Below, piece after piece: positions 1 through 64,000 of a DNA stretch of 64,000 nt. The stretch is from Lacibacter sp. H407. Its GTDB lineage: Bacteria > Bacteroidota > Bacteroidia > Chitinophagales > Chitinophagaceae. The notes under the pieces are model-generated. The model did not search any database and was not told the origin of the DNA. It worked only from the letters and a program-made list of their open reading frames with translations. Within the stretch, counting starts at the first letter, position 1; each line of letters opens with the position of its first letter. The position numbers and the translations under genes are program-made. The DNA lies in the NCBI RefSeq assembly GCF_037892605.1, contig NZ_JBBKTU010000001.1:4030001-4094000 (forward strand), written 5' to 3'.

Positions 1-372
1 GCCTTTGATATGTTCCAGATTTTTATTTACATCAATCATCACAACGCCTGCTGAGCGTGCATACGGATACGTGAGATAAACAGCATTGCGAAGCCTCGTC
101 CAACTGGCCCAGTATTTCGCCGCATCTTTCGGATTACCACCCCACACCAACACTTCGCCCATTTCCCTTCCGCCGATGATCTCTCCATCGATGATCATCG
201 CTTTTACAAAAACGGTATCATTGGGACCGTACTCAACTTTGATGGTTTGTTTTGTGGGAATTGAATCCGGATGCGACGGTAACGGAGCTCCCTGCCCGAG
301 TGCAGATAAACTGCCCAGCAGAAGAAACCCTAAGAGTACAGATAAATGTGATATTCGTTTCCGGCGATTCAT
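1..372 (-). CDS. DUF4294 domain protein, 3' end outside the window
   Basis: Reading the complementary strand from an ATG at 372 gives an uninterrupted 124-codon frame that runs off the window edge, so the C-terminus is missing. The first ~27 residues form a signal peptide (basic start, then a Leu/Gly-rich core ending SALGQG), so the product is exported. Around residues 83-105 is the segment YWASWTRLRNAVYLTYPYAR, which matches the conserved core of DUF4294 (typically R-L-R-x-N-V-x-x-x-Y-P-Y-A). DUF4294 is a Bacteroidetes family of unknown function. The plus-strand frame over the same bases is only its antisense shadow. Confident of the family, no function assigned. Confidence 0.85.
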   Translation of the reverse strand, partial: MNRRKRISHLSVLLGFLLLGSLSALGQGAPLPSHPDSIPTKQTIKVEYGPNDTVFVKAMIIDGEIIGGREMGEVLVWGGNPKDAAKYWASWTRLRNAVYLTYPYARSAGVVMIDVNKNLEHIKG

Positions 373-657
373 TGACAGTGTAAATTAAGCATTCTCACCT
401 GTTAATACAACAGACAGGAAGAATGTAACCGAAGCTGCCTTGTGAAGATTTTCTTAAAAAAATTACCAGCTCTTGACTGCAAGCGAATACAGGAATCCGT
501 TGCTGTAGCATACCGAAGGCCTCCGGCATTCGGCCATATTTTGCGCAATAACCGATTTATCTCTTTTTGTTGAGTTTAAGAACATGTTTTTCACGAAGAT
601 GGAATGTATATTTAGATGCGTTAGCCAAGTCTAAAGGGCACTCTAATAACGACTATA

Positions 658-1068
658 TTGAATCTGAAAAATCTATTTGCAAAACTTTTTTCTTTAAAAA
701 GACCTCATCCCGAGCCCAACAACTTGACCTCGGGAAAGACGTTTGATGAAAAATTAAATGATATTGGCTGTTTTCAATACGACGACGAAGGCTTCTCGAT
801 CAACTACGGGGATTTTTCTAAAAAAATGAAATGGGATGAAATAACAGAGATAAACGTTTATAAAGCTGATTTAATGACAATTGACAGAATAGAAATGGAA
901 ATTGTTTATACGGACAAAATGTTCATGATAAGTGAGGATTTGCCCGGCTGGTATCAATTTGTAATTAAAACAAAAAGCATATTCCCTTCAATTCCAAATG
1001 ACTGGGACATGGAAATTGTTCAACCGCCTTTTGCAACAAATTACAGAACCATTTACAGCAAGGGATAA
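658..1068 (+). CDS. Hypothetical protein, 136 aa
   Basis: The frame opens with TTG at 658 and there is no in-frame ATG nearby, so the start is uncertain. The protein is soluble with no signal peptide or membrane segment. A central stretch (KMKWDEITEINVYKADL, then a strand-rich region ending EDLPGWYQFV) resembles small Bacteroidetes proteins of unknown function that look like a compact beta-rich domain. I do not recognise a function. The gene is visibly more AT-rich than ccmF next door and stands alone, convergent with ccmF. The hairpin at 1093-1135 separates the two. It could be an acquired gene or a small immunity-type protein, but nothing in the sequence proves that. Confidence 0.6.
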   Translation: MNLKNLFAKLFSLKRPHPEPNNLTSGKTFDEKLNDIGCFQYDDEGFSINYGDFSKKMKWDEITEINVYKADLMTIDRIEMEIVYTDKMFMISEDLPGWYQFVIKTKSIFPSIPNDWDMEIVQPPFATNYRTIYSKG

Positions 1069-1092
1069 CAAAACCTTACAACAACGATATAA

Positions 1093-1135
1093 AAAGCTGA
1101 AGCGAATTTGAAAAACACAAATCCGCTTCAGCTTT
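1093..1135 (-). terminator. Rho-independent terminator of ccmF
   Basis: An 18-bp stem with one mismatch (left arm 1093-1110, right arm 1118-1135) and a 7-nt loop lies between two convergent genes. On the minus strand the stem is followed by a T5 run, so it mainly ends the ccmE-ccmF transcript. On the plus strand it may also stop the hypothetical gene. Confidence 0.8.
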
Positions 1136-1160
1136 ACAATCAACTTCACCTTTACCTCCA

Positions 1161-3629
1161 TCAAACCTTCTTCAACTCAGACTTCCTGTTCTTCTGAATA
1201 TGATTCCAGGTGGCAAGCAGAAAACCGATTGTCATTACAAGTATACCCAACCACAACACATTGATGGCCGGGAATTGATACGCTTTTAAAGTCACATACT
1301 CCAGTACCGAGTTACTTTCTTTTACACCCAGGTTAATTCCATCTTTATCAGCACCTGTAAAGGCCAGAATGAGACTTTGTGAAATAACCGTATCTGCTAC
1401 CGGACGAATATTGTTACCACTTAATACAAGCAATGGCTCAGCAGTATACTTGCTGCTGTCTTTCGCATACACAGTGATCTTGGCAGCAAATACAGAATCG
1501 GTTGATTGATACGATACATTCTTCCGCTTAATATCCCGCCCCACTTCATCCAGCACAAGAAATCCCTGTGAATAGAAAACCGTATCGCCTGGTTTTATTT
1601 TGTTGTCTTTAAAAGTGGATGTATCCTTATTCTTATCAGGATTTGGCAATGACGTGATATAGGTAAACACATCTTTGTGGATGTAATGTTTACTGTCTGG
1701 ATTTGCCATGATGCCTTCGTTGCCTTTGAAGTTCACAAACGCATCTGGATACAATGTAAATCCTTCTTCTTTGTTCTTGTATTGAAAATGTATTTTGAAA
1801 TATTGCTTGGGATCAGATGGATGTGTGGAATCGCCTTGATAGGTAACCATGTAACGACCCATATCGGTTGCAATACCTTTTACAAGCGTTAAATTCTCAG
1901 CAGGATTTTCCTGGCTTTGCTCCCCAAAATTCACCATGATGCCGCTGGTGTTCCAACTCAATACTTCTTTCTTGGAAGCAGAAACAAGAATGCCCAAGAG
2001 TGTTAAACCAAATCCAACGTGTGCAATGGATGCACCGGCTTTGATCATTTTTCCTTTGATGCCGGTTACGATATACATGCCGTTTGCGATGATCGAATAC
2101 ACCGCTGCAAAAATACTGAGGTGAATAGCAGCTAAAAATCCAACACCATACTTGGTATAGTTGATATCGCCAAAAATGCTGATGCTGAGCGAAGCGATCA
2201 AGGCTATCAGTGTGGGCAACCAAATTGATTTAATAAACGCAGCACGGCTGGTTTGTTTGTATTTCAAATACTGACCAATAGCGGTAAGCATTGCAATTAC
2301 AAACGAAAACAGGATCAATACCTTATTATAGGAGTACTCAATATCCTGCGCCGGAGCGTATTTGGTTCCGAAAATTTTATTGATAACAGGCAGCGATGTT
2401 TTACCGATAATAAATACAGCCGAAATAAAGAACAACAATGAACCCACAAACAACCAGAACTCACGTGCACTGATCGCCTCTTCTTTTACAATGGTGGGAA
2501 TTTGTTTGTACCGCAAACCAAACAGCAGCAATGAAGGCACAACAAAGATCAACAGGAAAGTAAGCAACTGTGCATTCATTCCCAGATCAGTGAAAGCATG
2601 TACGCTGGTATCGCCCAAAATACCACTACGGGTTAAGAAGGTAGAATAAATAATGAACAGGAATTGCAGAATAAAGAACAGGAATGTTGCCCGTAACGAA
2701 TGACCGGTGTGTTTATAGGCAATCAAAGTATGTATGCCACAAATCGAGATCAACCAGGGCACAAGCGATGCATTCTCTACCGGATCCCATGCCCAGTAAC
2801 CACCAAAGGTCAAGCTTTCGTAAGCCCACGCCGCACCCATCATAATACCCAGCCCTAAAATACCGGCACTGAACAACGCCCACGGACGGGCGGGTAATAC
2901 CCAACCTCCATAATCTTTTTTCCAAAGTCCGGCAATGGCAAAGGCAAACGGCACCAATGTACTTGCAAAGCCGAGGAAAAGAACCGGCGGGTGAATCGTC
3001 ATCCAATAGTTTTGTAACAAAGGATTCAATCCATTTCCATCACGAATAAAGCTGAGGTAATCGCTGCGCAAATGCCCTTCCGAATCAAACCCGATCGGGA
3101 ATTGTTCGGGGCTCAGCATGCCTTGATCACGCATCAACACAAACGGATTACTACCTATTTTAAAATCAAAGAAATAAATACCTATTACCATGGTAGCCAA
3201 TGCAAACTGCATAAAACTAATCGTGGTCATAACAGGCGCTTCCCATTTCTTTTCACGCAAAATGATGATGCCGCCGAGCACACAATGCCAGAAACTCCAG
3301 AGGAGAAAACTACCCTCCTGCCCTTCCCAAAAACAAGCCAGGATATATTGCATTGGCAACTGATAATTGCTGTGCTGCCATGCATATTTGTATTCAAACC
3401 GATGATTGGAAATAATAAAATAGAGCGCCACGAAAATGCCGATCACCGAAATGATCTCGGCCAGGAACGATACCCGGGCGATCCGTTTCCAGTTTTGCTG
3501 CACCGTTGGTATGTGCGATTGTGTTGCTTTGAAATAAGCAATAGTGGCAAGCAGGGAAGCAACAAAAGAGAGAACCGCTAAGAAATTTCCTATTTGTCCG
3601 GGTAGTAATTGTTCACCTATAAATGGCAT
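1161..3629 (-). CDS. ccmF: Cytochrome c maturation heme lyase CcmF
   Basis: Integral inner-membrane subunit of the System I heme lyase, which joins heme delivered by CcmE to the CxxCH cysteines of apocytochrome c on the periplasmic side. The 822-aa protein is highly hydrophobic with more than ten membrane segments. It carries the tryptophan-rich heme-handling motif WAWDPVENASLVPWL at residues 279-293, an upstream MTIHPPVLFLGF (His213), and CFWEGQEGSFLLW near residue 100. A large loop (~570-790) precedes the final membrane helix, as in the family. ccmE lies 88 bp upstream on the same strand, forming a two-gene unit, while ccmA-D are not in this window. A terminator follows directly. Length is longer than the ~650 aa of proteobacterial CcmF, due to the C-terminal loop. 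Confidence 0.93.
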   Translation of the reverse strand: MPFIGEQLLPGQIGNFLAVLSFVASLLATIAYFKATQSHIPTVQQNWKRIARVSFLAEIISVIGIFVALYFIISNHRFEYKYAWQHSNYQLPMQYILACFWEGQEGSFLLWSFWHCVLGGIIILREKKWEAPVMTTISFMQFALATMVIGIYFFDFKIGSNPFVLMRDQGMLSPEQFPIGFDSEGHLRSDYLSFIRDGNGLNPLLQNYWMTIHPPVLFLGFASTLVPFAFAIAGLWKKDYGGWVLPARPWALFSAGILGLGIMMGAAWAYESLTFGGYWAWDPVENASLVPWLISICGIHTLIAYKHTGHSLRATFLFFILQFLFIIYSTFLTRSGILGDTSVHAFTDLGMNAQLLTFLLIFVVPSLLLFGLRYKQIPTIVKEEAISAREFWLFVGSLLFFISAVFIIGKTSLPVINKIFGTKYAPAQDIEYSYNKVLILFSFVIAMLTAIGQYLKYKQTSRAAFIKSIWLPTLIALIASLSISIFGDINYTKYGVGFLAAIHLSIFAAVYSIIANGMYIVTGIKGKMIKAGASIAHVGFGLTLLGILVSASKKEVLSWNTSGIMVNFGEQSQENPAENLTLVKGIATDMGRYMVTYQGDSTHPSDPKQYFKIHFQYKNKEEGFTLYPDAFVNFKGNEGIMANPDSKHYIHKDVFTYITSLPNPDKNKDTSTFKDNKIKPGDTVFYSQGFLVLDEVGRDIKRKNVSYQSTDSVFAAKITVYAKDSSKYTAEPLLVLSGNNIRPVADTVISQSLILAFTGADKDGINLGVKESNSVLEYVTLKAYQFPAINVLWLGILVMTIGFLLATWNHIQKNRKSELKKV

Positions 3630-3717
3630 GTTCAGATAATTGGTTCAAAAAACAGTTTACAAGATGGTTGGAGAAAACAGGCATTGCCGTTTTCCTGTAA
3701 TGAGGCAACGGATGAGC

Positions 3718-4125
3718 TTATTTTGAAACTGTGCTGATCTTTGTTTTTTCATCAACGTACTTACTCGGGCACTTGATGAGAATATCGTCACACAAAAATG
3801 CACTGTCGGTCATTTTTCCTTTCAGCACCATCCGTTCGCTACGCTCCATATCGGTTGGTGGCTTCCCTTTCATGTACACCACTTTTGTAGCACCACCCAG
3901 TGAATCTTTAATGTGAAAGCTGAGATAGTTGGGGTTTTTCAACGCATCGTATTCGATCTGTTTGCCATTGGCTGTATCCAGCTTGGCGATCAGGTGTAAA
4001 AACTTTCCGGGCTTGGCCTTGGCTGAATCGATCGTATCGTAGGTTGAAAGGTCGCTCATGGTGCTTATCAATATACCAATGGCCACTGCAATTACTACTA
4101 AAATCAGGATATGTGACGTCTTCAT
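3718..4125 (-). CDS. ccmE: Heme chaperone CcmE, CxxxY variant
   Basis: Periplasmic heme chaperone that receives heme and passes it to CcmF. The 135-aa product has one N-terminal membrane anchor (residues ~5-23, ILILVVIAVAIGILIS) and an OB-fold domain. The heme-binding motif, HxxxY in E. coli, reads CPSKY here, so the attachment residue is Cys. The same substitution is known in deltaproteobacterial and archaeal CcmE and seems normal in Bacteroidetes. The start is supported by a GAGGAG ribosome site just upstream and by a TAACTTTG -7 box at 4149-4156. It is the first gene of the ccmE-ccmF unit and diverges from the arginase-family gene. Confidence 0.9.
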   Translation of the reverse strand: MKTSHILILVVIAVAIGILISTMSDLSTYDTIDSAKAKPGKFLHLIAKLDTANGKQIEYDALKNPNYLSFHIKDSLGGATKVVYMKGKPPTDMERSERMVLKGKMTDSAFLCDDILIKCPSKYVDEKTKISTVSK

Positions 4126-4148
4126 CTGCTCCTCGTTTTTGTGCAGCG

Positions 4149-4156
4149 CAAAGTTA
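4149..4156 (-). promoter_or_regulatory. -7 promoter element of ccmE
   Basis: On the minus strand this reads TAACTTTG, an exact match to the Bacteroidetes -7 consensus TAnnTTTG. It lies about 24 bp upstream of the ccmE start codon. No convincing TTG is found at the ideal -33 distance, so the call rests on the -7 box and position. Confidence 0.55.
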
Positions 4157-4348
4157 GACCAAAAACAAGTTGCTTTATGGCCTGTTTCAGATTAAAACAC
4201 ATAATATTGGATAGATGGTGTTAAAGCTTGCAATAACTGTACAGATAGTTATTTGAATTGTGGACAATGTATCCTCTTTACCGCCTCAACAATAAACTCA
4301 CAACTGATCACTTTCCCCGCTGTGCAAAACTTTCCATGCAACTATGCC

Positions 4349-4375
4349 TTGGTGTTGTGCAGTCTATTACCTTTG
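4349..4375 (+). promoter_or_regulatory. Promoter of the arginase-family gene
   Basis: TTG at 4349-4351, 16 bp, then TACCTTTG at 4368-4375, a near-ideal Bacteroidetes -33/-7 pair. Transcription should start around 4381-4384. That excludes the upstream in-frame starts and fixes translation at 4396 or 4402. Confidence 0.65.
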
Positions 4376-4401
4376 CAAACTCTTTTCAAATAGTAATGAT
4401 C

Positions 4402-5448
4402 ATGGCCGATCTATCCGGGTTTGACCCCAACAGTGCGGGGAACCCCAACTACAACATATTCGGACTTCCTTTTTCAGAAGAAGATGCAGACCTCGTTGTG
4501 TTTCCCGTTCCATGGGAAGTAACCGTAAGCTACAAAGCAGGTACAGCCCGGGCTCCCGAACATATTTATCGTGCCAGCCTCCAGGTTGATCTGCATGATA
4601 ATGATACCAACGATGCATGGCGACGTGGTATTTATATGCGTGACTTAGATCGGAAGATCCTCCTTAAAAGCGATTACCTCCGCAAAGAAGCAGAACTCTA
4701 TATTAATTATATATCGCAGGGTGAAAATGTGAACGATAACAAGTTCATGTGCAAAACACTTAAAGAAGTGAATGAAGGAAGTTTGTTCCTCAACAACTGG
4801 GTGTACGAACAAACCAAAGAATTACTGGCGAAAGGAAAATTGGTAGCACTGCTCGGTGGCGACCACAGCACACCACTTGGTTACTTCAAAGCCATTGCAG
4901 AAAAGTTTGGCGATTTTGGTATCCTGCAAATTGATGCACATCTGGATCTGCGTGAATCATATGAAGGATTCAAGTATTCGCATGCATCGGTTATGTTCAA
5001 TGCACTCAATGAAATTCCGGAACTGAAAAAATTGGTGCAGGTGGGCGTTCGTGATTATGGCGACAACGAATGGAAGATCGTATGCGACAGCAACTATCGC
5101 ATTGTTCCTTACCTCGATCGAGACATGAAGGAGCGCCAGTACGAAGGACAAACCTGGAAACAAATTGCAGATGAAATAGTCGAGCATCTGCCTGCCAATG
5201 TTTATATCAGTTTTGATATTGATGGCTTGGATCCGAAGCTTTGCCCACATACGGGTACGCCGGTAATGGGTGGATTGGAAACGGAACAAACCTTTTATCT
5301 CTTCCGCAAAATCATCACCAGTGGACGAAAACTCATTGGCTTCGACTTGAACGAAGTTGGCATCAGCACTACCGAATGGGATGAAAATGTAGGTGCACGG
5401 GTATTATACAAACTTTGTAATATGTTATTGGCTTGTAATCCAAAATAA
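4402..5448 (+). CDS. Arginase/agmatinase-family ureohydrolase
   Basis: A binuclear manganese hydrolase of the arginase/agmatinase/formimidoylglutamase superfamily that cleaves a guanidino or formimino group. All metal ligands are visible: His155 in GGDHS, Asp178/His180/Asp182 in DAHLD, and Asp272/Asp274 in SFDIDGLDP. The 348-aa length is slightly above the usual ~300-320. The open frame extends upstream to 4258, but a promoter at 4349-4375 means that part is not translated. ATG at 4402 (MADLSGF) or 4396 is the start. It stands alone with its own terminator, so context does not reveal the substrate. Agmatinase, arginase and formimidoylglutamase all remain possible. Confidence 0.88.
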   Translation: MADLSGFDPNSAGNPNYNIFGLPFSEEDADLVVFPVPWEVTVSYKAGTARAPEHIYRASLQVDLHDNDTNDAWRRGIYMRDLDRKILLKSDYLRKEAELYINYISQGENVNDNKFMCKTLKEVNEGSLFLNNWVYEQTKELLAKGKLVALLGGDHSTPLGYFKAIAEKFGDFGILQIDAHLDLRESYEGFKYSHASVMFNALNEIPELKKLVQVGVRDYGDNEWKIVCDSNYRIVPYLDRDMKERQYEGQTWKQIADEIVEHLPANVYISFDIDGLDPKLCPHTGTPVMGGLETEQTFYLFRKIITSGRKLIGFDLNEVGISTTEWDENVGARVLYKLCNMLLACNPK

Positions 5449-5471
5449 GAATATGTAATTGGGTATTGTAC

Positions 5472-5504
5472 AATGGATTCATCAATGATGGATCCATTTT
5501 TTTT
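5472..5504 (+). terminator. Terminator of the arginase-family gene
   Basis: Stem AATGGAT (5472-5478) with ATCCATT (5492-5498), then a run of eight T ending at 5504, 24 bp after the stop codon. This is a standard rho-independent form on the plus strand. Confidence 0.75.
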
Positions 5505-5568
5505 GAACAGGAATGAGAAAGCGATCGAATCATCATATCTCATTTTATTATCAACTAAAGTAGCGGAC

Positions 5569-5626
5569 AAAAAAAAGGCCGTCCCTGAAAAGAGTCGGCC
5601 GTTGCTAACCTATGAAAAACACCTAC
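5569..5626 (-). ncRNA. Putative small RNA, copy 1 of a tandem pair
   Basis: No protein gene fits this part of the 770-bp gap. A 50-bp block at 5576-5625 recurs unchanged exactly 200 bp downstream. On the minus strand it reads as a complete transcription unit: a near -7 box (TATATTG, 5630-5636), about 25 nt of unpaired leader containing TAGGTG and TAGGTT, then stem GGCCG-A-CTC / GGG-A-CGGCC with a short loop, followed by T8. Only the transcribed part is conserved between copies, while flanks and promoter differ. That is expected for an RNA under selection. The leader is complementary to a typical Bacteroidetes start region (CCTATGAAAAACACC), so an mRNA-pairing role is possible but unproven. 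Confidence 0.6.
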
Positions 5627-5767
5627 GTGCAATATAGAGCAAAAAAGAATTAGTTGTGTGGTTTAAAAAGACATTCTAAACTGATGCCGAAAAAACTGAC
5701 AATTGAATGATAAAACAAGGAAACAAAAAGTGGAGTGGATGGCAGTAAGCTATGCAAGAGTTGGTAT

Positions 5768-5826
5768 AAAAAAATAGGCCGTCCCTGAAAAGAGTCGGCC
5801 GTTGCTAACCTATGAAAAACACCTAT
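5768..5826 (-). ncRNA. Putative small RNA, copy 2 of a tandem pair
   Basis: Second copy of the unit at 5569-5626, identical over 50 bp (5776-5825). Here the -7 box is perfect: TACTTTTG on the minus strand (5831-5838). Transcription would begin near 5825, so the predicted RNA is about 57 nt ending in the GGCCG/CGGCC hairpin and a T-rich tail (5768-5775). A plus-strand reading gives tiny unrelated peptides (13 and ~43 codons) after a shared ATGAAAAACACCTA, which argues against a coding role. I do not recognise the RNA family. An Rfam covariance search would decide. Confidence 0.6.
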
Positions 5827-6002
5827 GATGCAAAAGTAGATGCCTGCAACGAACTTTTTTGTAGTATAAATTCGATAATTGCCATTTTGAAAAAAAAGTT
5901 TGTCTCACTCAAATTTATTGTTTCATGTAATACTGCCTGGCTGTAAACAGCCCCTCTATGCAATGGTTACAATGGTGTGCAGATTCTTTTTTTTGAAAAG
6001 CT

Positions 6003-6031
6003 TTGCCAGCTTCAGAATTCTTATATCTTTA
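6003..6031 (+). promoter_or_regulatory. Promoter of the 82-aa gene, long leader
   Basis: TTG at 6003-6005, 18 bp, TATCTTTA at 6024-6031 (one base off TAnnTTTG). Transcription would start near 6037, giving a ~180-nt untranslated leader before the ATG at 6221. Confidence 0.5.
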
Positions 6032-6220
6032 CAACGCCTCAATCAGATTACCCGGCGCACATCAGTTAGTAAGCTTTTGTCTCTTTGTTGCCGGTTGTAA
6101 AAAAGTCCGTTTCGTTCGCATTCAGTTTATTGTCCCGGATCAGTATCAGTTAATCAGTTCGTTGTTCAAAGCCTCGCTGTTAGTAGTTATTTATTAGTTC
6201 ACACTTTTAAACTTAATACT

Positions 6221-6469
6221 ATGAAGCTTTCTGATTTTATTCTGTTAGATGAGGAGAAAAAAACATCAGCCGTTTTGCACCAGGGTATTTTAGTAGGTAA
6301 GCGACAGCTTCGCCAGTGTATGATCTTTTTGTTTCAACTGGAAGGTTATTATGTTGAGACCTGGTGTAATTATGAGAACAAAGCCATCGAGGAATTCAGA
6401 GTGTTTGATAATACACAATTATTACAACCCTATCTGGAAACCATTTCCCTGAAAGGTTTGTTGGCATAA
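6221..6469 (+). CDS. Small hypothetical protein, 82 aa
   Basis: The frame starts with ATG at 6221 after an AT-rich leader and encodes a soluble, rather acidic 82-aa protein (MKLSDFILLDEEKK...). There is no signal peptide, membrane segment or known motif. The middle (LFQLEGYYVETWCNYENKAIEEFRVF) looks like a small alternating-strand domain. It resembles short conserved Chitinophagaceae proteins of unknown function, but I cannot name a family. It stands between the putative small RNAs and the RNA-binding protein gene, with a 19-bp perfect hairpin after it that may end its transcript. The long leader suggests post-transcriptional control. Confidence 0.65.
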   Translation: MKLSDFILLDEEKKTSAVLHQGILVGKRQLRQCMIFLFQLEGYYVETWCNYENKAIEEFRVFDNTQLLQPYLETISLKGLLA

Positions 6470-6520
6470 TGGAGCACAGCAATTCACTTTCGTTCGGATT
6501 TCTGTTCTTGTACCAACCGA

Positions 6521-6563
6521 TACCAAAACTCTTATTTCATAAACTGAAATAAGAGTTTTGGTA
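6521..6563. repeat. Perfect 19-bp inverted repeat
   Basis: Arms 6521-6539 and 6545-6563 are exact reverse complements with a 5-nt spacer (TAAAC). There is no T run after it on either strand, so it is not a standard terminator. Its right arm overlaps the TTG -33 box (6558-6560) of the promoter for the RRM protein gene, so it could be an operator or a cruciform as well as a transcript end for the 82-aa gene. Confidence 0.85.
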
Positions 6564-6588
6564 CTTTGCATGTATTCTACTACATTTG
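6558..6588 (+). promoter_or_regulatory. Promoter of the RRM protein gene
   Basis: TTG at 6558-6560, 20 bp, TACATTTG at 6581-6588, an exact Bacteroidetes -7 box. Predicted start near 6595 leaves a leader of about 113 nt before the ATG at 6708. A long leader is common for cold-regulated RNA-binding protein genes. Confidence 0.65.
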
Positions 6589-6707
6589 CAATGTTATTTT
6601 GAGTCTAGCATCAGTAATCGTTATTATTCTTCTTTGCATCAGCATCTTAGTTAGTTTCTTACTTCATGTCTTCCTCAAGGATTTATCAATTTTAATTTTA
6701 CAAGAAC

Positions 6708-7016
6708 ATGAACATTTATGTTTCAAACTTGAGCTTCAACGTACAAGATGAAGACTTAAGAGAGTTTTTCACTCCTTACGGAGAAGTTACTTCAGCAAAA
6801 ATCATTAACGACAGAGAGTCAGGGAAATCACGTGGTTTCGGATTCGTTGAAATGAGTGATGATGCTGCTTCTAAAAAAGCTATCGCTGAATTGGATGGCG
6901 CTACAGTTGAAGGCCGTGCCATCAAAGTAGTAGAAGCTAAACCAAAAGAAGATCGTCCTGCTCGCAGCGGCGGTGGTTACAACAACGGCAACAGTTACAA
7001 CAAGAACAGATATTAA
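6708..7016 (+). CDS. RRM-type RNA-binding protein
   Basis: A single RNA recognition motif followed by a Gly/Asn/Tyr-rich tail (102 aa), the layout of bacterial cold-inducible or Rbp-type RNA chaperones. RNP2 is IYVSNL (residues 3-8) and RNP1 is KSRGFGFV (40-47), with the aromatic residues for base stacking at Y4, F43 and F45. The tail from ~residue 80 (RPARSGGGYNNGNSYNKNRY) is disordered. It should bind single-stranded RNA in the cytoplasm. Bacteroidetes lack clear Hfq in many lineages, so such proteins are candidate global RNA binders. It is monocistronic, with its own promoter, a long leader and a strong terminator. Confidence 0.93.
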   Translation: MNIYVSNLSFNVQDEDLREFFTPYGEVTSAKIINDRESGKSRGFGFVEMSDDAASKKAIAELDGATVEGRAIKVVEAKPKEDRPARSGGGYNNGNSYNKNRY

Positions 7017-7038
7017 TCTATAGTTCATTGCCTTTATA

Positions 7039-7063
7039 CAAAGCCCGGTTTATCCGGGCTTTG
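7039..7063. terminator. Terminator after the RRM gene (works on both strands)
   Basis: Perfect 10-bp stem (7039-7048 with 7054-7063), loop TTTAT, followed on the plus strand by a T-rich GTTGTGTT stretch. It also lies just beyond the 3' end of the convergent gene at 7111. Confidence 0.8.
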
Positions 7064-7110
7064 TTGTGTTATATCGGTAACGGAGCACGCTTCTGTTTTA
7101 AATTGATCAG

Positions 7111-7359
7111 TTATTGCTGCTCCCTTCGTACAAGTTCATCTTTGATCTTTTTCAGATTCTGCACATTTGCAATAAACAGCGGAAGAAAAATAACAGGCAA
7201 TATACTAAACACGCCAAAGCCACCTCGTACGGTTAGAAAAACAGAAGCTGCACTCATTAATACGAGTGATATGCCAAGAATGGGTGTTGCTTTTTTCAAA
7301 ACCTCTTCTTTGTTTTTTAATTCACCAATTGTTAATTGATCAAGGGGTTGTTGTGCCAT
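7111..7359 (-). CDS. Small two-helix membrane protein, 82 aa
   Basis: ATG at 7359 (MAQQPLDQLTIGELKNKEEVLKK) is preferred over an in-frame ATG 24 bp upstream, because family members begin with this charged helix. Two hydrophobic segments (residues ~28-45 and ~51-66) follow, then a basic tail. It resembles the Bacteroidetes family often labelled 'redox-active disulfide protein 2', although this protein has no cysteine, so that label carries no functional meaning. Inner-membrane location is inferred. It lies alone between the RRM gene and a secreted hydrolase. Confidence 0.65.
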   Translation of the reverse strand: MAQQPLDQLTIGELKNKEEVLKKATPILGISLVLMSAASVFLTVRGGFGVFSILPVIFLPLFIANVQNLKKIKDELVRREQQ

Positions 7360-7464
7360 GATATTTGTTTTGATGATGAGCAATAGTAAGATAAAGAAAA
7401 AACAGCTGACTGAATTTGTTGCAGAGCCGATATGAAGATCTCATACGAACAAAAACCACTGCAT

Positions 7465-8223
7465 TTACTTCCTGCCCGTCTTCAACAACAGTTCCACCAA
7501 TGCTTCCACTGCCGACCATTGCGGATTATGATCTGCTTCCAGTTGAACTACCGACCAGCCTTTCTTTTTTGCCCGATCGGCCTGCAATGCAAAATCATCT
7601 GTTGATGCTGCGGCGCCTTTCGCAACAGTAAGTATATAAGTAGTGGTCAATTGTAACCGCTTTGGATTCGTCAATGAAATTGTATCGGTAAATGTTTTTA
7701 CAGGATGTGGTACATCTTTCGGTGGTAATTGTCCCGGCCTTACCCATGCAGGAATTAAGTAACCATTGCTGGCCATTTTCATCAACCCATCAGCACGTGC
7801 TCCTTGTATGCGTACAACACTTTCACCATGTTCCGGCACAAATGCATCGAGATAGATCAATTGGCTGATTCTACCGGGCACACGATCCGCCACACCGGTA
7901 ATCACCATGCCTCCGTAACTATGCCCCACTAAAATAACATTGTACAGATCTTCATACAAGATCATATTTACCACATCGTCGACATGTGTATTCAAACCTA
8001 CTTCAAGTGATGCAAGGTGCACCCGCTCCCCTTGTCCGGTTAACGATGGGCGATACACAATTGCTCCTGCTGCCGTCATTAACGAATCAGTTTTCTTAAA
8101 TGCCCAGCTACCACCCCATGCACCATGTACAATTACATACACAGGTTTAGCTTGTGCAAATAACGTTGACGAAAAAATTATCAACGCAAACAACATCATA
8201 CTGATCAGGCGAAACTGCTTCAT
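7465..8223 (-). CDS. Secreted alpha/beta-fold hydrolase
   Basis: A 252-aa esterase-like protein with a Sec signal peptide (residues 1-24, cleaved after LFAQA). The oxyanion segment HGAWGGSW is at 33-40, the nucleophile elbow GHSYGG at 100-105 (Ser102) and the catalytic His at ~232 in ADHNP. These features match the hydroxynitrile lyase/methyl-salicylate esterase-like branch (EstC, pyrethroid hydrolase type), acting on small esters. The substrate is unknown. No partner gene is obvious, as the neighbouring DUF2264 gene on the same strand is 82 bp upstream. Confidence 0.85.
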   Translation of the reverse strand: MKQFRLISMMLFALIIFSSTLFAQAKPVYVIVHGAWGGSWAFKKTDSLMTAAGAIVYRPSLTGQGERVHLASLEVGLNTHVDDVVNMILYEDLYNVILVGHSYGGMVITGVADRVPGRISQLIYLDAFVPEHGESVVRIQGARADGLMKMASNGYLIPAWVRPGQLPPKDVPHPVKTFTDTISLTNPKRLQLTTTYILTVAKGAAASTDDFALQADRAKKKGWSVVQLEADHNPQWSAVEALVELLLKTGRK

Positions 8224-8305
8224 AAAAACTAATTGTTAAGATGAAAGTACATACTACTTGCGAATGATAACAAATGATCTAATCTGTTATTGCAAAACAA
8301 CCAGT

Positions 8306-9565
8306 TCAATAGTCTACTTTATAATCTTTTTTTACTGCTTCACCGTTCCATGCTTTCTTACTTGTCCAATCGGCAGCTGCATCTGCCCAAAATGAATGCG
8401 ATGCCGGTAAGCCCAAACTCAGGAAGCCAAGTGTTGCCAGATATAAACTTCCGGTTGATGTGTATTTGTCAGCGATTGATGGCTGATGACCATTGAATCC
8501 TAAAACCAACCATCCGTTATTGTCAAAATTCTGATCACCGTCATACATTTTATGCATGATGGCCGTTAACCCACAACGCACCTGCGCAGCCGAAACAGTT
8601 GCAGGCAATTTTTCCATGAGTGCTGTTTGTGACAAAACCTGGAACGCACCTGTGCGATAGGTAATGGAACGGCCCAATGCCGGGAATGTTCCATCCGGCG
8701 CAATGATGCGTTCAAGAAATTCAGCATGGCGGGCCATCCGTTGTACAGCAAGATCAAATTCCTGTTGCGATGCCATTTTCTTTTCCACCAAAACGCTATA
8801 CAGATCAACCAGCATTGGATGAATTACAAACGAATTGTAATAATCCATACTGAATTTTTCACCATCGCTGTACCATCCATCACCAACATACCATTCCTTC
8901 ATTTTCCTGATGGCAAAATCAATTCGTACCGGATCGTGCTGCTCACCGATCTTCAATAAAAATCCTTCCGTGATACCCGCAAACAATAACCAGTTACTAT
9001 AAGAGCCCTTTCGGTTACGTAACGATTTGAACTCCTCAATAAAACGTTGTTTCGTTACAGCATCCAACGGATGCCACAACGCATCAGGTGCACGGAGAAA
9101 AGCATGTGCAACAAACGCAGCATCAACCAACGGTTGCCCATCCGTTCTGAAATTTAAATAATCAGGATGATTGGGATCAACAGCGTTCGCTAAGCCTTTC
9201 AGTAATTCATCACGCAACTGTTTACGAAGTTTTCCTTCAGCTGTTTCATCATCAGGCAAAGCCAACCAAGGTGCTATACCTGCCATTGTTCTTCCAACAG
9301 CTTCGAGATAAGTTACCTTTGTTGCCTGCAGATAATAATCAGGGGCCAGCTCTAACGGCATGTTCTTTTTCAATGTACCCCGGGCAAGATTATGTACAAC
9401 CGGGTAAGCAATTTTATACAAGGTCTTCGCCCAAAAAGCTCTGTCCTGCAAGCCAGATAACTGATCAGGTTGTTGTTTATTTTTATTTGATGACTGGGCT
9501 GATAATACTTGTACCGCTATCAAAGAAATAAATACGAGTGATACAAGTGCAACATATTTTTTCAT
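8306..9565 (-). CDS. DUF2264 domain protein, exported
   Basis: A 419-aa protein with a signal peptide (MKKYVALVSLVFISLIAVQV, cut after LSA). Nearly the whole mature chain matches DUF2264: residues 95-140 carry YLEAVGRTMAGIAPWLALPDDE and later DPNHPDYLNF, and the end has FWADAAADWTSKKAWNG. The family folds as an alpha/alpha barrel like unsaturated glucuronyl hydrolases and is linked to polysaccharide use, but activity has seldom been shown. A periplasmic sugar-processing role is inferred. It diverges from the serine hydrolase gene at 9662 across a 96-bp intergenic region that must hold both promoters. Confidence 0.88.
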   Translation of the reverse strand: MKKYVALVSLVFISLIAVQVLSAQSSNKNKQQPDQLSGLQDRAFWAKTLYKIAYPVVHNLARGTLKKNMPLELAPDYYLQATKVTYLEAVGRTMAGIAPWLALPDDETAEGKLRKQLRDELLKGLANAVDPNHPDYLNFRTDGQPLVDAAFVAHAFLRAPDALWHPLDAVTKQRFIEEFKSLRNRKGSYSNWLLFAGITEGFLLKIGEQHDPVRIDFAIRKMKEWYVGDGWYSDGEKFSMDYYNSFVIHPMLVDLYSVLVEKKMASQQEFDLAVQRMARHAEFLERIIAPDGTFPALGRSITYRTGAFQVLSQTALMEKLPATVSAAQVRCGLTAIMHKMYDGDQNFDNNGWLVLGFNGHQPSIADKYTSTGSLYLATLGFLSLGLPASHSFWADAAADWTSKKAWNGEAVKKDYKVDY

Positions 9566-9661
9566 AACAAGTGATTACTGCTGAAGATTGAATTTACAGG
9601 ATTCTTTTTTTGTAACTGCTTTCGATTAAATATTATCTTGTTTCTCTAAACTATACAGGCA

Positions 9662-11245
9662 ATGAGAACTTCCTTTTTAGCACTAGCAGCTATACTTGCA
9701 ATCTTTTCATGCAATGAAACTGATCAAAAAGGAACGATGGTTTCTACTTCGTTCGATAGTTCGTATCAACCCGCTATGTTTACAGATCCTAACCGTCTGG
9801 AAAAAATCAAAACAACCTTTGCAGTGATCGACAGTTTATATAAAAACCATACAACAGACAATCATTTACCAGCCATTTCATTTGGAATTGTTGTAGACGG
9901 AGAATTAGTTTATAAAAACAGCTATGGCTATACAGATATCGAAAAGAAAACACCTGCAACAACCGCCTCGCTGTTTCGAATTGCATCTATGAGCAAGAGT
10001 TTTACTTGTATGGCTATTCTAAAACTGCGTGACGAGGGCAAACTCAACTTAGATGATCCTGCTTATTTGTATATTCCCGAACTAAGAAATATCAAGTACC
10101 CAACAGCAGATGCACCACATATAACGATCCGGCATTTGATGACACATGGTGCAGGTTTTCCGGAAGACAATCCATGGGGCGATCGTCAATTAGCCGATAC
10201 TGATAAAGATTTGATGGAATTTATTGGTAAGCAGATATCCTTCTCCAATCCACCTGGTATAGCATATGAATACAGCAACCTCGGTTTTGCTTTGCAGGGA
10301 AAAATAATTACAAAAGTAAGTGGCATGCGGTATCAGGATTATATCAAACAATTCATTCTTGAACCGCTGGGGATGAAAACAACTACGTATGAATATGCAG
10401 ATGTAGCGCCCGATAAACTGGCACATGGTTATCGCTGGCTCAATGAAAAATGGAACGAAGAAACATTGTTACACGATACAAAGGATGGAAGCTGGGGTGC
10501 AATGGGCAGCATGATCAGTTCCATTGATGAGTTTGCAGCCTACATGTCGTTTCACCTTTCGGCATGGCCACCAAACAATGCGGCAGAAAATGGCCCTGTT
10601 AAACGAAGCTCGGTACGGGAGATGCATCATCCATGGCGATGGAATGGGTTTAATCCCAATTATAAATTTCCTGATGGAAGAAACTGCGCCATTACATCTG
10701 CTTATTGTTATGGATTGGGATGGATGAATGATTGTGAAGGCAGAACATATATTGCTCATAGTGGTGGACTACCAGGCTTTGGAAGCCAGTGGCGCATTAT
10801 GCCCGATTATGGAATTGGTGTGGTAGCATTTGGCAATCGTACATATGCTCCGATGGGTGGAATTAACTTGCGGGTGCTTGATACATTAATTAAAATGGCG
10901 AGCCTGCAACCACGGCAATTGGCGCCATCAAAAATACTGGAGCAACGTAAAAATGAATTGATGAAGCTATTACCAAATTGGACCAACGCAGAACAAAGCG
11001 GTTTGTTTGCTGAAAACTTTTTCCCTGATTATCCGATCGATATTTTAAAGAAACAATCAATCGATTTGTTTGCCAAAGCTGGAAAAATAATTGCAGTAAA
11101 AGAAATGAAAGCAGAAAATCAATTGCGAGGCTCATTTATTGTAGAGGGAACCAACATCAATATGGAAATCTATTTTACATTATCGCCGGAAAACCCGCCG
11201 CTAATACAGGAGTACCATATAAGAGAGATAGCAAAACAGAAGTGA
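9662..11245 (+). CDS. Class C beta-lactamase-like serine hydrolase lipoprotein
   Basis: A 527-aa penicillin-binding-protein-fold enzyme. A lipobox (IFSC, Cys17) marks it as a lipoprotein. Catalytic motifs are all present: SMSK (Ser109/Lys112), YSN near residue 200 (YEYSNLGFALQG), and the third motif HSGG (HSGGLPGFGSQW). The extra ~120-residue C-terminal domain is typical of the esterase/D-aminopeptidase relatives rather than true beta-lactamases. Probable function is hydrolysis of an ester or D-peptide in the periplasm or at the cell surface. A second, distant paralogue is at 22701-24098. Confidence 0.88.
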   Translation: MRTSFLALAAILAIFSCNETDQKGTMVSTSFDSSYQPAMFTDPNRLEKIKTTFAVIDSLYKNHTTDNHLPAISFGIVVDGELVYKNSYGYTDIEKKTPATTASLFRIASMSKSFTCMAILKLRDEGKLNLDDPAYLYIPELRNIKYPTADAPHITIRHLMTHGAGFPEDNPWGDRQLADTDKDLMEFIGKQISFSNPPGIAYEYSNLGFALQGKIITKVSGMRYQDYIKQFILEPLGMKTTTYEYADVAPDKLAHGYRWLNEKWNEETLLHDTKDGSWGAMGSMISSIDEFAAYMSFHLSAWPPNNAAENGPVKRSSVREMHHPWRWNGFNPNYKFPDGRNCAITSAYCYGLGWMNDCEGRTYIAHSGGLPGFGSQWRIMPDYGIGVVAFGNRTYAPMGGINLRVLDTLIKMASLQPRQLAPSKILEQRKNELMKLLPNWTNAEQSGLFAENFFPDYPIDILKKQSIDLFAKAGKIIAVKEMKAENQLRGSFIVEGTNINMEIYFTLSPENPPLIQEYHIREIAKQK

Positions 11246-11294
11246 TCATTTTTTTAGACATAGCATGACCAAAAAAAATTGAAACCGTCTATTG

Positions 11295-11693
11295 TCAATT
11301 GTCTCTATTCATAATAAAACTGCTTTCCTGTTTTACAAAACCAACTTTTGGATAATATTCCATGGCTGATGGTACAGATAGCAATAAAACCATCGACTGC
11401 TCTCCTACTTTTTCTTTTGTTAAGTTGATGAGCGTTTTGCCAATGCCTTCCTTTTTATATTCATGTTTAACAGCAAGGTCTGCGAGGTAACAACTCCAAA
11501 CCCAATCGGTAATGCAGCGTGAAATACCTACCAACACATCATTGTCCCATGCTGTAACAATAAGATTTGAATTGTCGATCATTTTCTGCATTCGCTCTTT
11601 GTCATTTGTTGGACGTGGCAAGCCCGCATTGTTGTAGAGTTCGATGAGTTGATCAGCAGTCGGCTTGCGATCGAAACTGTATATAATTTCCAT
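11295..11693 (-). CDS. GNAT-family N-acetyltransferase
   Basis: A 132-aa cytoplasmic acetyl-CoA-dependent acetyltransferase. Motif A is LADLAVKHEYKKEGIGKTLI (residues ~71-90), with the Q/R-x-x-G-x-G/A acetyl-CoA loop in the form KKEGIG, and motif B ends at YYPKVGF. This compact form is common in bacteria and does not reveal the acceptor. It is convergent with the serine hydrolase at 9662 and not obviously in an operon. Confidence 0.85.
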   Translation of the reverse strand: MEIIYSFDRKPTADQLIELYNNAGLPRPTNDKERMQKMIDNSNLIVTAWDNDVLVGISRCITDWVWSCYLADLAVKHEYKKEGIGKTLINLTKEKVGEQSMVLLLSVPSAMEYYPKVGFVKQESSFIMNRDN

Positions 11694-11774
11694 GATGTTT
11701 GCTTGATGATAAATGTAGCACGAAGTAAAGAAAATTATTGATCTCGATCGGAAAGACGAGCTGTGTTTGTTCGA

Positions 11775-12782
11775 TCAGTATCCTTTATTCCGAAACTTCA
11801 ACAGCTTGGTTCCATATATATCGCCTACATAAATATTTCCTTGCTGATCTACTGCAATATCATGATACCAGGAAACAGTCCGTTTGTTTTCGCCGCTGCT
11901 TCCAAATTGAAAAACAACATTTCCTGCAGTGTCATATTGAAATACTTTCGAACCTTTGTTACCCATATCAGTTGTAATAGTATAATCAAAATCAATAGCG
12001 TACAGATGCTGTGCACTGTCGATCGTTACTGCCGGCAATTGCGGTACAGAATCTTTGTTCTTTAACACACGCAGAAATTTGCCATTCTTATCAAACACCT
12101 GGATGCGGTTATTTTGCCGGTCGGCTACATAAACATGTTCACTTTTATCAATCGTTATGCCATGCGGTATATTAAACTCACCTTCATCGCTTCCTTTTGT
12201 TCCCCACTCCAATAAATAACTACCTGATGCGGAAAACTTCACTACCCTGCTGTTACCATATCCATCACTGACATAAAACGAACCATCATCAGCCACAACA
12301 ACATCAGTGGGTAAATTAAAATGTAATGAATCGTTACCAGGAGTTTTTGCAACACCCAAGGTCATCAACAATTGTCCATCATGACTGAATTTTAAGATTT
12401 GATGCAGACCAACATCTGTTACCCAAATATTATCTTCTTTATCAACCGTTAAGCCATGCGGCATAATAAACTGGTTGGCGCCCCATTCATGAATAATTGT
12501 TCCAGTTTCTGCATCAAGCTCAAGTATTGTATTCGTATCAATAAATGTTTCTGGAAAAGGATCGGTCCATTTTCTTCCGGCTCTGTGAAACACAAAAACG
12601 TGCTGTTTGCTATCAATGCTAATACCTGTTGGTTGACCAAATGAATAACCGGTGGGCAATTTCGGCCACGCATCAACCAATGCATAGTTTATTGGTTGAT
12701 CCTTATTATTGCTTGTTGACTGATCAGTACATCCATAAAAAACAATCGATGCAAATAAGAAACAGATCTTGATTGTATGCAT
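11775..12782 (-). CDS. NHL-repeat lipoprotein, peptidyl-hydroxyglycine lyase-like
   Basis: A beta-propeller protein whose repeats (MPHGLTVDKEDNIWVTD, LPTDVVVADDGSFYVSD, IPHGITIDKSEHVYVAD) match NHL blades. It is closest to the peptidyl-alpha-hydroxyglycine alpha-amidating lyase-like family, which ends with YHDIAVDQQGNIYVGD. The start at 12782 gives a clean lipoprotein signal (MHTIKICFLFASIVFYGC). The longer frame from 12830 would overlap the upstream gene and lacks a signal sequence. The M61 peptidase ends 26 bp upstream on the same strand, so the two may be cotranscribed. Enzyme activity is not certain, as metal-binding residues cannot be assigned safely by eye. Confidence 0.82.
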   Translation of the reverse strand: MHTIKICFLFASIVFYGCTDQSTSNNKDQPINYALVDAWPKLPTGYSFGQPTGISIDSKQHVFVFHRAGRKWTDPFPETFIDTNTILELDAETGTIIHEWGANQFIMPHGLTVDKEDNIWVTDVGLHQILKFSHDGQLLMTLGVAKTPGNDSLHFNLPTDVVVADDGSFYVSDGYGNSRVVKFSASGSYLLEWGTKGSDEGEFNIPHGITIDKSEHVYVADRQNNRIQVFDKNGKFLRVLKNKDSVPQLPAVTIDSAQHLYAIDFDYTITTDMGNKGSKVFQYDTAGNVVFQFGSSGENKRTVSWYHDIAVDQQGNIYVGDIYGTKLLKFRNKGY

Positions 12783-12808
12783 ACTTCTTTTATTTAAATT
12801 ATACCAGT

Positions 12809-14368
12809 TTAAAGTCGCTGTCCCATCCATGATCGATAAATCCTTTGCTGCATTTCAGTTGGTTGAACGATCTGCTTCAACTTATACAACCCGTCTGATT
12901 GTACTAATTGCAACCCTGCAAATAATAAATAATGATTATAGTCGAGCTCCTTTGTAGTATAGACATAATCAAAAAATGCTGCAAGGGAAACACCCGCTGT
13001 TACTTCACAAGCTTCCTGAAACTCAGCTTCAGTGAATCCACGCTTTAATTGCAGGTAATATTTTTGATAAAGCAATCGCATTACATCATCCAATGAGCGT
13101 TTATTACCTGATGATTGACGGATTGCCAGATCAAGCAGCATACCTACCAACGGCCCTTTATCATAGTACGAAATGGTCTTTCCTTTTTCATCGCCGCTGT
13201 TACCAAACGGGCCATCCCGCCATGTTTTATAACTCGCCTGTTGAAGCGATTGATGCAAGCGGCCCGGATTTTTTTCATGTGCTGTGATGTTCCGTTCAAA
13301 ATTCTGCAACATGGTTTGCTCATCTGCAAGTCCGGCACGCTTTAAAACAATGTATTCGTAATACACAGTTAACCCTTCGCTGATCCAGAGTTGATTGGTG
13401 CGGTTTTCTTTATCGTAATCGAACGGGCCTAACTCAAATGGCCGTATACGTTTTACATTAAAGTGATGAATGTATTCATGTGCCAGAAAGTTAAGCATGG
13501 TATTCATGCCTGGAGCAGTATTCAACCCTTTACCGTCGAAACTCACGGTTGTATTATTGGCATGTTCAATACCACCTCTGCCCGGACCAATTCCTATAAA
13601 CGTATACTGCTGATATGGAATGTCACCAAACAACTCAGTTGCAACCTCAATCATTTTCTGCAGCTTATTCATAAGATCCTGCCGATCAAATTCACCCAGC
13701 TTATATCCAATAAACCGATGAACAATTCCCTTTACTTTAAATGAAGGAAGTTCTTCAAGGTTGCCCACAAGAATGGGACAATCGTACAACTCATCAAAAT
13801 CAATTGAACTAAAACGGTTGCTGATTTTTGAATCAGGTGTTAAACCGGTAGCGATACCGCTCCAACGATTTCCTTTTTCTACTTTAACGGCAACGGGCAT
13901 TTGCAAAGCGCCCTCCACATACAAAAAACTATTTGCCGGAATGATGTAAGCACGGTTACTGTCTACATAACTGTTCGCCACAAACTGACGTTTCGTTTGA
14001 ATTGAATAGTCAACCACAAATACTTTATTGCGTACACCTGTTACACGCCAGGTATTTGAGTTGATCTGTTGTAACGATAATTGGTTGCCTTTTGCATCTG
14101 TTGCCTTGATGGCCTGCACATCGCCTGCATAATTCATGAGTTGATAATAACCAGGCGTCCAGTTAGGCATTTTCAACAACAACGTATCCTTATTCCATCT
14201 TTCTAAAGACATCGTTACGTGGTATGCATGCGAAGAAGGATCGGGTACCGACACGGAGAATTGAATTGTTGGTTGTTGCGCAGAGACTTTTACTGAAGTA
14301 GAAACAAACAACAGGATCAATACAAAGGCAGCGGCTTGCTTGCCCGGGAAAATTGACAGAATGCTCAT
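12809..14368 (-). CDS. M61-family glycyl aminopeptidase-like metalloprotease
   Basis: A 519-aa exported zinc peptidase. A signal peptide covers residues ~8-30 (AAAFVLILLFVSTSVKVSAQ). An N-terminal beta domain (PNWTPGYYQLMNY) precedes the zinc site HEYIHHFNVKRIRP, with the third ligand Glu in WISEGLTVYYEY, all typical of family M61. Classical members (~600 aa) carry a C-terminal PDZ domain. This one ends soon after the alpha-helical catalytic part, so PDZ is absent or reduced. It probably trims peptides in the periplasm. It precedes the NHL lipoprotein gene in the same direction. Confidence 0.88.
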   Translation of the reverse strand: MSILSIFPGKQAAAFVLILLFVSTSVKVSAQQPTIQFSVSVPDPSSHAYHVTMSLERWNKDTLLLKMPNWTPGYYQLMNYAGDVQAIKATDAKGNQLSLQQINSNTWRVTGVRNKVFVVDYSIQTKRQFVANSYVDSNRAYIIPANSFLYVEGALQMPVAVKVEKGNRWSGIATGLTPDSKISNRFSSIDFDELYDCPILVGNLEELPSFKVKGIVHRFIGYKLGEFDRQDLMNKLQKMIEVATELFGDIPYQQYTFIGIGPGRGGIEHANNTTVSFDGKGLNTAPGMNTMLNFLAHEYIHHFNVKRIRPFELGPFDYDKENRTNQLWISEGLTVYYEYIVLKRAGLADEQTMLQNFERNITAHEKNPGRLHQSLQQASYKTWRDGPFGNSGDEKGKTISYYDKGPLVGMLLDLAIRQSSGNKRSLDDVMRLLYQKYYLQLKRGFTEAEFQEACEVTAGVSLAAFFDYVYTTKELDYNHYLLFAGLQLVQSDGLYKLKQIVQPTEMQQRIYRSWMGQRL

Positions 14369-14443
14369 GTTGATAAAATTGAGATCACTGCAATATTAAG
14401 CATTAAGAAGAAGCAGCTTTGCCTGTTGATCAACAACAGCACA

Positions 14444-15175
14444 TCATCCCTTGATCATTGTTTTCAAAAACGTTTGCACGGCTTCTGATCGTCCAAGTGG
14501 TTCTGTAAGAAAAATGAACAGGTTTACATCCAACGCAAGATAAGTAGCCGGGTGTTTCAGTTTGCCATATTTCCATGCAGCAATAAGCAACATAGCAATG
14601 ATGAGCCCCTGTGCAATATAAATGGGTATCATGATATCAATGTTTGGCCAATCCTTCCTGTTGATAGCAATGTAAACATTTTGTACGCCTCTGCCCAGTG
14701 CCGGCATCATGATCAAAAACACCGTGGAAACAAGCCACCATGCATGATTCTCTATTTGCTTACGATGGATAATACTTTTAATAATGGCAAAACCAAAAGC
14801 CGTCATCATCACTATTTCAACAGCAGCCACTCCAAAAAAGAACCAGGGTTCAAACGGACCAAACCGTTCAGGATTTTTCATAATAGCTTCTGTTGTCGCA
14901 ATATCACGATGCATCATACTCAATGCCGTTAAGCAAACAGCACCAGCCAAAAACATTCCAATGATTCCATTAGTGCGATGCAGATTTAATTTGCCATGTG
15001 TTGCCCAATATGGTTGGAGAATCAGATACAGGTACCACACAGTTCCCGTCCAGTAATGGATATGTACCGACCACGCATTGTCGGTAAAGTCGCCCCAATA
15101 ATCCCTGAAAATTCCAACTTGCATAAAGAACATGGGTACGAACATCCACTTGTATAAACTTTTGTAGCGCTGCAT
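14444..15175 (-). CDS. Polytopic membrane protein, DUF2306-like
   Basis: Starting at ATG 15175 (MQRYKSLYKWMFVPMFF) gives a 243-aa protein with six to seven membrane helices. The longer frame to 15301 adds a stretch that lacks membrane topology, so I place the start at 15175. His-rich helix ends (HIHYWTGTVWYLYLILQP, HRTNGIIGMFL, MHRDIA) resemble DUF2306-type membrane proteins, whose spaced histidines could hold heme or metal. No biochemical role is known. It follows oxyR on the same strand at 152 bp. Coupling to oxidative stress is possible but not shown. Confidence 0.7.
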   Translation of the reverse strand: MQRYKSLYKWMFVPMFFMQVGIFRDYWGDFTDNAWSVHIHYWTGTVWYLYLILQPYWATHGKLNLHRTNGIIGMFLAGAVCLTALSMMHRDIATTEAIMKNPERFGPFEPWFFFGVAAVEIVMMTAFGFAIIKSIIHRKQIENHAWWLVSTVFLIMMPALGRGVQNVYIAINRKDWPNIDIMIPIYIAQGLIIAMLLIAAWKYGKLKHPATYLALDVNLFIFLTEPLGRSEAVQTFLKTMIKG

Positions 15176-15327
15176 AGCAGAATGGGTTTTGGTTTGAAAA
15201 AAGTGAAACAAAGCCGGACAAATCCAACTACGAAAGAAAGATAAACCGTTCGGCCGGTTCAGGCAATAGCTATTTTTCGCTAGAAGCAGCAACCAATTCA
15301 TTCAAACGCCCTTCCACCATCCAATCA

Positions 15328-16263
15328 TCAATAACTGATATCCACCACTTTTTTTCTGCTCAGCTTTTGCATAGATTTTGGTACAATGCTGAGGATTTCT
15401 TCTTTCAATGTCTGGATCAATTTTGTTTTCAAATGATCACGGTGAATCACCAGACTTACTTCCCTTGCCGGTCTCGGTTCTTTCAACTGCTTTACAAATT
15501 TCATTTGCGGTTTGGTAAATTCCATCACCGCCAGCTCGGGTAAAATAGTAATGCCATCACTTTTATCAACCATCCGTTTTAATGTTTCAATATTGCCGGT
15601 TTCGTATCGAAAGTTGATCGCAGAGAACTTTTGCAGCTCACACAGATTTAAGATCTGTGAACGGAAACAATGTCCTTCTTCCAGCAACCAGAGTTGATTG
15701 GGGTCTATTTCATTCGGCAACACATACTTCTTATCATACAACGCATTGTTTTTTGAAACGTACACAAACAGTTCCTCATAAAACAACACATCTTCTTTTA
15801 TCGACGAATCTTTTAACGGCGTAACTACAATACCGCAATCAAGCCGGTTATTTTTAAGTTCCTGTACAATTTCTTCTGTAATAATTTCACGTACCACCAG
15901 GTTTACCTGCGGATATTTTTCACGGATGTTTTTAAAAAGCGGCGGCAACAGGTACGGTGCAATGGTTGGGATAATGCCAATGCGTATTTCACCACTCATA
16001 CTGTCTTTCTGTTCGGAGATCAACTGCCGAATCAATCCCGCATCACGCAGCACTACACGTGCCTGTGCAATAATGCTGGCACCAATTTCAGTAGGGATCA
16101 CCGGTTGTTTGGTACGGTCAAAAATCTTTACCCCCAATTCCTCTTCCAGCTTTTGAATTTGCATGCTGAGGGTTGGTTGCGTAACAAAACATTTTTCAGA
16201 TGCCAGTACAAAATGCCGGTGCGTATCAAGTGCTACAATATATTCGAGCTGTGTCAACGTCAT
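15328..16263 (-). CDS. oxyR: Hydrogen peroxide sensor OxyR (LysR family)
   Basis: A 311-aa LysR-type regulator: N-terminal winged helix-turn-helix (residues 1-60, MTLTQLEYIVALDTHRHF) and C-terminal sensor domain. The redox pair is intact: GHCFRSQILNLC places Cys199 and Cys208 at the same numbers as in E. coli OxyR, where peroxide forms a disulfide between them. Activation of peroxide-defence genes follows. It is transcribed divergently from katG across 146 bp, the classical arrangement, so autoregulation and katG control from this region are expected. Very secure. Confidence 0.95.
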   Translation of the reverse strand: MTLTQLEYIVALDTHRHFVLASEKCFVTQPTLSMQIQKLEEELGVKIFDRTKQPVIPTEIGASIIAQARVVLRDAGLIRQLISEQKDSMSGEIRIGIIPTIAPYLLPPLFKNIREKYPQVNLVVREIITEEIVQELKNNRLDCGIVVTPLKDSSIKEDVLFYEELFVYVSKNNALYDKKYVLPNEIDPNQLWLLEEGHCFRSQILNLCELQKFSAINFRYETGNIETLKRMVDKSDGITILPELAVMEFTKPQMKFVKQLKEPRPAREVSLVIHRDHLKTKLIQTLKEEILSIVPKSMQKLSRKKVVDISY

Positions 16264-18644
<2,381 letters not shown>

Positions 18645-18672
18645 TCGTAAATAAGCATAAGAATCAATGTGT

Positions 18673-18704
18673 AAAGCCGGCCTGGTAACAGGCTGGCTTT
18701 TATT
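18673..18704 (+). terminator. katG terminator
   Basis: Twelve-bp stem with one G-T pair (18673-18684 with 18689-18700), loop GTAA, then TTATTTG. It lies 28 bp after the katG stop codon. Confidence 0.75.
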
Positions 18705-18738
18705 TGTGCGTACTTGGGTGTGGCCGCCTTTGAAGAGA

Positions 18739-18765
18739 GTTGCCAACCTTTGGAAGATTGGCAAC
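18739..18765. repeat. GTTGCCAA...TTGGCAAC inverted repeat
   Basis: An 8-bp inverted repeat around an 11-nt spacer, located between katG and the methyltransferase. The same GGTTGCCAACCTT-type word forms a larger inverted repeat at 39166-39230, so this may be a small dispersed palindrome family (REP-like). Confidence 0.5.
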
Positions 18766-18830
18766 CCTGCGCTAAATATTGAAAGATATTTGCATAACGA
18801 GAAAGCAATCATCTAATGCCATGCTAATAA

Positions 18831-19649
18831 TCACTTGCACATGACCGTTACTCTTAAAAAAGTTGCCGGTATAGACGTGCTGTTTTCATTGCCGCTTTTA
18901 TTCTGACTGTTAAACAGGTTTTCAAGTTCCTGTTGCAATGCTTCTGCTTTGCCGTTTTTTCCTGCGGCCTCAAACGCATTCATAGTGGGACCGTAATACT
19001 GTTTAAAATTATTCACGAATAATGAAGGTGAATAACCAGCCTTGAACGTAAATGTTTCTTTTGCAAAGGAGATGTTTTCCTTTGGAATACCGGCAGTTTC
19101 AAAACGCTTGATCACCTCCTCTTCCACTCCCCATAACATCGGACTCACAAAACCTTCTGGAGGTGCAGGAGTATAAGCTGAACTGATCTTTAATATTTGT
19201 GCTACCAACGTTGGGTCACCGGGTATCCAGTTGCCCATTACAATTCGGCCACCTTTACGTGTTACCCGAACCATTTCTTTTGCTGCTTCCAGCGGACGTG
19301 GTGCAAACATGGCACCGAAGATGCTGACCACAAGATCATAACTTTTATTCTGCTGATCTTTCAGATCCATTACATCACCTTCATAAATTTTGCAACGTTC
19401 CGCAACGCCCTCATTCGTTGCACGTATGTTTCCTGCTTCAACAAGATTGTGTGCAATGTCAACACCTGTTACATTTGCACCGAGTTTTGCTGCAGGTATA
19501 GCTGTATCGCCATCACCACAACCAACATCTAATACATCCATTCCGGGTTTAATGCCGAGTGTATCAACAAGTGCTGCCGAGCTTTCACGCATAGTGTCGG
19601 CTATCTTGGTAAAATCACCTTTCTCCCAAAGTGCTTTGTTCGGATTCAT
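18831..19649 (-). CDS. Class I SAM-dependent methyltransferase
   Basis: A 272-aa Rossmann-fold methyltransferase of the UbiE/Methyltransf_11 type. Motif I is VLDVGCGDGDTAIPAA (residues ~38-53), motif II has GVDIAHNLVEAG, and a later DLVVSIFGAMFAPRP matches motif IV. It lacks a signal peptide and should act in the cytoplasm. The acceptor is unknown, as similar proteins methylate small molecules such as arsenite, quinones or phospholipid heads. It has no operon partner. The AraC regulator at 19760 lies 111 bp upstream on the same strand and could control it. Confidence 0.85.
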   Translation of the reverse strand: MNPNKALWEKGDFTKIADTMRESSAALVDTLGIKPGMDVLDVGCGDGDTAIPAAKLGANVTGVDIAHNLVEAGNIRATNEGVAERCKIYEGDVMDLKDQQNKSYDLVVSIFGAMFAPRPLEAAKEMVRVTRKGGRIVMGNWIPGDPTLVAQILKISSAYTPAPPEGFVSPMLWGVEEEVIKRFETAGIPKENISFAKETFTFKAGYSPSLFVNNFKQYYGPTMNAFEAAGKNGKAEALQQELENLFNSQNKSGNENSTSIPATFLRVTVMCK

Positions 19650-19759
19650 GGTTAAGTTTTTAAAATGTAAAAAGTAAATAACTGTTTATTACAGATCGAA
19701 ACTATTGCCTGTAAAGAAACTTTCCTTTGCTGTAAAGTCCGGGTATTTTGCTTAGCGGC

Positions 19760-20638
19760 TCACAAAACCAATGTTTGCCTTGCTTCCATTGGTGACATAC
19801 CAAAGCGCTGTTTAAAACTGCGGCTGAAATGAGAGCTGTTTTCAAAGCCACTTTCAAAGGCTGTTTCGGCAACCGACTTTCCCCGGTTCTTTAAAAGAGC
19901 CATTGATTGCTGCAATCTTTTTTCAAGCAGCCATTTGCCCGGCGAAGTGTGAAACTGTTTTTGAAAATCACGTTTAAATGCCGACAGACTTCTGTTACAT
20001 AGTGCAGCATATTGTTCAAGTTTCAGATTAAAACAATAGTTGTCGTGCATCACTCGTTCCAATGAAACGGATTGGGGTTCGTTCATCATCGAACAGAAAT
20101 AAGAAAGTAGCTCTGCATTGTCCCTGTTGTCAGCTATGTTTAAGATCAATTCTCTGAATTTTAATTCGAGTAATGATTGATCGGGTGCTGTTGTTCCGGA
20201 AAAATAAGCATACATCGAAACGAAAAACGATCGCAACGTATCTGTTACATTAATGGGTATAACAGAATTATATTGTCGGCCTGTATTTGCAATAGGAACC
20301 GACCTGTTCCTGAGTGTTTCGCAAATAAATTGATCAGGTATAAAAAACAGAACAAGACAAAAGCCGATATCAAAAAACTGTTCAAGTATGCAGGCTCCTT
20401 TTCGTACCAATACACAACTACCTTCACCTATTTCATACGAACCATGTGCAGTATGCCACACTTTTTTCCCTTCCAGCACATAGAAGATATAATTTTCATG
20501 GCTCCACAGATCAGCAAATTTATCTTTCATTAAACGTGCCTCCGGCGGACAGTTGAAAATAGTGATCAACGAATCGCCGCAGCTAAACTGTTTACAATAC
20601 TGGGGATATGTTAATACACGTTCCTGGAAATTAACCAT
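19760..20638 (-). CDS. AraC-family transcriptional regulator
   Basis: A 292-aa activator-type regulator with an N-terminal cupin-like sensor domain (YEIGEGSCVLVRKGACILEQF) and a C-terminal double helix-turn-helix (NRSLSAFKRDFQKQFHTSPGKWLLEKRL and SVAETAFESGFENSSHFSRSF split over two helices). ATG at 20638 (MVNFQERV) is chosen. The frame to 20668 adds ten residues with no support. The ligand is unknown. It lies upstream of the methyltransferase gene in the same direction, so that gene is a possible target. Confidence 0.87.
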   Translation of the reverse strand: MVNFQERVLTYPQYCKQFSCGDSLITIFNCPPEARLMKDKFADLWSHENYIFYVLEGKKVWHTAHGSYEIGEGSCVLVRKGACILEQFFDIGFCLVLFFIPDQFICETLRNRSVPIANTGRQYNSVIPINVTDTLRSFFVSMYAYFSGTTAPDQSLLELKFRELILNIADNRDNAELLSYFCSMMNEPQSVSLERVMHDNYCFNLKLEQYAALCNRSLSAFKRDFQKQFHTSPGKWLLEKRLQQSMALLKNRGKSVAETAFESGFENSSHFSRSFKQRFGMSPMEARQTLVL

Positions 20639-20717
20639 AGCGTTTAGTTGGTTCGTTAAAAATAACACTTGCCAGTGATGTTTTTAACATTGTTGAACGC
20701 TTTAGGAACTAACACCT

Positions 20718-20739
20718 TGGTTCGTGCCTTCACGAACCA
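20718..20739. repeat. Nine-bp hairpin upstream of the AraC gene
   Basis: TGGTTCGTG and CACGAACCA around CCTT form a perfect 9-bp stem about 80 bp upstream of the AraC start. It is followed by TAGATC...GATCTA and two CCCGGG words. No T run, so an operator-like role is more likely than termination. Confidence 0.5.
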
Positions 20740-20848
20740 TAGTAGATCCCGGGATTGATCTATTCTAACTCCCGGGGTTGGTTACAACATCGTCCTGTGG
20801 CAACGAACATGGCGGAGAGCACTAATACATACCAACAAAAGCAAAATA

Positions 20849-21205
20849 TTACATTGTTTGCCCAAACGTCAGCAAGTTGTTGTCTGGATCAAGCATGGCA
20901 AATTCTTTTTGTCCCCACGGTTTGATTTGTAAATGGCCTGCCGGATGTATGGTACTGTTGTTGTTCAACATTGACTGATAAAGCGCATCAATGTCGTTTG
21001 TGCGAATATAAACCTGCCCATAATTTTCTTTCGGGTCAAGTTCTTTAAATTCAAAAAAGTGAATTTCAGCATTATCTTTTTTAACCAACAGATAACCATC
21101 ATAGTCGGCGTTACCAATATCATCAAAACCTAATTGCGTTAAATAGAATTCTCTTGTTAGTGATTTGTTACGCATTGGAAGTTTTGGAACAATGGTTGTG
21201 AGCAT
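20849..21205 (-). CDS. VOC-family protein (glyoxalase/bleomycin-resistance type)
   Basis: With the start at ATG 21205 (MLTTIVPKLPMRNKSLTREFY) the product is 118 aa, the usual size for bleomycin-resistance-like VOC proteins. The upstream extension to 21289 is not supported. The paired beta-alpha-beta-beta-beta units are visible (FYLTQLGFDDIG, AEIHFFEF, then DIDALYQSMLNN and FAMLDPDNNLLTFGQ). Such dimers either bind drugs such as bleomycin or act on small toxic molecules. Which applies here is unknown. Confidence 0.8.
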   Translation of the reverse strand: MLTTIVPKLPMRNKSLTREFYLTQLGFDDIGNADYDGYLLVKKDNAEIHFFEFKELDPKENYGQVYIRTNDIDALYQSMLNNNSTIHPAGHLQIKPWGQKEFAMLDPDNNLLTFGQTM

Positions 21206-21389
21206 AGATTTTTTTTTACAAAGATGATTATAAGATTGAGAATGACAACTTCCGTCCGCCCCGGCCAGCGAGCGGATCGTATTCAGCATAATTTGAATTT
21301 GGTTTTGTGATGTAATGCCGGGAAGGAAACTGACGTTGATATCGTCCTATACATACGGTGGTGAGTTTCGTGTATTCATATATGATCAA

Positions 21390-22016
21390 CTAAAAATTAA
21401 ATCCAAAATGAAATCCCGGTTCTCCGAAAACAAATTTCGACCATTTATCGTCTAACTGTTTAAACCCATCCGGCAGCTTTGTATGATAAGCACGGTGAGT
21501 AATGGCAATAGATGGTTGAATAAAAAAACGATCCTTAAAAAGTTTGATGTGATAACCGGCACGGTAGGTGTTGAAAATCTGAAAACCTTTGTCAATTTTT
21601 TTGCCTTCCTCATCCACAAAACGTTGCCAGGAAGGCATTACATTCAGTTCGGCATACAAACCTTTCCATAAAAACCGTTGATAAGCTACCGACAAACCAA
21701 ACTCACGCACATAGCCCGGAAATTCTTCTTCCGGCTTTCCGTATGATTTGTTTAAAAAAGGGTGAATCCCATTTGGCCAAGCATATTTCCAGGTTTTGGG
21801 TTCGATTGTAATGACATCTTTTCCGGTAATACGATAGCCAACATTGAATTGAATAAAGTCGGGACTGTTCGTAGAAGCCAAATTACCCAATAGAAACAAA
21901 GTGCTGCCAACAAACCACCGTTTATGAGTGGTGTCTGTTTTTGCATATTGTGCTTTGAGCTGCAGTGTGCCTGTCATCAGTAAGACAAAACCAATGAATA
22001 AAATTTTCTTTTGCAT
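21390..22016 (-). CDS. Putative small outer-membrane beta-barrel protein
   Basis: A 208-aa protein with a clear signal peptide (MQKKILFIGFVLLMTGTLQLKAQ). The mature part alternates hydrophobic and polar residues in strand-sized stretches (FIQFNVGYRITGKDVITIEP, YAELNVMPSW, FFIQPSIAITHRAYHT) and ends in phenylalanine (FGFNF), the outer-membrane insertion signal. I recognise no named family. It lies last in a probable operon after a serine hydrolase and a Crp/Fnr regulator (84 bp from the latter). A similar regulator-barrel pair is at 26829-28080. Confidence 0.7.
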   Translation of the reverse strand: MQKKILFIGFVLLMTGTLQLKAQYAKTDTTHKRWFVGSTLFLLGNLASTNSPDFIQFNVGYRITGKDVITIEPKTWKYAWPNGIHPFLNKSYGKPEEEFPGYVREFGLSVAYQRFLWKGLYAELNVMPSWQRFVDEEGKKIDKGFQIFNTYRAGYHIKLFKDRFFIQPSIAITHRAYHTKLPDGFKQLDDKWSKFVFGEPGFHFGFNF

Positions 22017-22100
22017 TTCTTTTCTTTTTATGTGAAACGATAATGCAAAAGTGGACTGGCGGGCAACAACAATACGTTCACTTAAGTTAAGAAATACCTG

Positions 22101-22679
22101 TTAGCTCTTTTTTTCAAGAAGTCTTGCCCTTAGTCTGCTTAAAGATTGAGGTTTGATGCCTAAATAGCTTGCCAATTGGTGTTGTGGAACACGCTGAACA
22201 AGGTCTGGTCTTTTTTGCAGTAAGTTCAGGTATCGTTGTTCAGGTGAAGAAGTCTTAAACTCGTCAAAATTTATTTGCTGCCTGGCTAGCAATTCTTCCG
22301 AGAATTTTCTGCAAATGATTTCAAACTTTGGAAACTTACTGTTTATATCTGCTTCCATATCAGCATTCGAAACTGTAATAATACTGTCTTCAACACAACT
22401 GATGTAATAATCAGATGGAGCTTTACTGATTACAAAATGAGGTGTTAAGGCGTCCATTTCTGTGTAGAAAGCGGTTGTTTTTTCTTCTCCATCGATGATG
22501 TAATACGAGCGAATACAGCCTTTTAAAACAAAATAGCTTTCGTTCGAATATTGTCCTTCTTTGAGTAAAACCGTCCCTTTCTTTACTGTACGAAAAACGT
22601 CCACAGATGCAATTGCGTCCTTTTCCTCATCTGTAAGAGAAACGTATTTTGATATAAAGTCAAATAGTAAATTTTGCAT
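22101..22679 (-). CDS. Crp/Fnr-family transcriptional regulator
   Basis: A 192-aa regulator with an N-terminal cyclic-nucleotide-binding-like jelly roll (KKGTVLLKEGQYSNESYFVLKGCIRSYY) and a C-terminal helix-turn-helix (VPQHQLASYLGIKPQSLSRLRARL). The residues that bind cAMP in true Crp (RxSxE loop) are not evident, so the signal is unknown. That is usual in this Bacteroidetes subgroup. It starts 21 bp after the serine hydrolase at 22701-24098 and precedes a barrel protein, suggesting one transcript of three genes. Confidence 0.88.
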   Translation of the reverse strand: MQNLLFDFISKYVSLTDEEKDAIASVDVFRTVKKGTVLLKEGQYSNESYFVLKGCIRSYYIIDGEEKTTAFYTEMDALTPHFVISKAPSDYYISCVEDSIITVSNADMEADINSKFPKFEIICRKFSEELLARQQINFDEFKTSSPEQRYLNLLQKRPDLVQRVPQHQLASYLGIKPQSLSRLRARLLEKKS

Positions 22680-22700
22680 TGTTTGTTTTGTTATTACGGA

Positions 22701-24098
22701 TCACTCCCGTCCTTCTATCGCTGAAATCTTATTGTCTTTTGTAATTGTTATAAGCAGCTCTTCGGGTTCGTTACGAAAGATGAGCCGGTAATGATAAACC
22801 CTGTTTTCGTTCGGCAAATCTTTCCTGTCAAGTAATTCTATACGCATAAAATATCCCAGGCTTTTCAAATGAGCAGACGCCCGGCCCGACCGTGGAATAA
22901 AACGCTGCGCCATTTCAGGTGTAAATAAATCTTCTGTCAACTTGTTATCAATTAATTTAACAACAAAATTCTTGACCAGTGCGGTAATCTTCGGTTCATT
23001 GTCTTTAATTGCTTTTAATCTCGGTATCCGCAATTCCGGTTGATATAGTTCTAATACCCTTGTAGCAATTTTATTGGTATTGGCTCTTCGCAGATTTGCA
23101 AAAACAATCACTGCGATCTTTTGCTGCGGATATTTTTTAATTGTTGATTCAAACCCTTGCCATGTGCCATTATGCTCTACAATTTTTTTACCTTGAAGGG
23201 AATCAACCCACCAGCCAAAGCCGTACGGAAAACTACTGCCATCATTCAGTTTTACCGGCGACCACATCAATTCATAACTTTCTTTTTTCAGCAGCCTGCC
23301 GCTGTTTAACCCGGCTTCCCATTTGGCCATATCAAGTGCAGTAACATACATGGAACCATCTGCCGTAGTGTTGATAGACGGAGAAACCCAGTCCTGGTTT
23401 TTTATTTCACCATCCACCAGTTGGTAGCCGGCTGCACGGTTGGGTACAAGATCGTACTCAGAAATAATTCTTGCCGTTGTCATGCCCAACGGATCAAAAA
23501 TGCGTTGCTTTAAAAATTCACCATAAAACCTACCCGTTACTTTGCTGATGATCAATCCAAGTGCTACATAGCCAGCATTACTGTACACCGATTTTTCACC
23601 GGCTGCAAATTGCAATGGAATATTGCTGATAATTCGGAATAAACTGTCTTCGGTATAATCGGCTCTGTAATTGAAATCGTCGGGATACTCGCCAAATCCG
23701 GCAGTATGTGTAAGCAGATGTTTCACAGTGATCGAATTCCACGAGGCAGGTGCGTCAGGAAAAAACGTTGTAAGCCTGTCATCAAGGTCCATTTTACCAT
23801 CTTCCACCAGCAGCAGAATAGCAAACGCAGTAAATTGTTTCCCCACCGAGCCGGCCTGAAAAACAGTTTCCGGCTTTACGGCCACGTTATGTTCAATGTT
23901 TGCAACACCATAGCCCTTTACATAATCAATTTTTCCATTCCTTACAACTGCAACAGACATACCGGGGATGTTTTGCTTTTGCATTTCAATCTTCACTAAC
24001 GAATCCACCCGGGATCTCAATTTAACGGAAACGGGTTGGGCTTCACAGTAAACACTGATCGCAAAGAAAATTTGTAACAGAAAAAACCTGGCTACCAT
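22701..24098 (-). CDS. Exported class C beta-lactamase-like serine hydrolase
   Basis: A 465-aa secreted serine hydrolase. The signal peptide (MVARFFLLQIFFAISVYCEAQ) is cleaved near residue 21. Catalytic motifs: SVGK (Ser84/Lys87), YSN in VYSNAGYVALG, and the third motif HNG in VEHNGTWQGF. A C-terminal ~110-residue extension follows, as in esterase-like relatives. It is the first gene of a probable operon with the Crp/Fnr regulator and the barrel protein. True beta-lactamase activity is not implied. Confidence 0.88.
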   Translation of the reverse strand: MVARFFLLQIFFAISVYCEAQPVSVKLRSRVDSLVKIEMQKQNIPGMSVAVVRNGKIDYVKGYGVANIEHNVAVKPETVFQAGSVGKQFTAFAILLLVEDGKMDLDDRLTTFFPDAPASWNSITVKHLLTHTAGFGEYPDDFNYRADYTEDSLFRIISNIPLQFAAGEKSVYSNAGYVALGLIISKVTGRFYGEFLKQRIFDPLGMTTARIISEYDLVPNRAAGYQLVDGEIKNQDWVSPSINTTADGSMYVTALDMAKWEAGLNSGRLLKKESYELMWSPVKLNDGSSFPYGFGWWVDSLQGKKIVEHNGTWQGFESTIKKYPQQKIAVIVFANLRRANTNKIATRVLELYQPELRIPRLKAIKDNEPKITALVKNFVVKLIDNKLTEDLFTPEMAQRFIPRSGRASAHLKSLGYFMRIELLDRKDLPNENRVYHYRLIFRNEPEELLITITKDNKISAIEGRE

Positions 24099-24220
24099 CT
24101 TACCTGTTTTTATTTGTTTGCCCGGAGTCTTATATAGTGGACCACAGGAATTTTATATAACAACTGTCGGGGGCGGCTGCGACCAGACCCGGGCCGACGG
24201 AATTTGCAATTGAATTACCG

Positions 24221-24799
24221 TTAAAGTATTCTGTTAAGTTTTATGTATTGAAGAAGCATAATTGTTTTGCCGTCTTTTATTTCCCCGCTTTCAATCATCG
24301 ACATTGCTTTCTCAAAAGCAAGTTCTAAAACTTCAATGTTTTCTTCTTCGTGTTCTGCACCGCCACCGTCGTTTACCTTCATCTCGTTAGAATATTCTGC
24401 AATAAAGAAATACAACATCTCGGTAACAGAACCCGGAGACATGTAGGCTTCAAATACTTTTCGAACATCAGTTATTTTGTAGCCCGTTTCTTCTTCGGTT
24501 TCTCTTCTAATGCAATCTTCCGCATTATCTTTATCCAACAGCCCTGCACAGGCTTCAATTAGCATTCCTGTTTCATTCCCATTTACAAATGTTGGCAGAC
24601 GAAATTGCCGGGTTAAAATAACTGTTTGTTGGTTTTTATTGTAAAGCAAAATAGTTGCACCATTACCTCTGTCGTACGCTTCTCTGCTTTGTGTAAGTTT
24701 TGTGCCGTCTTTTTTGGAATATTCATACGTTATTTTCCGTAGCACATACCAATTGTCAGAAAGAACTTTCGTGTCTAAAATTTTAATGTTATCGATCAT
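24221..24799 (-). CDS. nudK: GDP-mannose hydrolase NudK (Nudix)
   Basis: A 192-aa Nudix hydrolase strongly resembling E. coli NudK along its whole length ([60 protein letters not shown]). The Nudix box runs from [11 protein letters not shown] to RETEEETGY. The catalytic R-E-x-x-E-E-x-G core is intact, while the first Glu of the box is Asn in this protein. NudK cleaves GDP-mannose to GMP and mannose-1-phosphate and also acts on related sugar nucleotides. It may tune sugar nucleotide pools. It is monocistronic and followed downstream by serine hydrolase genes on the same strand at 122 bp. Confidence 0.88.
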
Positions 24800-25016
24800 T
24801 ATTGAAGGTGTCTTGTTAAATTGTTACAAACGGGAAGTGCTTGCTGCTGTGCCGGCATTCATTGAATATGCTGCCCCGAACCGCTACCCAATTTTATTTT
24901 ATTGTTGAAGATAAGAACTACAGTTGAATGTTATTCGTTACGCTGGAAACGCTGCTGATGCCTGCAAATAGCCGATATTGATTCCCTTGCCCCGCCATTG
25001 TAGCAAACCAAGGTTG

Positions 25017-25144
25017 TTTCTCAGCAATATCTCCTGAAAGGGACATTGCATTTAAATAATTTCGTGGCAACATAAATCACGCAACGTCCCATCATCTACC
25101 TGCAAACACCCCACCTTTATCTGTTGGGAAACGTTGCCGGGAAA
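25017..25144. repeat. MITE-like palindromic repeat, copy A
   Basis: First of three related ~130-bp elements. The ends form an imperfect inverted repeat (TTTCTCAGCAATATCTCC at 25017 against its complement at 25126-25144), and a second inner inverted repeat pairs GGGACATTGC with GCAACGTCCC. It lies between nudK and the next minus-strand gene, ending 9 bp from that gene's stop codon. The rest of the 350-bp gap (24800-25016) shows nothing else I can name. Confidence 0.75.
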
Positions 25145-25152
25145 AAGGATTG

Positions 25153-26523
25153 TTATTCCGTTACCCAATGAAAACCGTTCTTTATTAATTTAAAGTCTTT
25201 TAGTTCAACCGATTGCCTTTTGGCAGTAATAAAAACTGAATCGTTTTTAATTCTCCCTCGCAGCAATAGCGTAGTAGAATCAATGAACTCAAATTGAAAC
25301 CGGCTTTTTATTTCTCGTGCTGTCAAAATTGAATCCAGCTTTATGTATGTACTTTCCTGTAAACCCAGCTCATTGTAAATTTCCTGTTCTTTTAACGTTA
25401 AGTTGGTTCTGTCGCCATACACTAACATTTCCTTTTCAGCAACTGATAAATCCATGTATGCAACGCTGTCACCATGCAGGCGAATCCTCTCCCGTGCACC
25501 TCCCATTACAATCTGTTTCCAGCGTAATGGGTTTTCAGTTGATAAGGTATCCTTATTCATAACAAATGCGTGAACATCATAAATTCCGGATAGTCCGGAT
25601 TGACTTTTGCTGATTTCTCTGCTGTCCATTCTTTGCTTATACCCAATATAATCCTTCACCGAAAAAATGACAAAGTAACCGATCAACAAAAATTTCAGTA
25701 CTGATTTTGAAATAGTGATCCACCGTTTGTTAAACACCGGAGCTTGTATAACCGGAAGTGAAGTTGTTTGATTGGTAAAGAAAAATTTGAACAAGCGATT
25801 TAAATGAGGAATCAGCAGCGAAAAAGCCATTACAAATAAAGCTGTGGGATACATTTTCGCATGAACATCGTAATTGAAATTTACTGCCATTACATTGGCA
25901 AGCGTAATCAAGGTGAGGATGGCTCCAAAAGTTGTTGTTCTGCGAAACAGCAGAAGTAATGCAGCACTTTCAGCAATGCCCATAAAAACATTGTAGCCAT
26001 AAGAATACCCGAAAAAAGCCCAAGCTAAACTCATGGGCGACAGATTTCCAACAGGCTCCGACAAAGTATAAAAGCCGAGGTCGGGAAACTGCATTTTAAA
26101 AAATTTCTCCAGAGCAAAAATGAATAGCGTAAACGCCAGGTAATAACGAATAATGGCAGTGAACCAATAATAAAGCGTTTGATAGTTTGTACGTTTCCGG
26201 TCCAATACACTCCAGATAATTGTTCCTGACAGCGCAACCATTGCCATAATGAAATAAAGCAGATAGATGTATGTCCGGTCGTTATGCTGTCCGTCATATG
26301 GAGATAAGATCGTGCTCTGAACATGGAAGATGTGTGTTCCTGTCCATGCAACAATTGCATCTAAAAATGTGGCGAAACCTCTCTCGTAGTAGAAATAAGA
26401 CAAAACAGGATTAACAGACCAGTCCAGTAAAACAATAAACAGGATGAAAAAAATAAATGCAAAACGAAATGCCATCTTGCTATAACTGTTCGAGGGCAAC
26501 GGTTCAGTAGATAAATTTCCCAT
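25153..26523 (-). CDS. Polytopic membrane protein, DoxX-like, with C-terminal soluble domain
   Basis: A 456-aa protein with about eight membrane helices in the first 300 residues (FIFFILFIVLLDWSVNPVLS; YYLAFTLFIFALEKFFKMQFP; and others) and a ~150-residue soluble tail. The FxxEKFFK...P helix and the paired membrane hairpins resemble DoxX-like proteins annotated in Bacteroidetes, which are linked to quinone or redox chemistry without a fixed role. The tail is rich in charged residues and strands, possibly extracytoplasmic. MITE-like elements A and B flank the gene on both sides. Confidence 0.65.
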   Translation of the reverse strand: MGNLSTEPLPSNSYSKMAFRFAFIFFILFIVLLDWSVNPVLSYFYYERGFATFLDAIVAWTGTHIFHVQSTILSPYDGQHNDRTYIYLLYFIMAMVALSGTIIWSVLDRKRTNYQTLYYWFTAIIRYYLAFTLFIFALEKFFKMQFPDLGFYTLSEPVGNLSPMSLAWAFFGYSYGYNVFMGIAESAALLLLFRRTTTFGAILTLITLANVMAVNFNYDVHAKMYPTALFVMAFSLLIPHLNRLFKFFFTNQTTSLPVIQAPVFNKRWITISKSVLKFLLIGYFVIFSVKDYIGYKQRMDSREISKSQSGLSGIYDVHAFVMNKDTLSTENPLRWKQIVMGGARERIRLHGDSVAYMDLSVAEKEMLVYGDRTNLTLKEQEIYNELGLQESTYIKLDSILTAREIKSRFQFEFIDSTTLLLRGRIKNDSVFITAKRQSVELKDFKLIKNGFHWVTE

Positions 26524-26684
26524 ATTAACTATGTTTTGTGATCAGTTTCGGTTGTTGTTTACACCTGAACCCAACAAAGAATCTCACACATTAAGCCCGT
26601 TAAATGTAGCAAACCCGACGCAAAAATGAAGCGTTGCTTTTGTGAGTAGCCTTCTTGCGCCTTGCTATAAAATGCTTACAATTT

Positions 26685-26814
26685 TTTCTCAGCAATGCCT
26701 CCGGAAAGGGGCATTGCGTTTAAATGATTTCGTGGTAACATATATCACGCAACGCCCCTATCATCTATCTTCAAACACTTCAGCTTTATCTATTGGGAGA
26801 CGTTGCTGAGAGAA
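26685..26814. repeat. MITE-like palindromic repeat, copy B
   Basis: The best-preserved copy: terminal repeat CTCAGCAATGCCTCC (26688-26702) against its near-complement at 26795-26809, and an inner stem GGGGCATTGCGT with ACGCAACGCCCC. Compared with copy A the inner stem changes a base pair on both arms (GGGAC/GTCCC to GGGGC/GCCCC), i.e. pairing is kept. It ends 14 bp before the stop codon of the barrel gene and fills most of the 305-bp gap. Confidence 0.78.
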
Positions 26815-26828
26815 AAGGGCAAAAGACT

Positions 26829-27428
26829 TTAAAATGTCCAGCCCAATGATGCACCATATATAAGTCCATTGTTTCCTGGTGTTCTTGCTTCGTGAATGTA
26901 TTTTTGTCCACTTACATTTTGCATTTCAACTCCATCACTTGATAAAGTTGAACCAACTTTAGGCCAAAATTTAACTGTAGGTTGTAGAAAAAGTCCTTTC
27001 CACAGATAAATATTGTAGTAAGCACCTAAACCAACTGAAAACGTAGTATAGGTTTCCTCTTTTCCTTGGTGGTCGGTCATTTTAAAAATTGTTCCTTTTG
27101 GTTCAACCAATAAATTTAACCCTTTCCAAAAATATCCAACTCCAAATCCATAAGAAAATGGAGACTCAACAGTCGTGAATTTTTCTTTATCCTCCGTGGA
27201 TAGTAAACTTGTGTACTTTAACCCGAAACCAAACGAGGCTTCTAATACTATGTTTTTCTTTGTTACATAGTTTAATGCGATGTTTCCGCCTTTTAGTAAA
27301 ATAGGTTGGTGTAAACCTGATAGAATTGAAACATTGCCTATTTCTTTTCTGACAGGTTTTTCTCCTGATGTTTGTGCGTATATTGATAGACTACAAAATA
27401 ACGCAACGGTAAATACGAATGGCTTCAT
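26829..27428 (-). CDS. Putative outer-membrane beta-barrel protein
   Basis: A 199-aa exported protein: signal peptide MKPFVFTVALFCSLSIYAQ, then alternating strands (IVLEASFGFGLKYTSLL, FSYGFGVGYFWKGLNLLVEP, TTFSVGLGAYYNIYLWKGLF) ending in a terminal phenylalanine (SLGWTF). That is a good outer-membrane barrel profile, with eight or so strands expected. No named family is recognised. It follows a Crp/Fnr regulator (82 bp) on the same strand, the same order as at 21390-22679. The two barrels share the WKGL...P strand pattern, so they may be distant paralogues. Confidence 0.7.
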   Translation of the reverse strand: MKPFVFTVALFCSLSIYAQTSGEKPVRKEIGNVSILSGLHQPILLKGGNIALNYVTKKNIVLEASFGFGLKYTSLLSTEDKEKFTTVESPFSYGFGVGYFWKGLNLLVEPKGTIFKMTDHQGKEETYTTFSVGLGAYYNIYLWKGLFLQPTVKFWPKVGSTLSSDGVEMQNVSGQKYIHEARTPGNNGLIYGASLGWTF

Positions 27429-27510
27429 TTTTATTTGCTTTTTAAATTAAATTATAGAGCAAAATTGAAGCAATGAAATCTTAAAAACATTCACATATGG
27501 TAATAAACAG

Positions 27511-28080
27511 CTAGAGCGATAAACTTTTTCTTATCCTACTTAACGATTGCGGAGTAATACCCAAATATGAAGCAATATAAATTTGAGAAACTCTGTCAAA
27601 AACGGCTTTCCTTTTTTCTATTAAGTCTAAATACCTTTCAGTTGCATCTTTATTTATAAATGAAACTTGTCTGCTTTGTTGAAATGCGTAGGCTCTATCA
27701 ACAATGATTTTAAAGAATTTAAGTACGCTTGAATGCTTGTCTGCAATGATGTTCAGAAAGCTAAATGTAGCTAATTCAATTTCACAGTTTTCAAGTACCT
27801 GAATATTTATTTGGCAGTTTTGGTTGTATATATATGCTGGATAGTCTGAAATGAATGTAGGTGCTACAAAAAAATTTGTCGTTAAATCATTCCCGTTTTT
27901 GTCTATATAGTATCCTCTGCAAATTCCCTTTTTTAAATATCCTATTTTGTCTGAATTGTTTCCGTTGACTAAAAAGTGGTCTTTGTTTTTCAGTTCCAAA
28001 TAGTTGAAATTCCTGATTAATTCATCCAGAATTTCATCGTCAATTTTAACGATTGAAGAAATATAATCTTTTAGTTCCAT
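27511..28080 (-). CDS. Crp/Fnr-family transcriptional regulator
   Basis: A 189-aa regulator (ATG at 28080, MELKDYISSIVKID, preferred over a start at 28113). The sensor domain is atypical (KDHFLVNGNNSDKIGYLKKG...RGYY) and the helix-turn-helix is RVSQIYIASYLGITPQSLSRIRK, the same layout as the regulator at 22101. No cAMP-binding residues are evident. The gene is more AT-rich than neighbours, possibly acquired. Its downstream partner is the barrel gene at 26829, a candidate target. Confidence 0.85.
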   Translation of the reverse strand: MELKDYISSIVKIDDEILDELIRNFNYLELKNKDHFLVNGNNSDKIGYLKKGICRGYYIDKNGNDLTTNFFVAPTFISDYPAYIYNQNCQINIQVLENCEIELATFSFLNIIADKHSSVLKFFKIIVDRAYAFQQSRQVSFINKDATERYLDLIEKRKAVFDRVSQIYIASYLGITPQSLSRIRKSLSL

Positions 28081-28301
28081 TCTGTCTATATTATGGTTTT
28101 CATAGGGTTGCACCTAACTTCGGCGGCTTTGGACAGGTGTGGAAATGACCTACTGTCCGCCGGAACATCTGTTGATGATTTTGTTTAGATGAAGTTAAGA
28201 ACTAAAGCCCAAAAATGAACGTTCAGCCAGAACTGTAGACCGGAGATGCTGTGTCTTTTCATGAAAGGGGCTCGGCGTTGTTAATTTATTTGTTGCATTA
28301 C

Positions 28302-28327
28302 GGCGAGTCGGTTGTACCAGACTCGCC
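28302..28327. repeat. Eight-bp hairpin GGCGAGTC/GACTCGCC
   Basis: A perfect 8-bp stem around a 10-nt loop in the 427-bp gap upstream of the Crp/Fnr gene at 28080. It abuts the truncated left end of MITE-like copy C and may mark the place where that copy was disrupted. Confidence 0.45.
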
Positions 28328-28334
28328 TGCAAAT

Positions 28335-28436
28335 GAAGGCACATTGCGTTTAAATGATTTCGTGGTAACATAAATCACACAACGTCCCATCATCTATCTG
28401 CAAACACTTCACCTTTATCTATTGGGAGATGTTGCT
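28335..28436. repeat. MITE-like palindromic repeat, copy C (left end lost)
   Basis: About 100 bp matching copies A and B, from the inner stem (CACATTGCGTTTAAATGATT at 28339) to GGGAGATGTTGC at the right end. The left terminal repeat is replaced by unrelated sequence. It lies between the Crp/Fnr gene and the next barrel gene. Apart from this and the hairpin at 28302, the gap 28081-28507 shows no gene. Confidence 0.7.
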
Positions 28437-28507
28437 TTTACATTGAAATTTGCTGGTTAAATTGAGTTGGGAATTGGCATAGAATACAGAGAAAAAATTT
28501 CTCTACA

Positions 28508-29083
28508 TTATCTTCTTTTATTGATAACACCTGAAATAGTAATACCGATCGCATTGGCGCTGTACGATGCATTGCTGGCATCCTTATAAGTCATGAGGGT
28601 GTATGAGAGTGCAAACAAACCATAACCGGCTTCAAACTGCAAACCCGGCACTGATGTAAATTTTGCATCCTGCCCCAAGCCATCAAACTTTAAATTGATT
28701 GCCTGGTGACTCACAATACCGGTTGCAAAACGCAGTTTCTTTACGGGTACATAGTTGAGCGATAATTGCAATGGAATACGTGTAAGGCGAATGTTTGCAT
28801 TATCGGCTTTGGTAGTAAGATATTTAAAACCAATACTACCTCTCAGGAATAATTTTTCTGATTTGGTTAAACGTAACTCTCCGCCTGCAAACACGGTGCC
28901 TCCCTGCCCGGCGTTCATTTTTTGTACACTGCCATCGGTAAAATAAACTTCGGCAAGATTGTCGCCTCCAAATTCCAAAGCACCACCGAGTAAAAAGCGT
29001 AGCGGTTTTTGATTGGTAGAAGTTGTTTGTGCGTTGCTGACAAAGGCCGGGCTGAATAAAAGAAAAAAGATGATCCGTTTCAT
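28508..29083 (-). CDS. Putative outer-membrane beta-barrel protein
   Basis: A 191-aa protein with signal peptide MKRIIFFLLFSPAFVSNAQ. The mature chain has alternating strands (LRFLLGGALEFGGDNLAEVYF, KLFLRGSIGFKYLTT, LPLQLSLNYVPVKKLRFATGI-type) typical of small porin-like or OmpW-size barrels. The end (GITISGVINKRR) lacks the usual terminal aromatic, so location is less certain than for the other two barrels here. No family recognised. It stands alone, with ~180 bp to the haloperoxidase gene. Confidence 0.6.
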   Translation of the reverse strand: MKRIIFFLLFSPAFVSNAQTTSTNQKPLRFLLGGALEFGGDNLAEVYFTDGSVQKMNAGQGGTVFAGGELRLTKSEKLFLRGSIGFKYLTTKADNANIRLTRIPLQLSLNYVPVKKLRFATGIVSHQAINLKFDGLGQDAKFTSVPGLQFEAGYGLFALSYTLMTYKDASNASYSANAIGITISGVINKRR

Positions 29084-29210
29084 GTGGGCTTTACAGTTTT
29101 GTTTTGGGGCCCGAAATTAATGGAAAGAACGATTTCCTGATTTTCCTGATGAATGATTTTTAGAAGAACCCAACCACAGTCTGTTTTTTTTCGTACTGCT
29201 TCTACAACAA

Positions 29211-29234
29211 AACGTCTCCCAAATGAGAGACGTT
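29211..29234 (-). terminator. Terminator of the haloperoxidase gene
   Basis: Eight-bp stem AACGTCTC (29211-29218) and GAGACGTT (29227-29234). On the minus strand it is followed by TTTTGTTG, 30 bp past the stop codon of the gene ending at 29266. Confidence 0.65.
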
Positions 29235-29265
29235 AGTTTTAGAATGTTTTTCGGGTTTTAATTAT

Positions 29266-30633
29266 TTACTCAATTGAACGAAAGCTGTGATCGTACACAT
29301 AGTTGCCAACATTGATCCCCTGTGCTTCACCTTCAAGTGCAGCTTTTCTGAAATGAAACCCTACGTATATACGTGACAGTGAGTTATCTCTTGCCGCAAC
29401 TAAAATACTCTTGTATGTTCGTGTAACACCGGGTAATGTTCCGCTGGTTTGCGACACTGAAATATTGCTGGTACCGAAAAACCGCATAAGAACCGCTGCA
29501 GCAGCGCCTCCGAAATTTGCATGAGCAGAAGGATATTCGGCAATTGGAGGTGTATATACATTTGCTGCCGGGTTTGCAAGATTGGGAGATTCAATATAAG
29601 AAGGGAGCCATGTTGCATCGCCTGCAGTAGACGGGTTTCCATCATCATTACCAAGTCTGATGGCTGTCTCGGGCCGCCAATAGAAATAATAATATTTTGC
29701 TTCAAAACAGGCGGTCACTCCATCTGTCATGGCAGTATGTAGTAACGCAAACAAGCGTGCTGTTTTCCATGCATCCATTTTTTTAGAAGCAATGATGTTT
29801 CGTGCATACCTGTTCCAACCAATGGTAGATCGTTCCACCCAGAAAACGCCGACCTCTGTTTCATTGGCTGTTCTTGTGTGATTCATTAATCCACCTTTTG
29901 ATTTCACTTCGTTGTAATCACTTTCATATGCATCTGACTGAACAGGATCAGGTGCTACAGGTCTGAACTGTGCTGAGTTTTCAAGCACAAAGGTGGTCAT
30001 TTTTGTACCCCATTGCTGAAGCCCTTTTACTTTGGGCATACCCACATTGGCGAAAGGAAGTGTAGAGCGATACTCCCCGGGCAACACACCATCAGGAGCT
30101 GGTAATTGCTGGTTGGCGATAGCAAAATTATCAGTTGACCGCTTTAGAATAATGGCATCGGCTGCAGCTTCTCCTACCTGCTTGCCCAGTTCTTTTTGAT
30201 TGCCATCTGCAATAGTTGCAAGGCTTTCATTATACCATGCCAAAACAGGGAAAGTTCGCTGCAGGTTGAGTTTGGTAATAACATGGTATGCTGCACTGGC
30301 AACAGCCGCATCGGGAGATGCAAATTGCTCTCTCACATTCAACAGTGCATGACGCTCATATTTTGGTTTGATCGAATTCAATGCATCATGAACGGCGATC
30401 TGGATCATGGCAAAGTAACGGGATTGCGCAGGCGGTGTGTTAGGACCAGTTAAAACCGTTGCAGCCTTCTCGTTCCAATACATCACCATATCGTTGGAGG
30501 CAAAACCCGGATCATCAAATTTGCCGAGTAAAGCGGCACTTTCCTTATCTGTTACGTCGGGCTTTGAGCAGGATTCTACCAATGCCATTGCAAAAAGGCA
30601 TGCGGCAAAAACAGAAACGTTGATTTTTTTCAT
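29266..30633 (-). CDS. Vanadium-dependent haloperoxidase-like lipoprotein (PAP2 superfamily)
   Basis: A 455-aa exported protein with a lipoprotein signal (LVESC, Cys22). The vanadate/phosphate-binding motifs of the PAP2/haloperoxidase fold are present in order: YWRPETAIR, then YPSAHANFGGAAA, then SRIYVGFHFRKAALEGE with the catalytic His. Family members oxidise halides with peroxide or act as phosphatases. Bacteroidetes members are mostly uncharacterised, so activity is unproven. A 52-bp upstream element (30728-30779) is shared with the PKD lipoprotein operon, hinting at co-regulation. Confidence 0.85.
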   Translation of the reverse strand: MKKINVSVFAACLFAMALVESCSKPDVTDKESAALLGKFDDPGFASNDMVMYWNEKAATVLTGPNTPPAQSRYFAMIQIAVHDALNSIKPKYERHALLNVREQFASPDAAVASAAYHVITKLNLQRTFPVLAWYNESLATIADGNQKELGKQVGEAAADAIILKRSTDNFAIANQQLPAPDGVLPGEYRSTLPFANVGMPKVKGLQQWGTKMTTFVLENSAQFRPVAPDPVQSDAYESDYNEVKSKGGLMNHTRTANETEVGVFWVERSTIGWNRYARNIIASKKMDAWKTARLFALLHTAMTDGVTACFEAKYYYFYWRPETAIRLGNDDGNPSTAGDATWLPSYIESPNLANPAANVYTPPIAEYPSAHANFGGAAAAVLMRFFGTSNISVSQTSGTLPGVTRTYKSILVAARDNSLSRIYVGFHFRKAALEGEAQGINVGNYVYDHSFRSIE

Positions 30634-30727
30634 ACTGATGTTTTTTGTTTTGGTGAATGATTAGTTGCGGTTCCTGTTTAGGCATGAATTCGTAATTGTT
30701 CACAGGTATTACTGGATTAGATGAAGT

Positions 30728-30779
30728 AAATATCTACAGGAAATAAAAATAGTTGGTGGTACAAACACGACTTTGTTGA
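30728..30779 (-). promoter_or_regulatory. Shared upstream element, copy 1
   Basis: Fifty-two bp matching 33763-33814 with only five differences. It lies 95 bp upstream of the haloperoxidase start in the same orientation as the second copy. It contains a conserved GTCGTGTTTGTACCACC word (minus strand) and a TATTTTTA -7-like box. The surrounding gap 30634-30929 has no gene. The role as operator/promoter is inferred. Confidence 0.6.
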
Positions 30780-30929
30780 GCGCAGAAAAAGCGAATCGCA
30801 CTGTTTAAGAGCATCTCTTTAAAAGTTGCCATTACATTTACCGCAGCGCAACAACATTCTTGAAGTTAAATTCCATGTTTCACTGCAAGCATCACAATCT
30901 TTTTGATTTTTCAACCGGGGAACAACATA

Positions 30930-32249
30930 CTAACGGGGAACAACAAGAATGCCTGTTGCAAGGCTGGCATTTGTTCCTGTTAGCGAAATTGCTTGTCCAT
31001 TTTTCCAGTATTTAGCACTAAGAGAAGTACTCCCTTCATATCCTGCTACATAAACGTCGCTTCCATCAACAGCAAGTGATGTTGCATATGAATAGGTTGT
31101 TCCGTTTGTAAGTGACACAGCTTGACCGTTTTTCCAGTACTTGGCAACTGAACCTGTTCCCCCAACTCTACCCAAAAAATCGCCTTCCCAACCTGCTACA
31201 TAAACATCATTTCCAATAACAACAATTGAATTGGCAACAGCATGAACTGCTGTTCCGTTTGTAAGCGAAACCGCCTGCCCGTTTTTCCAGTACTTCGCCA
31301 CATGAGCAGTTCCGTTTGATTCCGAGCCTGCTACATAAACATCATTTCCAACAACTGCAATTGAATTTGCGTAAGCCTGCTGTGATCCATCTGTAAGAGT
31401 AACGGGTTGAAAATTTTTCCAATATTTAGCAACTCCATTTTCCTGACCGGCAACATATACATTTGCGCCTACCACCGTTATGCTTGTTGCTTCAGCATTT
31501 GTAAGCCCATTGGTAAGTGCAATGGGTTGGCCATTTTTCCAGTACATCGCTACGAATTTAGATCCACTCCATTGCCACCCTGCTATATATACATCGTTAC
31601 CTTCAATAGCAATTGAATTAGCAGATGAACCAACTGGCTCAGGAAGCAATACCTCCTGGCCATTTTTCCAATACTTGACCTTGCTATAAGGATTCATATC
31701 ACTTTGATCCCCCACTACATACACATCGTTACCAACAAGAGCAATAGATCGTGCAATAGAATTAGTTAAAGAACCGAGTCGTACCACCTGACCGTTTCGC
31801 CAATATACCGGCATCCCGTTATCATCACCACTTATATAAATGTTTACCTGCGGCGTATCAATTTGTTTATTTACAATTATCTGTATGGTATCCATGGATG
31901 ATAATCCGCCAGCATCTGTAATTTTTAATTGGAACAGGAAAGTACCTTCTGCCAAATTATTTACTTGTGTTTGTACAATAGTTGGATTGGTGATATTATA
32001 TGAAGATGGGCCGGCTATTTTCGTCCAGAGATAACTTACAATTTTACTATCAGGATCAGTGGAGCAACTCCCGTCCAGCAAAACCATGTTAACAGGCAAC
32101 GTAGTTGTTTGATCGTTGCCCGCACAAGCAACAGGGGGCTTGTTTGTAATGATGCTGTTGCATTCGAGACAGGAATACTTTTTCTTGCAAGACACAGCAA
32201 TTGCAGCAATTATTATTACAAAGAGTATAGCAAACAAAGCCTGTTTCAT
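30930..32249 (-). CDS. Lipoprotein with PKD-like domain and seven-blade propeller repeats
   Basis: A 439-aa surface protein with a lipoprotein-type signal (MKQALFAILFVIIIAAIAVSC). Residues ~35-125 form a PKD/K319-like domain (ACAGNDQTTTLPVNMVLLDG ... FQLKITDAGG). The rest is seven repeats of about 48 residues, each with GNDVYVAG followed by KYWKNGQ. An opening strand (VNIYISGDDNG) and the closing TGILVVPR could complete the first blade. That count suggests a seven-blade beta-propeller. Ligand unknown. It is the last of three neighbouring PKD-like lipoproteins on this strand (90 bp after the second). Confidence 0.8.
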   Translation of the reverse strand: MKQALFAILFVIIIAAIAVSCKKKYSCLECNSIITNKPPVACAGNDQTTTLPVNMVLLDGSCSTDPDSKIVSYLWTKIAGPSSYNITNPTIVQTQVNNLAEGTFLFQLKITDAGGLSSMDTIQIIVNKQIDTPQVNIYISGDDNGMPVYWRNGQVVRLGSLTNSIARSIALVGNDVYVVGDQSDMNPYSKVKYWKNGQEVLLPEPVGSSANSIAIEGNDVYIAGWQWSGSKFVAMYWKNGQPIALTNGLTNAEATSITVVGANVYVAGQENGVAKYWKNFQPVTLTDGSQQAYANSIAVVGNDVYVAGSESNGTAHVAKYWKNGQAVSLTNGTAVHAVANSIVVIGNDVYVAGWEGDFLGRVGGTGSVAKYWKNGQAVSLTNGTTYSYATSLAVDGSDVYVAGYEGSTSLSAKYWKNGQAISLTGTNASLATGILVVPR

Positions 32250-32339
32250 TTCAATAAGATTAAGCAGTTGAACTTTGCAACATGAATTCCCTTTCGGATA
32301 GTTTTTAAAATTCCCTGCAGAGAAAGTGTTGAGAAAAAA

Positions 32340-33038
32340 CTAAAATTGAATTTTCACTTTCGGACTATCATCTGTATTGCTGCCATAATAAAAAACATAT
32401 AAACTGCCATAGCTGTACATACCGGCACCCTCTGGCCTTTTTTCTATAAAGTATTCATATAGATTGTTGGTATAGCTGTCTGAAATATAGTTTACCTCTA
32501 CCCATGTAGAGTCAAAACCTCTTTGTATAAATACTTTTTTGGGAGCTGGATACCAATAGATATTTTGAACTTCAACTCCTGCATACCAGGGAAATATCCA
32601 TTCCAGATTTGTGAAGATCAATTCTGAACCTGGATCCATTGGATCCCTCATATCTACAGTAACAGTATCCTTTCCAATTAGCCCACCTTTGTCAACAACA
32701 GTTAATTCGAACTGATAAGTTCCTTTTAACAGATTACGCACCTTTGTTTGCAACAAGTCGGGACTGTCAATTGTACTACGAGATGGCCCGGAAATTTCCT
32801 TCCAGCTATGTTGTACAATATCATCAGAAGGAGTATCGTGGACCCTTCCTTTTAATAGTAATGAGTCAGCAGGTAACACAATATAAAAATCTGGCCCGGC
32901 AAATGCCGCAGGTGCAGTATTTATTATTACAGTTGGAGTACTTATTGTGTTAGTAGAATATCCTGTAATGCGTTCCTCCTTTTCGCAGCCGGAGATAAAA
33001 ATAAAAAGCAACAACAGCATTGAGATAAACTGCTTCAT
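32340..33038 (-). CDS. PKD-like lipoprotein, 232 aa
   Basis: Signal MKQFISMLLLLFIFISGC ends in a lipobox Cys18. Residues ~42-130 form a PKD/K319-type beta-sandwich (AAFAGPDFYIVLPADSLLLKG ... FELTVVDKGGLIGKDTVTV). A ~100-residue C-terminal beta-rich part (ELIFTNLEWIFPWYAGVEVQ) matches the paralogue at 33086. Cell-surface location inferred, function unknown. Middle gene of a three-gene run, 47 bp after the first. Confidence 0.78.
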   Translation of the reverse strand: MKQFISMLLLLFIFISGCEKEERITGYSTNTISTPTVIINTAPAAFAGPDFYIVLPADSLLLKGRVHDTPSDDIVQHSWKEISGPSRSTIDSPDLLQTKVRNLLKGTYQFELTVVDKGGLIGKDTVTVDMRDPMDPGSELIFTNLEWIFPWYAGVEVQNIYWYPAPKKVFIQRGFDSTWVEVNYISDSYTNNLYEYFIEKRPEGAGMYSYGSLYVFYYGSNTDDSPKVKIQF

Positions 33039-33085
33039 AACAAAGAAAATTTAAGATGGTTTAGATATTCAACTACATATAGTAA

Positions 33086-33727
33086 CTAAAAAACAATCTT
33101 TACATCAGGTGTATCTTCCGGATTCTCGGTTTGATCTTCCAGTATCTCCAACCCATTATTATAGATGGTCCACATGTATTTGCTCCAGCTACCACTCATT
33201 GCTTCAACCCACTCAGTAAACAAGTCTCTTTTTACATACACCTTAAATGCAGTACCAGCAGGTATGAACGAGTGGAAATTTTCAATTCGTATGTTGCAAC
33301 CCATCGGGCAGCTCCACTGCCGATCTTCAAAAATGAGTTCATTTTCCCCTTTTGTTTCTTTAAATACAGTTACAGAAACAGTGTCTTTACCGGTTAACCC
33401 TGCTTTGCTTATAATAGTCAGTTCAAATAAGTGGATCCCCGTTTCGAGATCACGTACATCTGTAACAAATGAACCTGAATTTTCTATGACGAAAGAACCG
33501 GTACCTCCAATCTTATTCCAAGAAATAGTTTGAATGCTTTGTGGATAATAAGTCGCCCCTTTCAGTGTACACGAATTAACAGGAAATATCATAAAGATAT
33601 CTGTACCTGCAAACGCTTTTGGAGCATTTGGAGATTGATTTACAGCAGATGGAAGTGTTGCTTCATTTTTGCAGGAAATAAAAAGCAGTACAAAAAACAG
33701 CAGGAATAACAAGTTAGATTTTTGCAT
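33086..33727 (-). CDS. PKD-like lipoprotein, 213 aa
   Basis: First gene of the PKD run: lipoprotein signal MQKSNLLFLLFFVLLFISC (Cys19), PKD-like domain (AFAGTDIFMIFPVNSCTLKG ... FELTIISKAGLTGKDTVSV) and a C-terminal part beginning ELIFEDRQWSCP that parallels ELIFTNLEWIFP in the next gene, so the two arose by duplication. A shared 52-bp element lies 35 bp upstream of its start. Function unknown, probably a surface adhesin or binding protein. Confidence 0.78.
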   Translation of the reverse strand: MQKSNLLFLLFFVLLFISCKNEATLPSAVNQSPNAPKAFAGTDIFMIFPVNSCTLKGATYYPQSIQTISWNKIGGTGSFVIENSGSFVTDVRDLETGIHLFELTIISKAGLTGKDTVSVTVFKETKGENELIFEDRQWSCPMGCNIRIENFHSFIPAGTAFKVYVKRDLFTEWVEAMSGSWSKYMWTIYNNGLEILEDQTENPEDTPDVKIVF

Positions 33728-33762
33728 AACGGTGTAATTACCTATAAAAACAAGATTACCTT

Positions 33763-33814
33763 AAATATCTGCAGGAAATAAAAATAATAGGTGGTACAAA
33801 CACGACATTATTGA
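33763..33814 (-). promoter_or_regulatory. Shared upstream element, copy 2
   Basis: Forty-seven of 52 bases match the copy at 30728-30779, same orientation, here only 35 bp upstream of the first PKD lipoprotein. A gene for an AraC-family regulator starts just beyond (33856-34686) and is a natural candidate binder. Confidence 0.6.
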
Positions 33815-33855
33815 ATACCGAAAATGATTCTGCCATGAACTGAGAAACGAAGTAT

Positions 33856-34686
33856 TTATTTGGTAAGGCCCAGAATTCTGCCGGGTGAGCGAAATTCTTC
33901 CGTAATAAAAAGATTGGGTGTAGTAACTGTGTAGGTCTTGTATTCCTTTACCAAATGCTGGTAATCATTGTAGCCGCTTTCGATTGCAATCGAAAACCAG
34001 TTTCGTTCAGGATGTGCATAGCGCAGCAATAGCGACTTGTGAAACCGTGAAAGTTTAAGAAATGTTTTTGGACAAACTCCAATCCGTTCCATTACTTTCC
34101 GTTCAAGTTGCCTGGGCGACAGATAGGCTTTTTTTGAAAGCTGATCAACAGTAAGAATTTCACCTGAGTTGATAAGACCATCTAAAATATAGTCTGCAGC
34201 AATGAGCGGTCTTGAAGATCTTACAGCCAGTACTTTCAAATATTCTTCAATGATCATGATCATTTCTTCATAAGAGCTTGCACCGGATAACCGGGAGTTG
34301 ATGCCGTAAAGTTCCGGAGAAAACATCGCTTCTGCATCTTCACACTTATTTGTTAGCTCAGCAAAATTCAGTCCGGTGAGCCGGTGCAGTGCGCCCGGCC
34401 GGAACTCAACCGATATCATCAAAAATTCGGGTGTAGTAATTAACCGGTTGATCCTTTCAGTAAACTGTCCTGAAATAATGGAACGTGGCCTCTGTACAGT
34501 TATGCTGCTGGAGGGATATTCAATTGTTTCAGCGCCCCGGGGATAAAAAACAATGCATTGCTCCGGCCGCGGTGGGAAAGGTTTTAGCGGAACTGTTTTA
34601 GTACCATCAAAATAAAAATGACGTAAGCGGTAACGATAAATATACTCCCGTAATTCCGGAGCTGGTTGTATGTTACGGGATATCAT
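33856..34686 (-). CDS. AraC-family transcriptional regulator
   Basis: A 276-aa regulator with an N-terminal DUF6597-like beta-rich domain (PPRPEQCIVFYPRGAETIEY; ISVEFRPGALHRLTG) and C-terminal AraC helix-turn-helix pair (LSKKAYLSPRQLERKVMERIG, then SIAIESGYNDYQHLVKEY). Ligand unknown. It is 37 bp downstream of the SgcJ/EcaC-like gene on the same strand and immediately upstream of the shared 52-bp element and the PKD operon, so both are plausible targets. Confidence 0.87.
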   Translation of the reverse strand: MISRNIQPAPELREYIYRYRLRHFYFDGTKTVPLKPFPPRPEQCIVFYPRGAETIEYPSSSITVQRPRSIISGQFTERINRLITTPEFLMISVEFRPGALHRLTGLNFAELTNKCEDAEAMFSPELYGINSRLSGASSYEEMIMIIEEYLKVLAVRSSRPLIAADYILDGLINSGEILTVDQLSKKAYLSPRQLERKVMERIGVCPKTFLKLSRFHKSLLLRYAHPERNWFSIAIESGYNDYQHLVKEYKTYTVTTPNLFITEEFRSPGRILGLTK

Positions 34687-34723
34687 ATATCGTATTTCAA
34701 ATTATGAGAAGAGATAAAATAAA

Positions 34724-35206
34724 TTATACTAACTCCGGTATAGCAATGCCTTCCTTTATATCAAGATTATGATAGGATATAATTTTCCAACTATTTATTT
34801 TCTTTACCATCACCTGAACCAATCTCGTAAACATCCGTCCTTCCTTATCTGTGTGGATCAGATTAAAAGAGCCTGACTTATTAAATGCCGATACAGTTAT
34901 TAATGTTTCCACAACGGCCACCTCATCAACCGGAAATTGCAAGTGAACCAATTTGTATTCGAACCGAGAGTTTTTGAATACATTCTTTAAAATCATGTCG
35001 TGTTTTTGAAAGAAGGTTTGATGCCCCTTAAAAAACATTCCAAAAATATTTGTGAAACTTCCATCTTCTGAAAATGCATTCGCATACATTTCTGCATTCC
35101 CTTCGTTCCAGCCCCTGGCCTGCTCATTGAGAATTTGTATTATGGAATCAGCATGCGGATGCGATGATGAAAATTCTTCTATGCCGGTTATTATGCTATC
35201 CTGCAT
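34724..35206 (-). CDS. SgcJ/EcaC-family (SnoaL-like) protein
   Basis: A 160-aa cytoplasmic protein with a cone-shaped NTF2/SnoaL-like fold: DSIIQILNEQARGWNEGNAEMYANAF at the start, then FTNIFGMFFKGHQTFFQKH and a closing WKIISYHNLDI. The SgcJ/EcaC family name comes from enediyne and carotenoid clusters, but most members are of unknown function and bind small hydrophobic ligands. It is followed at 37 bp by the AraC regulator, an association suggesting ligand-dependent control. Confidence 0.8.
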   Translation of the reverse strand: MQDSIITGIEEFSSSHPHADSIIQILNEQARGWNEGNAEMYANAFSEDGSFTNIFGMFFKGHQTFFQKHDMILKNVFKNSRFEYKLVHLQFPVDEVAVVETLITVSAFNKSGSFNLIHTDKEGRMFTRLVQVMVKKINSWKIISYHNLDIKEGIAIPELV

Positions 35207-35349
35207 CCCTGTACTGTTTTAAACTTGACGATAGTGATTTTCTACCGACAAAATAGGTAATGATCAGGTTAAATGCAAGTAATCGGAAAAGTATAAATAG
35301 AAGTTTCGATCTTATTAAAAAAATAGTATGTGTGTAACAACCCTACCAG

Positions 35350-35391
35350 CTATTAACTCCATGAACCATCAACCATGAACTATGAACTCTC
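35350..35391. repeat. Heptamer tandem array a (AACCATG type)
   Basis: Six 7-bp units in a row (CTATTAA, CTCCATG, AACCATC, AACCATG, AACTATG, AACTCTC) running up to the stop codon of the ChaN-like gene. Degenerate but strictly 7-periodic. Confidence 0.75.
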
Positions 35392-36268
35392 AATACGTCG
35401 TGGTCATATCTTCATCTACACAAATAATATAATCGGCTTTAAACTTATGTTCGGCCAATAATGTATGGATGTCTTTCTGCAAAACAGTTGTTACCGTTGC
35501 GATCTTTAGTTCGGGATGTGCCTGTTTGAGATACCACACAATACCATCGTAATCAGCAGAGGCTTTGCCATCATGTTTATCGGAATGATAGCTGCCGTTG
35601 TAATGAATAAACAAACTACCGGGCACAAAATACTTCCACATAAAATGCGCCATGGTCGCATCTTTCGACGCCTGTGCCCGCACCATATTCATGGAGCCGT
35701 GACCGGCCATCATCGTCATCATGTTTTTGTATCCTGCCAATGTAGAATCAAACGAAAACGGCAATGGTGCGATCCATTTTTTCTCTGCATCGGGAAGTGT
35801 ATCCAATGCTGCAACGCCGGATTTGGAAACCAAAGCTGCATACCTGCGTGGAATATTCGTAGCTGCAAATGCGATGTTGTTTGTTTTTGCAAAATTGACG
35901 AGTGGTGCATAATCGGTTTTATAGTTGGGCCATAACCTTGCAGCTGAATCGAGTCCTTTGGCCGATAATTTCCCTTGCAGGTATTGATCAAGTGCGGCTT
36001 GATTATCCTGTTCAAACATTTCAGCGCCTAATATCAAATTGCGATGCTGCTTTGCATCTTTGGTGATTTCCAGTTGCAGCCAATGGCTGATGGGATTATT
36101 ATGAAACTCGCCAATAAGCACCATATCCTGTTTGATCAACTGCTTGAGCATACTGCCATAACTCACTTTCTTTCCCTTGGCATTGTATAACACATAGGCC
36201 GGTTTTTGTTGTGCTAAAAGAATTGAGCAGATAAAAACGAGTACGGTGGTAAAAAAGAGTTTCTGCAT
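35390..36268 (-). CDS. ChaN-like heme-binding/Tiki-superfamily protein
   Basis: A 292-aa exported protein (signal MQKLFFTTVLVFICSILLAQ) with the ChaN fold: VLIGEFHNNPISHWLQLE (conserved Glu/His pair), GAEMFEQDNQ, ATNIPRRYA and a late IHYNGSYHSDKHDG. Related ChaN binds heme, and the wider Tiki superfamily includes metalloproteases that use the GE-x-H and ExFxxxN residues. I infer a role in heme or iron handling at the envelope, but protease activity is equally possible. It stands alone. The heptamer array a touches its stop codon. Confidence 0.83.
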   Translation of the reverse strand: MQKLFFTTVLVFICSILLAQQKPAYVLYNAKGKKVSYGSMLKQLIKQDMVLIGEFHNNPISHWLQLEITKDAKQHRNLILGAEMFEQDNQAALDQYLQGKLSAKGLDSAARLWPNYKTDYAPLVNFAKTNNIAFAATNIPRRYAALVSKSGVAALDTLPDAEKKWIAPLPFSFDSTLAGYKNMMTMMAGHGSMNMVRAQASKDATMAHFMWKYFVPGSLFIHYNGSYHSDKHDGKASADYDGIVWYLKQAHPELKIATVTTVLQKDIHTLLAEHKFKADYIICVDEDMTTTY

Positions 36269-36442
36269 GTTGATTATTTAATGAAAAGTATTTCGGTAGA
36301 TGTATTGATTCGCAAAAAATTGAAAAATTATCTGCTTACTTCTCTCGCCATATTTTTACTTTGATGATAATGCTTCGTTGTACAGTCACCTTACAGGTGA
36401 ACAGACAACGGCATTCAAACTTTCATCACAAAAGATAATAGC

Positions 36443-36808
36443 TCAGGCTTCTCTTAATATCTTTTCCATTTTACGGCCTTTGGCCAACTCATCAACTAAC
36501 TTATCAAGATAGCGGGTCTGTTGTGTTAATGGATTTTGAATTTCTTCTACCCGATAACCACAGATAACCCCTGTAATAAGATGCGCATTGGCATGGAGCT
36601 TTGCCTGCTGAAAAAATTGTTCAAAAGTTACTTTTTCGTCAATTAGCTTCTGCAGCTTCTTTTCATTATATCCGGTAAGCCATTCAATTACCTGGTGCAG
36701 CTCTTCTTTTGTTCGTCCTTTCTTTTCCACCTTTGTAACATAATGAGGATATACCGATGCGAAGGTCATTTTTGCAATACGATCGTCATGATGAGCTGTG
36801 CTGTTCAT
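36443..36808 (-). CDS. DUF2200 domain protein
   Basis: A 121-aa cytoplasmic protein matching the whole DUF2200 family ([24 protein letters not shown] split by a conserved loop; [31 protein letters not shown]). Structures of the family show a compact alpha-helical fold, function unknown. It is the second gene of a pair with the DUF1801 protein 27 bp upstream. Confidence 0.85.
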
Positions 36809-36835
36809 GTTTGCTGTTTTAAGGTTTGCTGCAAT

Positions 36836-37228
36836 TTATTTCAATCGTTCCAGTTGTCCTTTCCGTTTTACGATATTTTTGTAATCCCATTGAATAGCGC
36901 TTGCTTTTTTCAGCCAACGCTTTAGTTGAGCCTCATCAATTTCGGAAACGTTGTTGTAGAAAACAGATGCGTCTTTAAATTTTTTGCCCACCACATTCAA
37001 ACCATCTTCTTCAAAAGAAGCACCACTCCAAAACATTAACCGGATACCCGGCTTTTGTTTACTGTACCCAACAATTGGATTGCCTTCCAAAAACCAAACC
37101 GGGTGGGCATGCCATACTTTACTTTCCGCTTCAGAAAGTTCACTGTCAATGATAGTTGCAAGACGGTTACAAATTACTTTGTCGGCAGCAGTTTGCTTGT
37201 TGTTGTATGATTTGATGTCGGTATGCAT
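36836..37228 (-). CDS. DUF1801 domain protein
   Basis: A 130-aa protein of the DUF1801/YdhG-like fold (VWHAHPVWFLEGNPIVGYSK; IRLMFWSGASFEEDGL). Family members resemble frataxin-like iron chaperones in fold, though the ligands are not clearly conserved here, so no iron role is claimed. It heads a pair with the DUF2200 gene. Both are frequent near one another in Bacteroidetes, by inference. Confidence 0.8.
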   Translation of the reverse strand: MHTDIKSYNNKQTAADKVICNRLATIIDSELSEAESKVWHAHPVWFLEGNPIVGYSKQKPGIRLMFWSGASFEEDGLNVVGKKFKDASVFYNNVSEIDEAQLKRWLKKASAIQWDYKNIVKRKGQLERLK

Positions 37229-37272
37229 TTGCGATGTTGTTTAGCTTTCATGTATAAATTTCATGGATGTCA

Positions 37273-37779
37273 CTAAAAAGTAATCAAACTTTTCAGAAAC
37301 CGCATCCGCTTTCGTTCATGCCGTATTCGTATCAGTCCGCCTAAAAAAAAGATAAGTCCGAATATTAAAAAATAACCTCCTTCACGCATTATCTCAACAC
37401 CATACCTTATACTAAGTCCTGTCCGAAAGTCTCCATCGATAAGCTTAAGAATCCCGGTCGCAATGGCAATAGCCCCAACAATAGGAAACAGGTATTGTAA
37501 AATCATCCAAAAATTAAACTCTTCGGGTTCTTTTCTATGAAAAAAGTATTCCCGAAGCTTGCCTTCATTTATCGCTTTAAGAATGTAGTCTTTTGTATCA
37601 TCAGACAATTCGTAATCCTTACTTTTTACTAAATGTCCGAGCATAAAAGCGATTTCCCTATCATTACTTGAGTATTTCTCAATATTTAAAAACACAGAAA
37701 ATAATACTTCATTGCTTGCAAACTCTTTTGATTTCATGAGTTTCTTAAAAAGTGGTTTGAAGTTATACTCGTCGAACAT
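37273..37779 (-). CDS. Hypothetical protein with two C-terminal membrane helices
   Basis: A 168-aa protein: an alpha-helical cytoplasmic part (residues 1-95, charged, rich in Lys/Glu), then helices at ~97-116 (MILQYLFPIVGAIAIATGIL) and ~133-150 (GYFLIFGLIFFLGGLI), and a basic tail. No family recognised. The N-terminal part could be a protein-interaction domain. It stands alone between the DUF1801 and permease genes. Confidence 0.6.
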   Translation of the reverse strand: MFDEYNFKPLFKKLMKSKEFASNEVLFSVFLNIEKYSSNDREIAFMLGHLVKSKDYELSDDTKDYILKAINEGKLREYFFHRKEPEEFNFWMILQYLFPIVGAIAIATGILKLIDGDFRTGLSIRYGVEIMREGGYFLIFGLIFFLGGLIRIRHERKRMRFLKSLITF

Positions 37780-37852
37780 CTTTAGATATTTGCAAAATTA
37801 CCTACGTTGAATAAAGTTTATATTGCTTCACTATAAAAACTACAGTCGGGCT

Positions 37853-37884
37853 TTCGTACCTCGTACTTCTTACCTCCTACTTCG
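37853..37884. repeat. Heptamer tandem array b (TTCGTAC type)
   Basis: TTCGTAC, CTCGTAC, TTCTTAC, CTCCTAC, TTCG, running right up to the stop codon of the permease gene at 37888. The unit is the reverse complement of GAAGTAC-type arrays at 52234 and 56573. Confidence 0.75.
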
Positions 37885-37887
37885 GCA

Positions 37888-39120
37888 TCACTCAAACCGC
37901 AGCGCCTTCACCGGACTCATCTTCCTCACCAACAACGAAGGAATAAATAAAATTAAAAAGCTTACGACAAATGTAACGACGTTGATGAGCACTACCTGCC
38001 ACCACAATACACGAATGGGTGCAGTAGAAACATAGTACGCAGCTTCATCCAGTTTAATAAAGCCTGTTGTTTGTTGCAGCCAGCAAATACCAAGACCCAA
38101 CACGGTGCCTAATGTTAATCCTACCAAAGTAATGATCAATGCCTGGTTCCAGAAAATCACCTGTACCTGCCCGTTAGTTGCACCGGTGGCTTTGAGCAAC
38201 CCTATCATACGAGAGCGTTCAAGTACAAGAATAATTAAGCAGGAAATTAAATTGATGACTGCTACAATACACATGATGATTAAGATCACCGTTTTATTGG
38301 TGCTTTGTAATGCCAGCCAATCGAAGATGTTCGGATAAATTTCACGCAGCGGTGTACTGAACCAAACAACAGGTAACTGATCGAGCAGTTGATTGTTGGT
38401 TTTGTAATCGGTGCGGTAATCTTTCAAGGTTATTTCATAACCCCCGATCTGTGTATTACTCCATCCGTTTAAACGCCGGATGAGATTCATATCAATGATC
38501 GCAAATGTTTTATCGTATTCCTCGATCCCTGTTTTATAAATACCGCTTACGGTAACAGGCCGCACACGGGGGGCCGTGCTGTTGTTATCAATAAAATAAA
38601 TAAGGATCCGGTCGCCCACTTTGGCATTGATCTGCTTGGCCGTGTACGTTGAAATAACGATCTCGTTGTTCTGTACACTATCGTCAAACGCCAGCCACTT
38701 TCCTTCCTGCATGAAAGGTTGTAACCGTTTGCTGGAAAATTGTTTGTCCACTCCTTTCAACAATACCCCTTCAATGGTTTCATTGGTTTTCAACATTGCC
38801 GATTTGGTTGCAAATGCATCCACCAGTTGCACATTGGGATGTGATTTGAGGATTTGATAAACCGAATCGTTTTGCTCCACCGGCAATTCTTCTGCCAAAC
38901 CCGAAGCTGACGATTGTTGCTGCTGTACCCGCAAGTGTCCCCAAAAGCTGAATACTTTGCTGCTGACGGTGTATTGAAAGCCTTCTACAAATGCAAAGGC
39001 CAGGATCATGACTGCTACACTGATGGCTGTGGCCACCGTTGACAAGCGGATGATGAACCTTGAAAAGGATTGATTCTTTTGAAAAACCAACCGGCGTGCT
39101 ATAAAGGAGGCAATGTTCAA
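37888..39120 (-). CDS. ABC transporter permease of the LolC/E/FtsX type
   Basis: A ~410-aa permease with one N-terminal helix (VATAISVAVMILAFAFVEGF), a large periplasmic domain and three C-terminal helices (VILIIMCIVAVINLISCLIIL; QALIITLVGLTLGTVLGLGI; VVLINVVTFVVSFLILF), ending with the FtsX-type tail RKMSPVKALRFE. I place the start at TTG 39120 (LNIASFIARRL). The upstream frame to 39243 runs through the inverted repeat at 39166-39230 and has no family match. Possible lipoprotein release or macrolide-type export. The ATPase partner is not adjacent. Confidence 0.83.
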   Translation of the reverse strand: MNIASFIARRLVFQKNQSFSRFIIRLSTVATAISVAVMILAFAFVEGFQYTVSSKVFSFWGHLRVQQQQSSASGLAEELPVEQNDSVYQILKSHPNVQLVDAFATKSAMLKTNETIEGVLLKGVDKQFSSKRLQPFMQEGKWLAFDDSVQNNEIVISTYTAKQINAKVGDRILIYFIDNNSTAPRVRPVTVSGIYKTGIEEYDKTFAIIDMNLIRRLNGWSNTQIGGYEITLKDYRTDYKTNNQLLDQLPVVWFSTPLREIYPNIFDWLALQSTNKTVILIIMCIVAVINLISCLIILVLERSRMIGLLKATGATNGQVQVIFWNQALIITLVGLTLGTVLGLGICWLQQTTGFIKLDEAAYYVSTAPIRVLWWQVVLINVVTFVVSFLILFIPSLLVRKMSPVKALRFE

Positions 39121-39165
39121 ATCTTTATCTTTGAAAGGTTGTAAAACTAATGGTTTCTGTGAATA

Positions 39166-39230
39166 AAGGTTGCCAACCTTGTATGGGGTTGCAGATTTTT
39201 TCAGCATTTTACAAGAAGGTTGGCAACCTT
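39166..39230. repeat. Large inverted repeat AAGGTTGCCAACCTT
   Basis: Arms 39166-39180 and 39216-39230 are exact 15-bp reverse complements (35-bp spacer), and each arm is itself nearly palindromic. It lies between the permease start and the T9SS plug gene, which diverge. The word recurs as GTTGCCAA at 18739. A REP-like palindrome is likely. Confidence 0.7.
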
Positions 39231-39297
39231 GCACAAAAAGCAACTATTTCCACTTGTTTTGAATCTCTGTAACGTCAGGTTATAAATAAACAGCATC

Positions 39298-40602
39298 ATG
39301 CACCAGATCAAACGCCTTTTTCCTTTTCTTGTTTCAGGTTTCTTTTTCTGCAGCACCGTTGCTGCACAGCAGGCCGATAAAATATACAAAAGCAATATCC
39401 GTTCGGTCAAGTTCCATGCAAAAGGCGATCAGCTGAGCTACCCCATTATGCGGTTGAACAGTAACGATCAGCTGGAGCTTCATTTTGATGATATGGATGC
39501 CGATGTAAAATATTATTCCTACACATTTGCACTTTGCAATGCCGACTGGACACCCGCCATGGTAAGTCAGTTCGATTATATGAAAGGATTTTCGAACGTA
39601 CGCATCAACACCTATCGCAATTCTTCGCTTGTACTTACCCGTTATACGCATTATACCTGCAACCTGCCCGACCGGAATACATCGCCCACCAAAAGCGGCA
39701 ATTATATTTTGAAAGTTTTTGTAAATGGCGATACATCGCAAGTGGCATTTACCAAGCGTTTTTTGGTGCTTGATACAAGAATTACTGCCGGCGCTACAGT
39801 AGTGCAGCCGTTCAATACGTTTATTGGTAAAACACATCAGAAATTACAGTTCAGCGTTAATGCACAAAACATTAAACCCACCAATATTTTTCAACAGATC
39901 AAAGTAGTGATTCTGCAGAACTATCGTTGGGATAATAGTATTACCAACCTTCAGCCAACATTTATCCGCCAGAATATTCTTGAATACAATACCGAAAACC
40001 AGGCATTGTTTCCGGCACAGAAAGAATGGCGATGGGTTGATCTTACAAGTTTCCGTTTACAAACCGATCGTGTAGAGAAAGGTGATTATACCAACACGGG
40101 ACAAACATTATACATAAAACCTGAAGGCGAACGGAAAGATCTGCGGTACATGTACTACCGGGATTTCAATGGCTTTTACCAGTTGATGAATATTGAACAG
40201 AACAATCCGTATTGGCAGGGCGATTATGCAACAGTATTGTTCCGCTATTCAACGCCCGATCGTTCAGCGATACCCAATAAAGATTTGTACATTTTTGGTG
40301 AGTTTACCAACTATGAATTAACGGATGCCAATCGCTTAATTTTTAATGAAGAAACAGGCATGTACGAAAACAAACAGATGTTGAAGCAAGCTTTGTACGA
40401 TTATATTTATGTAACGAAGGATAAAAAAACAAATGAGGTAAGCACCGAAGTAACAGAAGGCAACTGGTGGGAAGCAGAGAACACATACACCATTCTTGTG
40501 TATTACAAACCATTGGGCGGACGTGTTGATGAATTAGTTGGCATGATGCAGGTAAACTCGTTGGCAAACAGACCGAACTTTAATAACAACAGAATATTGT
40601 AA
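39298..40602 (+). CDS. Type IX secretion plug protein (DUF5103)
   Basis: A 434-aa exported protein (signal MHQIKRLFPFLVSGFFFCSTVAAQ). It matches DUF5103, now known as the T9SS plug family: KIYKSNIRSVKFHAKGDQLSYP, LHFDDMDADVKYYSYTFALCN, and the C-terminal YTILVYYKPLGGRVDELVG. In the SprA translocon structure the plug closes the periplasmic end of the channel. That fits with the T9SS sorting domains of the proteins at 60999 and 62031. It is divergent from the permease gene and followed by heptamer array c and the SRP RNA. Confidence 0.88.
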   Translation: MHQIKRLFPFLVSGFFFCSTVAAQQADKIYKSNIRSVKFHAKGDQLSYPIMRLNSNDQLELHFDDMDADVKYYSYTFALCNADWTPAMVSQFDYMKGFSNVRINTYRNSSLVLTRYTHYTCNLPDRNTSPTKSGNYILKVFVNGDTSQVAFTKRFLVLDTRITAGATVVQPFNTFIGKTHQKLQFSVNAQNIKPTNIFQQIKVVILQNYRWDNSITNLQPTFIRQNILEYNTENQALFPAQKEWRWVDLTSFRLQTDRVEKGDYTNTGQTLYIKPEGERKDLRYMYYRDFNGFYQLMNIEQNNPYWQGDYATVLFRYSTPDRSAIPNKDLYIFGEFTNYELTDANRLIFNEETGMYENKQMLKQALYDYIYVTKDKKTNEVSTEVTEGNWWEAENTYTILVYYKPLGGRVDELVGMMQVNSLANRPNFNNNRIL

Positions 40603-40666
40603 GAACAGAATCGGTTTACATTATCAACCGCCGTCAGGTTTTAAACTACTGACAGGGTTTTGAACA

Positions 40667-40705
40667 AACTTTAAAACTTTCAACTTTTCAACCTTCAACT
40701 TTTCC
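40667..40705. repeat. Heptamer tandem array c (CAACTTT type)
   Basis: Seven-base periodic pyrimidine-rich units (ACTTTAA, AACTTTC, AACTTTT, CAACCTT, CAACTTT) between the plug gene and the SRP RNA promoter. Confidence 0.65.
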
Positions 40706-40715
40706 CTCATTCCCC

Positions 40716-40723
40716 TATCTTTG
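40716..40723 (+). promoter_or_regulatory. -7 promoter element of the SRP RNA gene
   Basis: TATCTTTG exactly matches TAnnTTTG. The first base of the SRP RNA stem (40728) lies five bases further, where transcription should start. No clear TTG at -33, as heptamer array c occupies that place. Confidence 0.65.
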
Positions 40724-40727
40724 CGCC

Positions 40728-40822
40728 GGCAGGTCTTGCACGACCAGCTCCTGCTGAACTCCCCCAGGGTGGGAACGCAGCAAGGGTAAGCGGTTGTAGC
40801 GGTGCGATGTAAGTAACCTGCC
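40728..40822 (+). ncRNA. ffs: Signal recognition particle RNA (4.5S type)
   Basis: Small bacterial SRP RNA, partner of Ffh in targeting membrane proteins. The universal apical domain is unmistakable (CTGAACTCCCCCAGGG, then GGAACGCAGCAAGGGTA, with the GGAA tetraloop-like turn). The ends pair as GGCAGGT (40728-40734) and ACCTGCC (40816-40822). A poly-T tract (40824-40830) ends the transcript. Frames overlapping it on either strand are not genes. Confidence 0.95.
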
Positions 40823-40900
40823 ATTTTTTTCTTTTTCTGTTTGAAGATGCCCCTTTACAAACTGAGCATTTTTCATCTTCAAAACAACCAAACTTTTACA

Positions 40901-41554
40901 ATGAAATTTTTTATTGACACGGCCGACCTCGCCCAAATCAAAGAAGCCAATGAATTAGGAATTCTTGATGGCGTTACTACCAATCCTTCGTTAATGGCCA
41001 AAGTAGGCATTAAAGGAACCGATGCCATCATGCAGCATTACAAAACCATTTGCGAATTGGTGGATGGCGATATCAGTGCAGAAGTGATCAGCACCGATTT
41101 TGCAGGCATGGTTGAAGAAGGTAAAAAACTGGCTGCAATTCACCCAAACATTGTGGTGAAAGTGCCGATGATCAAAGATGGTATTAAAGCCTTAAAATAT
41201 TTTAGCGATAACGGTATTAAAACCAACTGTACGTTAGTATTCAGTGCGGGCCAGGCAATTCTTGCGGCAAAAGCAGGTGCTACATATGTATCTCCTTTTA
41301 TTGGCCGTATTGACGATGGCGGTTGGGATGGTATGGAGTTGATCGGTCAAATTGCTAATATCTACTCATTGCAGGGTTTTGAAACAGAAATTCTTGCCGC
41401 ATCGATCCGCACACCGTTGCACATTATCCAGGCAGCTGAATTAGGCGCAAATGTTTGTACCTGTCCGTTGAGTTCAATCCTTGGTTTGTTAAAACACCCG
41501 TTAACAGATATTGGCTTGGCGCAATTTTTAGAAGATGCAAAGAAGTTTCAATAA
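40901..41554 (+). CDS. fsa: Fructose-6-phosphate aldolase (transaldolase-like)
   Basis: A 217-aa single-domain aldolase (ATG 40901, [13 protein letters not shown]; the frame extends upstream into the SRP terminator region, which is not translated). The Schiff-base lysine is Lys87 in VVKVPM, with TTNPS (residues 26-30) and NCTLVFS also present. FSA/TalC enzymes interconvert fructose-6-phosphate with dihydroxyacetone and glyceraldehyde-3-phosphate. Many Bacteroidetes members are annotated as transaldolase, so pentose-phosphate use is equally likely. A 9-bp inverted repeat (40841-40849 with 40874-40882) lies in its leader. Own terminator follows. Confidence 0.9.
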
Positions 41555-41571
41555 GTAAACTCTTTATCCAC

Positions 41572-41602
41572 AAAAAGCTCCTGTAACCGGGAGCTTTTTT
41601 TT
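41572..41602 (+). terminator. fsa terminator
   Basis: Stem AAAAAGCTCC / GGAGCTTTTT around TGTAACCG, then a T8 run, 18 bp past the fsa stop. It also faces the convergent gene at 41627. Confidence 0.85.
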
Positions 41603-41626
41603 ATGCATTGTATAAACGAATGAATA

Positions 41627-42067
41627 CTACGCTGAAAGTTTTTCTACATCAAGCAATTCGTTATCCTTGTTTTCAATAAACTGTTTTCTGTAACGGGCAA
41701 CCTGTGTCCAATAAATAATCCAACAGATCAACGCTCCCAACCCGAAGAAGAAACCAATAACAGGCATTAGGCTTGCAATAGCCAGGAGTGCATAAATATT
41801 ACCGATATCTTTTGTTGGTGTTTGCTGCGTGTAGGTAATATTTAACCTGTCGCACTCCTGTTTTATGGAAGCCGCCAATTTATTGATCACTACAAACATC
41901 CAAATGAGATTAAAGAGTGGAATGAGTAGCAGCCATACCTGCGAAGGAACAATCCTTCTGTTTTGAATTGAAATTTGTTCTGCTGTTCGGTAAAGAGTCA
42001 ATACAAAAAAAATGTATGGTACAAGAAATGCCAGCAAAAAGGCTAACTGAATAAGTCCACCCATCAT
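41627..42067 (-). CDS. Small membrane protein, 146 aa
   Basis: Three membrane helices: ~4-26 (GLIQLAFLLAFLVPYIFFVLTL), ~44-64 (VWLLLIPLFNLIWMFVVINKL) and ~91-118 (YALLAIASLMPVIGFFFGLGALICW). The loop NRRIVPSQVW before the second helix is seen in other Bacteroidetes membrane proteins of unknown function. It is the last gene of a run with the sirtuin gene 9 bp upstream, so probably cotranscribed. No role proposed. Confidence 0.68.
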   Translation of the reverse strand: MMGGLIQLAFLLAFLVPYIFFVLTLYRTAEQISIQNRRIVPSQVWLLLIPLFNLIWMFVVINKLAASIKQECDRLNITYTQQTPTKDIGNIYALLAIASLMPVIGFFFGLGALICWIIYWTQVARYRKQFIENKDNELLDVEKLSA

Positions 42068-42076
42068 CGTTTAATT

Positions 42077-42769
42077 TTAGAGGAAAGATAATAATCGTTC
42101 CCGTAATTCCTTCACTCCTTCTGTTGCCGGTTTTTCAATCGCAGTTACATTCTCTATTGCAGATGTATATGGAATCTTTTTATCGACAATGAATTTGGGA
42201 ATAGCATCTGCAGCTATAGTAATTAATCCGGCTGCCGGGTAAACAATTAATGATGTGCCGACTACTGCAAAAAAATCGGCTTTCTCTACAATGGGCACAG
42301 CTTCTTCAATCATCGGCACCGCTTCTTCAAACCATACAATATGCGGACGAAGCTGTGCACCATCCTCCGCTTTATCTCCTAGCATAATATCACCTTTAAC
42401 ATCATAGATCAAATGCTCGTCACGTTCGCTACGCATTTTTAGTATCTGCCCATGCAGATGAAGAATATTGGTGGAGCCGCCACGTTCGTGCAAGTCGTCA
42501 ATGTTTTGTGTGATGATGGTAACATCAAAATCATTTTCCAATTCAGCTAAACCAATATGTGCTGCATTGGGTTGGGCGTTCAACACATCCTTTCTTCTGT
42601 AATTATAAAAATCAAGCACCAGTTGCGGATTCTTTCGCCATGCACGTGGTGTGGCAACATCTTCTATTTGATAACCTTCCCATAAACCATCACTGTCACG
42701 AAATGTACGCAAGCCACTCTCGGCACTGATGCCTGCTCCGGTGAGTACAACCAGTTTCTTTTTGTGCAT
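42077..42769 (-). CDS. cobB: NAD-dependent protein deacylase (sirtuin CobB), cysteine-free
   Basis: A 230-aa class III sirtuin. GAGIS (11-15), TQNIDDLH (87-94) and the catalytic His106 (HLHG) are present, as is the Tyr55-x-x-Arg58 pair that selects succinyl-lysine in SIRT5 and CobB. Desuccinylation or demalonylation of cytoplasmic proteins is therefore predicted. The protein has no cysteine at all, so the usual four-Cys zinc site between residues ~110 and 140 is missing. It is preceded by the flavin reductase gene (22 bp) and followed by the 146-aa membrane protein (9 bp). Confidence 0.9.
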   Translation of the reverse strand: MHKKKLVVLTGAGISAESGLRTFRDSDGLWEGYQIEDVATPRAWRKNPQLVLDFYNYRRKDVLNAQPNAAHIGLAELENDFDVTIITQNIDDLHERGGSTNILHLHGQILKMRSERDEHLIYDVKGDIMLGDKAEDGAQLRPHIVWFEEAVPMIEEAVPIVEKADFFAVVGTSLIVYPAAGLITIAADAIPKFIVDKKIPYTSAIENVTAIEKPATEGVKELRERLLSFL

Positions 42770-42791
42770 ACATCAAAAATAAAGAAAGAGT

Positions 42792-43421
42792 TTAATCGAT
42801 GCGGGTAAGTTCTTTGCCCGGCTTTGCATAACTGTACCTTGCCAGCTTCTCCGTTGCATAATACCCATCAATACCGAGTGAAGTAATGATGTTGGCTTTC
42901 TCCAAATCAAGAAAACCATCAGCAGCCAATATCTGTTCATCTGCAAACACAGCTGTAACTGCACCAATCACAAAAAATGTATTGTTGAATTTGATGGGAA
43001 TGATCTCTTTTAATTCCATGGCATATTTCACCGGACTTTCAAACACAAATGGAGCTTTGCTGTGTTCCGTCAATTCTTCGGTTAACCCAACAGCGTTAAA
43101 TTCACTCTCTGCATACTTTGCACTGGTTTGATGCGCCTGTTCAATGAGATTTGCAGGAATAAGATTGATAGTATATGCTCCCGTTTCTTCAATATTCCCG
43201 AGTGTATGCGGCGCAGCTTCACGTGGTCGGTTTACAAACCCGATGAGTGCAGGATCAGCTCCGATATGTACAATATTGCTGAAAATAGCGAGATTACTGA
43301 CTCCTTCATTGTTAACAGTCGCAATTAAACTGGCACTTTTAAAACCACTGAGACTGTTGATGAAATTACCTCTGTAAAAACGTTCCCAACTCTGAATATC
43401 TGCCAAACTGAAGAAAGCCAT
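42792..43421 (-). CDS. Flavin reductase-family FMN-binding protein
   Basis: A 209-aa FMN-binding split barrel with the family core SGFKSASLIATVNNEGVSNLAIFSN split over two strands, then DPALIGFVNRPREAAPHTLGNIEETG and YTINLIP. Members reduce flavin with NAD(P)H or bind FMN as a donor for other enzymes. It begins a three-gene unit with cobB. It is divergent from the photolyase operon with only 51 bp between start codons, which raises the possibility that it supplies reduced flavin to the photolyases. That is inference. Confidence 0.85.
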   Translation of the reverse strand: MAFFSLADIQSWERFYRGNFINSLSGFKSASLIATVNNEGVSNLAIFSNIVHIGADPALIGFVNRPREAAPHTLGNIEETGAYTINLIPANLIEQAHQTSAKYAESEFNAVGLTEELTEHSKAPFVFESPVKYAMELKEIIPIKFNNTFFVIGAVTAVFADEQILAADGFLDLEKANIITSLGIDGYYATEKLARYSYAKPGKELTRID

Positions 43422-43472
43422 TGTTCTTTTTGAATGCTAAACATTCTGCATTGAAAATTGTTGTGTTTTTCT

Positions 43473-44954
43473 ATGAGTTCTGTTACGTTGATTTTTCCTC
43501 ACCAATTGTTCAAGTCGCATCCGGCACTTGATGGAAGCCGTCCTGTTTATTTGATCGAAGAATGGTTATTTTTCCGTCAATACAAATTCCATAAGCAGAA
43601 GCTGCTGCTGCACCGTGCATCGATGCAGTTTTATGCACAATGGCTGAAAGAAAATACTTACGAGGTAAACTATATTGAAACAACCGAAGCAGAAAATGAT
43701 GTACGCAAACTGATTGCTTCGTTGGCAAAACAACAGATCACTGAAATTCATATTGCTGATGTGGCTGATAACTGGTTATTGAAACGCATCAAAGAAACCT
43801 GCCTGCAGCACAAGATCAAACTCATCATTCATGCAACACCGGGCTTTTTGAATACGATGGATGAGGTAGCTGATTACTTCAGCAAAAAGAAAACTTATTT
43901 CCAAACCGACTTCTATACACATCAACGCAAGCTGCGAAAGATATTATTAGAGAAAGATGGCAAACCACTCGGCGGAAAATGGACCTTTGATGCAGAGAAC
44001 AGGGAAAAATATCCGAAGAAGCAAACACCGCCTGTTGTAAAGTTTCCAAAACAAAACAGCTACATCAAAGAAGCTACCGACTATGTAGAAAAGCATTTTG
44101 CTGATAACTATGGTTCCGTTGATGCTCCGCACTTTTTTGTTTGCAGTTTTGATGAAGCGGAGCAATGGCTTGATGAATTTATTGAACAACGTTTTCAACA
44201 GTTCGGCATTTATGAAGATGCGATTGTAACGAAAGAAGACATCCTGCATCACTCGGTGTTAACTCCCATGCTTAACATTGGTTTGCTTACACCGCAACAG
44301 GTGTTGGACAAAGTGCTGAACGAGGCAGCGAAGCATAATATACCACTCAACTCATTAGAAGGTTTTGTGCGACAGGTCATGGGCTGGCGTGAGTTCATCC
44401 GCATTGTGTACGAACGTGAAGGCACAAAACAACGCACCACCAACTACTGGCAGTTCAAACGGAAAATACCGGAGAGTTTCTGGAATGGTACAACTGGAAT
44501 TTTACCGATTGATGAAACAATAAAAAAAGTATTGAAGACGGGTTATTGTCACCACATTGAACGCCTGATGGTGCTGGGTAATTTTATGTTGCTCTGCGAA
44601 TTTGATCCTGATGAAGTATATCGTTGGTTCATGGAACTATTTATTGATTCGTATGATTGGGTGATGGTGCCTAATGTATATGGCATGACGCAGTTTGCAG
44701 ATGGCGGACTCATGACCACCAAACCCTACGTCAGCGGCAGTAATTACTTAATGAAGATGAGTGATTATGAGAAAGGTGATTGGCAACAAGTTTGGGATGG
44801 TTTGTTCTGGCGATTTATGCATGTACACAGGAGTTTCTTTTTACAAAATCCACGACTTGGTATGCTGATCAACACATTTGATAAGATGGCGGCTGAAAAA
44901 CAGCAAACCCATTTGAAGAACGCTGAAAAATTTTTACAACAACTTGACCAATGA
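43473..44954 (+). CDS. Cryptochrome/photolyase of the FeS-BCP (PhrB-like) class lacking cluster cysteines
   Basis: A 493-aa FAD protein (ATG 43473, MSSVTLIFPHQLF; a TTG upstream at 43458 is less likely). The N-terminal Rossmann-like part (VTLIFPHQLF, YLIEEWLFFRQYKFHKQKLLLH split by a loop) and the C-terminal helical FAD domain (QVMGWREFIR, TGYCHHIERLMVLGNF, WVMVPNVYGMSQ-type FADGG) place it in the bacterial (6-4) photolyase-related group. PhrB of that class holds an Fe4S4 cluster by four Cys; those positions here are Pro and a shortened loop without Cys (SDYEKGDWQQVWDG). So it likely repairs UV lesions without a cluster. It is the first gene of a six-gene operon. Confidence 0.88.
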   Translation: MSSVTLIFPHQLFKSHPALDGSRPVYLIEEWLFFRQYKFHKQKLLLHRASMQFYAQWLKENTYEVNYIETTEAENDVRKLIASLAKQQITEIHIADVADNWLLKRIKETCLQHKIKLIIHATPGFLNTMDEVADYFSKKKTYFQTDFYTHQRKLRKILLEKDGKPLGGKWTFDAENREKYPKKQTPPVVKFPKQNSYIKEATDYVEKHFADNYGSVDAPHFFVCSFDEAEQWLDEFIEQRFQQFGIYEDAIVTKEDILHHSVLTPMLNIGLLTPQQVLDKVLNEAAKHNIPLNSLEGFVRQVMGWREFIRIVYEREGTKQRTTNYWQFKRKIPESFWNGTTGILPIDETIKKVLKTGYCHHIERLMVLGNFMLLCEFDPDEVYRWFMELFIDSYDWVMVPNVYGMTQFADGGLMTTKPYVSGSNYLMKMSDYEKGDWQQVWDGLFWRFMHVHRSFFLQNPRLGMLINTFDKMAAEKQQTHLKNAEKFLQQLDQ

Positions 44955-45223
44955 ATTTTACAATAGAAGATAAAGACCGCATTATTGAAATGGCCTGGGA
45001 AGACCGTACTCCTTTTGAAGCTATTGAACTGCAGTTCGGCTTGAAGGAAAAAGATGTGATTGCTTTTATGCGTACCAATAGCAAACCATCTAGCTTTCGT
45101 ATGTGGCGCAAACGTATGGCCGGTCGATCCACCAAACACATAGCTTTACGAGGTGATGATGTCAACCGTTTTAAATGTAATCGTCAACGTAGCATCAGCA
45201 TGAACAAAATCAGCAAACGATAA
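44951..45223 (+). CDS. TIGR03643-family protein
   Basis: A 90-aa basic protein (MNFTIEDKDRIIEMAWEDRTPF) with a predicted helix-turn-helix-like pattern and the family's end FRMWRKRMAGRSTKH. TIGR03643 members are of unknown function and are usually encoded beside photolyase genes. The ATGA overlap (4 bp) with the photolyase stop indicates translational coupling. The small, basic, helical form suggests nucleic acid binding, but that is inference. Confidence 0.85.
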   Translation: MNFTIEDKDRIIEMAWEDRTPFEAIELQFGLKEKDVIAFMRTNSKPSSFRMWRKRMAGRSTKHIALRGDDVNRFKCNRQRSISMNKISKR

Positions 45224-45226
45224 ACA

Positions 45227-46675
45227 ATGAACATCCTCCTTACAGGTGCCAATGGTTATATCGGTCAGCGACTCATTCAATTGCTGTTGCAGGAGGATCA
45301 TATCATTTATTGCTGCGTTCGAAACAAAGAACGTTTTGATGCTGAGTATCGTCACCCGAAAATTCATATTATTGAAATTGATTTTCTTAATCCGGGTACG
45401 GTGCAATTACCTGTCGAATTGGATGTGGCTTTTTATCTCATTCATTCCTTGACATCAGCTGCAGGCACATTTGAAGCAGAAGAACAAACCTGCGCAGAAA
45501 ACTTCAATGCACTTATCAAACAAACGAATACGCAACAGATTATTTATCTCGGAGGCATTGTTAATGCGGCGCATTTATCGCAACACCTCACCTCCCGTTT
45601 ACATGTGGAAAGTATTTTAAAAACAACCTCTATTCCGCTAACTATTTTACGTGCAGGTATTATTGTGGGTTCGGGCAGTGCATCGTTTGAGATCATTCGT
45701 GACCTTACAGAGAAACTACCGGTGATGATCACTCCACAATGGCTTAATACCAAATGCCAGCCCATTGCTGTGCGAAATGTATTGCAGTATTTAATGGGTG
45801 TGATGTTGAAAACATCAACCTACAATCAGGATTTTGATATTGGCGGAAATGAAATACTTACTTATAAACAAATGATCTTACAGTTTGCTGAAGTACGTGG
45901 ACTGAAACGCTACATCTATACCTTACCTGTAATGACACCACGCATTTCTTCCTATTGGTTATACTTTCTTACGTCCACTTCTTATCCGCTTGCAGTGAAC
46001 CTGGTAAACAGTATGAAAGTGGATGTGATTTGCCGACCAAATGATCTCGAAAAAGAATTAAACATAAAACCATTTACGTATAAAGAAGCGGTGGCACTTG
46101 CATTTGAAAAGATCGAACAGAACATGGTGGTGAGCAGTTGGAAAGATGCATTCAGCAGCAGCAAAACATCGTTGCAGTTAATGCAATACATGCGTGTACC
46201 GGAGTTTGGTTGTTACCGGGATGTAAAACAACGGGAGATAAAACCCGAGCAGGTGGATGCCATTTTAAAAAAGATCTGGAGCATTGGTGGCGGAACGGGT
46301 TGGTATTACGGCAATCATCTCTGGCTGCTACGTGGCTTTATTGATAAGTTATTTGGCGGTGTTGGTTTACGTCGTGGACGAACAAATACCAGCCGGATTG
46401 AAGCCGGTGATGCATTGGATTTCTGGCGTGTACTGGTAGCAGATAAAACACAAAAACGTTTACTGTTGTATGCTGAAATGAAATTACCCGGTGAAGCCTG
46501 GCTGGAATTCCGCATTATGAAGCTGAAAAATAAATTACAGTTAAGGCAGGTTGCAACCTTTCGTCCGAAAGGAATCTGGGGCCGTTTGTATTGGTACAGT
46601 GTAGTGCCTTTTCACTATTTTATTTTCAATGGCATGATCAATCAACTCATTAAAGAAGAGAAACAGAACGCATGA
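45227..46675 (+). CDS. SDR-family NAD(P)-binding protein with DUF2867 domain
   Basis: A 482-aa fusion. Residues 1-~290 are an atypical short-chain dehydrogenase fold (MNILLTGANGYIGQRLIQLL, with TGANGYIG the nucleotide loop). Residues ~330-480 are DUF2867 (WSIGGGTGWYYG; FWRVLVADKTQKRLLLYAEMKLPGEAW). The same fusion is widespread beside photolyase genes in bacteria, with an undefined role in light or lipid stress. It starts three bp after the TIGR03643 gene and its stop overlaps the next start (ATGA), so all are one operon. Confidence 0.85.
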   Translation: MNILLTGANGYIGQRLIQLLLQEDHIIYCCVRNKERFDAEYRHPKIHIIEIDFLNPGTVQLPVELDVAFYLIHSLTSAAGTFEAEEQTCAENFNALIKQTNTQQIIYLGGIVNAAHLSQHLTSRLHVESILKTTSIPLTILRAGIIVGSGSASFEIIRDLTEKLPVMITPQWLNTKCQPIAVRNVLQYLMGVMLKTSTYNQDFDIGGNEILTYKQMILQFAEVRGLKRYIYTLPVMTPRISSYWLYFLTSTSYPLAVNLVNSMKVDVICRPNDLEKELNIKPFTYKEAVALAFEKIEQNMVVSSWKDAFSSSKTSLQLMQYMRVPEFGCYRDVKQREIKPEQVDAILKKIWSIGGGTGWYYGNHLWLLRGFIDKLFGGVGLRRGRTNTSRIEAGDALDFWRVLVADKTQKRLLLYAEMKLPGEAWLEFRIMKLKNKLQLRQVATFRPKGIWGRLYWYSVVPFHYFIFNGMINQLIKEEKQNA

Positions 46676-47055
46676 AAAAACATTTACCCAAGATCGCTGT
46701 CTGGCTCTTAGGCATTTTTTTTATTCTCGGCGGCGTCAATCATTTTATCAATCCTGATTTTTATTTGCCGTTGATACCCGATTACTTTCCGAATCATTCA
46801 CTGCTCAACTATGTAAGTGGTGCAGGTGAAGTTTTAGCAGGCATTGCCGTATTGATTCCATCAACAAGAAAACTTGGCTGCAATGCCATCCTGTTTCTGT
46901 TGATTGCTTTTTTGCCTGCACATATTTACTTTATCCAGAAAGGTGGTTGCTTAAGCGATTCCTTGTGCGTACCTGCATGGGTAGCATGGGTTCGTTTGCT
47001 TGTGATACATCCCATTTTAATCTATTGGGCATACAAATGCCGTACAATTAAATAA
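46672..47055 (+). CDS. DoxX-family membrane protein
   Basis: A 127-aa protein with four membrane helices (IAVWLLGIFFILGGVNHFIN; VSGAGEVLAGIAVLIP; CNAILFLLIAFLPAHIYFI; WVRLLVIHPILIYWAYKC). The GGVNHF and GxGEVLxGIxxLxP patterns match DoxX proteins, which are related to MauE and quinone-linked redox. It begins by overlapping the SDR gene by four bp and is followed seven bp later by the second photolyase. Function in the operon is unknown. Confidence 0.82.
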   Translation: MKKHLPKIAVWLLGIFFILGGVNHFINPDFYLPLIPDYFPNHSLLNYVSGAGEVLAGIAVLIPSTRKLGCNAILFLLIAFLPAHIYFIQKGGCLSDSLCVPAWVAWVRLLVIHPILIYWAYKCRTIK

Positions 47056-47062
47056 ACAGAAG

Positions 47063-48157
47063 ATGAATTCATTTCCTGCAGAGTATGCTGCTATTCTTGA
47101 ACGTATTGAAAACGTTGATCCCGTCCGTTACGGGAAAACGAGAAATTTTATTGATGGTGATGTTACCTATCTGTCGCCCTATATTTCACGTGGTGTGATC
47201 AGTGTAAAGCAGGTAAAAGAAATAGTACTGCAAAAAGGTTACAAACCTTACCAGGTAGAGAAATTTCTGCAGGAACTCGCCTGGCGTGAATATTTTCAGC
47301 GTGTGTGGCAGGCAAAAGGAACAGCAGCTATTAACACTGCGTTGAAACAAGAGCAGCTTGATGCAAAACATACACAAATGATCGGGTGTGTTGCAAATGC
47401 AGCAACAGGTATTGAAGCGATCGATGAGCAGATCAGCAAACTGTATGACACAGGTTATATGCACAATCATGCACGCATGTACACGGCATCCATTGTTTGT
47501 AATATCGGTAAAGCTCATTGGCAGCAACCATCGAAATGGATGTATTATCATTTGCTCGATGGCGATCTGGCAAGTAATAACTGCAGCTGGCAATGGGTGG
47601 CAGCAGCCTTCTCTTCAAAAAAATATTATTGCAACCAGGAAAACATCAACAAGAATTGCAACAGCAATCAACGCAATACATTTCTTGATAAGAGCTATGA
47701 AGAATTACCGGAGATGGATATCCCGGATGCATTGCAACAAACAGTTGCTTTATCATTACACACAGAATTGCCAACAGCAGCTGCAATCAACATTGATCCA
47801 TCAAAACCTGTATTGATCTATAACTCCTACAACCTCGATCCTAACTGGCGCAAAGAAGAAGATGTCAACCGAATACTGTTACTGGAGCCATCGCATTTTA
47901 CCAATTATCCGGTGAGTGGAAAAGTGCTGCAGTTCATTCTCGACCTGTCGAAGAATATTGAAGGCATACAGCTTTTTGTGGGTGAGTTGAATGAACTGAT
48001 GCAATTAGCAGGCAATGCAGTCATCATCTCCAAAGAACATCCCGCCTTTGAACATTATACAGGAACTAAAGACAGCGGTGACTGGATGTTTCCGCAGGTT
48101 ACAGGTTACTTCAATTCATTTTTCAGCTATTGGAAAAAATGTGAACGTTATTTATAG
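47063..48157 (+). CDS. Photolyase/cryptochrome-like FAD protein with reversed domain order
   Basis: A 364-aa protein. Residues ~20-215 hold the helical photolyase FAD domain: GKTRNFIDGDVTYLSPYISRG, FLQELAWREYF (69-78), DTGYMHNHARMYTAS (129-143) and NNCSWQWVAAAF (172-183). No antenna/Rossmann domain comes before it. After a linker, residues ~248-360 form an alpha/beta stretch (KPVLIYNSYNLDPNWR; RILLLEPSHFTNYPVSGK; IQLFVGELNEL) whose strand/loop pattern resembles the N-terminal domain of the sister photolyase in this operon (LIFPHQLF, VYLIEEWLFFRQY). This suggests circular permutation. The WQWVA motif supports FAD binding, lesion specificity unknown. Confidence 0.82.
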   Translation: MNSFPAEYAAILERIENVDPVRYGKTRNFIDGDVTYLSPYISRGVISVKQVKEIVLQKGYKPYQVEKFLQELAWREYFQRVWQAKGTAAINTALKQEQLDAKHTQMIGCVANAATGIEAIDEQISKLYDTGYMHNHARMYTASIVCNIGKAHWQQPSKWMYYHLLDGDLASNNCSWQWVAAAFSSKKYYCNQENINKNCNSNQRNTFLDKSYEELPEMDIPDALQQTVALSLHTELPTAAAINIDPSKPVLIYNSYNLDPNWRKEEDVNRILLLEPSHFTNYPVSGKVLQFILDLSKNIEGIQLFVGELNELMQLAGNAVIISKEHPAFEHYTGTKDSGDWMFPQVTGYFNSFFSYWKKCERYL

Positions 48158-48207
48158 CAGTCGCTCAACCAAAGCATCTCTTTTTTGTTAAAGCATAAAC
48201 TCATTTC

Positions 48208-48924
48208 ATGGAATCAGTAAAAAATAAAAATGTATTGATCGTTGGTGCAACAGGTGGCATTGGCAGCAGAGTGGCTAAATTATTAGCAGGCAGCGGCGCC
48301 AATTTATTCCTGGCAGGTCGTAACAGCGAAAAACTGGCGGCATTGGCGCAGGAGTTAAACCTTCCCTCATCCAAAACACTGGCACTTGACATCAGCAAGC
48401 CTGCTGAGGTTACAGTGTTGAAAGAACAGTTCTTTGCACAATATCCTACTATTGATATATTGGTAAATGCTGCCGGTCTTGGTATTATCAAATCATCTGA
48501 TACATTAACAGAAGATGAGTTTATGCAAACTATTAATACCAACTTGTATGCACCTTTCCTGTTGGTGAAAGCATTTTTACCCAACATGAAAGAAACAAAG
48601 AAAGGTTTGATCATTAATATTCCCGGCATATTGGGCAAAGTGCCGATGTTGGGTGCGGCTGCTTACAGTGCATCGAAGTACGGGCTGAACGGTATGATGC
48701 AAAGCATTCGGGAAGAAGTGAAGCGGACAGAAATACGTATCACCAATTTATTTCTTGGTGGTGTTGATACGCCTTTCTGGGATACCATTGATTTGCGTGT
48801 ACAACGTGATAAAATGGTAATGGCAGAAGAAGCAGCAAAAGCGATCTGGTTTTTATGCCAGCAGCCAACCAGTGCAGTGGTAAGTGAAATGGTGGTACAA
48901 CCATTCAACCATCAGGCAATATAA
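48208..48924 (+). CDS. Short-chain dehydrogenase/reductase
   Basis: A 238-aa classical SDR: nucleotide loop GATGGIGS (residues 13-20), NAAG (~87-90), catalytic YSASK (~151-155) and a preceding NIPG (in place of the usual Ser) in INIPGILGK. It should use NAD(P)H on an unknown carbonyl. Last gene of the photolyase operon, 50 bp after the second photolyase, with a bidirectional terminator at its end. The catalytic Ser of the Ser-Tyr-Lys triad seems to be replaced by Pro/Gly in this stretch, so activity may differ from canonical SDRs. Confidence 0.85.
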   Translation: MESVKNKNVLIVGATGGIGSRVAKLLAGSGANLFLAGRNSEKLAALAQELNLPSSKTLALDISKPAEVTVLKEQFFAQYPTIDILVNAAGLGIIKSSDTLTEDEFMQTINTNLYAPFLLVKAFLPNMKETKKGLIINIPGILGKVPMLGAAAYSASKYGLNGMMQSIREEVKRTEIRITNLFLGGVDTPFWDTIDLRVQRDKMVMAEEAAKAIWFLCQQPTSAVVSEMVVQPFNHQAI

Positions 48925-48962
48925 AACAAGAACGGCTGCCAATTGGCAGCCGTTCTTGTTTT
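48923..48962. terminator. Bidirectional terminator closing the photolyase operon
   Basis: A perfect 18-bp stem (48923-48940 with 48945-48962) with an AATT loop and A/T runs at both sides. It overlaps the stop codon of the SDR gene and separates it from the convergent SRPBCC gene. On both strands the stem ends in a T4-rich stretch. Confidence 0.88.
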
Positions 48963-48980
48963 ATAGAAACGGTTTTTCGT

Positions 48981-49487
48981 TTATGCTGCTTTATGAAATT
49001 CCACACTGTTCGTTTGTGTTGTTGGCCACTTACCAAACATTTCTTCTACAACTTTGATCCTGTATTCAAAAATTTTCTTCAATTGCGCTTTCACAAATAA
49101 GGCATTCGCAATGTTCCCTAAAAAACCCAGTGGGTTTCTGTAATGCACAATATCCGTCATCTCCACACCACCTTCAATCACTTTAAAATGATGTTGATGA
49201 TGCCATAACTGGTAGGGACCAAAGCGTTGTTCGTCTACAAAAAATTCCTTGTCCTTTACATGGGTGATCTCCGTCATCCAGTAGATGGGAATTCCAAGCA
49301 CGGGCTTCACTTTATATTCGATGATCTGTCCCGGATACATTTTTGCACCGTGATGTTTCGAAAGAATTTTGAAACCAAGATCATTTGGTGTGATCTTTTG
49401 CAGATTTGCCGGATTGGAAAAAAATTCCCAGGCCGTTTCTATATCAACAGGGATCTGTTGTACGGTCTTTAACGAGAACGTTGCCAT
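48981..49487 (-). CDS. SRPBCC-family protein
   Basis: A 168-aa cytoplasmic protein of the START-like SRPBCC superfamily (FSLKTVQQIPVDIETAWEFFS; PYQLWHHQHHFKVIEGGVEMTDIVHYRNPLG split by loops). The fold makes a deep ligand cavity for lipids or polyketides. This subgroup often sits in light-stress regions beside photolyase genes, and here it faces the operon's end. The preceding gene at 49491 ends 3 bp upstream, so the two form an operon. Ligand unknown. Confidence 0.83.
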   Translation of the reverse strand: MATFSLKTVQQIPVDIETAWEFFSNPANLQKITPNDLGFKILSKHHGAKMYPGQIIEYKVKPVLGIPIYWMTEITHVKDKEFFVDEQRFGPYQLWHHQHHFKVIEGGVEMTDIVHYRNPLGFLGNIANALFVKAQLKKIFEYRIKVVEEMFGKWPTTQTNSVEFHKAA

Positions 49488-49490
49488 TGG

Positions 49491-49784
49491 TTAATTGTAT
49501 AAATTATTTGCGATGACAATTTCAGGATACTCATTTTTCTCACTCGCCCACTGATACAACAATTCACTGCTGATAGGCTCATAAATATCCCGCTTGAATG
49601 GATCAGTAGGCAATTCTTTCATAGGGACAAGCACCAGAAAATGCGGTTCTACATAATCGTAATGTTTGTCAACTGTTAATCCTTTTACCTGAACAAATTT
49701 GTAACCCTTGCTTTGCAATTGATCCAATGCTTTTTTATTGAATTCGATCGTAGCACTACGGGCTTCTGCAATTCCTTTTCGCAT
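49491..49784 (-). CDS. Hypothetical protein, 97 aa
   Basis: A soluble 97-aa protein (MRKGIAEARSATIEFNKKALDQLQSK) with a mixed alpha/beta pattern and the run YVEPHFLVLVPMKELPTDPF. No signal peptide, membrane segment or family recognised. It is tightly linked (3 bp) to the SRPBCC gene, which it precedes. Real by its coupling and length. Confidence 0.6.
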   Translation of the reverse strand: MRKGIAEARSATIEFNKKALDQLQSKGYKFVQVKGLTVDKHYDYVEPHFLVLVPMKELPTDPFKRDIYEPISSELLYQWASEKNEYPEIVIANNLYN

Positions 49785-50080
49785 GGTGATTGTATTATGT
49801 AATGAATAATAAACGGGAGGCGAAATTGTTCGCTCAGCAAGGGATTTTAACGAATGTTGATCGAACGATCGGTTTACAAAGTTACGAATTCAACAAACGA
49901 TAACTTTCATAAAATTGGACGAATGATGGGAACGATTGCATAGAAGGACAAACGGATGTTAAATAAAACTTCATTTGTATCTGCAATTCTAATGCGTACA
50001 GGGAATACAAAATTTACAACAAAAGAACAATTCATAAAAGACGCATTAAATGCCGTTGGACCGGGGCGACTGACGGACAT

Positions 50081-50111
50081 AAAAAAACCCGCCTTCATTT
50101 GAAGTACGGGT
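50081..50111 (-). terminator. tRNA-Leu terminator
   Basis: Stem ACCCG..CTTC / GAAG..CGGGT with an AAAT loop on the minus strand followed by T7, 12 nt after the tRNA 3' end. The rest of the 338-bp gap (49785-50080) shows no gene beyond a 48-codon plus-strand frame (49956-50102) that I do not trust. Confidence 0.75.
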
Positions 50112-50122
50112 AAAAAAAAATG

Positions 50123-50206
50123 TGCCCACGAAAGGAATCGAACCTTCACATCCTTGCGAATGGCAGATTTTGAGTCTGCTGCGTCTACCAATTCCGCCAC
50201 ATGGGC
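50123..50206 (-). tRNA. tRNA-Leu (anticodon CAA)
   Basis: An 84-nt tRNA on the minus strand. Seven-bp acceptor stem (GCCCATG with CGTGGGC, one G-T), D-arm GGCGGAATTGGTAGAC, anticodon loop CTCAAAA giving CAA (decodes UUG), a long variable arm as in type II tRNAs and TΨC arm GGTTCGATTCC. The 3' CCA is not encoded. Frames spelling MAELVDAADSKSAIRK over it are the familiar antisense artefact. Confidence 0.95.
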
Positions 50207-50381
50207 ATGTGACTAATACTTTTTTAAGAACTCTTCCTCCGGCCCAAGCATTTTACGTAGAGGCAAAAGGCTTTCCTTTGGGGCTGCAATATTACAGAAT
50301 CTTTGCTTTCGTATGAAATTTTTTATGAGTTCGGGTTAGGTTTTTCTGAAATCTTATCTTGCGATCCCTTAAACGATTGGA

Positions 50382-51584
50382 ATGCTTACAATAGGACTTA
50401 TCAGAGAAGGAAAAATACCAGCCGATAACCGGGTAGCCCTCACTCCCTCACAATGCAAGTGGGTTCATAAGAATGCTGAGAATGTTAAGGTGATCGTTCA
50501 AACCTGTTCTTCCCGCTGTTTCAGCGATAAAGAGTACCGAGCTGCCGGTGTCGAAGTAAAAGAAGACTTGAGCGAATGCGATGTACTCTTTGGCATCAAA
50601 GAAGTGCCCGTTGATCAATTGATTCCCGGTAAAACTTACCTTTTCTTTTCGCATACTAAAAAGGCGCAGGCAAACAATCAAAAACTGATGCGGGCGATGG
50701 TTGAGAAAAACATTACCCTCATCGATTATGAATGTTTAACCCACGACGACGGTCAACGCATTATTGGCTTCGGATTTTTTGCAGGCATTGTTGGGGCACA
50801 CAATGGCATGATGGCTTTCGGTACTCGCACAGGTGCATTCCATTTGGGACGTGTGGGCGATGTACGGGATTACCGCCAACTGATCCATACCTATTTTGGA
50901 TTGAAGCTTCCAAAAATTAAGATCGCTATTACCGGCAGTGGTCGTGTGGCGCATGGCTTATTGGAGATCATGAACCTGCTCGGCGTTAACGAAGTGGAAC
51001 CGTTCGATTATTTACATCGCCAATATGAATACCCGGTGTATGTGCATTTGAAAGGTCGAGACTTGTATGAACGCAAAGACGATGGTACCTACAACCGTGA
51101 CAACTTTCATGAACATCCGGAAGAATACAAATGCAGCTTCTCTCCTTTCGTAAAGCAGACAGATATTTTATTGAATGGGGTGTACTGGGATAAAACCATT
51201 CCCTCCTTATTTACACTGGATGAATTCCGTAATCCTTCCTTTAAAATTCAAACCATTGCTGATGTTACTAACGATACCGGAGGTTCTATCCCGATCAATA
51301 TCGGCGACTCAACAATTCAAGATCCGGTGTATGGGGTTGATAAGACCACATTGCAAAAAACAGCGCCTTATTTGCCCACTTCTGTTGATGTGATGGCGGT
51401 TGCGAATTTGCCGAATGAATTACCTCGTGATGCATCCCGTTATTTTGGTGAGCAATTGATCAAGTATGTACTGGAAGATCTGGCAAAAGGTGGTTCTGCA
51501 ATTCTTGAACGGGCAACTATGTTGAAGAAAGGCGTGTTAACGGAAGAGTATGACTATTTGAAAGAGTACGCTGCTGTGAAATAA
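50382..51584 (+). CDS. Saccharopine dehydrogenase-like NAD(P)-dependent oxidoreductase
   Basis: A 400-aa two-domain dehydrogenase resembling lysine-forming saccharopine dehydrogenase (LYS1) and alanine dehydrogenase: MLTIGLIREGKIPADNRVAL, FSHTKKAQANN, FGFFAGIVGAHNG and the nucleotide loop ITGSGRVAHG (residues ~185-195). Bacteria normally make lysine by another route, so the enzyme may act on a different opine-like compound or in lysine breakdown. It is transcribed alone after a TATCTTGC -7-like box at ~50355, and heptamer array d follows it. Confidence 0.83.
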   Translation: MLTIGLIREGKIPADNRVALTPSQCKWVHKNAENVKVIVQTCSSRCFSDKEYRAAGVEVKEDLSECDVLFGIKEVPVDQLIPGKTYLFFSHTKKAQANNQKLMRAMVEKNITLIDYECLTHDDGQRIIGFGFFAGIVGAHNGMMAFGTRTGAFHLGRVGDVRDYRQLIHTYFGLKLPKIKIAITGSGRVAHGLLEIMNLLGVNEVEPFDYLHRQYEYPVYVHLKGRDLYERKDDGTYNRDNFHEHPEEYKCSFSPFVKQTDILLNGVYWDKTIPSLFTLDEFRNPSFKIQTIADVTNDTGGSIPINIGDSTIQDPVYGVDKTTLQKTAPYLPTSVDVMAVANLPNELPRDASRYFGEQLIKYVLEDLAKGGSAILERATMLKKGVLTEEYDYLKEYAAVK

Positions 51585-51585
51585 T

Positions 51586-51613
51586 ATACGATGTTAGATT
51601 TACGATGTGCGTC
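51586..51613. repeat. Heptamer tandem array d (ATACGAT type)
   Basis: ATACGAT, GTTAGAT, TTACGAT, GTGCGTC directly after the dehydrogenase stop. It reaches the stop codon of trmN6 on the other strand, so both genes end within two bases of it. Confidence 0.7.
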
Positions 51614-52373
51614 ATAAATACAAATAGTAATCCTTCAATAAACTCACAAATTCATTTGTGTATTGATTGTTTTCATCCTTGATCGAAAATTCTGGAAATG
51701 ATGGCTCTGTTTTCTCTCTGCTGAACATTAATATCGACCGGAAAAACCCATGCCTTACCGTTTGTTTTACCTGCACATGCGTTTGAAGATGAAGATCGAC
51801 TCCTTTCGCCAATTCGATCATTCGCTCTGCACGCACATAAGGAAGCAATACAGCAAAGTTTCCGTCTGCAGTTAAATTAGCATCAACAACTGTTATTAAT
51901 TCATCCAGCTTCAATCCCTCATCATGCATCGCTACATTTCGGTTGGCAGCATTTGATTTTAAATCGCCTTCATAAAATGGCGGATTGGAAATAATAAGAT
52001 CATACTTTTTTGAAAAATTGAATTGCTTAACATCAGCATGAAACAATTGCAGTCGTTCCTTCCATTGGGAGGCTTCAATATTCTCTTTTGCTTGCTGATA
52101 AGATGGTTCATCAATTTCAATTCCATCGATCAATGCATCGCATTTCTGTGCAAGCATTAACATCAGTAATCCTGTTCCGGCACCAATATCAAGTATAGTG
52201 AGTGGTGAATGGTGAGTAGCTAGTAAGTTGTCCGCACTTCGTACCTCGTACTTCATACTTCTTACTTCTGCCGCTACCCACGCTCCAAACAAGCAACTGT
52301 CAGTACTTACTTTCAATGCAGCTTTCTCTTGCTGCACGGTAAATTGTTTGAATTGAAAATAGTTGTTGGGCAT
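51612..52373 (-). CDS. trmN6: tRNA1(Val) adenine-37 N6-methyltransferase TrmN6, with repeat-derived insert
   Basis: A 253-aa Rossmann-fold adenine methyltransferase (YfiC family) that methylates A37 of tRNA1-Val. FQFKQFTVQQEKAALKVSTDSCLFGAW opens the family fold; motif I is LDIGAGTGLLMLMLAQ; the catalytic motif IV is NPPFY. Between GAW and LDIGAG, where E. coli has about 9 residues, this protein has about 28, including EVRSMKY EVRSADN: a protein-level 7-residue repeat made by heptamer DNA array e. The methylation core is intact, so the insert is probably a tolerated surface loop. Confidence 0.87.
   Translation of the reverse strand: MPNNYFQFKQFTVQQEKAALKVSTDSCLFGAWVAAEVRSMKYEVRSADNLLATHHSPLTILDIGAGTGLLMLMLAQKCDALIDGIEIDEPSYQQAKENIEASQWKERLQLFHADVKQFNFSKKYDLIISNPPFYEGDLKSNAANRNVAMHDEGLKLDELITVVDANLTADGNFAVLLPYVRAERMIELAKGVDLHLQTHVQVKQTVRHGFFRSILMFSREKTEPSFPEFSIKDENNQYTNEFVSLLKDYYLYL
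52196..52268. repeat. Heptamer tandem array e, inside trmN6
   Basis: Five GAAGTAC-type units (plus strand GCACTTC, GTACCTC, GTACTTC, ATACTTC, TTACTTC, 52234-52268) next to five TGGTGAG-type units (52196-52230), with a 3-base phase slip. Fully inside an open frame and encoding a 7-residue repeat. Confidence 0.8.
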
Positions 52374-52376
52374 TAT

Positions 52377-52433
52377 GAATGAGTGATGAGTATTGGCTTA
52401 CAACCAATGGCTATCGGCTAAAGGCTGATGATG
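52377..52433. repeat. Heptamer tandem array f (GGCTATC type)
   Basis: Units TGATGAG, TATTGGC, TTACAAC, CAATGGC, TATCGGC, TAAAGGC, TGATGAT between the trmN6 start and the tsaD stop codon. Confidence 0.7.
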
Positions 52434-53474
52434 TTACCATTCCGCTCTTGCACTTGGGTTTACACTCAACGATGTAAAGTCATTTGCCAGGTATTTATAA
52501 TAACCCGTCATTGCAATCATACCGGCATTGTCTGTACAATATTCAAACGAAGGGATATATGTTTTCCAACCATGCTTCGCTCCCATTTCTGTAAAGGCTT
52601 TTCGTAAACCACTGTTGGCACTTACTCCACCAGCCAGACAAATTTGTGTGATGCCTGTTTGCTTGGATGCTTTCTTCAGCTTGTTGAGTAGTATCGAAAC
52701 AATACGTTGTTGCACCGAAGCACAAATATCATTCAGGTTATCAGCAATAAATTGTTTTTGCTCTTCCTCCGTTTTTAAAAATTCTTCTTTGTAAACAAGA
52801 CTTGTACCTGCATTACGCAGGAAATATAGAATGGATGTTTTCAATCCACTGAAACTAAAGTTGAGATCAGGAATTTGCGGCTCAGGAAATTTAAACCGAT
52901 CGGGATTGCCAAGTTGGGCATATTTATCAATGAGCGGACCACCAGGATATGGAAGTCCGAGCAGCTTTGCTGTTTTATCAAACGCTTCACCCGCAGCATC
53001 GTCAATTGTTTCGCCAAGTACTTTCATTTGAGTTGCAGTTTCGCACAAAACAATTTGTGTGTGACCGCCGCTTACCGTTAAACAAAGAAAAGGAAACGAA
53101 GGTTTTTGTTCTGCAATCAAATTAGCAATTACATGCGCCTGCATATGATGCACAGCGATCAACGGAATATCCAACGCTAACGAAAGTGATTTGGCAAATT
53201 GTGTTCCTACCAGTAGAGAACCAATCAATCCGGGAGCTTGCGTAAACGCAACAGCATTCAATTCTTTTTGTTCAACGCCTGCTTTCTTCAGGGCTTCATC
53301 AACAACCGGCACAATATTCTGCATGTGTGCCCTGCTGGCCAATTCCGGCACAACACCCCCATATTGTTCATGCACAGCTTGTGTAGCAATGATGTTGGAA
53401 AGGATCACACCGTCCCGACAAACGGAAGCGGAGGTTTCATCGCAGGAAGATTCGATAGCAAGAATAGTAACCAA
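52434..53474 (-). CDS. tsaD: tRNA N6-adenosine threonylcarbamoyltransferase TsaD
   Basis: A 346-aa universal ASKHA-fold enzyme that transfers the threonylcarbamoyl group to A37 of ANN-decoding tRNAs with TsaB and TsaE. It starts MVTILAIESSCDETSASV and has the metal motif HHMQAH, the nucleotide loops VSGGHTQI and CLAGGVSANSGLR, and the C-terminal DNAGMIAMTGYYKY. No defect is visible. TsaB/TsaE are not in the window. Heptamer arrays flank it on both sides (f and g). Secure call. Confidence 0.96.
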   Translation of the reverse strand: MVTILAIESSCDETSASVCRDGVILSNIIATQAVHEQYGGVVPELASRAHMQNIVPVVDEALKKAGVEQKELNAVAFTQAPGLIGSLLVGTQFAKSLSLALDIPLIAVHHMQAHVIANLIAEQKPSFPFLCLTVSGGHTQIVLCETATQMKVLGETIDDAAGEAFDKTAKLLGLPYPGGPLIDKYAQLGNPDRFKFPEPQIPDLNFSFSGLKTSILYFLRNAGTSLVYKEEFLKTEEEQKQFIADNLNDICASVQQRIVSILLNKLKKASKQTGITQICLAGGVSANSGLRKAFTEMGAKHGWKTYIPSFEYCTDNAGMIAMTGYYKYLANDFTSLSVNPSARAEW

Positions 53475-53476
53475 AA

Positions 53477-53519
53477 GGAAAATGAAAAATTAAAAATGAA
53501 AAATTAAGAATGTAAAAAT
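53477..53519. repeat. Heptamer tandem array g (AAAATGA type)
   Basis: AAAATGA, AAAATTA, AAAATGA, AAAATTA, AGAATGT in the tsaD leader, starting at the tsaD start side. Confidence 0.7.
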
Positions 53520-53530
53520 ACAGCAACCTG

Positions 53531-53563
53531 CCTAATTCATCATTCATTACTCTTCACTCATTT
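53531..53563. repeat. Heptamer tandem array h (CATTCAT type)
   Basis: AATTCAT, CATTCAT, TACTCTT, CACTCAT ending at the stop codon of the permease gene (53562). Arrays g and h fill the gap between tsaD and the permease. Confidence 0.7.
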
Positions 53564-54809
53564 ATTTGCTCCGTATTGCTACCACCGGATCCATTTTCGC
53601 TGCAATAAAAGCTGGAATAATACCTGCAAGAATTCCGGTGAAAATACAAACGCCTACAGCACCAAGAAATAGTCCCATGGAAATAAATACCTGAAACTTA
53701 AATACGCTGGTTAGTATAAAGGTCAGTCCGAATACTAATGCCAATCCTATGATTCCACCCAGTACACAGAGAAAGGCACTCTCCATTAAAAATTCAGCAA
53801 GTATGGTCCTGCGTTTTGCACCAATCGCTTTCTTCAATCCGATGATACTGGTACGCTCCCGAACAGTTACAAACATAATATTGGCTACACCAAAAATGCC
53901 CACAATAAACGACAGGATGGTGATTGCTATTCCCCCGATCGTCATTCCACTAAAAATTGAACTGATCTGTGTAGCACCGCTGCTGACATCATTCAGTGCA
54001 AAATTATCTTCCTGTTTTGGATTCAGTTTCCGTACACTACGCATTACGCCACGCAACTCATTCTTCAGATCTTCAACCGGTACATTTTCTTTTCCCTTTA
54101 CGATCATGAACCCATCGCTACGGTTTTCATTCCCGATCTGGCTTGCAAAACGGTAAGGGATCATAATTACATTATCAAAGTCCCATCCACCGAGCAGGTT
54201 TTGTCCCTGCTTTTTAATAATTCCGATCACATTTACTTTACGGCCTTTAATGGAAACCGCTTTACCCAAGGCATATTCTGCTTTCTCAAATAGCTTTTCT
54301 GCTACATTGTACCCCATCACCACACTCGCAGTACCGTATGCAAATTCATTGGACGAAAGATAACGTCCCCAGCCGATCTCAATGGGTTGTATTACGCTGA
54401 ACTCTTCCGTAATACCATACCAACTTACACTTGCAAGCGATACATCGTTATAGTCGATACTTGATGCATTAAAATAGGTATAGGCCACATTGCTGGCCAG
54501 CGACATCCGTTCTTTTACGGGTGCCATTTCTTTGAATTTGCTGTTAGGCCTGTTCACATACTTCCACCAGGGATATTCTCCGCCACCGCCCCACGGCCAT
54601 TTTTGTACATAAATGGTATTGTTACCGAACGTTTTGAATTCGTTTTTAATGCTGCTTTCCAAACTACCCACCGTTGCCATAACACTGATGATACAGAAAA
54701 TACCAAAGGTGATACCCAGCAAGCTTAAAAACGTACGCAGTTTATTTTTACGCAATTCCTGCACAGCAAATAAGAGGCTGTTCCAGAAAATTTCAAAGGT
54801 TTTACGCAT
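53562..54809 (-). CDS. ABC transporter permease, MacB-like (FtsX fold)
   Basis: A 415-aa permease. The N-terminal helix (LRTFLSLLGITFGIFCIISVMA) is followed by a ~240-residue MacB periplasmic domain and three helices ending with an AKMDPVVAIR tail, the typical MacB/FtsX layout. It would work with an ATPase and an outer-membrane partner to expel substrates or perform mechanotransmission. Neither partner is in the window. It is convergent in position with tsaD (same strand) and divergent from prfC. Confidence 0.87.
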   Translation of the reverse strand: MRKTFEIFWNSLLFAVQELRKNKLRTFLSLLGITFGIFCIISVMATVGSLESSIKNEFKTFGNNTIYVQKWPWGGGGEYPWWKYVNRPNSKFKEMAPVKERMSLASNVAYTYFNASSIDYNDVSLASVSWYGITEEFSVIQPIEIGWGRYLSSNEFAYGTASVVMGYNVAEKLFEKAEYALGKAVSIKGRKVNVIGIIKKQGQNLLGGWDFDNVIMIPYRFASQIGNENRSDGFMIVKGKENVPVEDLKNELRGVMRSVRKLNPKQEDNFALNDVSSGATQISSIFSGMTIGGIAITILSFIVGIFGVANIMFVTVRERTSIIGLKKAIGAKRRTILAEFLMESAFLCVLGGIIGLALVFGLTFILTSVFKFQVFISMGLFLGAVGVCIFTGILAGIIPAFIAAKMDPVVAIRSK

Positions 54810-54876
54810 GCGTCAAATTTAAACTGAAAAGCTGAACCGGAGGGAAAATTATTACGAATGGAAGGCACTGGAGGCT

Positions 54877-54884
54877 TACCTTTG
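54877..54884 (+). promoter_or_regulatory. -7 promoter element of prfC
   Basis: TACCTTTG matches TAnnTTTG exactly. Transcription would start near 54890 and run through heptamer array i before the start codon. Confidence 0.5.
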
Positions 54885-54902
54885 CGGGCTTAAAAAGGCC
54901 GA

Positions 54903-54970
54903 TAGTTTATAGTTAATAGTTCATAGCCAACCACAAATACTATTAACCATGACCTATGAACCATGAACTT
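54903..54970. repeat. Heptamer tandem array i (AACCATG type), reaching the prfC start
   Basis: TAGTTTA, TAGTTAA, TAGTTCA, TAGCCAA, then AACCATG, ACCTATG, AACCATG, AACTTCG. The ATG at 54963 belongs to one of these units, so the annotated start lies inside the repeat. Confidence 0.75.
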
Positions 54971-56567
54971 CGAAATGAAATTTACAAACGAAATTAATCG
55001 CCGCCGCACATTTGCCATCATCTCTCACCCCGATGCCGGTAAAACCACATTAACGGAAAAGTTATTGTTGTTTGGTGGCGCTATACAGGTGGCGGGTGCT
55101 GTAAAAAGCAATAAGATCAAGAAACATGCAACGAGTGATTTTATGGAGATCGAACGGCAACGTGGTATCTCTGTTGCTACATCGGTAATGACGTTTGAAT
55201 ACAACGGAACGCTCATCAACCTCCTCGATACACCGGGTCACAAAGATTTTGCAGAAGATACGTACCGCACCTTAACGGCTGTTGACAGTGTAATACTGGT
55301 GATCGATAGTGTGAATGGTGTGGAAGATCAAACACGCCGCTTAATGGAAGTGTGTCGCATGCGTGATACACCGGTGATCGTGTTTGTTAACAAAATGGAT
55401 CGTGACGGAAAGAATCGTTTTGACTTATTAGAAGAAGTGGAAAAAGAACTCAGCCTGCATCTCCACCCCATGACCTGGCCCATCAACAGCGGTAAAGATT
55501 TTAAAGGGGTATATGACTTAGATAAAAAATCGCTGGTACTGTTTACTGCCAACACAAAAGCAAGTGATGAGGATGTTGTAAAGATCAACGATCTCAGCGA
55601 TTCGATCCTTGATCAGAAAGTTGGTGATATTGATGCAAACATGTTGCGTGAAGATGTGGAACTGGTAGATGGTGTATATGGTGATTTGAATATCAATGAA
55701 TACCTGAAAGGAAAAGTGGCACCCGTATTCTTTGGCAGTGCCGTAAATAATTTTGGTGTAAGGGAAATGCTTGACACATTTATACGCATTGCACCTTTGC
55801 CACAAAGCAGGGAAACATCAACCCGCCATTTAGATGTGCAGGAAGATAAATTCAGTGGTTTTATTTTTAAAATTCACGCCAACCTTGATCCGAAGCACAG
55901 GGACCGTATTGCCTTCCTTCGTGTATGCAGCGGACGGTTTGAACGTAACAAATATTATCATCACGTCCGGTTAGATAAGGATGTACGTTTCAGTAATCCT
56001 TATTCGTTCATGGCCCGACAGAAAGATGTAATTGAAGAAGCTTATCCCGGCGATGTGGTGGGTTTGTTTGATACAGGTAATTTTAAAATCGGCGATACGT
56101 TGACGGAAGGTGAAAATTTTTACTTCACCGGCATTCCTTCTTTCTCACCTGAGTTGTTTAAAGAAGTGGTGAACAAAGATCCGATGAAGACGAAGCAACT
56201 GGAAAAAGGTTTGTTGCAATTGACCGATGAAGGTGTTGCACAGTTGTTCACACAGTTTGGTGGAAATAAAAAGATCATTGGTTGTGTGGGCGAACTGCAG
56301 TTTGAAGTAATTCAATATCGTTTGTTGCAGGAATATGGCGCCAGTGCAGAGTTCAGAGCCATGCCTTATTACAAAGCCTGCTGGATCACCAGTAAAGATC
56401 AAAAGAAACTGGACGAGTTCACCCGTTTTAAAACCAATAATATTGCAGCCGATAAAGACGGGCACCTGGTTTATCTGGCACAAAGTGAATGGTTCTTAAA
56501 TACCGAGCGACAAAATAATCCTGATATTGAATTTCACTTTACGAGTGAGATACATAAAGAAGGATGA
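54963..56567 (+). CDS. prfC: Peptide chain release factor 3 (RF3)
   Basis: A 534-aa GTPase that recycles RF1/RF2 from the ribosome after termination. G1 is HPDAGKTT (residues ~23-30), G3 is DTPGHKDF, G4 is NKMDRDG, and the RF3-specific [14 protein letters not shown] follows G1. The reading frame is intact and ends with the family's [10 protein letters not shown] tail. The start at 54963 (MNFEMKF) falls inside heptamer array i, so ATG 54975 ([11 protein letters not shown]) is an equally good or better start. Promoter at 54877. Confidence 0.95.
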
Positions 56568-56572
56568 AGAGA

Positions 56573-56636
56573 AGTACGAGGCACGAAGTAGAAAGTACAA
56601 AGTTGAAAGTACGAAGTTGGAAGTGCGAGGGCCGCC
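56573..56636. repeat. Heptamer tandem array j (GAAGTAC type)
   Basis: About eight units (GAAGTAC, GAGGCAC, GAAGTAG, AAAGTAC, AAAGTTG, AAAGTAC, GAAGTTG, GAAGTGC) directly after the prfC stop. It is the longest array in the window. Confidence 0.8.
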
Positions 56637-56721
56637 CCCGCCACTTCTTAATTGCAGATTATAGAGCTGTCTGCTGACAGGCTGGTTTGTGATTTCAGTT
56701 TAAAATAAGCAGAAATTGGTC

Positions 56722-57222
56722 ATGATACTTTTCGAATCAGAACGCTTATACGTGCAACCTTATACAAAGGAGGATGAAGCTATTTTCTTTGCGTTGAATG
56801 GTGATGCTGAGATCATGCAGTATATACGAGAGCCAAAGACAAGAGAACAAAGCGATGCGTTTCTTGAAGAAAATCTGAAATTTTATACCGATCATCCCGG
56901 ACTTGGACGCTTTGCCGTGTTTACAAAAGATGACAATCGTTTCGCCGGTTCATTTTCATTACTCTCCATCAACAACAGCGATCATATTCATTTGGGTTAT
57001 GCATTGCTGAAACCTTTTCATGGTAAAGGATTAGCAACTGAATTGGTAATGGCTTCATTTGATTATGTGTTCCGTACTATTCCAAATGAAAAAGTGCATG
57101 CGTTAACCGTTGCAGAAAATATCGGCTCGCAGAAAGTGTTGTTGAAATGCGGTTTTGTATTTAAAGAAAACATGCAACACGAGGGCGATGAGGTAATGGT
57201 ATTTGAGATAAGCAAGAGATGA
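56722..57222 (+). CDS. GNAT acetyltransferase, RimJ/RimL type
   Basis: A 166-aa acetyltransferase (ATG 56722, MILFESERLYVQPYT; a TTG at 56716 is less likely). The RimJ/RimL family shape is clear: ERLYVQPYTKEDEAIFF, LGYALLKPFHGKGLATELV (acetyl-CoA loop HGKGLA) and AENIGSQKVLLKCGF. Members acetylate ribosomal N-termini or small amines. The substrate here is unknown. It lies between two heptamer arrays. Confidence 0.85.
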   Translation: MILFESERLYVQPYTKEDEAIFFALNGDAEIMQYIREPKTREQSDAFLEENLKFYTDHPGLGRFAVFTKDDNRFAGSFSLLSINNSDHIHLGYALLKPFHGKGLATELVMASFDYVFRTIPNEKVHALTVAENIGSQKVLLKCGFVFKENMQHEGDEVMVFEISKR

Positions 57223-57250
57223 GCGTTTAGCTGTGAGCTTAGAGCCGTCC
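57221..57250. repeat. Heptamer tandem array k (GAGCTTA type)
   Basis: GAGCGTT, TAGCTGT, GAGCTTA, GAGCCGT starting within the stop codon of the GNAT gene. Confidence 0.65.
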
Positions 57251-57407
57251 AATCTACCGTGTTCCCATCCTGAAAAGAATGACAGCATCTTTGGCAAAGT
57301 TCAATAAATTACTGCTGTACAAGTGTGCGACGCAACAGCAGTTCAATCGTATTCAACTGCCGGTTACAAACTAAAAACTATAAATTAGGTGCAGGATCAA
57401 TCAAGAG

Positions 57408-57923
57408 TTAAACCTTCCCTATCTTCTCCATCATCTTCTCCACCAACTTATAAGTGGCAGGGCAATATTCCACATTTTGTTTGTACACATGCACCCACTC
57501 TGTAAAATTCTTTTTGGTGTGATGTGGAAATGTAGCACAGTCAACAGGACGTATTTCGTAAATAGAGCACTTGTTATCTTTTAAGTTGAGGAACTGGCAA
57601 GGTTGCTTCTTGTTCATCATATCACCCGTGCTGCGTTCTTTGTACAACCACTTTTCAGTAAACTCTTCGGGTGTTTGATCGAAGTGTGCAGAGATGCGTT
57701 TGATGTCCTGCTTGGTAAACGTAGGTGTCATGGTTTTGCAGCAGTTGGCGCAAGCCAAACAATCTGTTTCGGCCCATACTTCTTTATCCATTTCCTTTGC
57801 TATTTTATCAACGCCTTTCGGTTTCACTGTTTCCAAACGGGTAAGAAAATAACGAAAACGGCGACGGTTCGTATTCATTAAACGCTTAAAGAAAGGAAGG
57901 TGCATGGGCTTCGACGACTGCAT
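57408..57923 (-). CDS. YkgJ-family cysteine-cluster protein
   Basis: A 171-aa cytoplasmic protein with the YkgJ (CxCxxCC-type) pattern: CLACANCCKTM, then PCQFL, NKCSIYEIRPVDCATFP and a late YCPATY. The conserved cysteines are thought to hold iron-sulfur or zinc. Function is unknown. The start at 57923 (MQSSKPMHLPFF) is chosen. The frame further upstream passes through heptamer array l and is not credible. It is divergent from xerD. Confidence 0.83.
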   Translation of the reverse strand: MQSSKPMHLPFFKRLMNTNRRRFRYFLTRLETVKPKGVDKIAKEMDKEVWAETDCLACANCCKTMTPTFTKQDIKRISAHFDQTPEEFTEKWLYKERSTGDMMNKKQPCQFLNLKDNKCSIYEIRPVDCATFPHHTKKNFTEWVHVYKQNVEYCPATYKLVEKMMEKIGKV

Positions 57924-57957
57924 ACAGGGATTGATTAGTAAGCAGCGAATATAATGA

Positions 57958-58024
57958 GCAATTGGATATGAACAATAAGCATTTGGCAATAGCAATAGTG
58001 AATTGGCATTGGACAATGGCCAAT
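57958..58024. repeat. Heptamer tandem array l (GCAATAG type)
   Basis: About nine units (GCAATTG, GATATGA, ACAATAA, GCATTTG, GCAATAG, CAATAGT, GAATTGG, CATTGGA, CAATGGC) in the divergent gap between the YkgJ and xerD genes. It creates false open-frame extensions of both. Confidence 0.75.
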
Positions 58025-58072
58025 CCTCCTTCAAAATCTTCTTATCTTCCAAACTTCAACCTTGTGTGTACT

Positions 58073-58978
58073 ATGTGGGATCCATACAAAAAAGGATTTA
58101 AGGCGTATTTGCAACTGGAACGTTCGCTGAGTGAAAATTCAGTAGAAGCTTATTTGCATGATGTGGAAATGCTGACACAATACCTGCAAGTAAAAAATGA
58201 TCTCAAAACACCGCAGGATGTTGAGCTGAAAGATCTGCAGCATTTTTTAAAATGGATCACTGAACTGGGTATGAGTGCGGGCAGCCAGGCACGTATCATT
58301 TCGGGGCTGCGGCAATTTTATAAATACTGTTTGCTGGAACAGGTAACCACAGTGGACCCTACTGCTTTGTTAGAAGCACCCAAACTGAAACGTGCTTTAC
58401 CCGATACATTGAGCTATGCAGAAATTGAAAGTATCATTAACAAGATCGATCTGAGTAAACCCGAAGGTGGCCGTAACAAAGCCATTCTTGAAACTATGTA
58501 CAGTTGCGGTTTACGTGTAAGTGAATTAGTGAACCTGAAACTATCCAACCTTCATCTTGATGTTGGTTTTATTCGAGTAATTGGCAAAGGCGATAAAGAA
58601 CGATTGGTACCAATTGGCAGTAGCGCTATTAAATACATAGATATTTATCGGGAAAACATTCGTGTACATGTACAACCAAAAAAGGGGAAGGAAGATTTTC
58701 TATTTCTCAACAAATACGGAAATGAATTATCACGGGTCATGATCTTTCTTATCATCAAACGACTGGCGGGCATGGCGGGGATCAAAAAAAATATTTCACC
58801 ACATACCTTCCGTCATTCATTTGCAACACACCTGGTAGAAGGCGGTGCCGATCTGCGTGCTGTACAGGAAATGTTGGGACACGAAAGTATTACCACCACA
58901 GAGATCTATACACACTTAGACAGAGAATACCTGCGCAAAACGCTGGAGAAATTCCATCCGGGATTTGGTAAAAAATAA
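58073..58978 (+). CDS. xerD: Site-specific tyrosine recombinase XerD
   Basis: A 301-aa recombinase that with XerC resolves chromosome dimers at dif. SAM-like N-terminal domain (residues ~5-90: FKAYLQLERSLSENSVEAYLHD), catalytic residues Arg148 (GLRVSE), Lys172, His244, Arg247 (HTFRHSF), His270 and Tyr279 (IYTHLD). Start ATG 58073 (MWDPYKKGF) gives the normal family length; upstream frames to 57962 come from array l. Housekeeping version rather than a phage integrase, judging by length and sequence, though XerC/D distinction is by motif only. Confidence 0.93.
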   Translation: MWDPYKKGFKAYLQLERSLSENSVEAYLHDVEMLTQYLQVKNDLKTPQDVELKDLQHFLKWITELGMSAGSQARIISGLRQFYKYCLLEQVTTVDPTALLEAPKLKRALPDTLSYAEIESIINKIDLSKPEGGRNKAILETMYSCGLRVSELVNLKLSNLHLDVGFIRVIGKGDKERLVPIGSSAIKYIDIYRENIRVHVQPKKGKEDFLFLNKYGNELSRVMIFLIIKRLAGMAGIKKNISPHTFRHSFATHLVEGGADLRAVQEMLGHESITTTEIYTHLDREYLRKTLEKFHPGFGKK

Positions 58979-58979
58979 A

Positions 58980-59435
58980 TCAGAACGGAAACATTACCAA
59001 TGCCGCTTTCACCTGCTCTTTCAATAAACTGATGCGTGATGTTTTTTGTTTGAACTGCAACTGATGAATATCGGTCATCTTTTTTTCCAATACTGCTGCG
59101 TTGGAAAATAAATAGCTGAGCGAATGAAGTGAGGGATGTTCAAATTGATACGGCAGCATCACCCGCAACTTATTTTCAAACTTCCTGCTGCTTAATTCGT
59201 ACTGCACACAATAATCAGCCAGTTCAATTCCGGGTTGAAACAACAACATCATTTCATGCAGCCTGTCGAAACGCCACTGTTTTTCATAAAACAGGAAATT
59301 AAATATTTGTTGTTGATAGGCGGCGTGAATAAAAATAGCTTCTCTGTTGACTGCAAACAGAGAAGCTGTAAGAGTGGCTTCACTTCCAAATTGCTGTTGA
59401 AGTGAAACATTGATTTCATTGGTATTGAAGTTCAT
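58980..59435 (-). CDS. Hypothetical protein, 151 aa
   Basis: A soluble, strongly helical protein (MNFNTNEINVSLQQQFGSEATLT; then FLFYEKQWRFDRLHEMMLLFQP). No signal peptide, membrane segment or known family. It lies 20 bp downstream of the coiled-coil gene at 59456 and probably shares its transcript. The pairing with a membrane-bound coiled-coil protein hints at a structural role, unproven. Confidence 0.58.
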   Translation of the reverse strand: MNFNTNEINVSLQQQFGSEATLTASLFAVNREAIFIHAAYQQQIFNFLFYEKQWRFDRLHEMMLLFQPGIELADYCVQYELSSRKFENKLRVMLPYQFEHPSLHSLSYLFSNAAVLEKKMTDIHQLQFKQKTSRISLLKEQVKAALVMFPF

Positions 59436-59455
59436 CTTATGTAGGATAGTTGATT

Positions 59456-60745
59456 TTAACGATACTGCATTTCACCATTTTCATTGATCACAGATGCCTC
59501 GCCATTACTCATGTAAAAATGAGCAAACCTGCTTTCAATATCTTTTACAACACTTAACATTTCTCTCGACTGTCGTTCTTTTTCATCAAGTTTACCCGAC
59601 AATTCATCAATGGTTGCCTGCATGTCCTGCTTTGCGCTTATCAAGTCCTGCAGTATTATTTCTTTCGCTGAAATTTCTTCCTTCAGTTTTACTATACTTG
59701 ATTCAAATGCCAGTATCTGATTGAGCCAGCTTTGTTCTTTTGCCTGCCATTCTGCTAAACTGCTTTTGGATTGTTCTTCCAATTTTGCTTTCTCTTCCTG
59801 TAACTGTTGCAACAATTGCAATTGCTCTTCTGCCATCCGCTTTTCGTCCTGCAGTTTTTGAATTGAAGACTGCAGCCGTTCATTGCTCGCAAGCAGTTGC
59901 TCATACGAATAACTGTCCCGAAGAATTGTTGTTAAATGATCACGAAACTGCTCAATGGTAGTGGCCACTTCCCCCGCTTTTGTGCGAATGGTTGAAATTC
60001 CTGCCTTCTGTACAGTCATATCAGCAGAAACAGTTTCCTGTTGCTGAAGTTGCAGTTCGCCCACACGTTCCCGTAGCTGCTGTAATTCATCTTCAAGCTG
60101 CGTTTGCTGTTCGTCTTTTTGTTTGAGAAATGAAAGTTGTTCCTGCGCCTGCTTTAACTCATTGGCCGATGCCTGCAAACTGGATTCATAGTTCGTTTGT
60201 AATGCTTCTTTTTCCTTTGCCTGTTGCTTTAACTGCAAGGCTAATTCTTCTTTTTCCTTTTGTATTTTTTCAATCAATGACCGTTCATCCACTTCCGCAT
60301 CAACGAGCTGCCGGTACAAAACAGAAAGCTCATCTTTCGATTTATTGGCTTGGTGCAATTGCTGTTCCAGTTCAAGCAGACTTCGTTCCTGCTTTGCAAT
60401 TTTATCCTGGAGATTATGTAATATCTGCCTGCCATCATCTGTTTCCAGCTCATGCATATCAGCCGCTGTACCTGCCTTCAATTGTTCAACAAAATGAAGA
60501 GCTTTTGCATATTGCACCTGCAACTCCACATTCCGCATGTCGGCTGCTTTTACTTCGTCCTGTAACAGTTTCTCCGCTTCTTCTTTCCGTAGCATTTCGG
60601 CACTGAAACGGTTTTGTAATGTTTCCAGTTCGGTTTGCAACTCATCCGATTCCGTTTTTTTTGACCCATTCCGGAATTGATCGGTCAACAGTTTCATTAA
60701 AAACCCGGAAAGTAATGCTGCGAATACGGTTAAAATAAGTTCCAT
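59456..60745 (-). CDS. Membrane-anchored coiled-coil protein
   Basis: About 429 aa from ATG 60745 (MELILTVFAALLSGFLMKLL). One N-terminal membrane helix (~2-19), then long heptad-rich coiled coil with many Gln/Glu/Lys/Leu runs through residue ~400 (LQNRFSAEMLRKEEAEKLL, LEEQLHQANKSKDELS-type). Similar architectures occur in scaffold and cell-shape proteins, but no family is recognised. Composition bias makes any similarity unreliable. The start at 60802 would place the helix behind 19 extra residues. Confidence 0.7.
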   Translation of the reverse strand: MELILTVFAALLSGFLMKLLTDQFRNGSKKTESDELQTELETLQNRFSAEMLRKEEAEKLLQDEVKAADMRNVELQVQYAKALHFVEQLKAGTAADMHELETDDGRQILHNLQDKIAKQERSLLELEQQLHQANKSKDELSVLYRQLVDAEVDERSLIEKIQKEKEELALQLKQQAKEKEALQTNYESSLQASANELKQAQEQLSFLKQKDEQQTQLEDELQQLRERVGELQLQQQETVSADMTVQKAGISTIRTKAGEVATTIEQFRDHLTTILRDSYSYEQLLASNERLQSSIQKLQDEKRMAEEQLQLLQQLQEEKAKLEEQSKSSLAEWQAKEQSWLNQILAFESSIVKLKEEISAKEIILQDLISAKQDMQATIDELSGKLDEKERQSREMLSVVKDIESRFAHFYMSNGEASVINENGEMQYR

Positions 60746-60927
60746 CGTATGCAATGTGTAAATAGCACAAGGCATCCATAAGATTGTACCCATAATGTTC
60801 ATTCTTGTTTAAGTACGTTTTACACGCAGTACGGTTTGGCTACGAAGGATAACAAAGAGGATTTTCAGGAGATGCAATACAACAAACAAATATCAAACCA
60901 AACTGGAAGAATGTGGATATTATGCAG

Positions 60928-60949
60928 AAAGGCCGCACTTGCAGCCTTT
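60928..60949 (-). terminator. Hairpin after the T9SS cargo gene
   Basis: AAAGGC (60928-60933) and GCCTTT (60943-60948) plus an inner GC pair around AAGT, on the minus strand 50 bp past the stop of the gene ending at 60999. Short T tail, so moderate support. Confidence 0.5.
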
Positions 60950-60998
60950 CATATACGGGTTTTGTAGAAGTATTAAAACTGATTCAGCAATGATTTCT

Positions 60999-62024
60999 TC
61001 ATCGTACAATGAGTTTTGAACTCTGTACCAATTGATTCTTTTCGTTTATGATCTGAACAATATACATACCGGGGATTATGGCATTGCTCAATTGAATTTG
61101 CTCGGTTTCTGCTTTCATGATCTGTCGTTGAACAGTGTAAAATAATTGCCCTGCTGTATTGAACAAGCGAACCTGGTATTGTCCGGGTATTACATCAGCG
61201 AATGAAATATGGATGATGCCGGAAACTGCAACCGGATTGGGATAGATCTGTGCTTTTGCTTGCGTATTGAATGATCGTTCTACATTTTGCTTTTCTTCAG
61301 CGATCGAAACACCATAAGCAAGGCAACGAATTTGCCCACATAAAGAGGAAAGCGTACAAGATGAACCCATACTTCTGCAACTGATGGTTGGATATGCCAC
61401 GATCAGTAGCTCTTTCAATTCAATAAATTCACGCTCCAGTTTTATTTCTTCTTTGTTTTGAAGAATGGTTTTTAATCCGATAGTTTTAGTCTTATAACCT
61501 GTTGATGAAATTGTGATTGTATAGTCCGTCGACCTGAGCGAATCTGTTTCAATGCGGCCAAACTCATCTGCAGTAAACTGAAATTGTTTACCTGTTTTTT
61601 CAGATACCGCTTTTACAGTTGCTGAACCGATGCCGGTTAAATTAGCAGCGTCTTTAATAACAAGTTTTCGATACAATGCTTTTTTTGTGGTAATGATAAT
61701 TACACCCCGCATTGCACGGCAACTAAAAAGAGAAGTAGCTTCAGGATTTTTCAATACATGTATTTCCTCTATATCATCCGGGTTCAATGATTTTATTGTT
61801 GCTGCTTCCCACGGAATTCCATCGATAACAAGTAAAGGTTCATTACCTGTAGTAATACTAGCACCACACCTGATTCGGATTGTTGTTGATGGGCCAGGCA
61901 CCCCACCCCGTAACATTTGTGGTACACTTGATGGTACCGATACAGGCATTTGAAAATTTCCGGACTGTGCATTTGAAAAAACAACAAACAGCAAACAAAA
62001 GATAAGCAGGTAAAATTGTTTCAT
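60999..62024 (-). CDS. T9SS cargo protein with TonB-plug-like and sorting domains
   Basis: A 341-aa secreted protein (signal MKQFYLLIFCLLFVVFSNAQ). Residues ~50-115 resemble the plug of TonB-dependent receptors (PLLVIDGIPWEAATIKSLNP, DDIEEIHVLKNPEATSLFSC, RGVIIITTKK) but no barrel follows. Next comes a carboxypeptidase-regulatory-like beta domain (~130-190) and finally a type A T9SS sorting domain (residues ~265-341: IYPNPVAVSGIIHISF ... VQIINEKNQLVQ). The family seems to recycle receptor parts as a secreted product. Function unknown. It is 6 bp after the next gene in the same direction. Confidence 0.78.
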   Translation of the reverse strand: MKQFYLLIFCLLFVVFSNAQSGNFQMPVSVPSSVPQMLRGGVPGPSTTIRIRCGASITTGNEPLLVIDGIPWEAATIKSLNPDDIEEIHVLKNPEATSLFSCRAMRGVIIITTKKALYRKLVIKDAANLTGIGSATVKAVSEKTGKQFQFTADEFGRIETDSLRSTDYTITISSTGYKTKTIGLKTILQNKEEIKLEREFIELKELLIVAYPTISCRSMGSSCTLSSLCGQIRCLAYGVSIAEEKQNVERSFNTQAKAQIYPNPVAVSGIIHISFADVIPGQYQVRLFNTAGQLFYTVQRQIMKAETEQIQLSNAIIPGMYIVQIINEKNQLVQSSKLIVR

Positions 62025-62030
62025 AAAATC

Positions 62031-63092
62031 TTATTGAATGGTTAATTTGATGGATTGTATGAGTTTCTTTTCCCCGTCGAGCACCTGTACAATGTACATA
62101 CCGGGCGCAGTGGTATTGCTCAAATGAATTTGTTCCGATTCTACCTTGCCACTGATCTGTTTTTGAAAACTGTAAAACAACTGACCCGCAGCATTGAGCA
62201 TACGAATTTGATATTGTCCGGTCTTTACATTGGGAAATGAAATATTGATGGTTCCTGATGCAGCAACGGGGTTGGGATAGACTTTTATTTTAGCTGGCAG
62301 TATGCTGTCAATAATTGAGAATCTGTTTCGTGTTACGATTGACATAGCACCCGTCATCCCACCCATTCTTCTCGACTCATAACCTACTACCACCACTTCA
62401 CTTAACATACCCATAGCAGCTGCTCTCATTTTCACAACTGTATCAGTCTTTCTGTTTAGCTCATTACTTTTTATTTCTTTCATTTCATAACCAACGCTGC
62501 TGTACTGAAGCACTGACTTTTTTGATGGCAGATAAATGGAATAACTTCCTTTTGCATCCGTAACTACTCCTTGATTGGTTCCTTTGATCATGATTGAAAC
62601 ACCTGCCATCGGTTCTTTGGTTACTTCATCAATTACAACTCCGGTTACCACAAAAACCCGTTGTTGTCTTGAAGCAGTAACACCACCTGCTATAACTACA
62701 AGCCCATCGTCCACTAAGGATGATGGCATACAAACTTGATTTTGAATTTTCTCCGGCACTTTCTTCGGAACCTGATCTTTAAACTGTGCCTTTGCTTTTG
62801 TTACAAACAAAAAGGCAGGCAATAACAAACCCGCAGCATATTTCAATAAACCAGAAGCCGGTTTTAATTCTATTTGTTGAATAGGCCGACCCAATTGATC
62901 ATCAGTGAATCTGCCGCAGGCAGTTCCGTTGTAATTGTTAAAGAAAGAAATGATCTCTTCATCCGATTGTGTTGTAAAATCAACCACGTTCTTTTGGCAG
63001 GAAGAACAGAAACGTCCCTGTTCAACAGCCGTCATTTTATTCCAGTCTTCATGACATGGATCGGCAATGCTTAGGTATAATTTTTCGCTCAT
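62031..63092 (-). CDS. T9SS cargo protein with carboxypeptidase-regulatory-like domain
   Basis: Start ATG 63092 (MSEKLYLSIADPCHEDWNKM) gives 353 aa; the extension to 63173 lacks family support. Residues 8-60 hold a conserved CSSC (zinc- or disulfide-like) segment also seen in Bacteroidetes secreted proteins; one membrane-spanning or signal-like stretch follows (KYAAGLLLPAFLFVTKAKAQ). Then a CarboxypepD-reg-like beta domain (TGVVIDEVTKEPMAGVSIMIKG, VTDAKGSYSIYLP) and SEVVVVGYESRR, and a type A sorting domain at the end (IYPNP-like KVYPNPVAASGTINISFP). Twin of the gene at 60999, arranged in tandem. Confidence 0.78.
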   Translation of the reverse strand: MSEKLYLSIADPCHEDWNKMTAVEQGRFCSSCQKNVVDFTTQSDEEIISFFNNYNGTACGRFTDDQLGRPIQQIELKPASGLLKYAAGLLLPAFLFVTKAKAQFKDQVPKKVPEKIQNQVCMPSSLVDDGLVVIAGGVTASRQQRVFVVTGVVIDEVTKEPMAGVSIMIKGTNQGVVTDAKGSYSIYLPSKKSVLQYSSVGYEMKEIKSNELNRKTDTVVKMRAAAMGMLSEVVVVGYESRRMGGMTGAMSIVTRNRFSIIDSILPAKIKVYPNPVAASGTINISFPNVKTGQYQIRMLNAAGQLFYSFQKQISGKVESEQIHLSNTTAPGMYIVQVLDGEKKLIQSIKLTIQ

Positions 63093-63143
63093 AATAGTTT
63101 TGTTTTGGTTAATGAAAATATATGTGGCAAAGCGGAGAGAAAA

Positions 63144-63170
63144 AGTCAGGCCGCTTAAAGCGGCCAGACT
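63144..63170 (-). terminator. Terminator of the vWA-domain gene
   Basis: AGTC..GGCCGC with GCGGCC..GACT around a TTAAA loop, followed on the minus strand by T5. It lies 25 bp after the stop of the gene ending at 63195. Confidence 0.75.
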
Positions 63171-63194
63171 CACAGAAAGTGTTGTGATAAAACA

Positions 63195-64000
63195 TTAATC
63201 GATCACAACGCTTTCGTCACGCTTCTTATCTTTTTTCGCAATGGATTGTACATTTTGTACAAGCTTGATAAATTCAGTACGGTAACCTTCTTTATCGTTA
63301 CCAATAGCGGCATTGGCCTGGCTTATCACTTTTGCATAGGTTGCATTGCCTTTAAATTCTGAGTTGCGTAACAACATTCCAAACTGCGCCACTGCTGTTG
63401 CAAAGCGAAAATTCTCAGATGTTTTTTCAAAGGGGATCTTTGCATCAACTAATGGATGAACGATCAATTTACTTTCATCAGCATCAGGTTCTTTGTATCG
63501 GAACTTGATGGTCATGATCTCATTCTTCATAGTTGACTTCTTTTCTTTCGATTGTTTCTGATATTTCAGTTCATCTACGTCTTCAATAAAATCGCTCTCC
63601 ACTCCCACCGGAATAATTTCATACAATGCAGTTACTGTATGTCCGCTGCCCAGTTCACCTGCATCTTTTTTATCATTATTAAAATCTTCTTTGTTGAGTA
63701 AACGGTTTTCATAACCTACCAGTCGATACGCCTGCACCAATGCCGGATTAAACTCGATCTGTAGTTTTACATCTTTTGCAATGGTGAACATGGTACCACC
63801 AAATTCATTCACCAATACTTTTTTCGCTTCATTCATTCCATCGATGTAAGCATGATTACCATTACCTTTATTCGCCAGCTTCTGCATCTTGTTGTCTTTG
63901 TAATTACCCATACCGTAACCAAGTACAGTTAAGAACACACCGCTCTTACGTTCTTCTTCTATCAAACGTTCCATTTCATCGTCGCTGCTCATGCCTACAT
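63195..64000 (-). CDS. von Willebrand factor A / YfbK-like protein, 5' end outside the window
   Basis: The frame continues beyond 64000 (codons VG precede MSSDDEME), so only the C-terminal ~268 residues are seen. MSSDDEMERLIEEERKSGVFLTVLGYG is the end of a vWA domain, followed by a region with NEFGGTMFTIAKDVKLQIEFNP and a strand-rich DUF3520-type tail (ESKLIVHPLVDAKIPFEKTSENF), the layout of YfbK proteins. They bind metal through a MIDAS and may work with AAA-type ATPases or with membranes. The N-terminal signal and MIDAS are out of view. Confidence 0.83.
   Translation of the reverse strand, partial: VGMSSDDEMERLIEEERKSGVFLTVLGYGMGNYKDNKMQKLANKGNGNHAYIDGMNEAKKVLVNEFGGTMFTIAKDVKLQIEFNPALVQAYRLVGYENRLLNKEDFNNDKKDAGELGSGHTVTALYEIIPVGVESDFIEDVDELKYQKQSKEKKSTMKNEIMTIKFRYKEPDADESKLIVHPLVDAKIPFEKTSENFRFATAVAQFGMLLRNSEFKGNATYAKVISQANAAIGNDKEGYRTEFIKLVQNVQSIAKKDKKRDESVVID

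Follow-up and report, generated by a model that had tools for sequence, protein, structure and literature searches.

The heptamer tandem repeats of cyanobacteria are known as STRR, and Rickettsia palindromic elements (RPE), REP and MITE represent short palindromic DNA in spacers, the RPE occurring also in frame in protein genes. In excerpts of published reports, three heptanucleotides are described from Calothrix (PMC4692102), and direct repeats of the heptamer TAACTGA from Beggiatoaceae, cyanobacteria and five Bacteroidetes (PMC4679880). The same excerpts mention other heptamer repeats in the same gaps as TAACTGA in G. forsetii, A. sublithincola and E. anophelis (PMC4679880). GGGAATC and GGGGA(C/T)T repeats, known from Xanthomonas and Nostoc, are for the most part flanked by the same genes in two related species; they vary in length and sequence, and inverted repeats are mentioned for them (PMC4692102, in part). 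Among long simple sequence repeats of prokaryotes, an excess of heptanucleotides was observed and polymerase slippage was proposed as its cause (Mrazek et al. 2007, as summarized in excerpts of PMC4679880 and PMC4692102). A heptanucleotide excess and heptamer assemblages of Bacteroidetes are already known. For Chitinophagaceae, the preliminary description of the DNA studied here knew of no report, and we found none in the open-licence literature. PMC4679880 (in part) describes assemblages from other Bacteroidetes.

The period-7 repeats of Lacibacter sp. H407 form a real family that exceeds chance. Strict scoring detected 5 period-7 segments in the window, the whole 64-kb stretch of DNA analysed, compared to an average of 0.13 and never more than 1 when the sequence was shuffled 30 times with a third-order Markov model, and in 481 gaps of the genome 51 segments with a score of at least 10 were found where 2.6 were expected, so that the proposal of a dispersed family withstood the shuffle test. 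In the same gaps, the harmonics at 14 (23 vs 2.2 expected) and 21 (16 vs 1.9) were elevated, and among the remaining periods between 4 and 22 none gave more than 7 segments. When coding DNA was included, periods 12 and 15 were raised too (8 and 14 segments with a score of at least 13, vs 0 and 0 in one shuffle). Tandem Repeats Finder (TRF) returned 27 rows for the window, 10 of them with period 7 and all of these starting at or beyond 35359. Arrays occur throughout the H407 genome, with approximately 0.83 per 20 kb, and the dense stretch at 35–58 kb is a local concentration: at this rate, at least 7 arrays in 23.1 kb have a probability of 7e-5 (post hoc). The reported absence of arrays from the first 35 kb holds insofar as no array reaches a score of 10 there and none of the 8 TRF rows has period 7, but with arrays distributed genome-wide, an empty stretch of this length has a probability of 0.23. 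Non-coding bases number 5264 in the first 35 kb and 2324 at 35–58.1 kb.

At least twelve arrays had been listed, and scoring each against 400 local shuffles left six strong, two borderline and four weak on their own. The minus-strand gene 35390-36268 has the array listed at 35350 (35359..35393, AACCATG/AACTATG, score 18) downstream of its stop, and the minus-strand gene 37888-39243 has that listed at 37853 (37854..37883, TTCGTAC/TTCTTAC, score 13) just beyond its own. Look-alikes of the latter array, about 29–43 bp long, exist at other places in its own and related genomes. The AAAATGA/AAAATTA array at 53477 (53473..53511, score 20, p 0.02) also repeats with period 14 (TRF score 66) and faces a borderline ATTCATC/ACTCATT array (53531..53562, score 10, p 0.0025), the ortholog of which scores 14 in L. 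luteus, while L. cauensis has TTTTTCA-type units there. The leader of the gene 54963-56567 contains the array at 54903 (54902..54926, ATAGTTA, score 14) as a left arm and, inverted relative to it, an adjoining strong array (54939..54968, AACCATG, score 11) as the right arm. Past the stop of this gene at 56567, the array at 56573 (56571..56628; GAAGTAC, GAAGTTG, AAAGTAC; score 19) has a counterpart in the relative G196, whereas G160, L. cauensis and L. luteus have other sequence at this place. The sixth strong array, at 52196 (score 11), and its neighbour at 52233 (score 20) lie inside a gene. The second borderline array (40667..40704, AACTTTC and AACTTTTC, score 10, p 0.025) mixes 7- and 8-bp units, with TRF favouring mixed periods of 7, 8 and 15. 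It is followed by TAnnTTTG at 40716, which we take to be a promoter motif, and by a small SRP RNA gene on the plus strand (40720..40827, Rfam RF04183, 95.1 bits).

The four weak places have, in at least one relative, an array scoring 11–16 in the orthologous gap, and some relatives lack it. For the ATACGAT-like array at 51586..51612 (score 5, p 0.21), a score of 13 was found in G160 and no array in G196 and L. cauensis. The gap at 52377..52430, upstream of the gene 51612-52373, holds two weak arrays, ATGAGTG (score 6, p 0.08) and GGCTATC (right half alone, score 7, p 0.015), and its orthologs score 14 in G196 and 16 in L. luteus. The GAGCTTA-like array listed at 57221 (57210..57245, score 8, p 0.01) corresponds to ACAAGGC-type units in G160 and G196, scoring 11 in the latter, and orthologs of the GGCAATA-like array listed at 57958 (57950..58020, score 8, p 0.03) score 11–13 in these two genomes.

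Arrays also occur in frame inside proteins, a statement that we limit to arrays with domain or ortholog support because the 37 arrays within ORFs include lysine-rich cases, cases in dubious ORFs and cases that precede the likely start. In MutL, Lnt and a 2Fe-2S reductase, arrays lie in frame between Pfam domains. The minus-strand methyltransferase gene 51612..52373 (Pfam MTS PF05175, TrmN6-like by our reading) carries, as its alignment with orthologs shows, two in-frame arrays in the loop before the SAM-binding motif: GGTGAAT/AGTGAGT at 52198..52232, which is present in G196 and L. cauensis, partly present in L. luteus and absent in G160, and TTCGTAC at 52233..52269, the minus strand of which encodes VRSMKYEVRS. 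Read by eye, the unit of this loop is TTCGTAC in the window, G196, L. cauensis and L. luteus, AAAGTTG in G160, L076 and L077, and L078 and L079 have none. Similarly, the LipB loop contains CACTCAC in G000, G199 and L. luteus, AAATTCC/AATTCCC in G160 and G196 and no array in G200, G204 and G205, and Lnt has GTACGAT or, in G204, AAATCCC. In the genome of G160, nothing else matches its AAAGTTG array within 3 mismatches. For annotation, linker peptides such as EVRSTKYE should be regarded as repeat-derived and not as conserved domains, and in these housekeeping proteins a single 7-nt step amounts to a frameshift.

Neighbouring units of the H407 genome differ by 26%, yet the register is kept, and perfect runs of at least 3 copies start at only 2 positions in 1.66 Mb. 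Hence its arrays lack the near-perfect units of heptanucleotide simple sequence repeats while sharing their 7-nt excess. G055, a genome of a second genus, is denser in arrays (77 gap arrays in 200 kb) and nearer to perfect, with 19% mismatch and 72 perfect 3-copy start positions in 0.2 Mb. Within 93 arrays of H407 that have at least 28 bases and no base above 62%, similarity declines with lag from 0.73 (7) to 0.67 (14), 0.62 (21) and 0.51 (28), with approximately 0.26 off register. Mismatches are bunched in unit columns (variance 1.21 vs 0.65), leaving about 3.1 of 7 columns per array invariant compared to 2.5 for random mismatches. Unit classes, unit palindromes and shared 14-mers were analyzed under the same base-composition limit. 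Four-base palindromes are not in excess in the units of H407 (0.357 vs 0.341) and are in some excess in those of G055 (0.655 vs 0.463). Units are common to distant loci of a lineage: per 1000 array pairs, a 14-mer is shared by 52 within G055, by 12.8 within H407, a value inflated because regions were partly chosen for GTACGAR hits, and by 4.0 between the two; pairs of G202 with H407 include some orthologous places, which inflates that comparison. Unit classes common to both genera make up 24%, whereas 300 letter shuffles averaged 8.7% and did not exceed 23.7%, and AGTACGA is the leading unit in both. Among 2.9 million viral contigs, 2 contain the exact 20-base GTACGAR pattern.

The places of the arrays outlast their sequences, with position often kept while the unit changes between species. 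Where the window has an array, 13 of 25 orthologous gaps carry one in a relative as well, compared to 4 of the 34 gaps in which the window lacks one (p 0.001). The difference of units from array to array noted in the preliminary description extends to orthologous spacers and loops, and comparison of orthologous gaps, as it had suggested, revealed that arrays are gained or lost and that units are switched between relatives, with a changed unit number at one locus. At this locus, the closest pair compared, G202/G203, differs by internal length steps of -14 and +7. Length changes affect the same share of array places (4/7) and of other places (20/35) in this pair, with a median aligned identity of 0.83 and 0.86, respectively; net differences at the four changed array places are 4, 23, 27 and 143, with 7n steps within the alignment at one only. 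The 143-bp difference coincides with an inverted-arm stretch in G202, its arms read by eye. L076 and L077 (coding sequences 95.5% identical) show no indel in 64 array bases. Identity between L226 and L227 drops from 93.9% in coding and 82% in non-coding DNA to 56% in arrays, a value from 91 array bases of one locus that the G202/G203 pair does not support. Whole-region alignments of G160 and G196 made alongside the L-pair comparisons are rough.

Nearly all arrays were said to begin or end near stop codons. They do abut gene borders, but starts as well as stops, and for 30 arrays in gaps of 40–400 bp the median distance was 4 bp compared to 19 bp when placed at random; as gene models were mechanically defined longest ORFs, start-side distances are uncertain and stop-side distances are not. 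Exceptions are one array inside coding sequence, the one upstream of the SRP RNA gene and the one in the leader of 54963-56567. In co-directional gaps of H407, 52 of 64 arrays have a common polarity, with the AG-rich strand sense after stops and the CT-rich strand before starts, and among edge windows it is followed by 92 of 120 in gaps with arrays compared to 630 of 1089 in other gaps. Polarity is not independent of gene direction, and convergent (4/10) and divergent (8/13) gaps lack it. In G055, polarity was not significant in arrays (41/68, p 0.08) or edge windows (45/59 vs 59/91, p 0.15).

Chance or low-complexity composition is hardly credible as the source of the arrays: some A+T-rich examples such as AAAATGA are of low complexity and four of the twelve listed arrays are unconvincing alone, but for the population as a whole this explanation is refuted by the shuffles of window and gaps, by the contrast of similarity at lag 7 with that off register (in arrays that had been selected for lag 7) and by 105 partly overlapping pattern matches across the genome compared to 3 for the reversed pattern. 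Arrays could be selected cis-regulatory platforms in leaders and 3' ends, offering multiple binding sites to a protein or RNA that covers 7 nt. A similar regulatory proposal exists for the TAACTGA repeats of Beggiatoaceae (PMC4679880, in part). Polarity in co-directional gaps, the invariant columns and the persistence of array positions between relatives fit such platforms, as does the leader at 54902-54968, for which minimum-energy folds are hairpins in 9/9 orthologous 75-base stretches despite differing units, with z ≤ -2 in 5/9. This hairpin leader is a single case; a general role as RNA hairpins was rejected, since array gaps between co-directional genes show no more stable folding than the other gaps (median z -0.92, n=19, vs -0.89, n=50). 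Units that differ between congeners, arrays inside coding loops and the lack of polarity in convergent and divergent gaps and, at significance, in G055 also argue against regulation, which we regard as an unlikely explanation.

To a similar degree, we doubt that the arrays are decayed arms of small palindromic mobile elements of the REP, MITE or RPE type, mobilized by a transposase in trans and with the heptad as an arm feature. Complementary gap ends with a score of at least 12, which such arms would leave, are enriched in a minority of array gaps, namely 20% of 59 in H407 (4.5% of permuted pairs) and 34% of 32 in G055 (9.4%), but array-free gaps exceed permutation as well (6.6% vs 0.6%), perhaps owing to terminators. 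Arm co-evolution did not differ within and between species (7.2 vs 7.3; 6 array sets, crude half-gap split). In-frame sites in housekeeping genes and the 143-bp difference between G202 and G203 would suit mobile elements, whereas units vary from site to site, and inspection of individual ortholog gaps by eye revealed neither a common element body or terminal sequence nor a target duplication. The link to the Y1 transposase of REP/RAYT systems is weak: PF01797 matches occur in 21 of 23 GTACGAR-positive genomes of the family and in 122 of 172 others (p 0.04), and G160 and G052 have pattern matches and no PF01797 match.

The explanation that we tentatively prefer, with confidence just short of even, is that the arrays belong to a single population of degenerate heptanucleotide 'spacer satellites', spread through the genome, that are largely neutral and grow or shrink by 7 bases where length change is tolerated. 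Slipped-strand synthesis would supply the 7-base steps, whereby array length stays a multiple of 7 while the sequence drifts; fold-back or template switching could generate the complementary ends, and array segments may at times be copied between loci. Arrays would persist because their sites tolerate length change, and no specific job would be needed, although some function may exist. Consistent with local duplication, similarity within arrays decays with lag, and the -14 and +7 steps point to slippage. The predominance of period 7, the persistence of array positions, unit switching, in-frame sites between protein domains and the sharing of units within lineages also favour this explanation. 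However, array places in G202/G203 are no less stable than other gaps, which lowers our confidence in it, and the perfect copies expected from slippage are almost absent from H407. Local slippage from random seeds would also not make AGTACGA the leading unit in two genera, column-bunched mismatches fit a constrained motif or a copy history, and neutral DNA does not need the observed strand polarity. The indel-free array bases of L076/L077, the single-copy AAAGTTG array of G160 and the raised periods 12 and 15 with coding DNA included count against it too. It is conceivable, though rather improbable, that in some Chitinophagaceae one dedicated process working in 7-nt steps writes much of the spacer DNA as degenerate heptad arrays, often as inverted arms, at gene borders and protein linkers and rewrites the sequence at fixed sites, defining a class by period and position and not by letters. 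Why bacteria favour 7-nt repeats is an open question, for which Lacibacter and the denser G055 offer many parallel arrays to measure step size, copying between loci and protein tolerance.

Among known systems, RPE, REP and MITE resemble the Lacibacter arrays as short palindromic DNA that occupies spacers and, in the case of RPE, in-frame sites in protein genes, but in Lacibacter no defined element body was noticed, and there is neither unit conservation nor a clear transposase link. The suggested likeness to cyanobacterial STRR stands for unit length and for dispersal of heptamer tandem repeats through one genome; the partial record for cyanobacteria indicates few fixed units, whereas those of Lacibacter are many, drifting and degenerate, and some are in frame in proteins. 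TAACTGA repeats, as excerpted, are likewise 7-nt units that are mostly intergenic near starts or stops, sporadic across species and missing from some relatives' gaps, but they have one defined exact unit (PMC4679880) instead of many degenerate units varying between orthologs, and this unit is absent as direct repeat from 1.66 Mb of H407 and 0.2 Mb of G055. The GGGAATC and GGGGA(C/T)T repeats are also heptamers kept between the same genes with variation in length and sequence, but according to the excerpts they are G-rich, potentially quadruplex-forming and of a single unit class (PMC4692102). With the long simple sequence repeats summarized in these sources (Mrazek et al. 2007), Lacibacter shares the 7-nt excess; it may differ in its mismatch between neighbours, and it differs in its places in protein linkers. 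What Lacibacter adds to plain heptamers are units that differ between orthologs, in-frame arrays in housekeeping genes and units that are degenerate yet stay in register.

The excess of period 7 in the window is real: by autocorrelation score, five strict segments were counted, whereas 30 third-order Markov shuffles gave 0.13 on average, and 10 of the 27 rows returned by Tandem Repeats Finder had period 7, the first of them starting at 35359. The preliminary description had listed twelve arrays of degenerate 7-base units at 35350-58024; under local shuffling, six of these were strong, two were borderline and four were weak. Where the array was weak, one or more relatives have an array with a score of 11–16 in each of the four cases. 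That the arrays form a dispersed family was borne out, and arrays were found throughout the 4.87 Mb genome of Lacibacter sp. H407; the 35–58 kb part of the window is dense, with seven arrays against 0.96 expected, in a post hoc comparison. Eighteen evenly spaced 20-kb samples of the genome contained 15 arrays with a score of at least 11, and GTACGARGTACGARGTACG (up to three mismatches) gave 105 partly overlapping matches genome-wide versus three for the reversed pattern. In 481 intergenic gaps from 40 fetched regions, two of which had been selected because of a pattern match, period 7 yielded 51 segments with a score of at least 10 against an expectation of 2.6, and periods 14 and 21 yielded 23 versus 2.2 and 16 versus 1.9. 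Among periods 4–22, only these three exceeded seven segments, and periods 12 and 15 were also elevated once the scan took in coding DNA. Arrays scoring at least 11 were present in 31 of the 481 gaps.

Within 1.66 Mb of the same genome, a sample including regions picked for GTACGAR matches, 90 arrays lie in gaps and 37, several of them doubtful, within mechanical ORFs. The mean array has 5.4 units with 26% mismatch between neighbours, mismatches are grouped by column, and perfect three-copy runs are nearly missing from this sample. Similarity declines from 0.73 at lag 7 to 0.67 at 14, 0.62 at 21 and 0.51 at 28, and is about 0.26 off register. Judged by eye, the unit changes in register within some arrays, e.g. 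from AACTATT via GGCTATC to CACTCAC in L038:3533-3603. Across 30 arrays, the median distance to the gene border was 4 bp, and random placement gave 19 bp, although mechanical ORF starts may extend into arrays. The arrays at L030:3401-3427 and L165:14130-14170 count as translated solely through a mechanical ORF that extends upstream of the likely start codon, and automatic annotation may misplace start codons there. On the sense strand of co-directional gaps, units were AG-rich after stops and CT-rich before starts in 52 of 64 cases; this polarity was not seen in convergent (4/10) or divergent (8/13) gaps and was not significant in two tests (p = 0.08 and 0.15) in G055, a genome from another genus of Chitinophagaceae. 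Gap ends were complementary in 20% of array gaps versus 4.5% of permuted pairs, and in 34% versus 9.4% in G055. The RNA folding energy of array gaps was unexceptional.

Array places are kept while their units differ, both in species with 79–85% identity to the window across aligned parts of the region and in more distant relatives; the same-genus search covered 14 genomes, H407 included. Of 25 orthologous gaps with an array in the window, 13 also have one in a relative, compared with 4 of 34 gaps where the window has none (p = 0.001). In the loop of the methyltransferase gene (51612..52373, minus strand), TTCGTAC units (plus strand) occur in the window, G196, L. cauensis and L. luteus, AAAGTTG units (coding strand) in G160 and two Chitinophagaceae MAGs, and no units in two further relatives. 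In four species, the leader of the 54963-56567 gene, which we take to encode release factor 3, has arms of the AACTATG type; in G196 and the MAG regions L076 and L077, its units are of the AGCTTGC type. A hairpin was the minimum-energy fold in all nine sequences, with z ≤ –2 in five. Within 40667-40720, the array that precedes the SRP RNA gene (40720..40827, plus strand) stops just short of TAnnTTTG, and L. cauensis, L. luteus, UBA1931 and G197 have other CT-rich heptads (TTTTTCA type) at this place. At 52374-52433, L. cauensis has 491 bp in place of 52365-52440; to the eye, part of this stretch seems to be coding, and it carries no array. At 56560-56720, L. cauensis, L. luteus and G160 lack a heptad array but contain an inverted pair of the GGTCGGTAC...GTCAGACC type. 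Stretches resembling GTCTGACGG were found again in other gaps and, like these inverted pairs, may represent a second repeat family.

Arrays inside proteins fall between the two Pfam domains of MutL (residues 180-190 of the translated part; first domain to 107, second from 211), and between domains in Lnt (188-203 and 231-237; between 181 and 248) and a 2Fe-2S reductase (250-262; between 227 and 281). By eye, the same linker contains different heptads or none in orthologs of Lnt and of the protein we take to be LipB within the genus. At L171:13206-13238, a GldD-type lipoprotein begins with a segment resembling a signal peptide, part of which is encoded by a TTCGTAC array; VLLTSYFLLL precedes the GldD domain, which starts at residue 43.

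Across the family, GTACGAR with at most one mismatch was detected in 23 of 195 genomes and 16 of 101 genera, with one match in total for the reversed pattern. In the rest of the class it occurred in 4 of 194 genomes, near the reversed-control rate (3/198); one class member outside the family, G263, has ten such places. Gap arrays numbered 77 in 200 kb of G055 and five in 100 kb of G196, and none were found in the 100 kb of G106 scanned. H407 and G055 have unit classes in common beyond the expectation from letter composition. Shared 14-mers per 1000 array pairs amounted to 52 within G055, 12.8 within H407 and 4.0 between the two genera; the congeneric G202 shared 17.3 with H407, partly via orthologous places. 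A 689-bp gap of G055 (L191:5001-5720) contains about seven tandem copies of a unit of about 80 bp that includes a GTACGAR-like heptad run; an inverted heptad array comes after them.

The simplest account of the arrays is neutral heptad DNA at sites where length change is tolerated. Arrays would gain and lose length in 7-nt steps and their units would drift in sequence, while inverted arms may be made by fold-back copying and some segments may be copied between loci. The step size, positional persistence, decay with lag and location in protein linkers are consistent with this account. However, we can favour it only tentatively, because it does not predict that perfect copies are scarce, that AGTACGA recurs, that units show strand polarity or that arrays are of ordinary stability in the closest pair of genomes compared, G202 and G203. 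In this pair, 42 of 76 queried places were comparable, and length had changed at 4 of 7 array places and 20 of 35 others, with median identities of 0.83 and 0.86, respectively. One array place showed steps of –14 and +7, one a 143-bp difference and one no change. These figures thus give no support, in this pair, for a greater lability of arrays than of other spacers.

Among the open-licence papers listed, none was seen to describe degenerate arrays with unit switching in Chitinophagaceae or in protein linkers. Related observations are an excess of heptanucleotides in prokaryotes, for which polymerase slippage by 7 nt was considered (Mrazek et al., 2007, as cited in PMC4679880 and PMC4692102), and assemblages of heptamers in gaps of other Bacteroidetes, described in PMC4679880.
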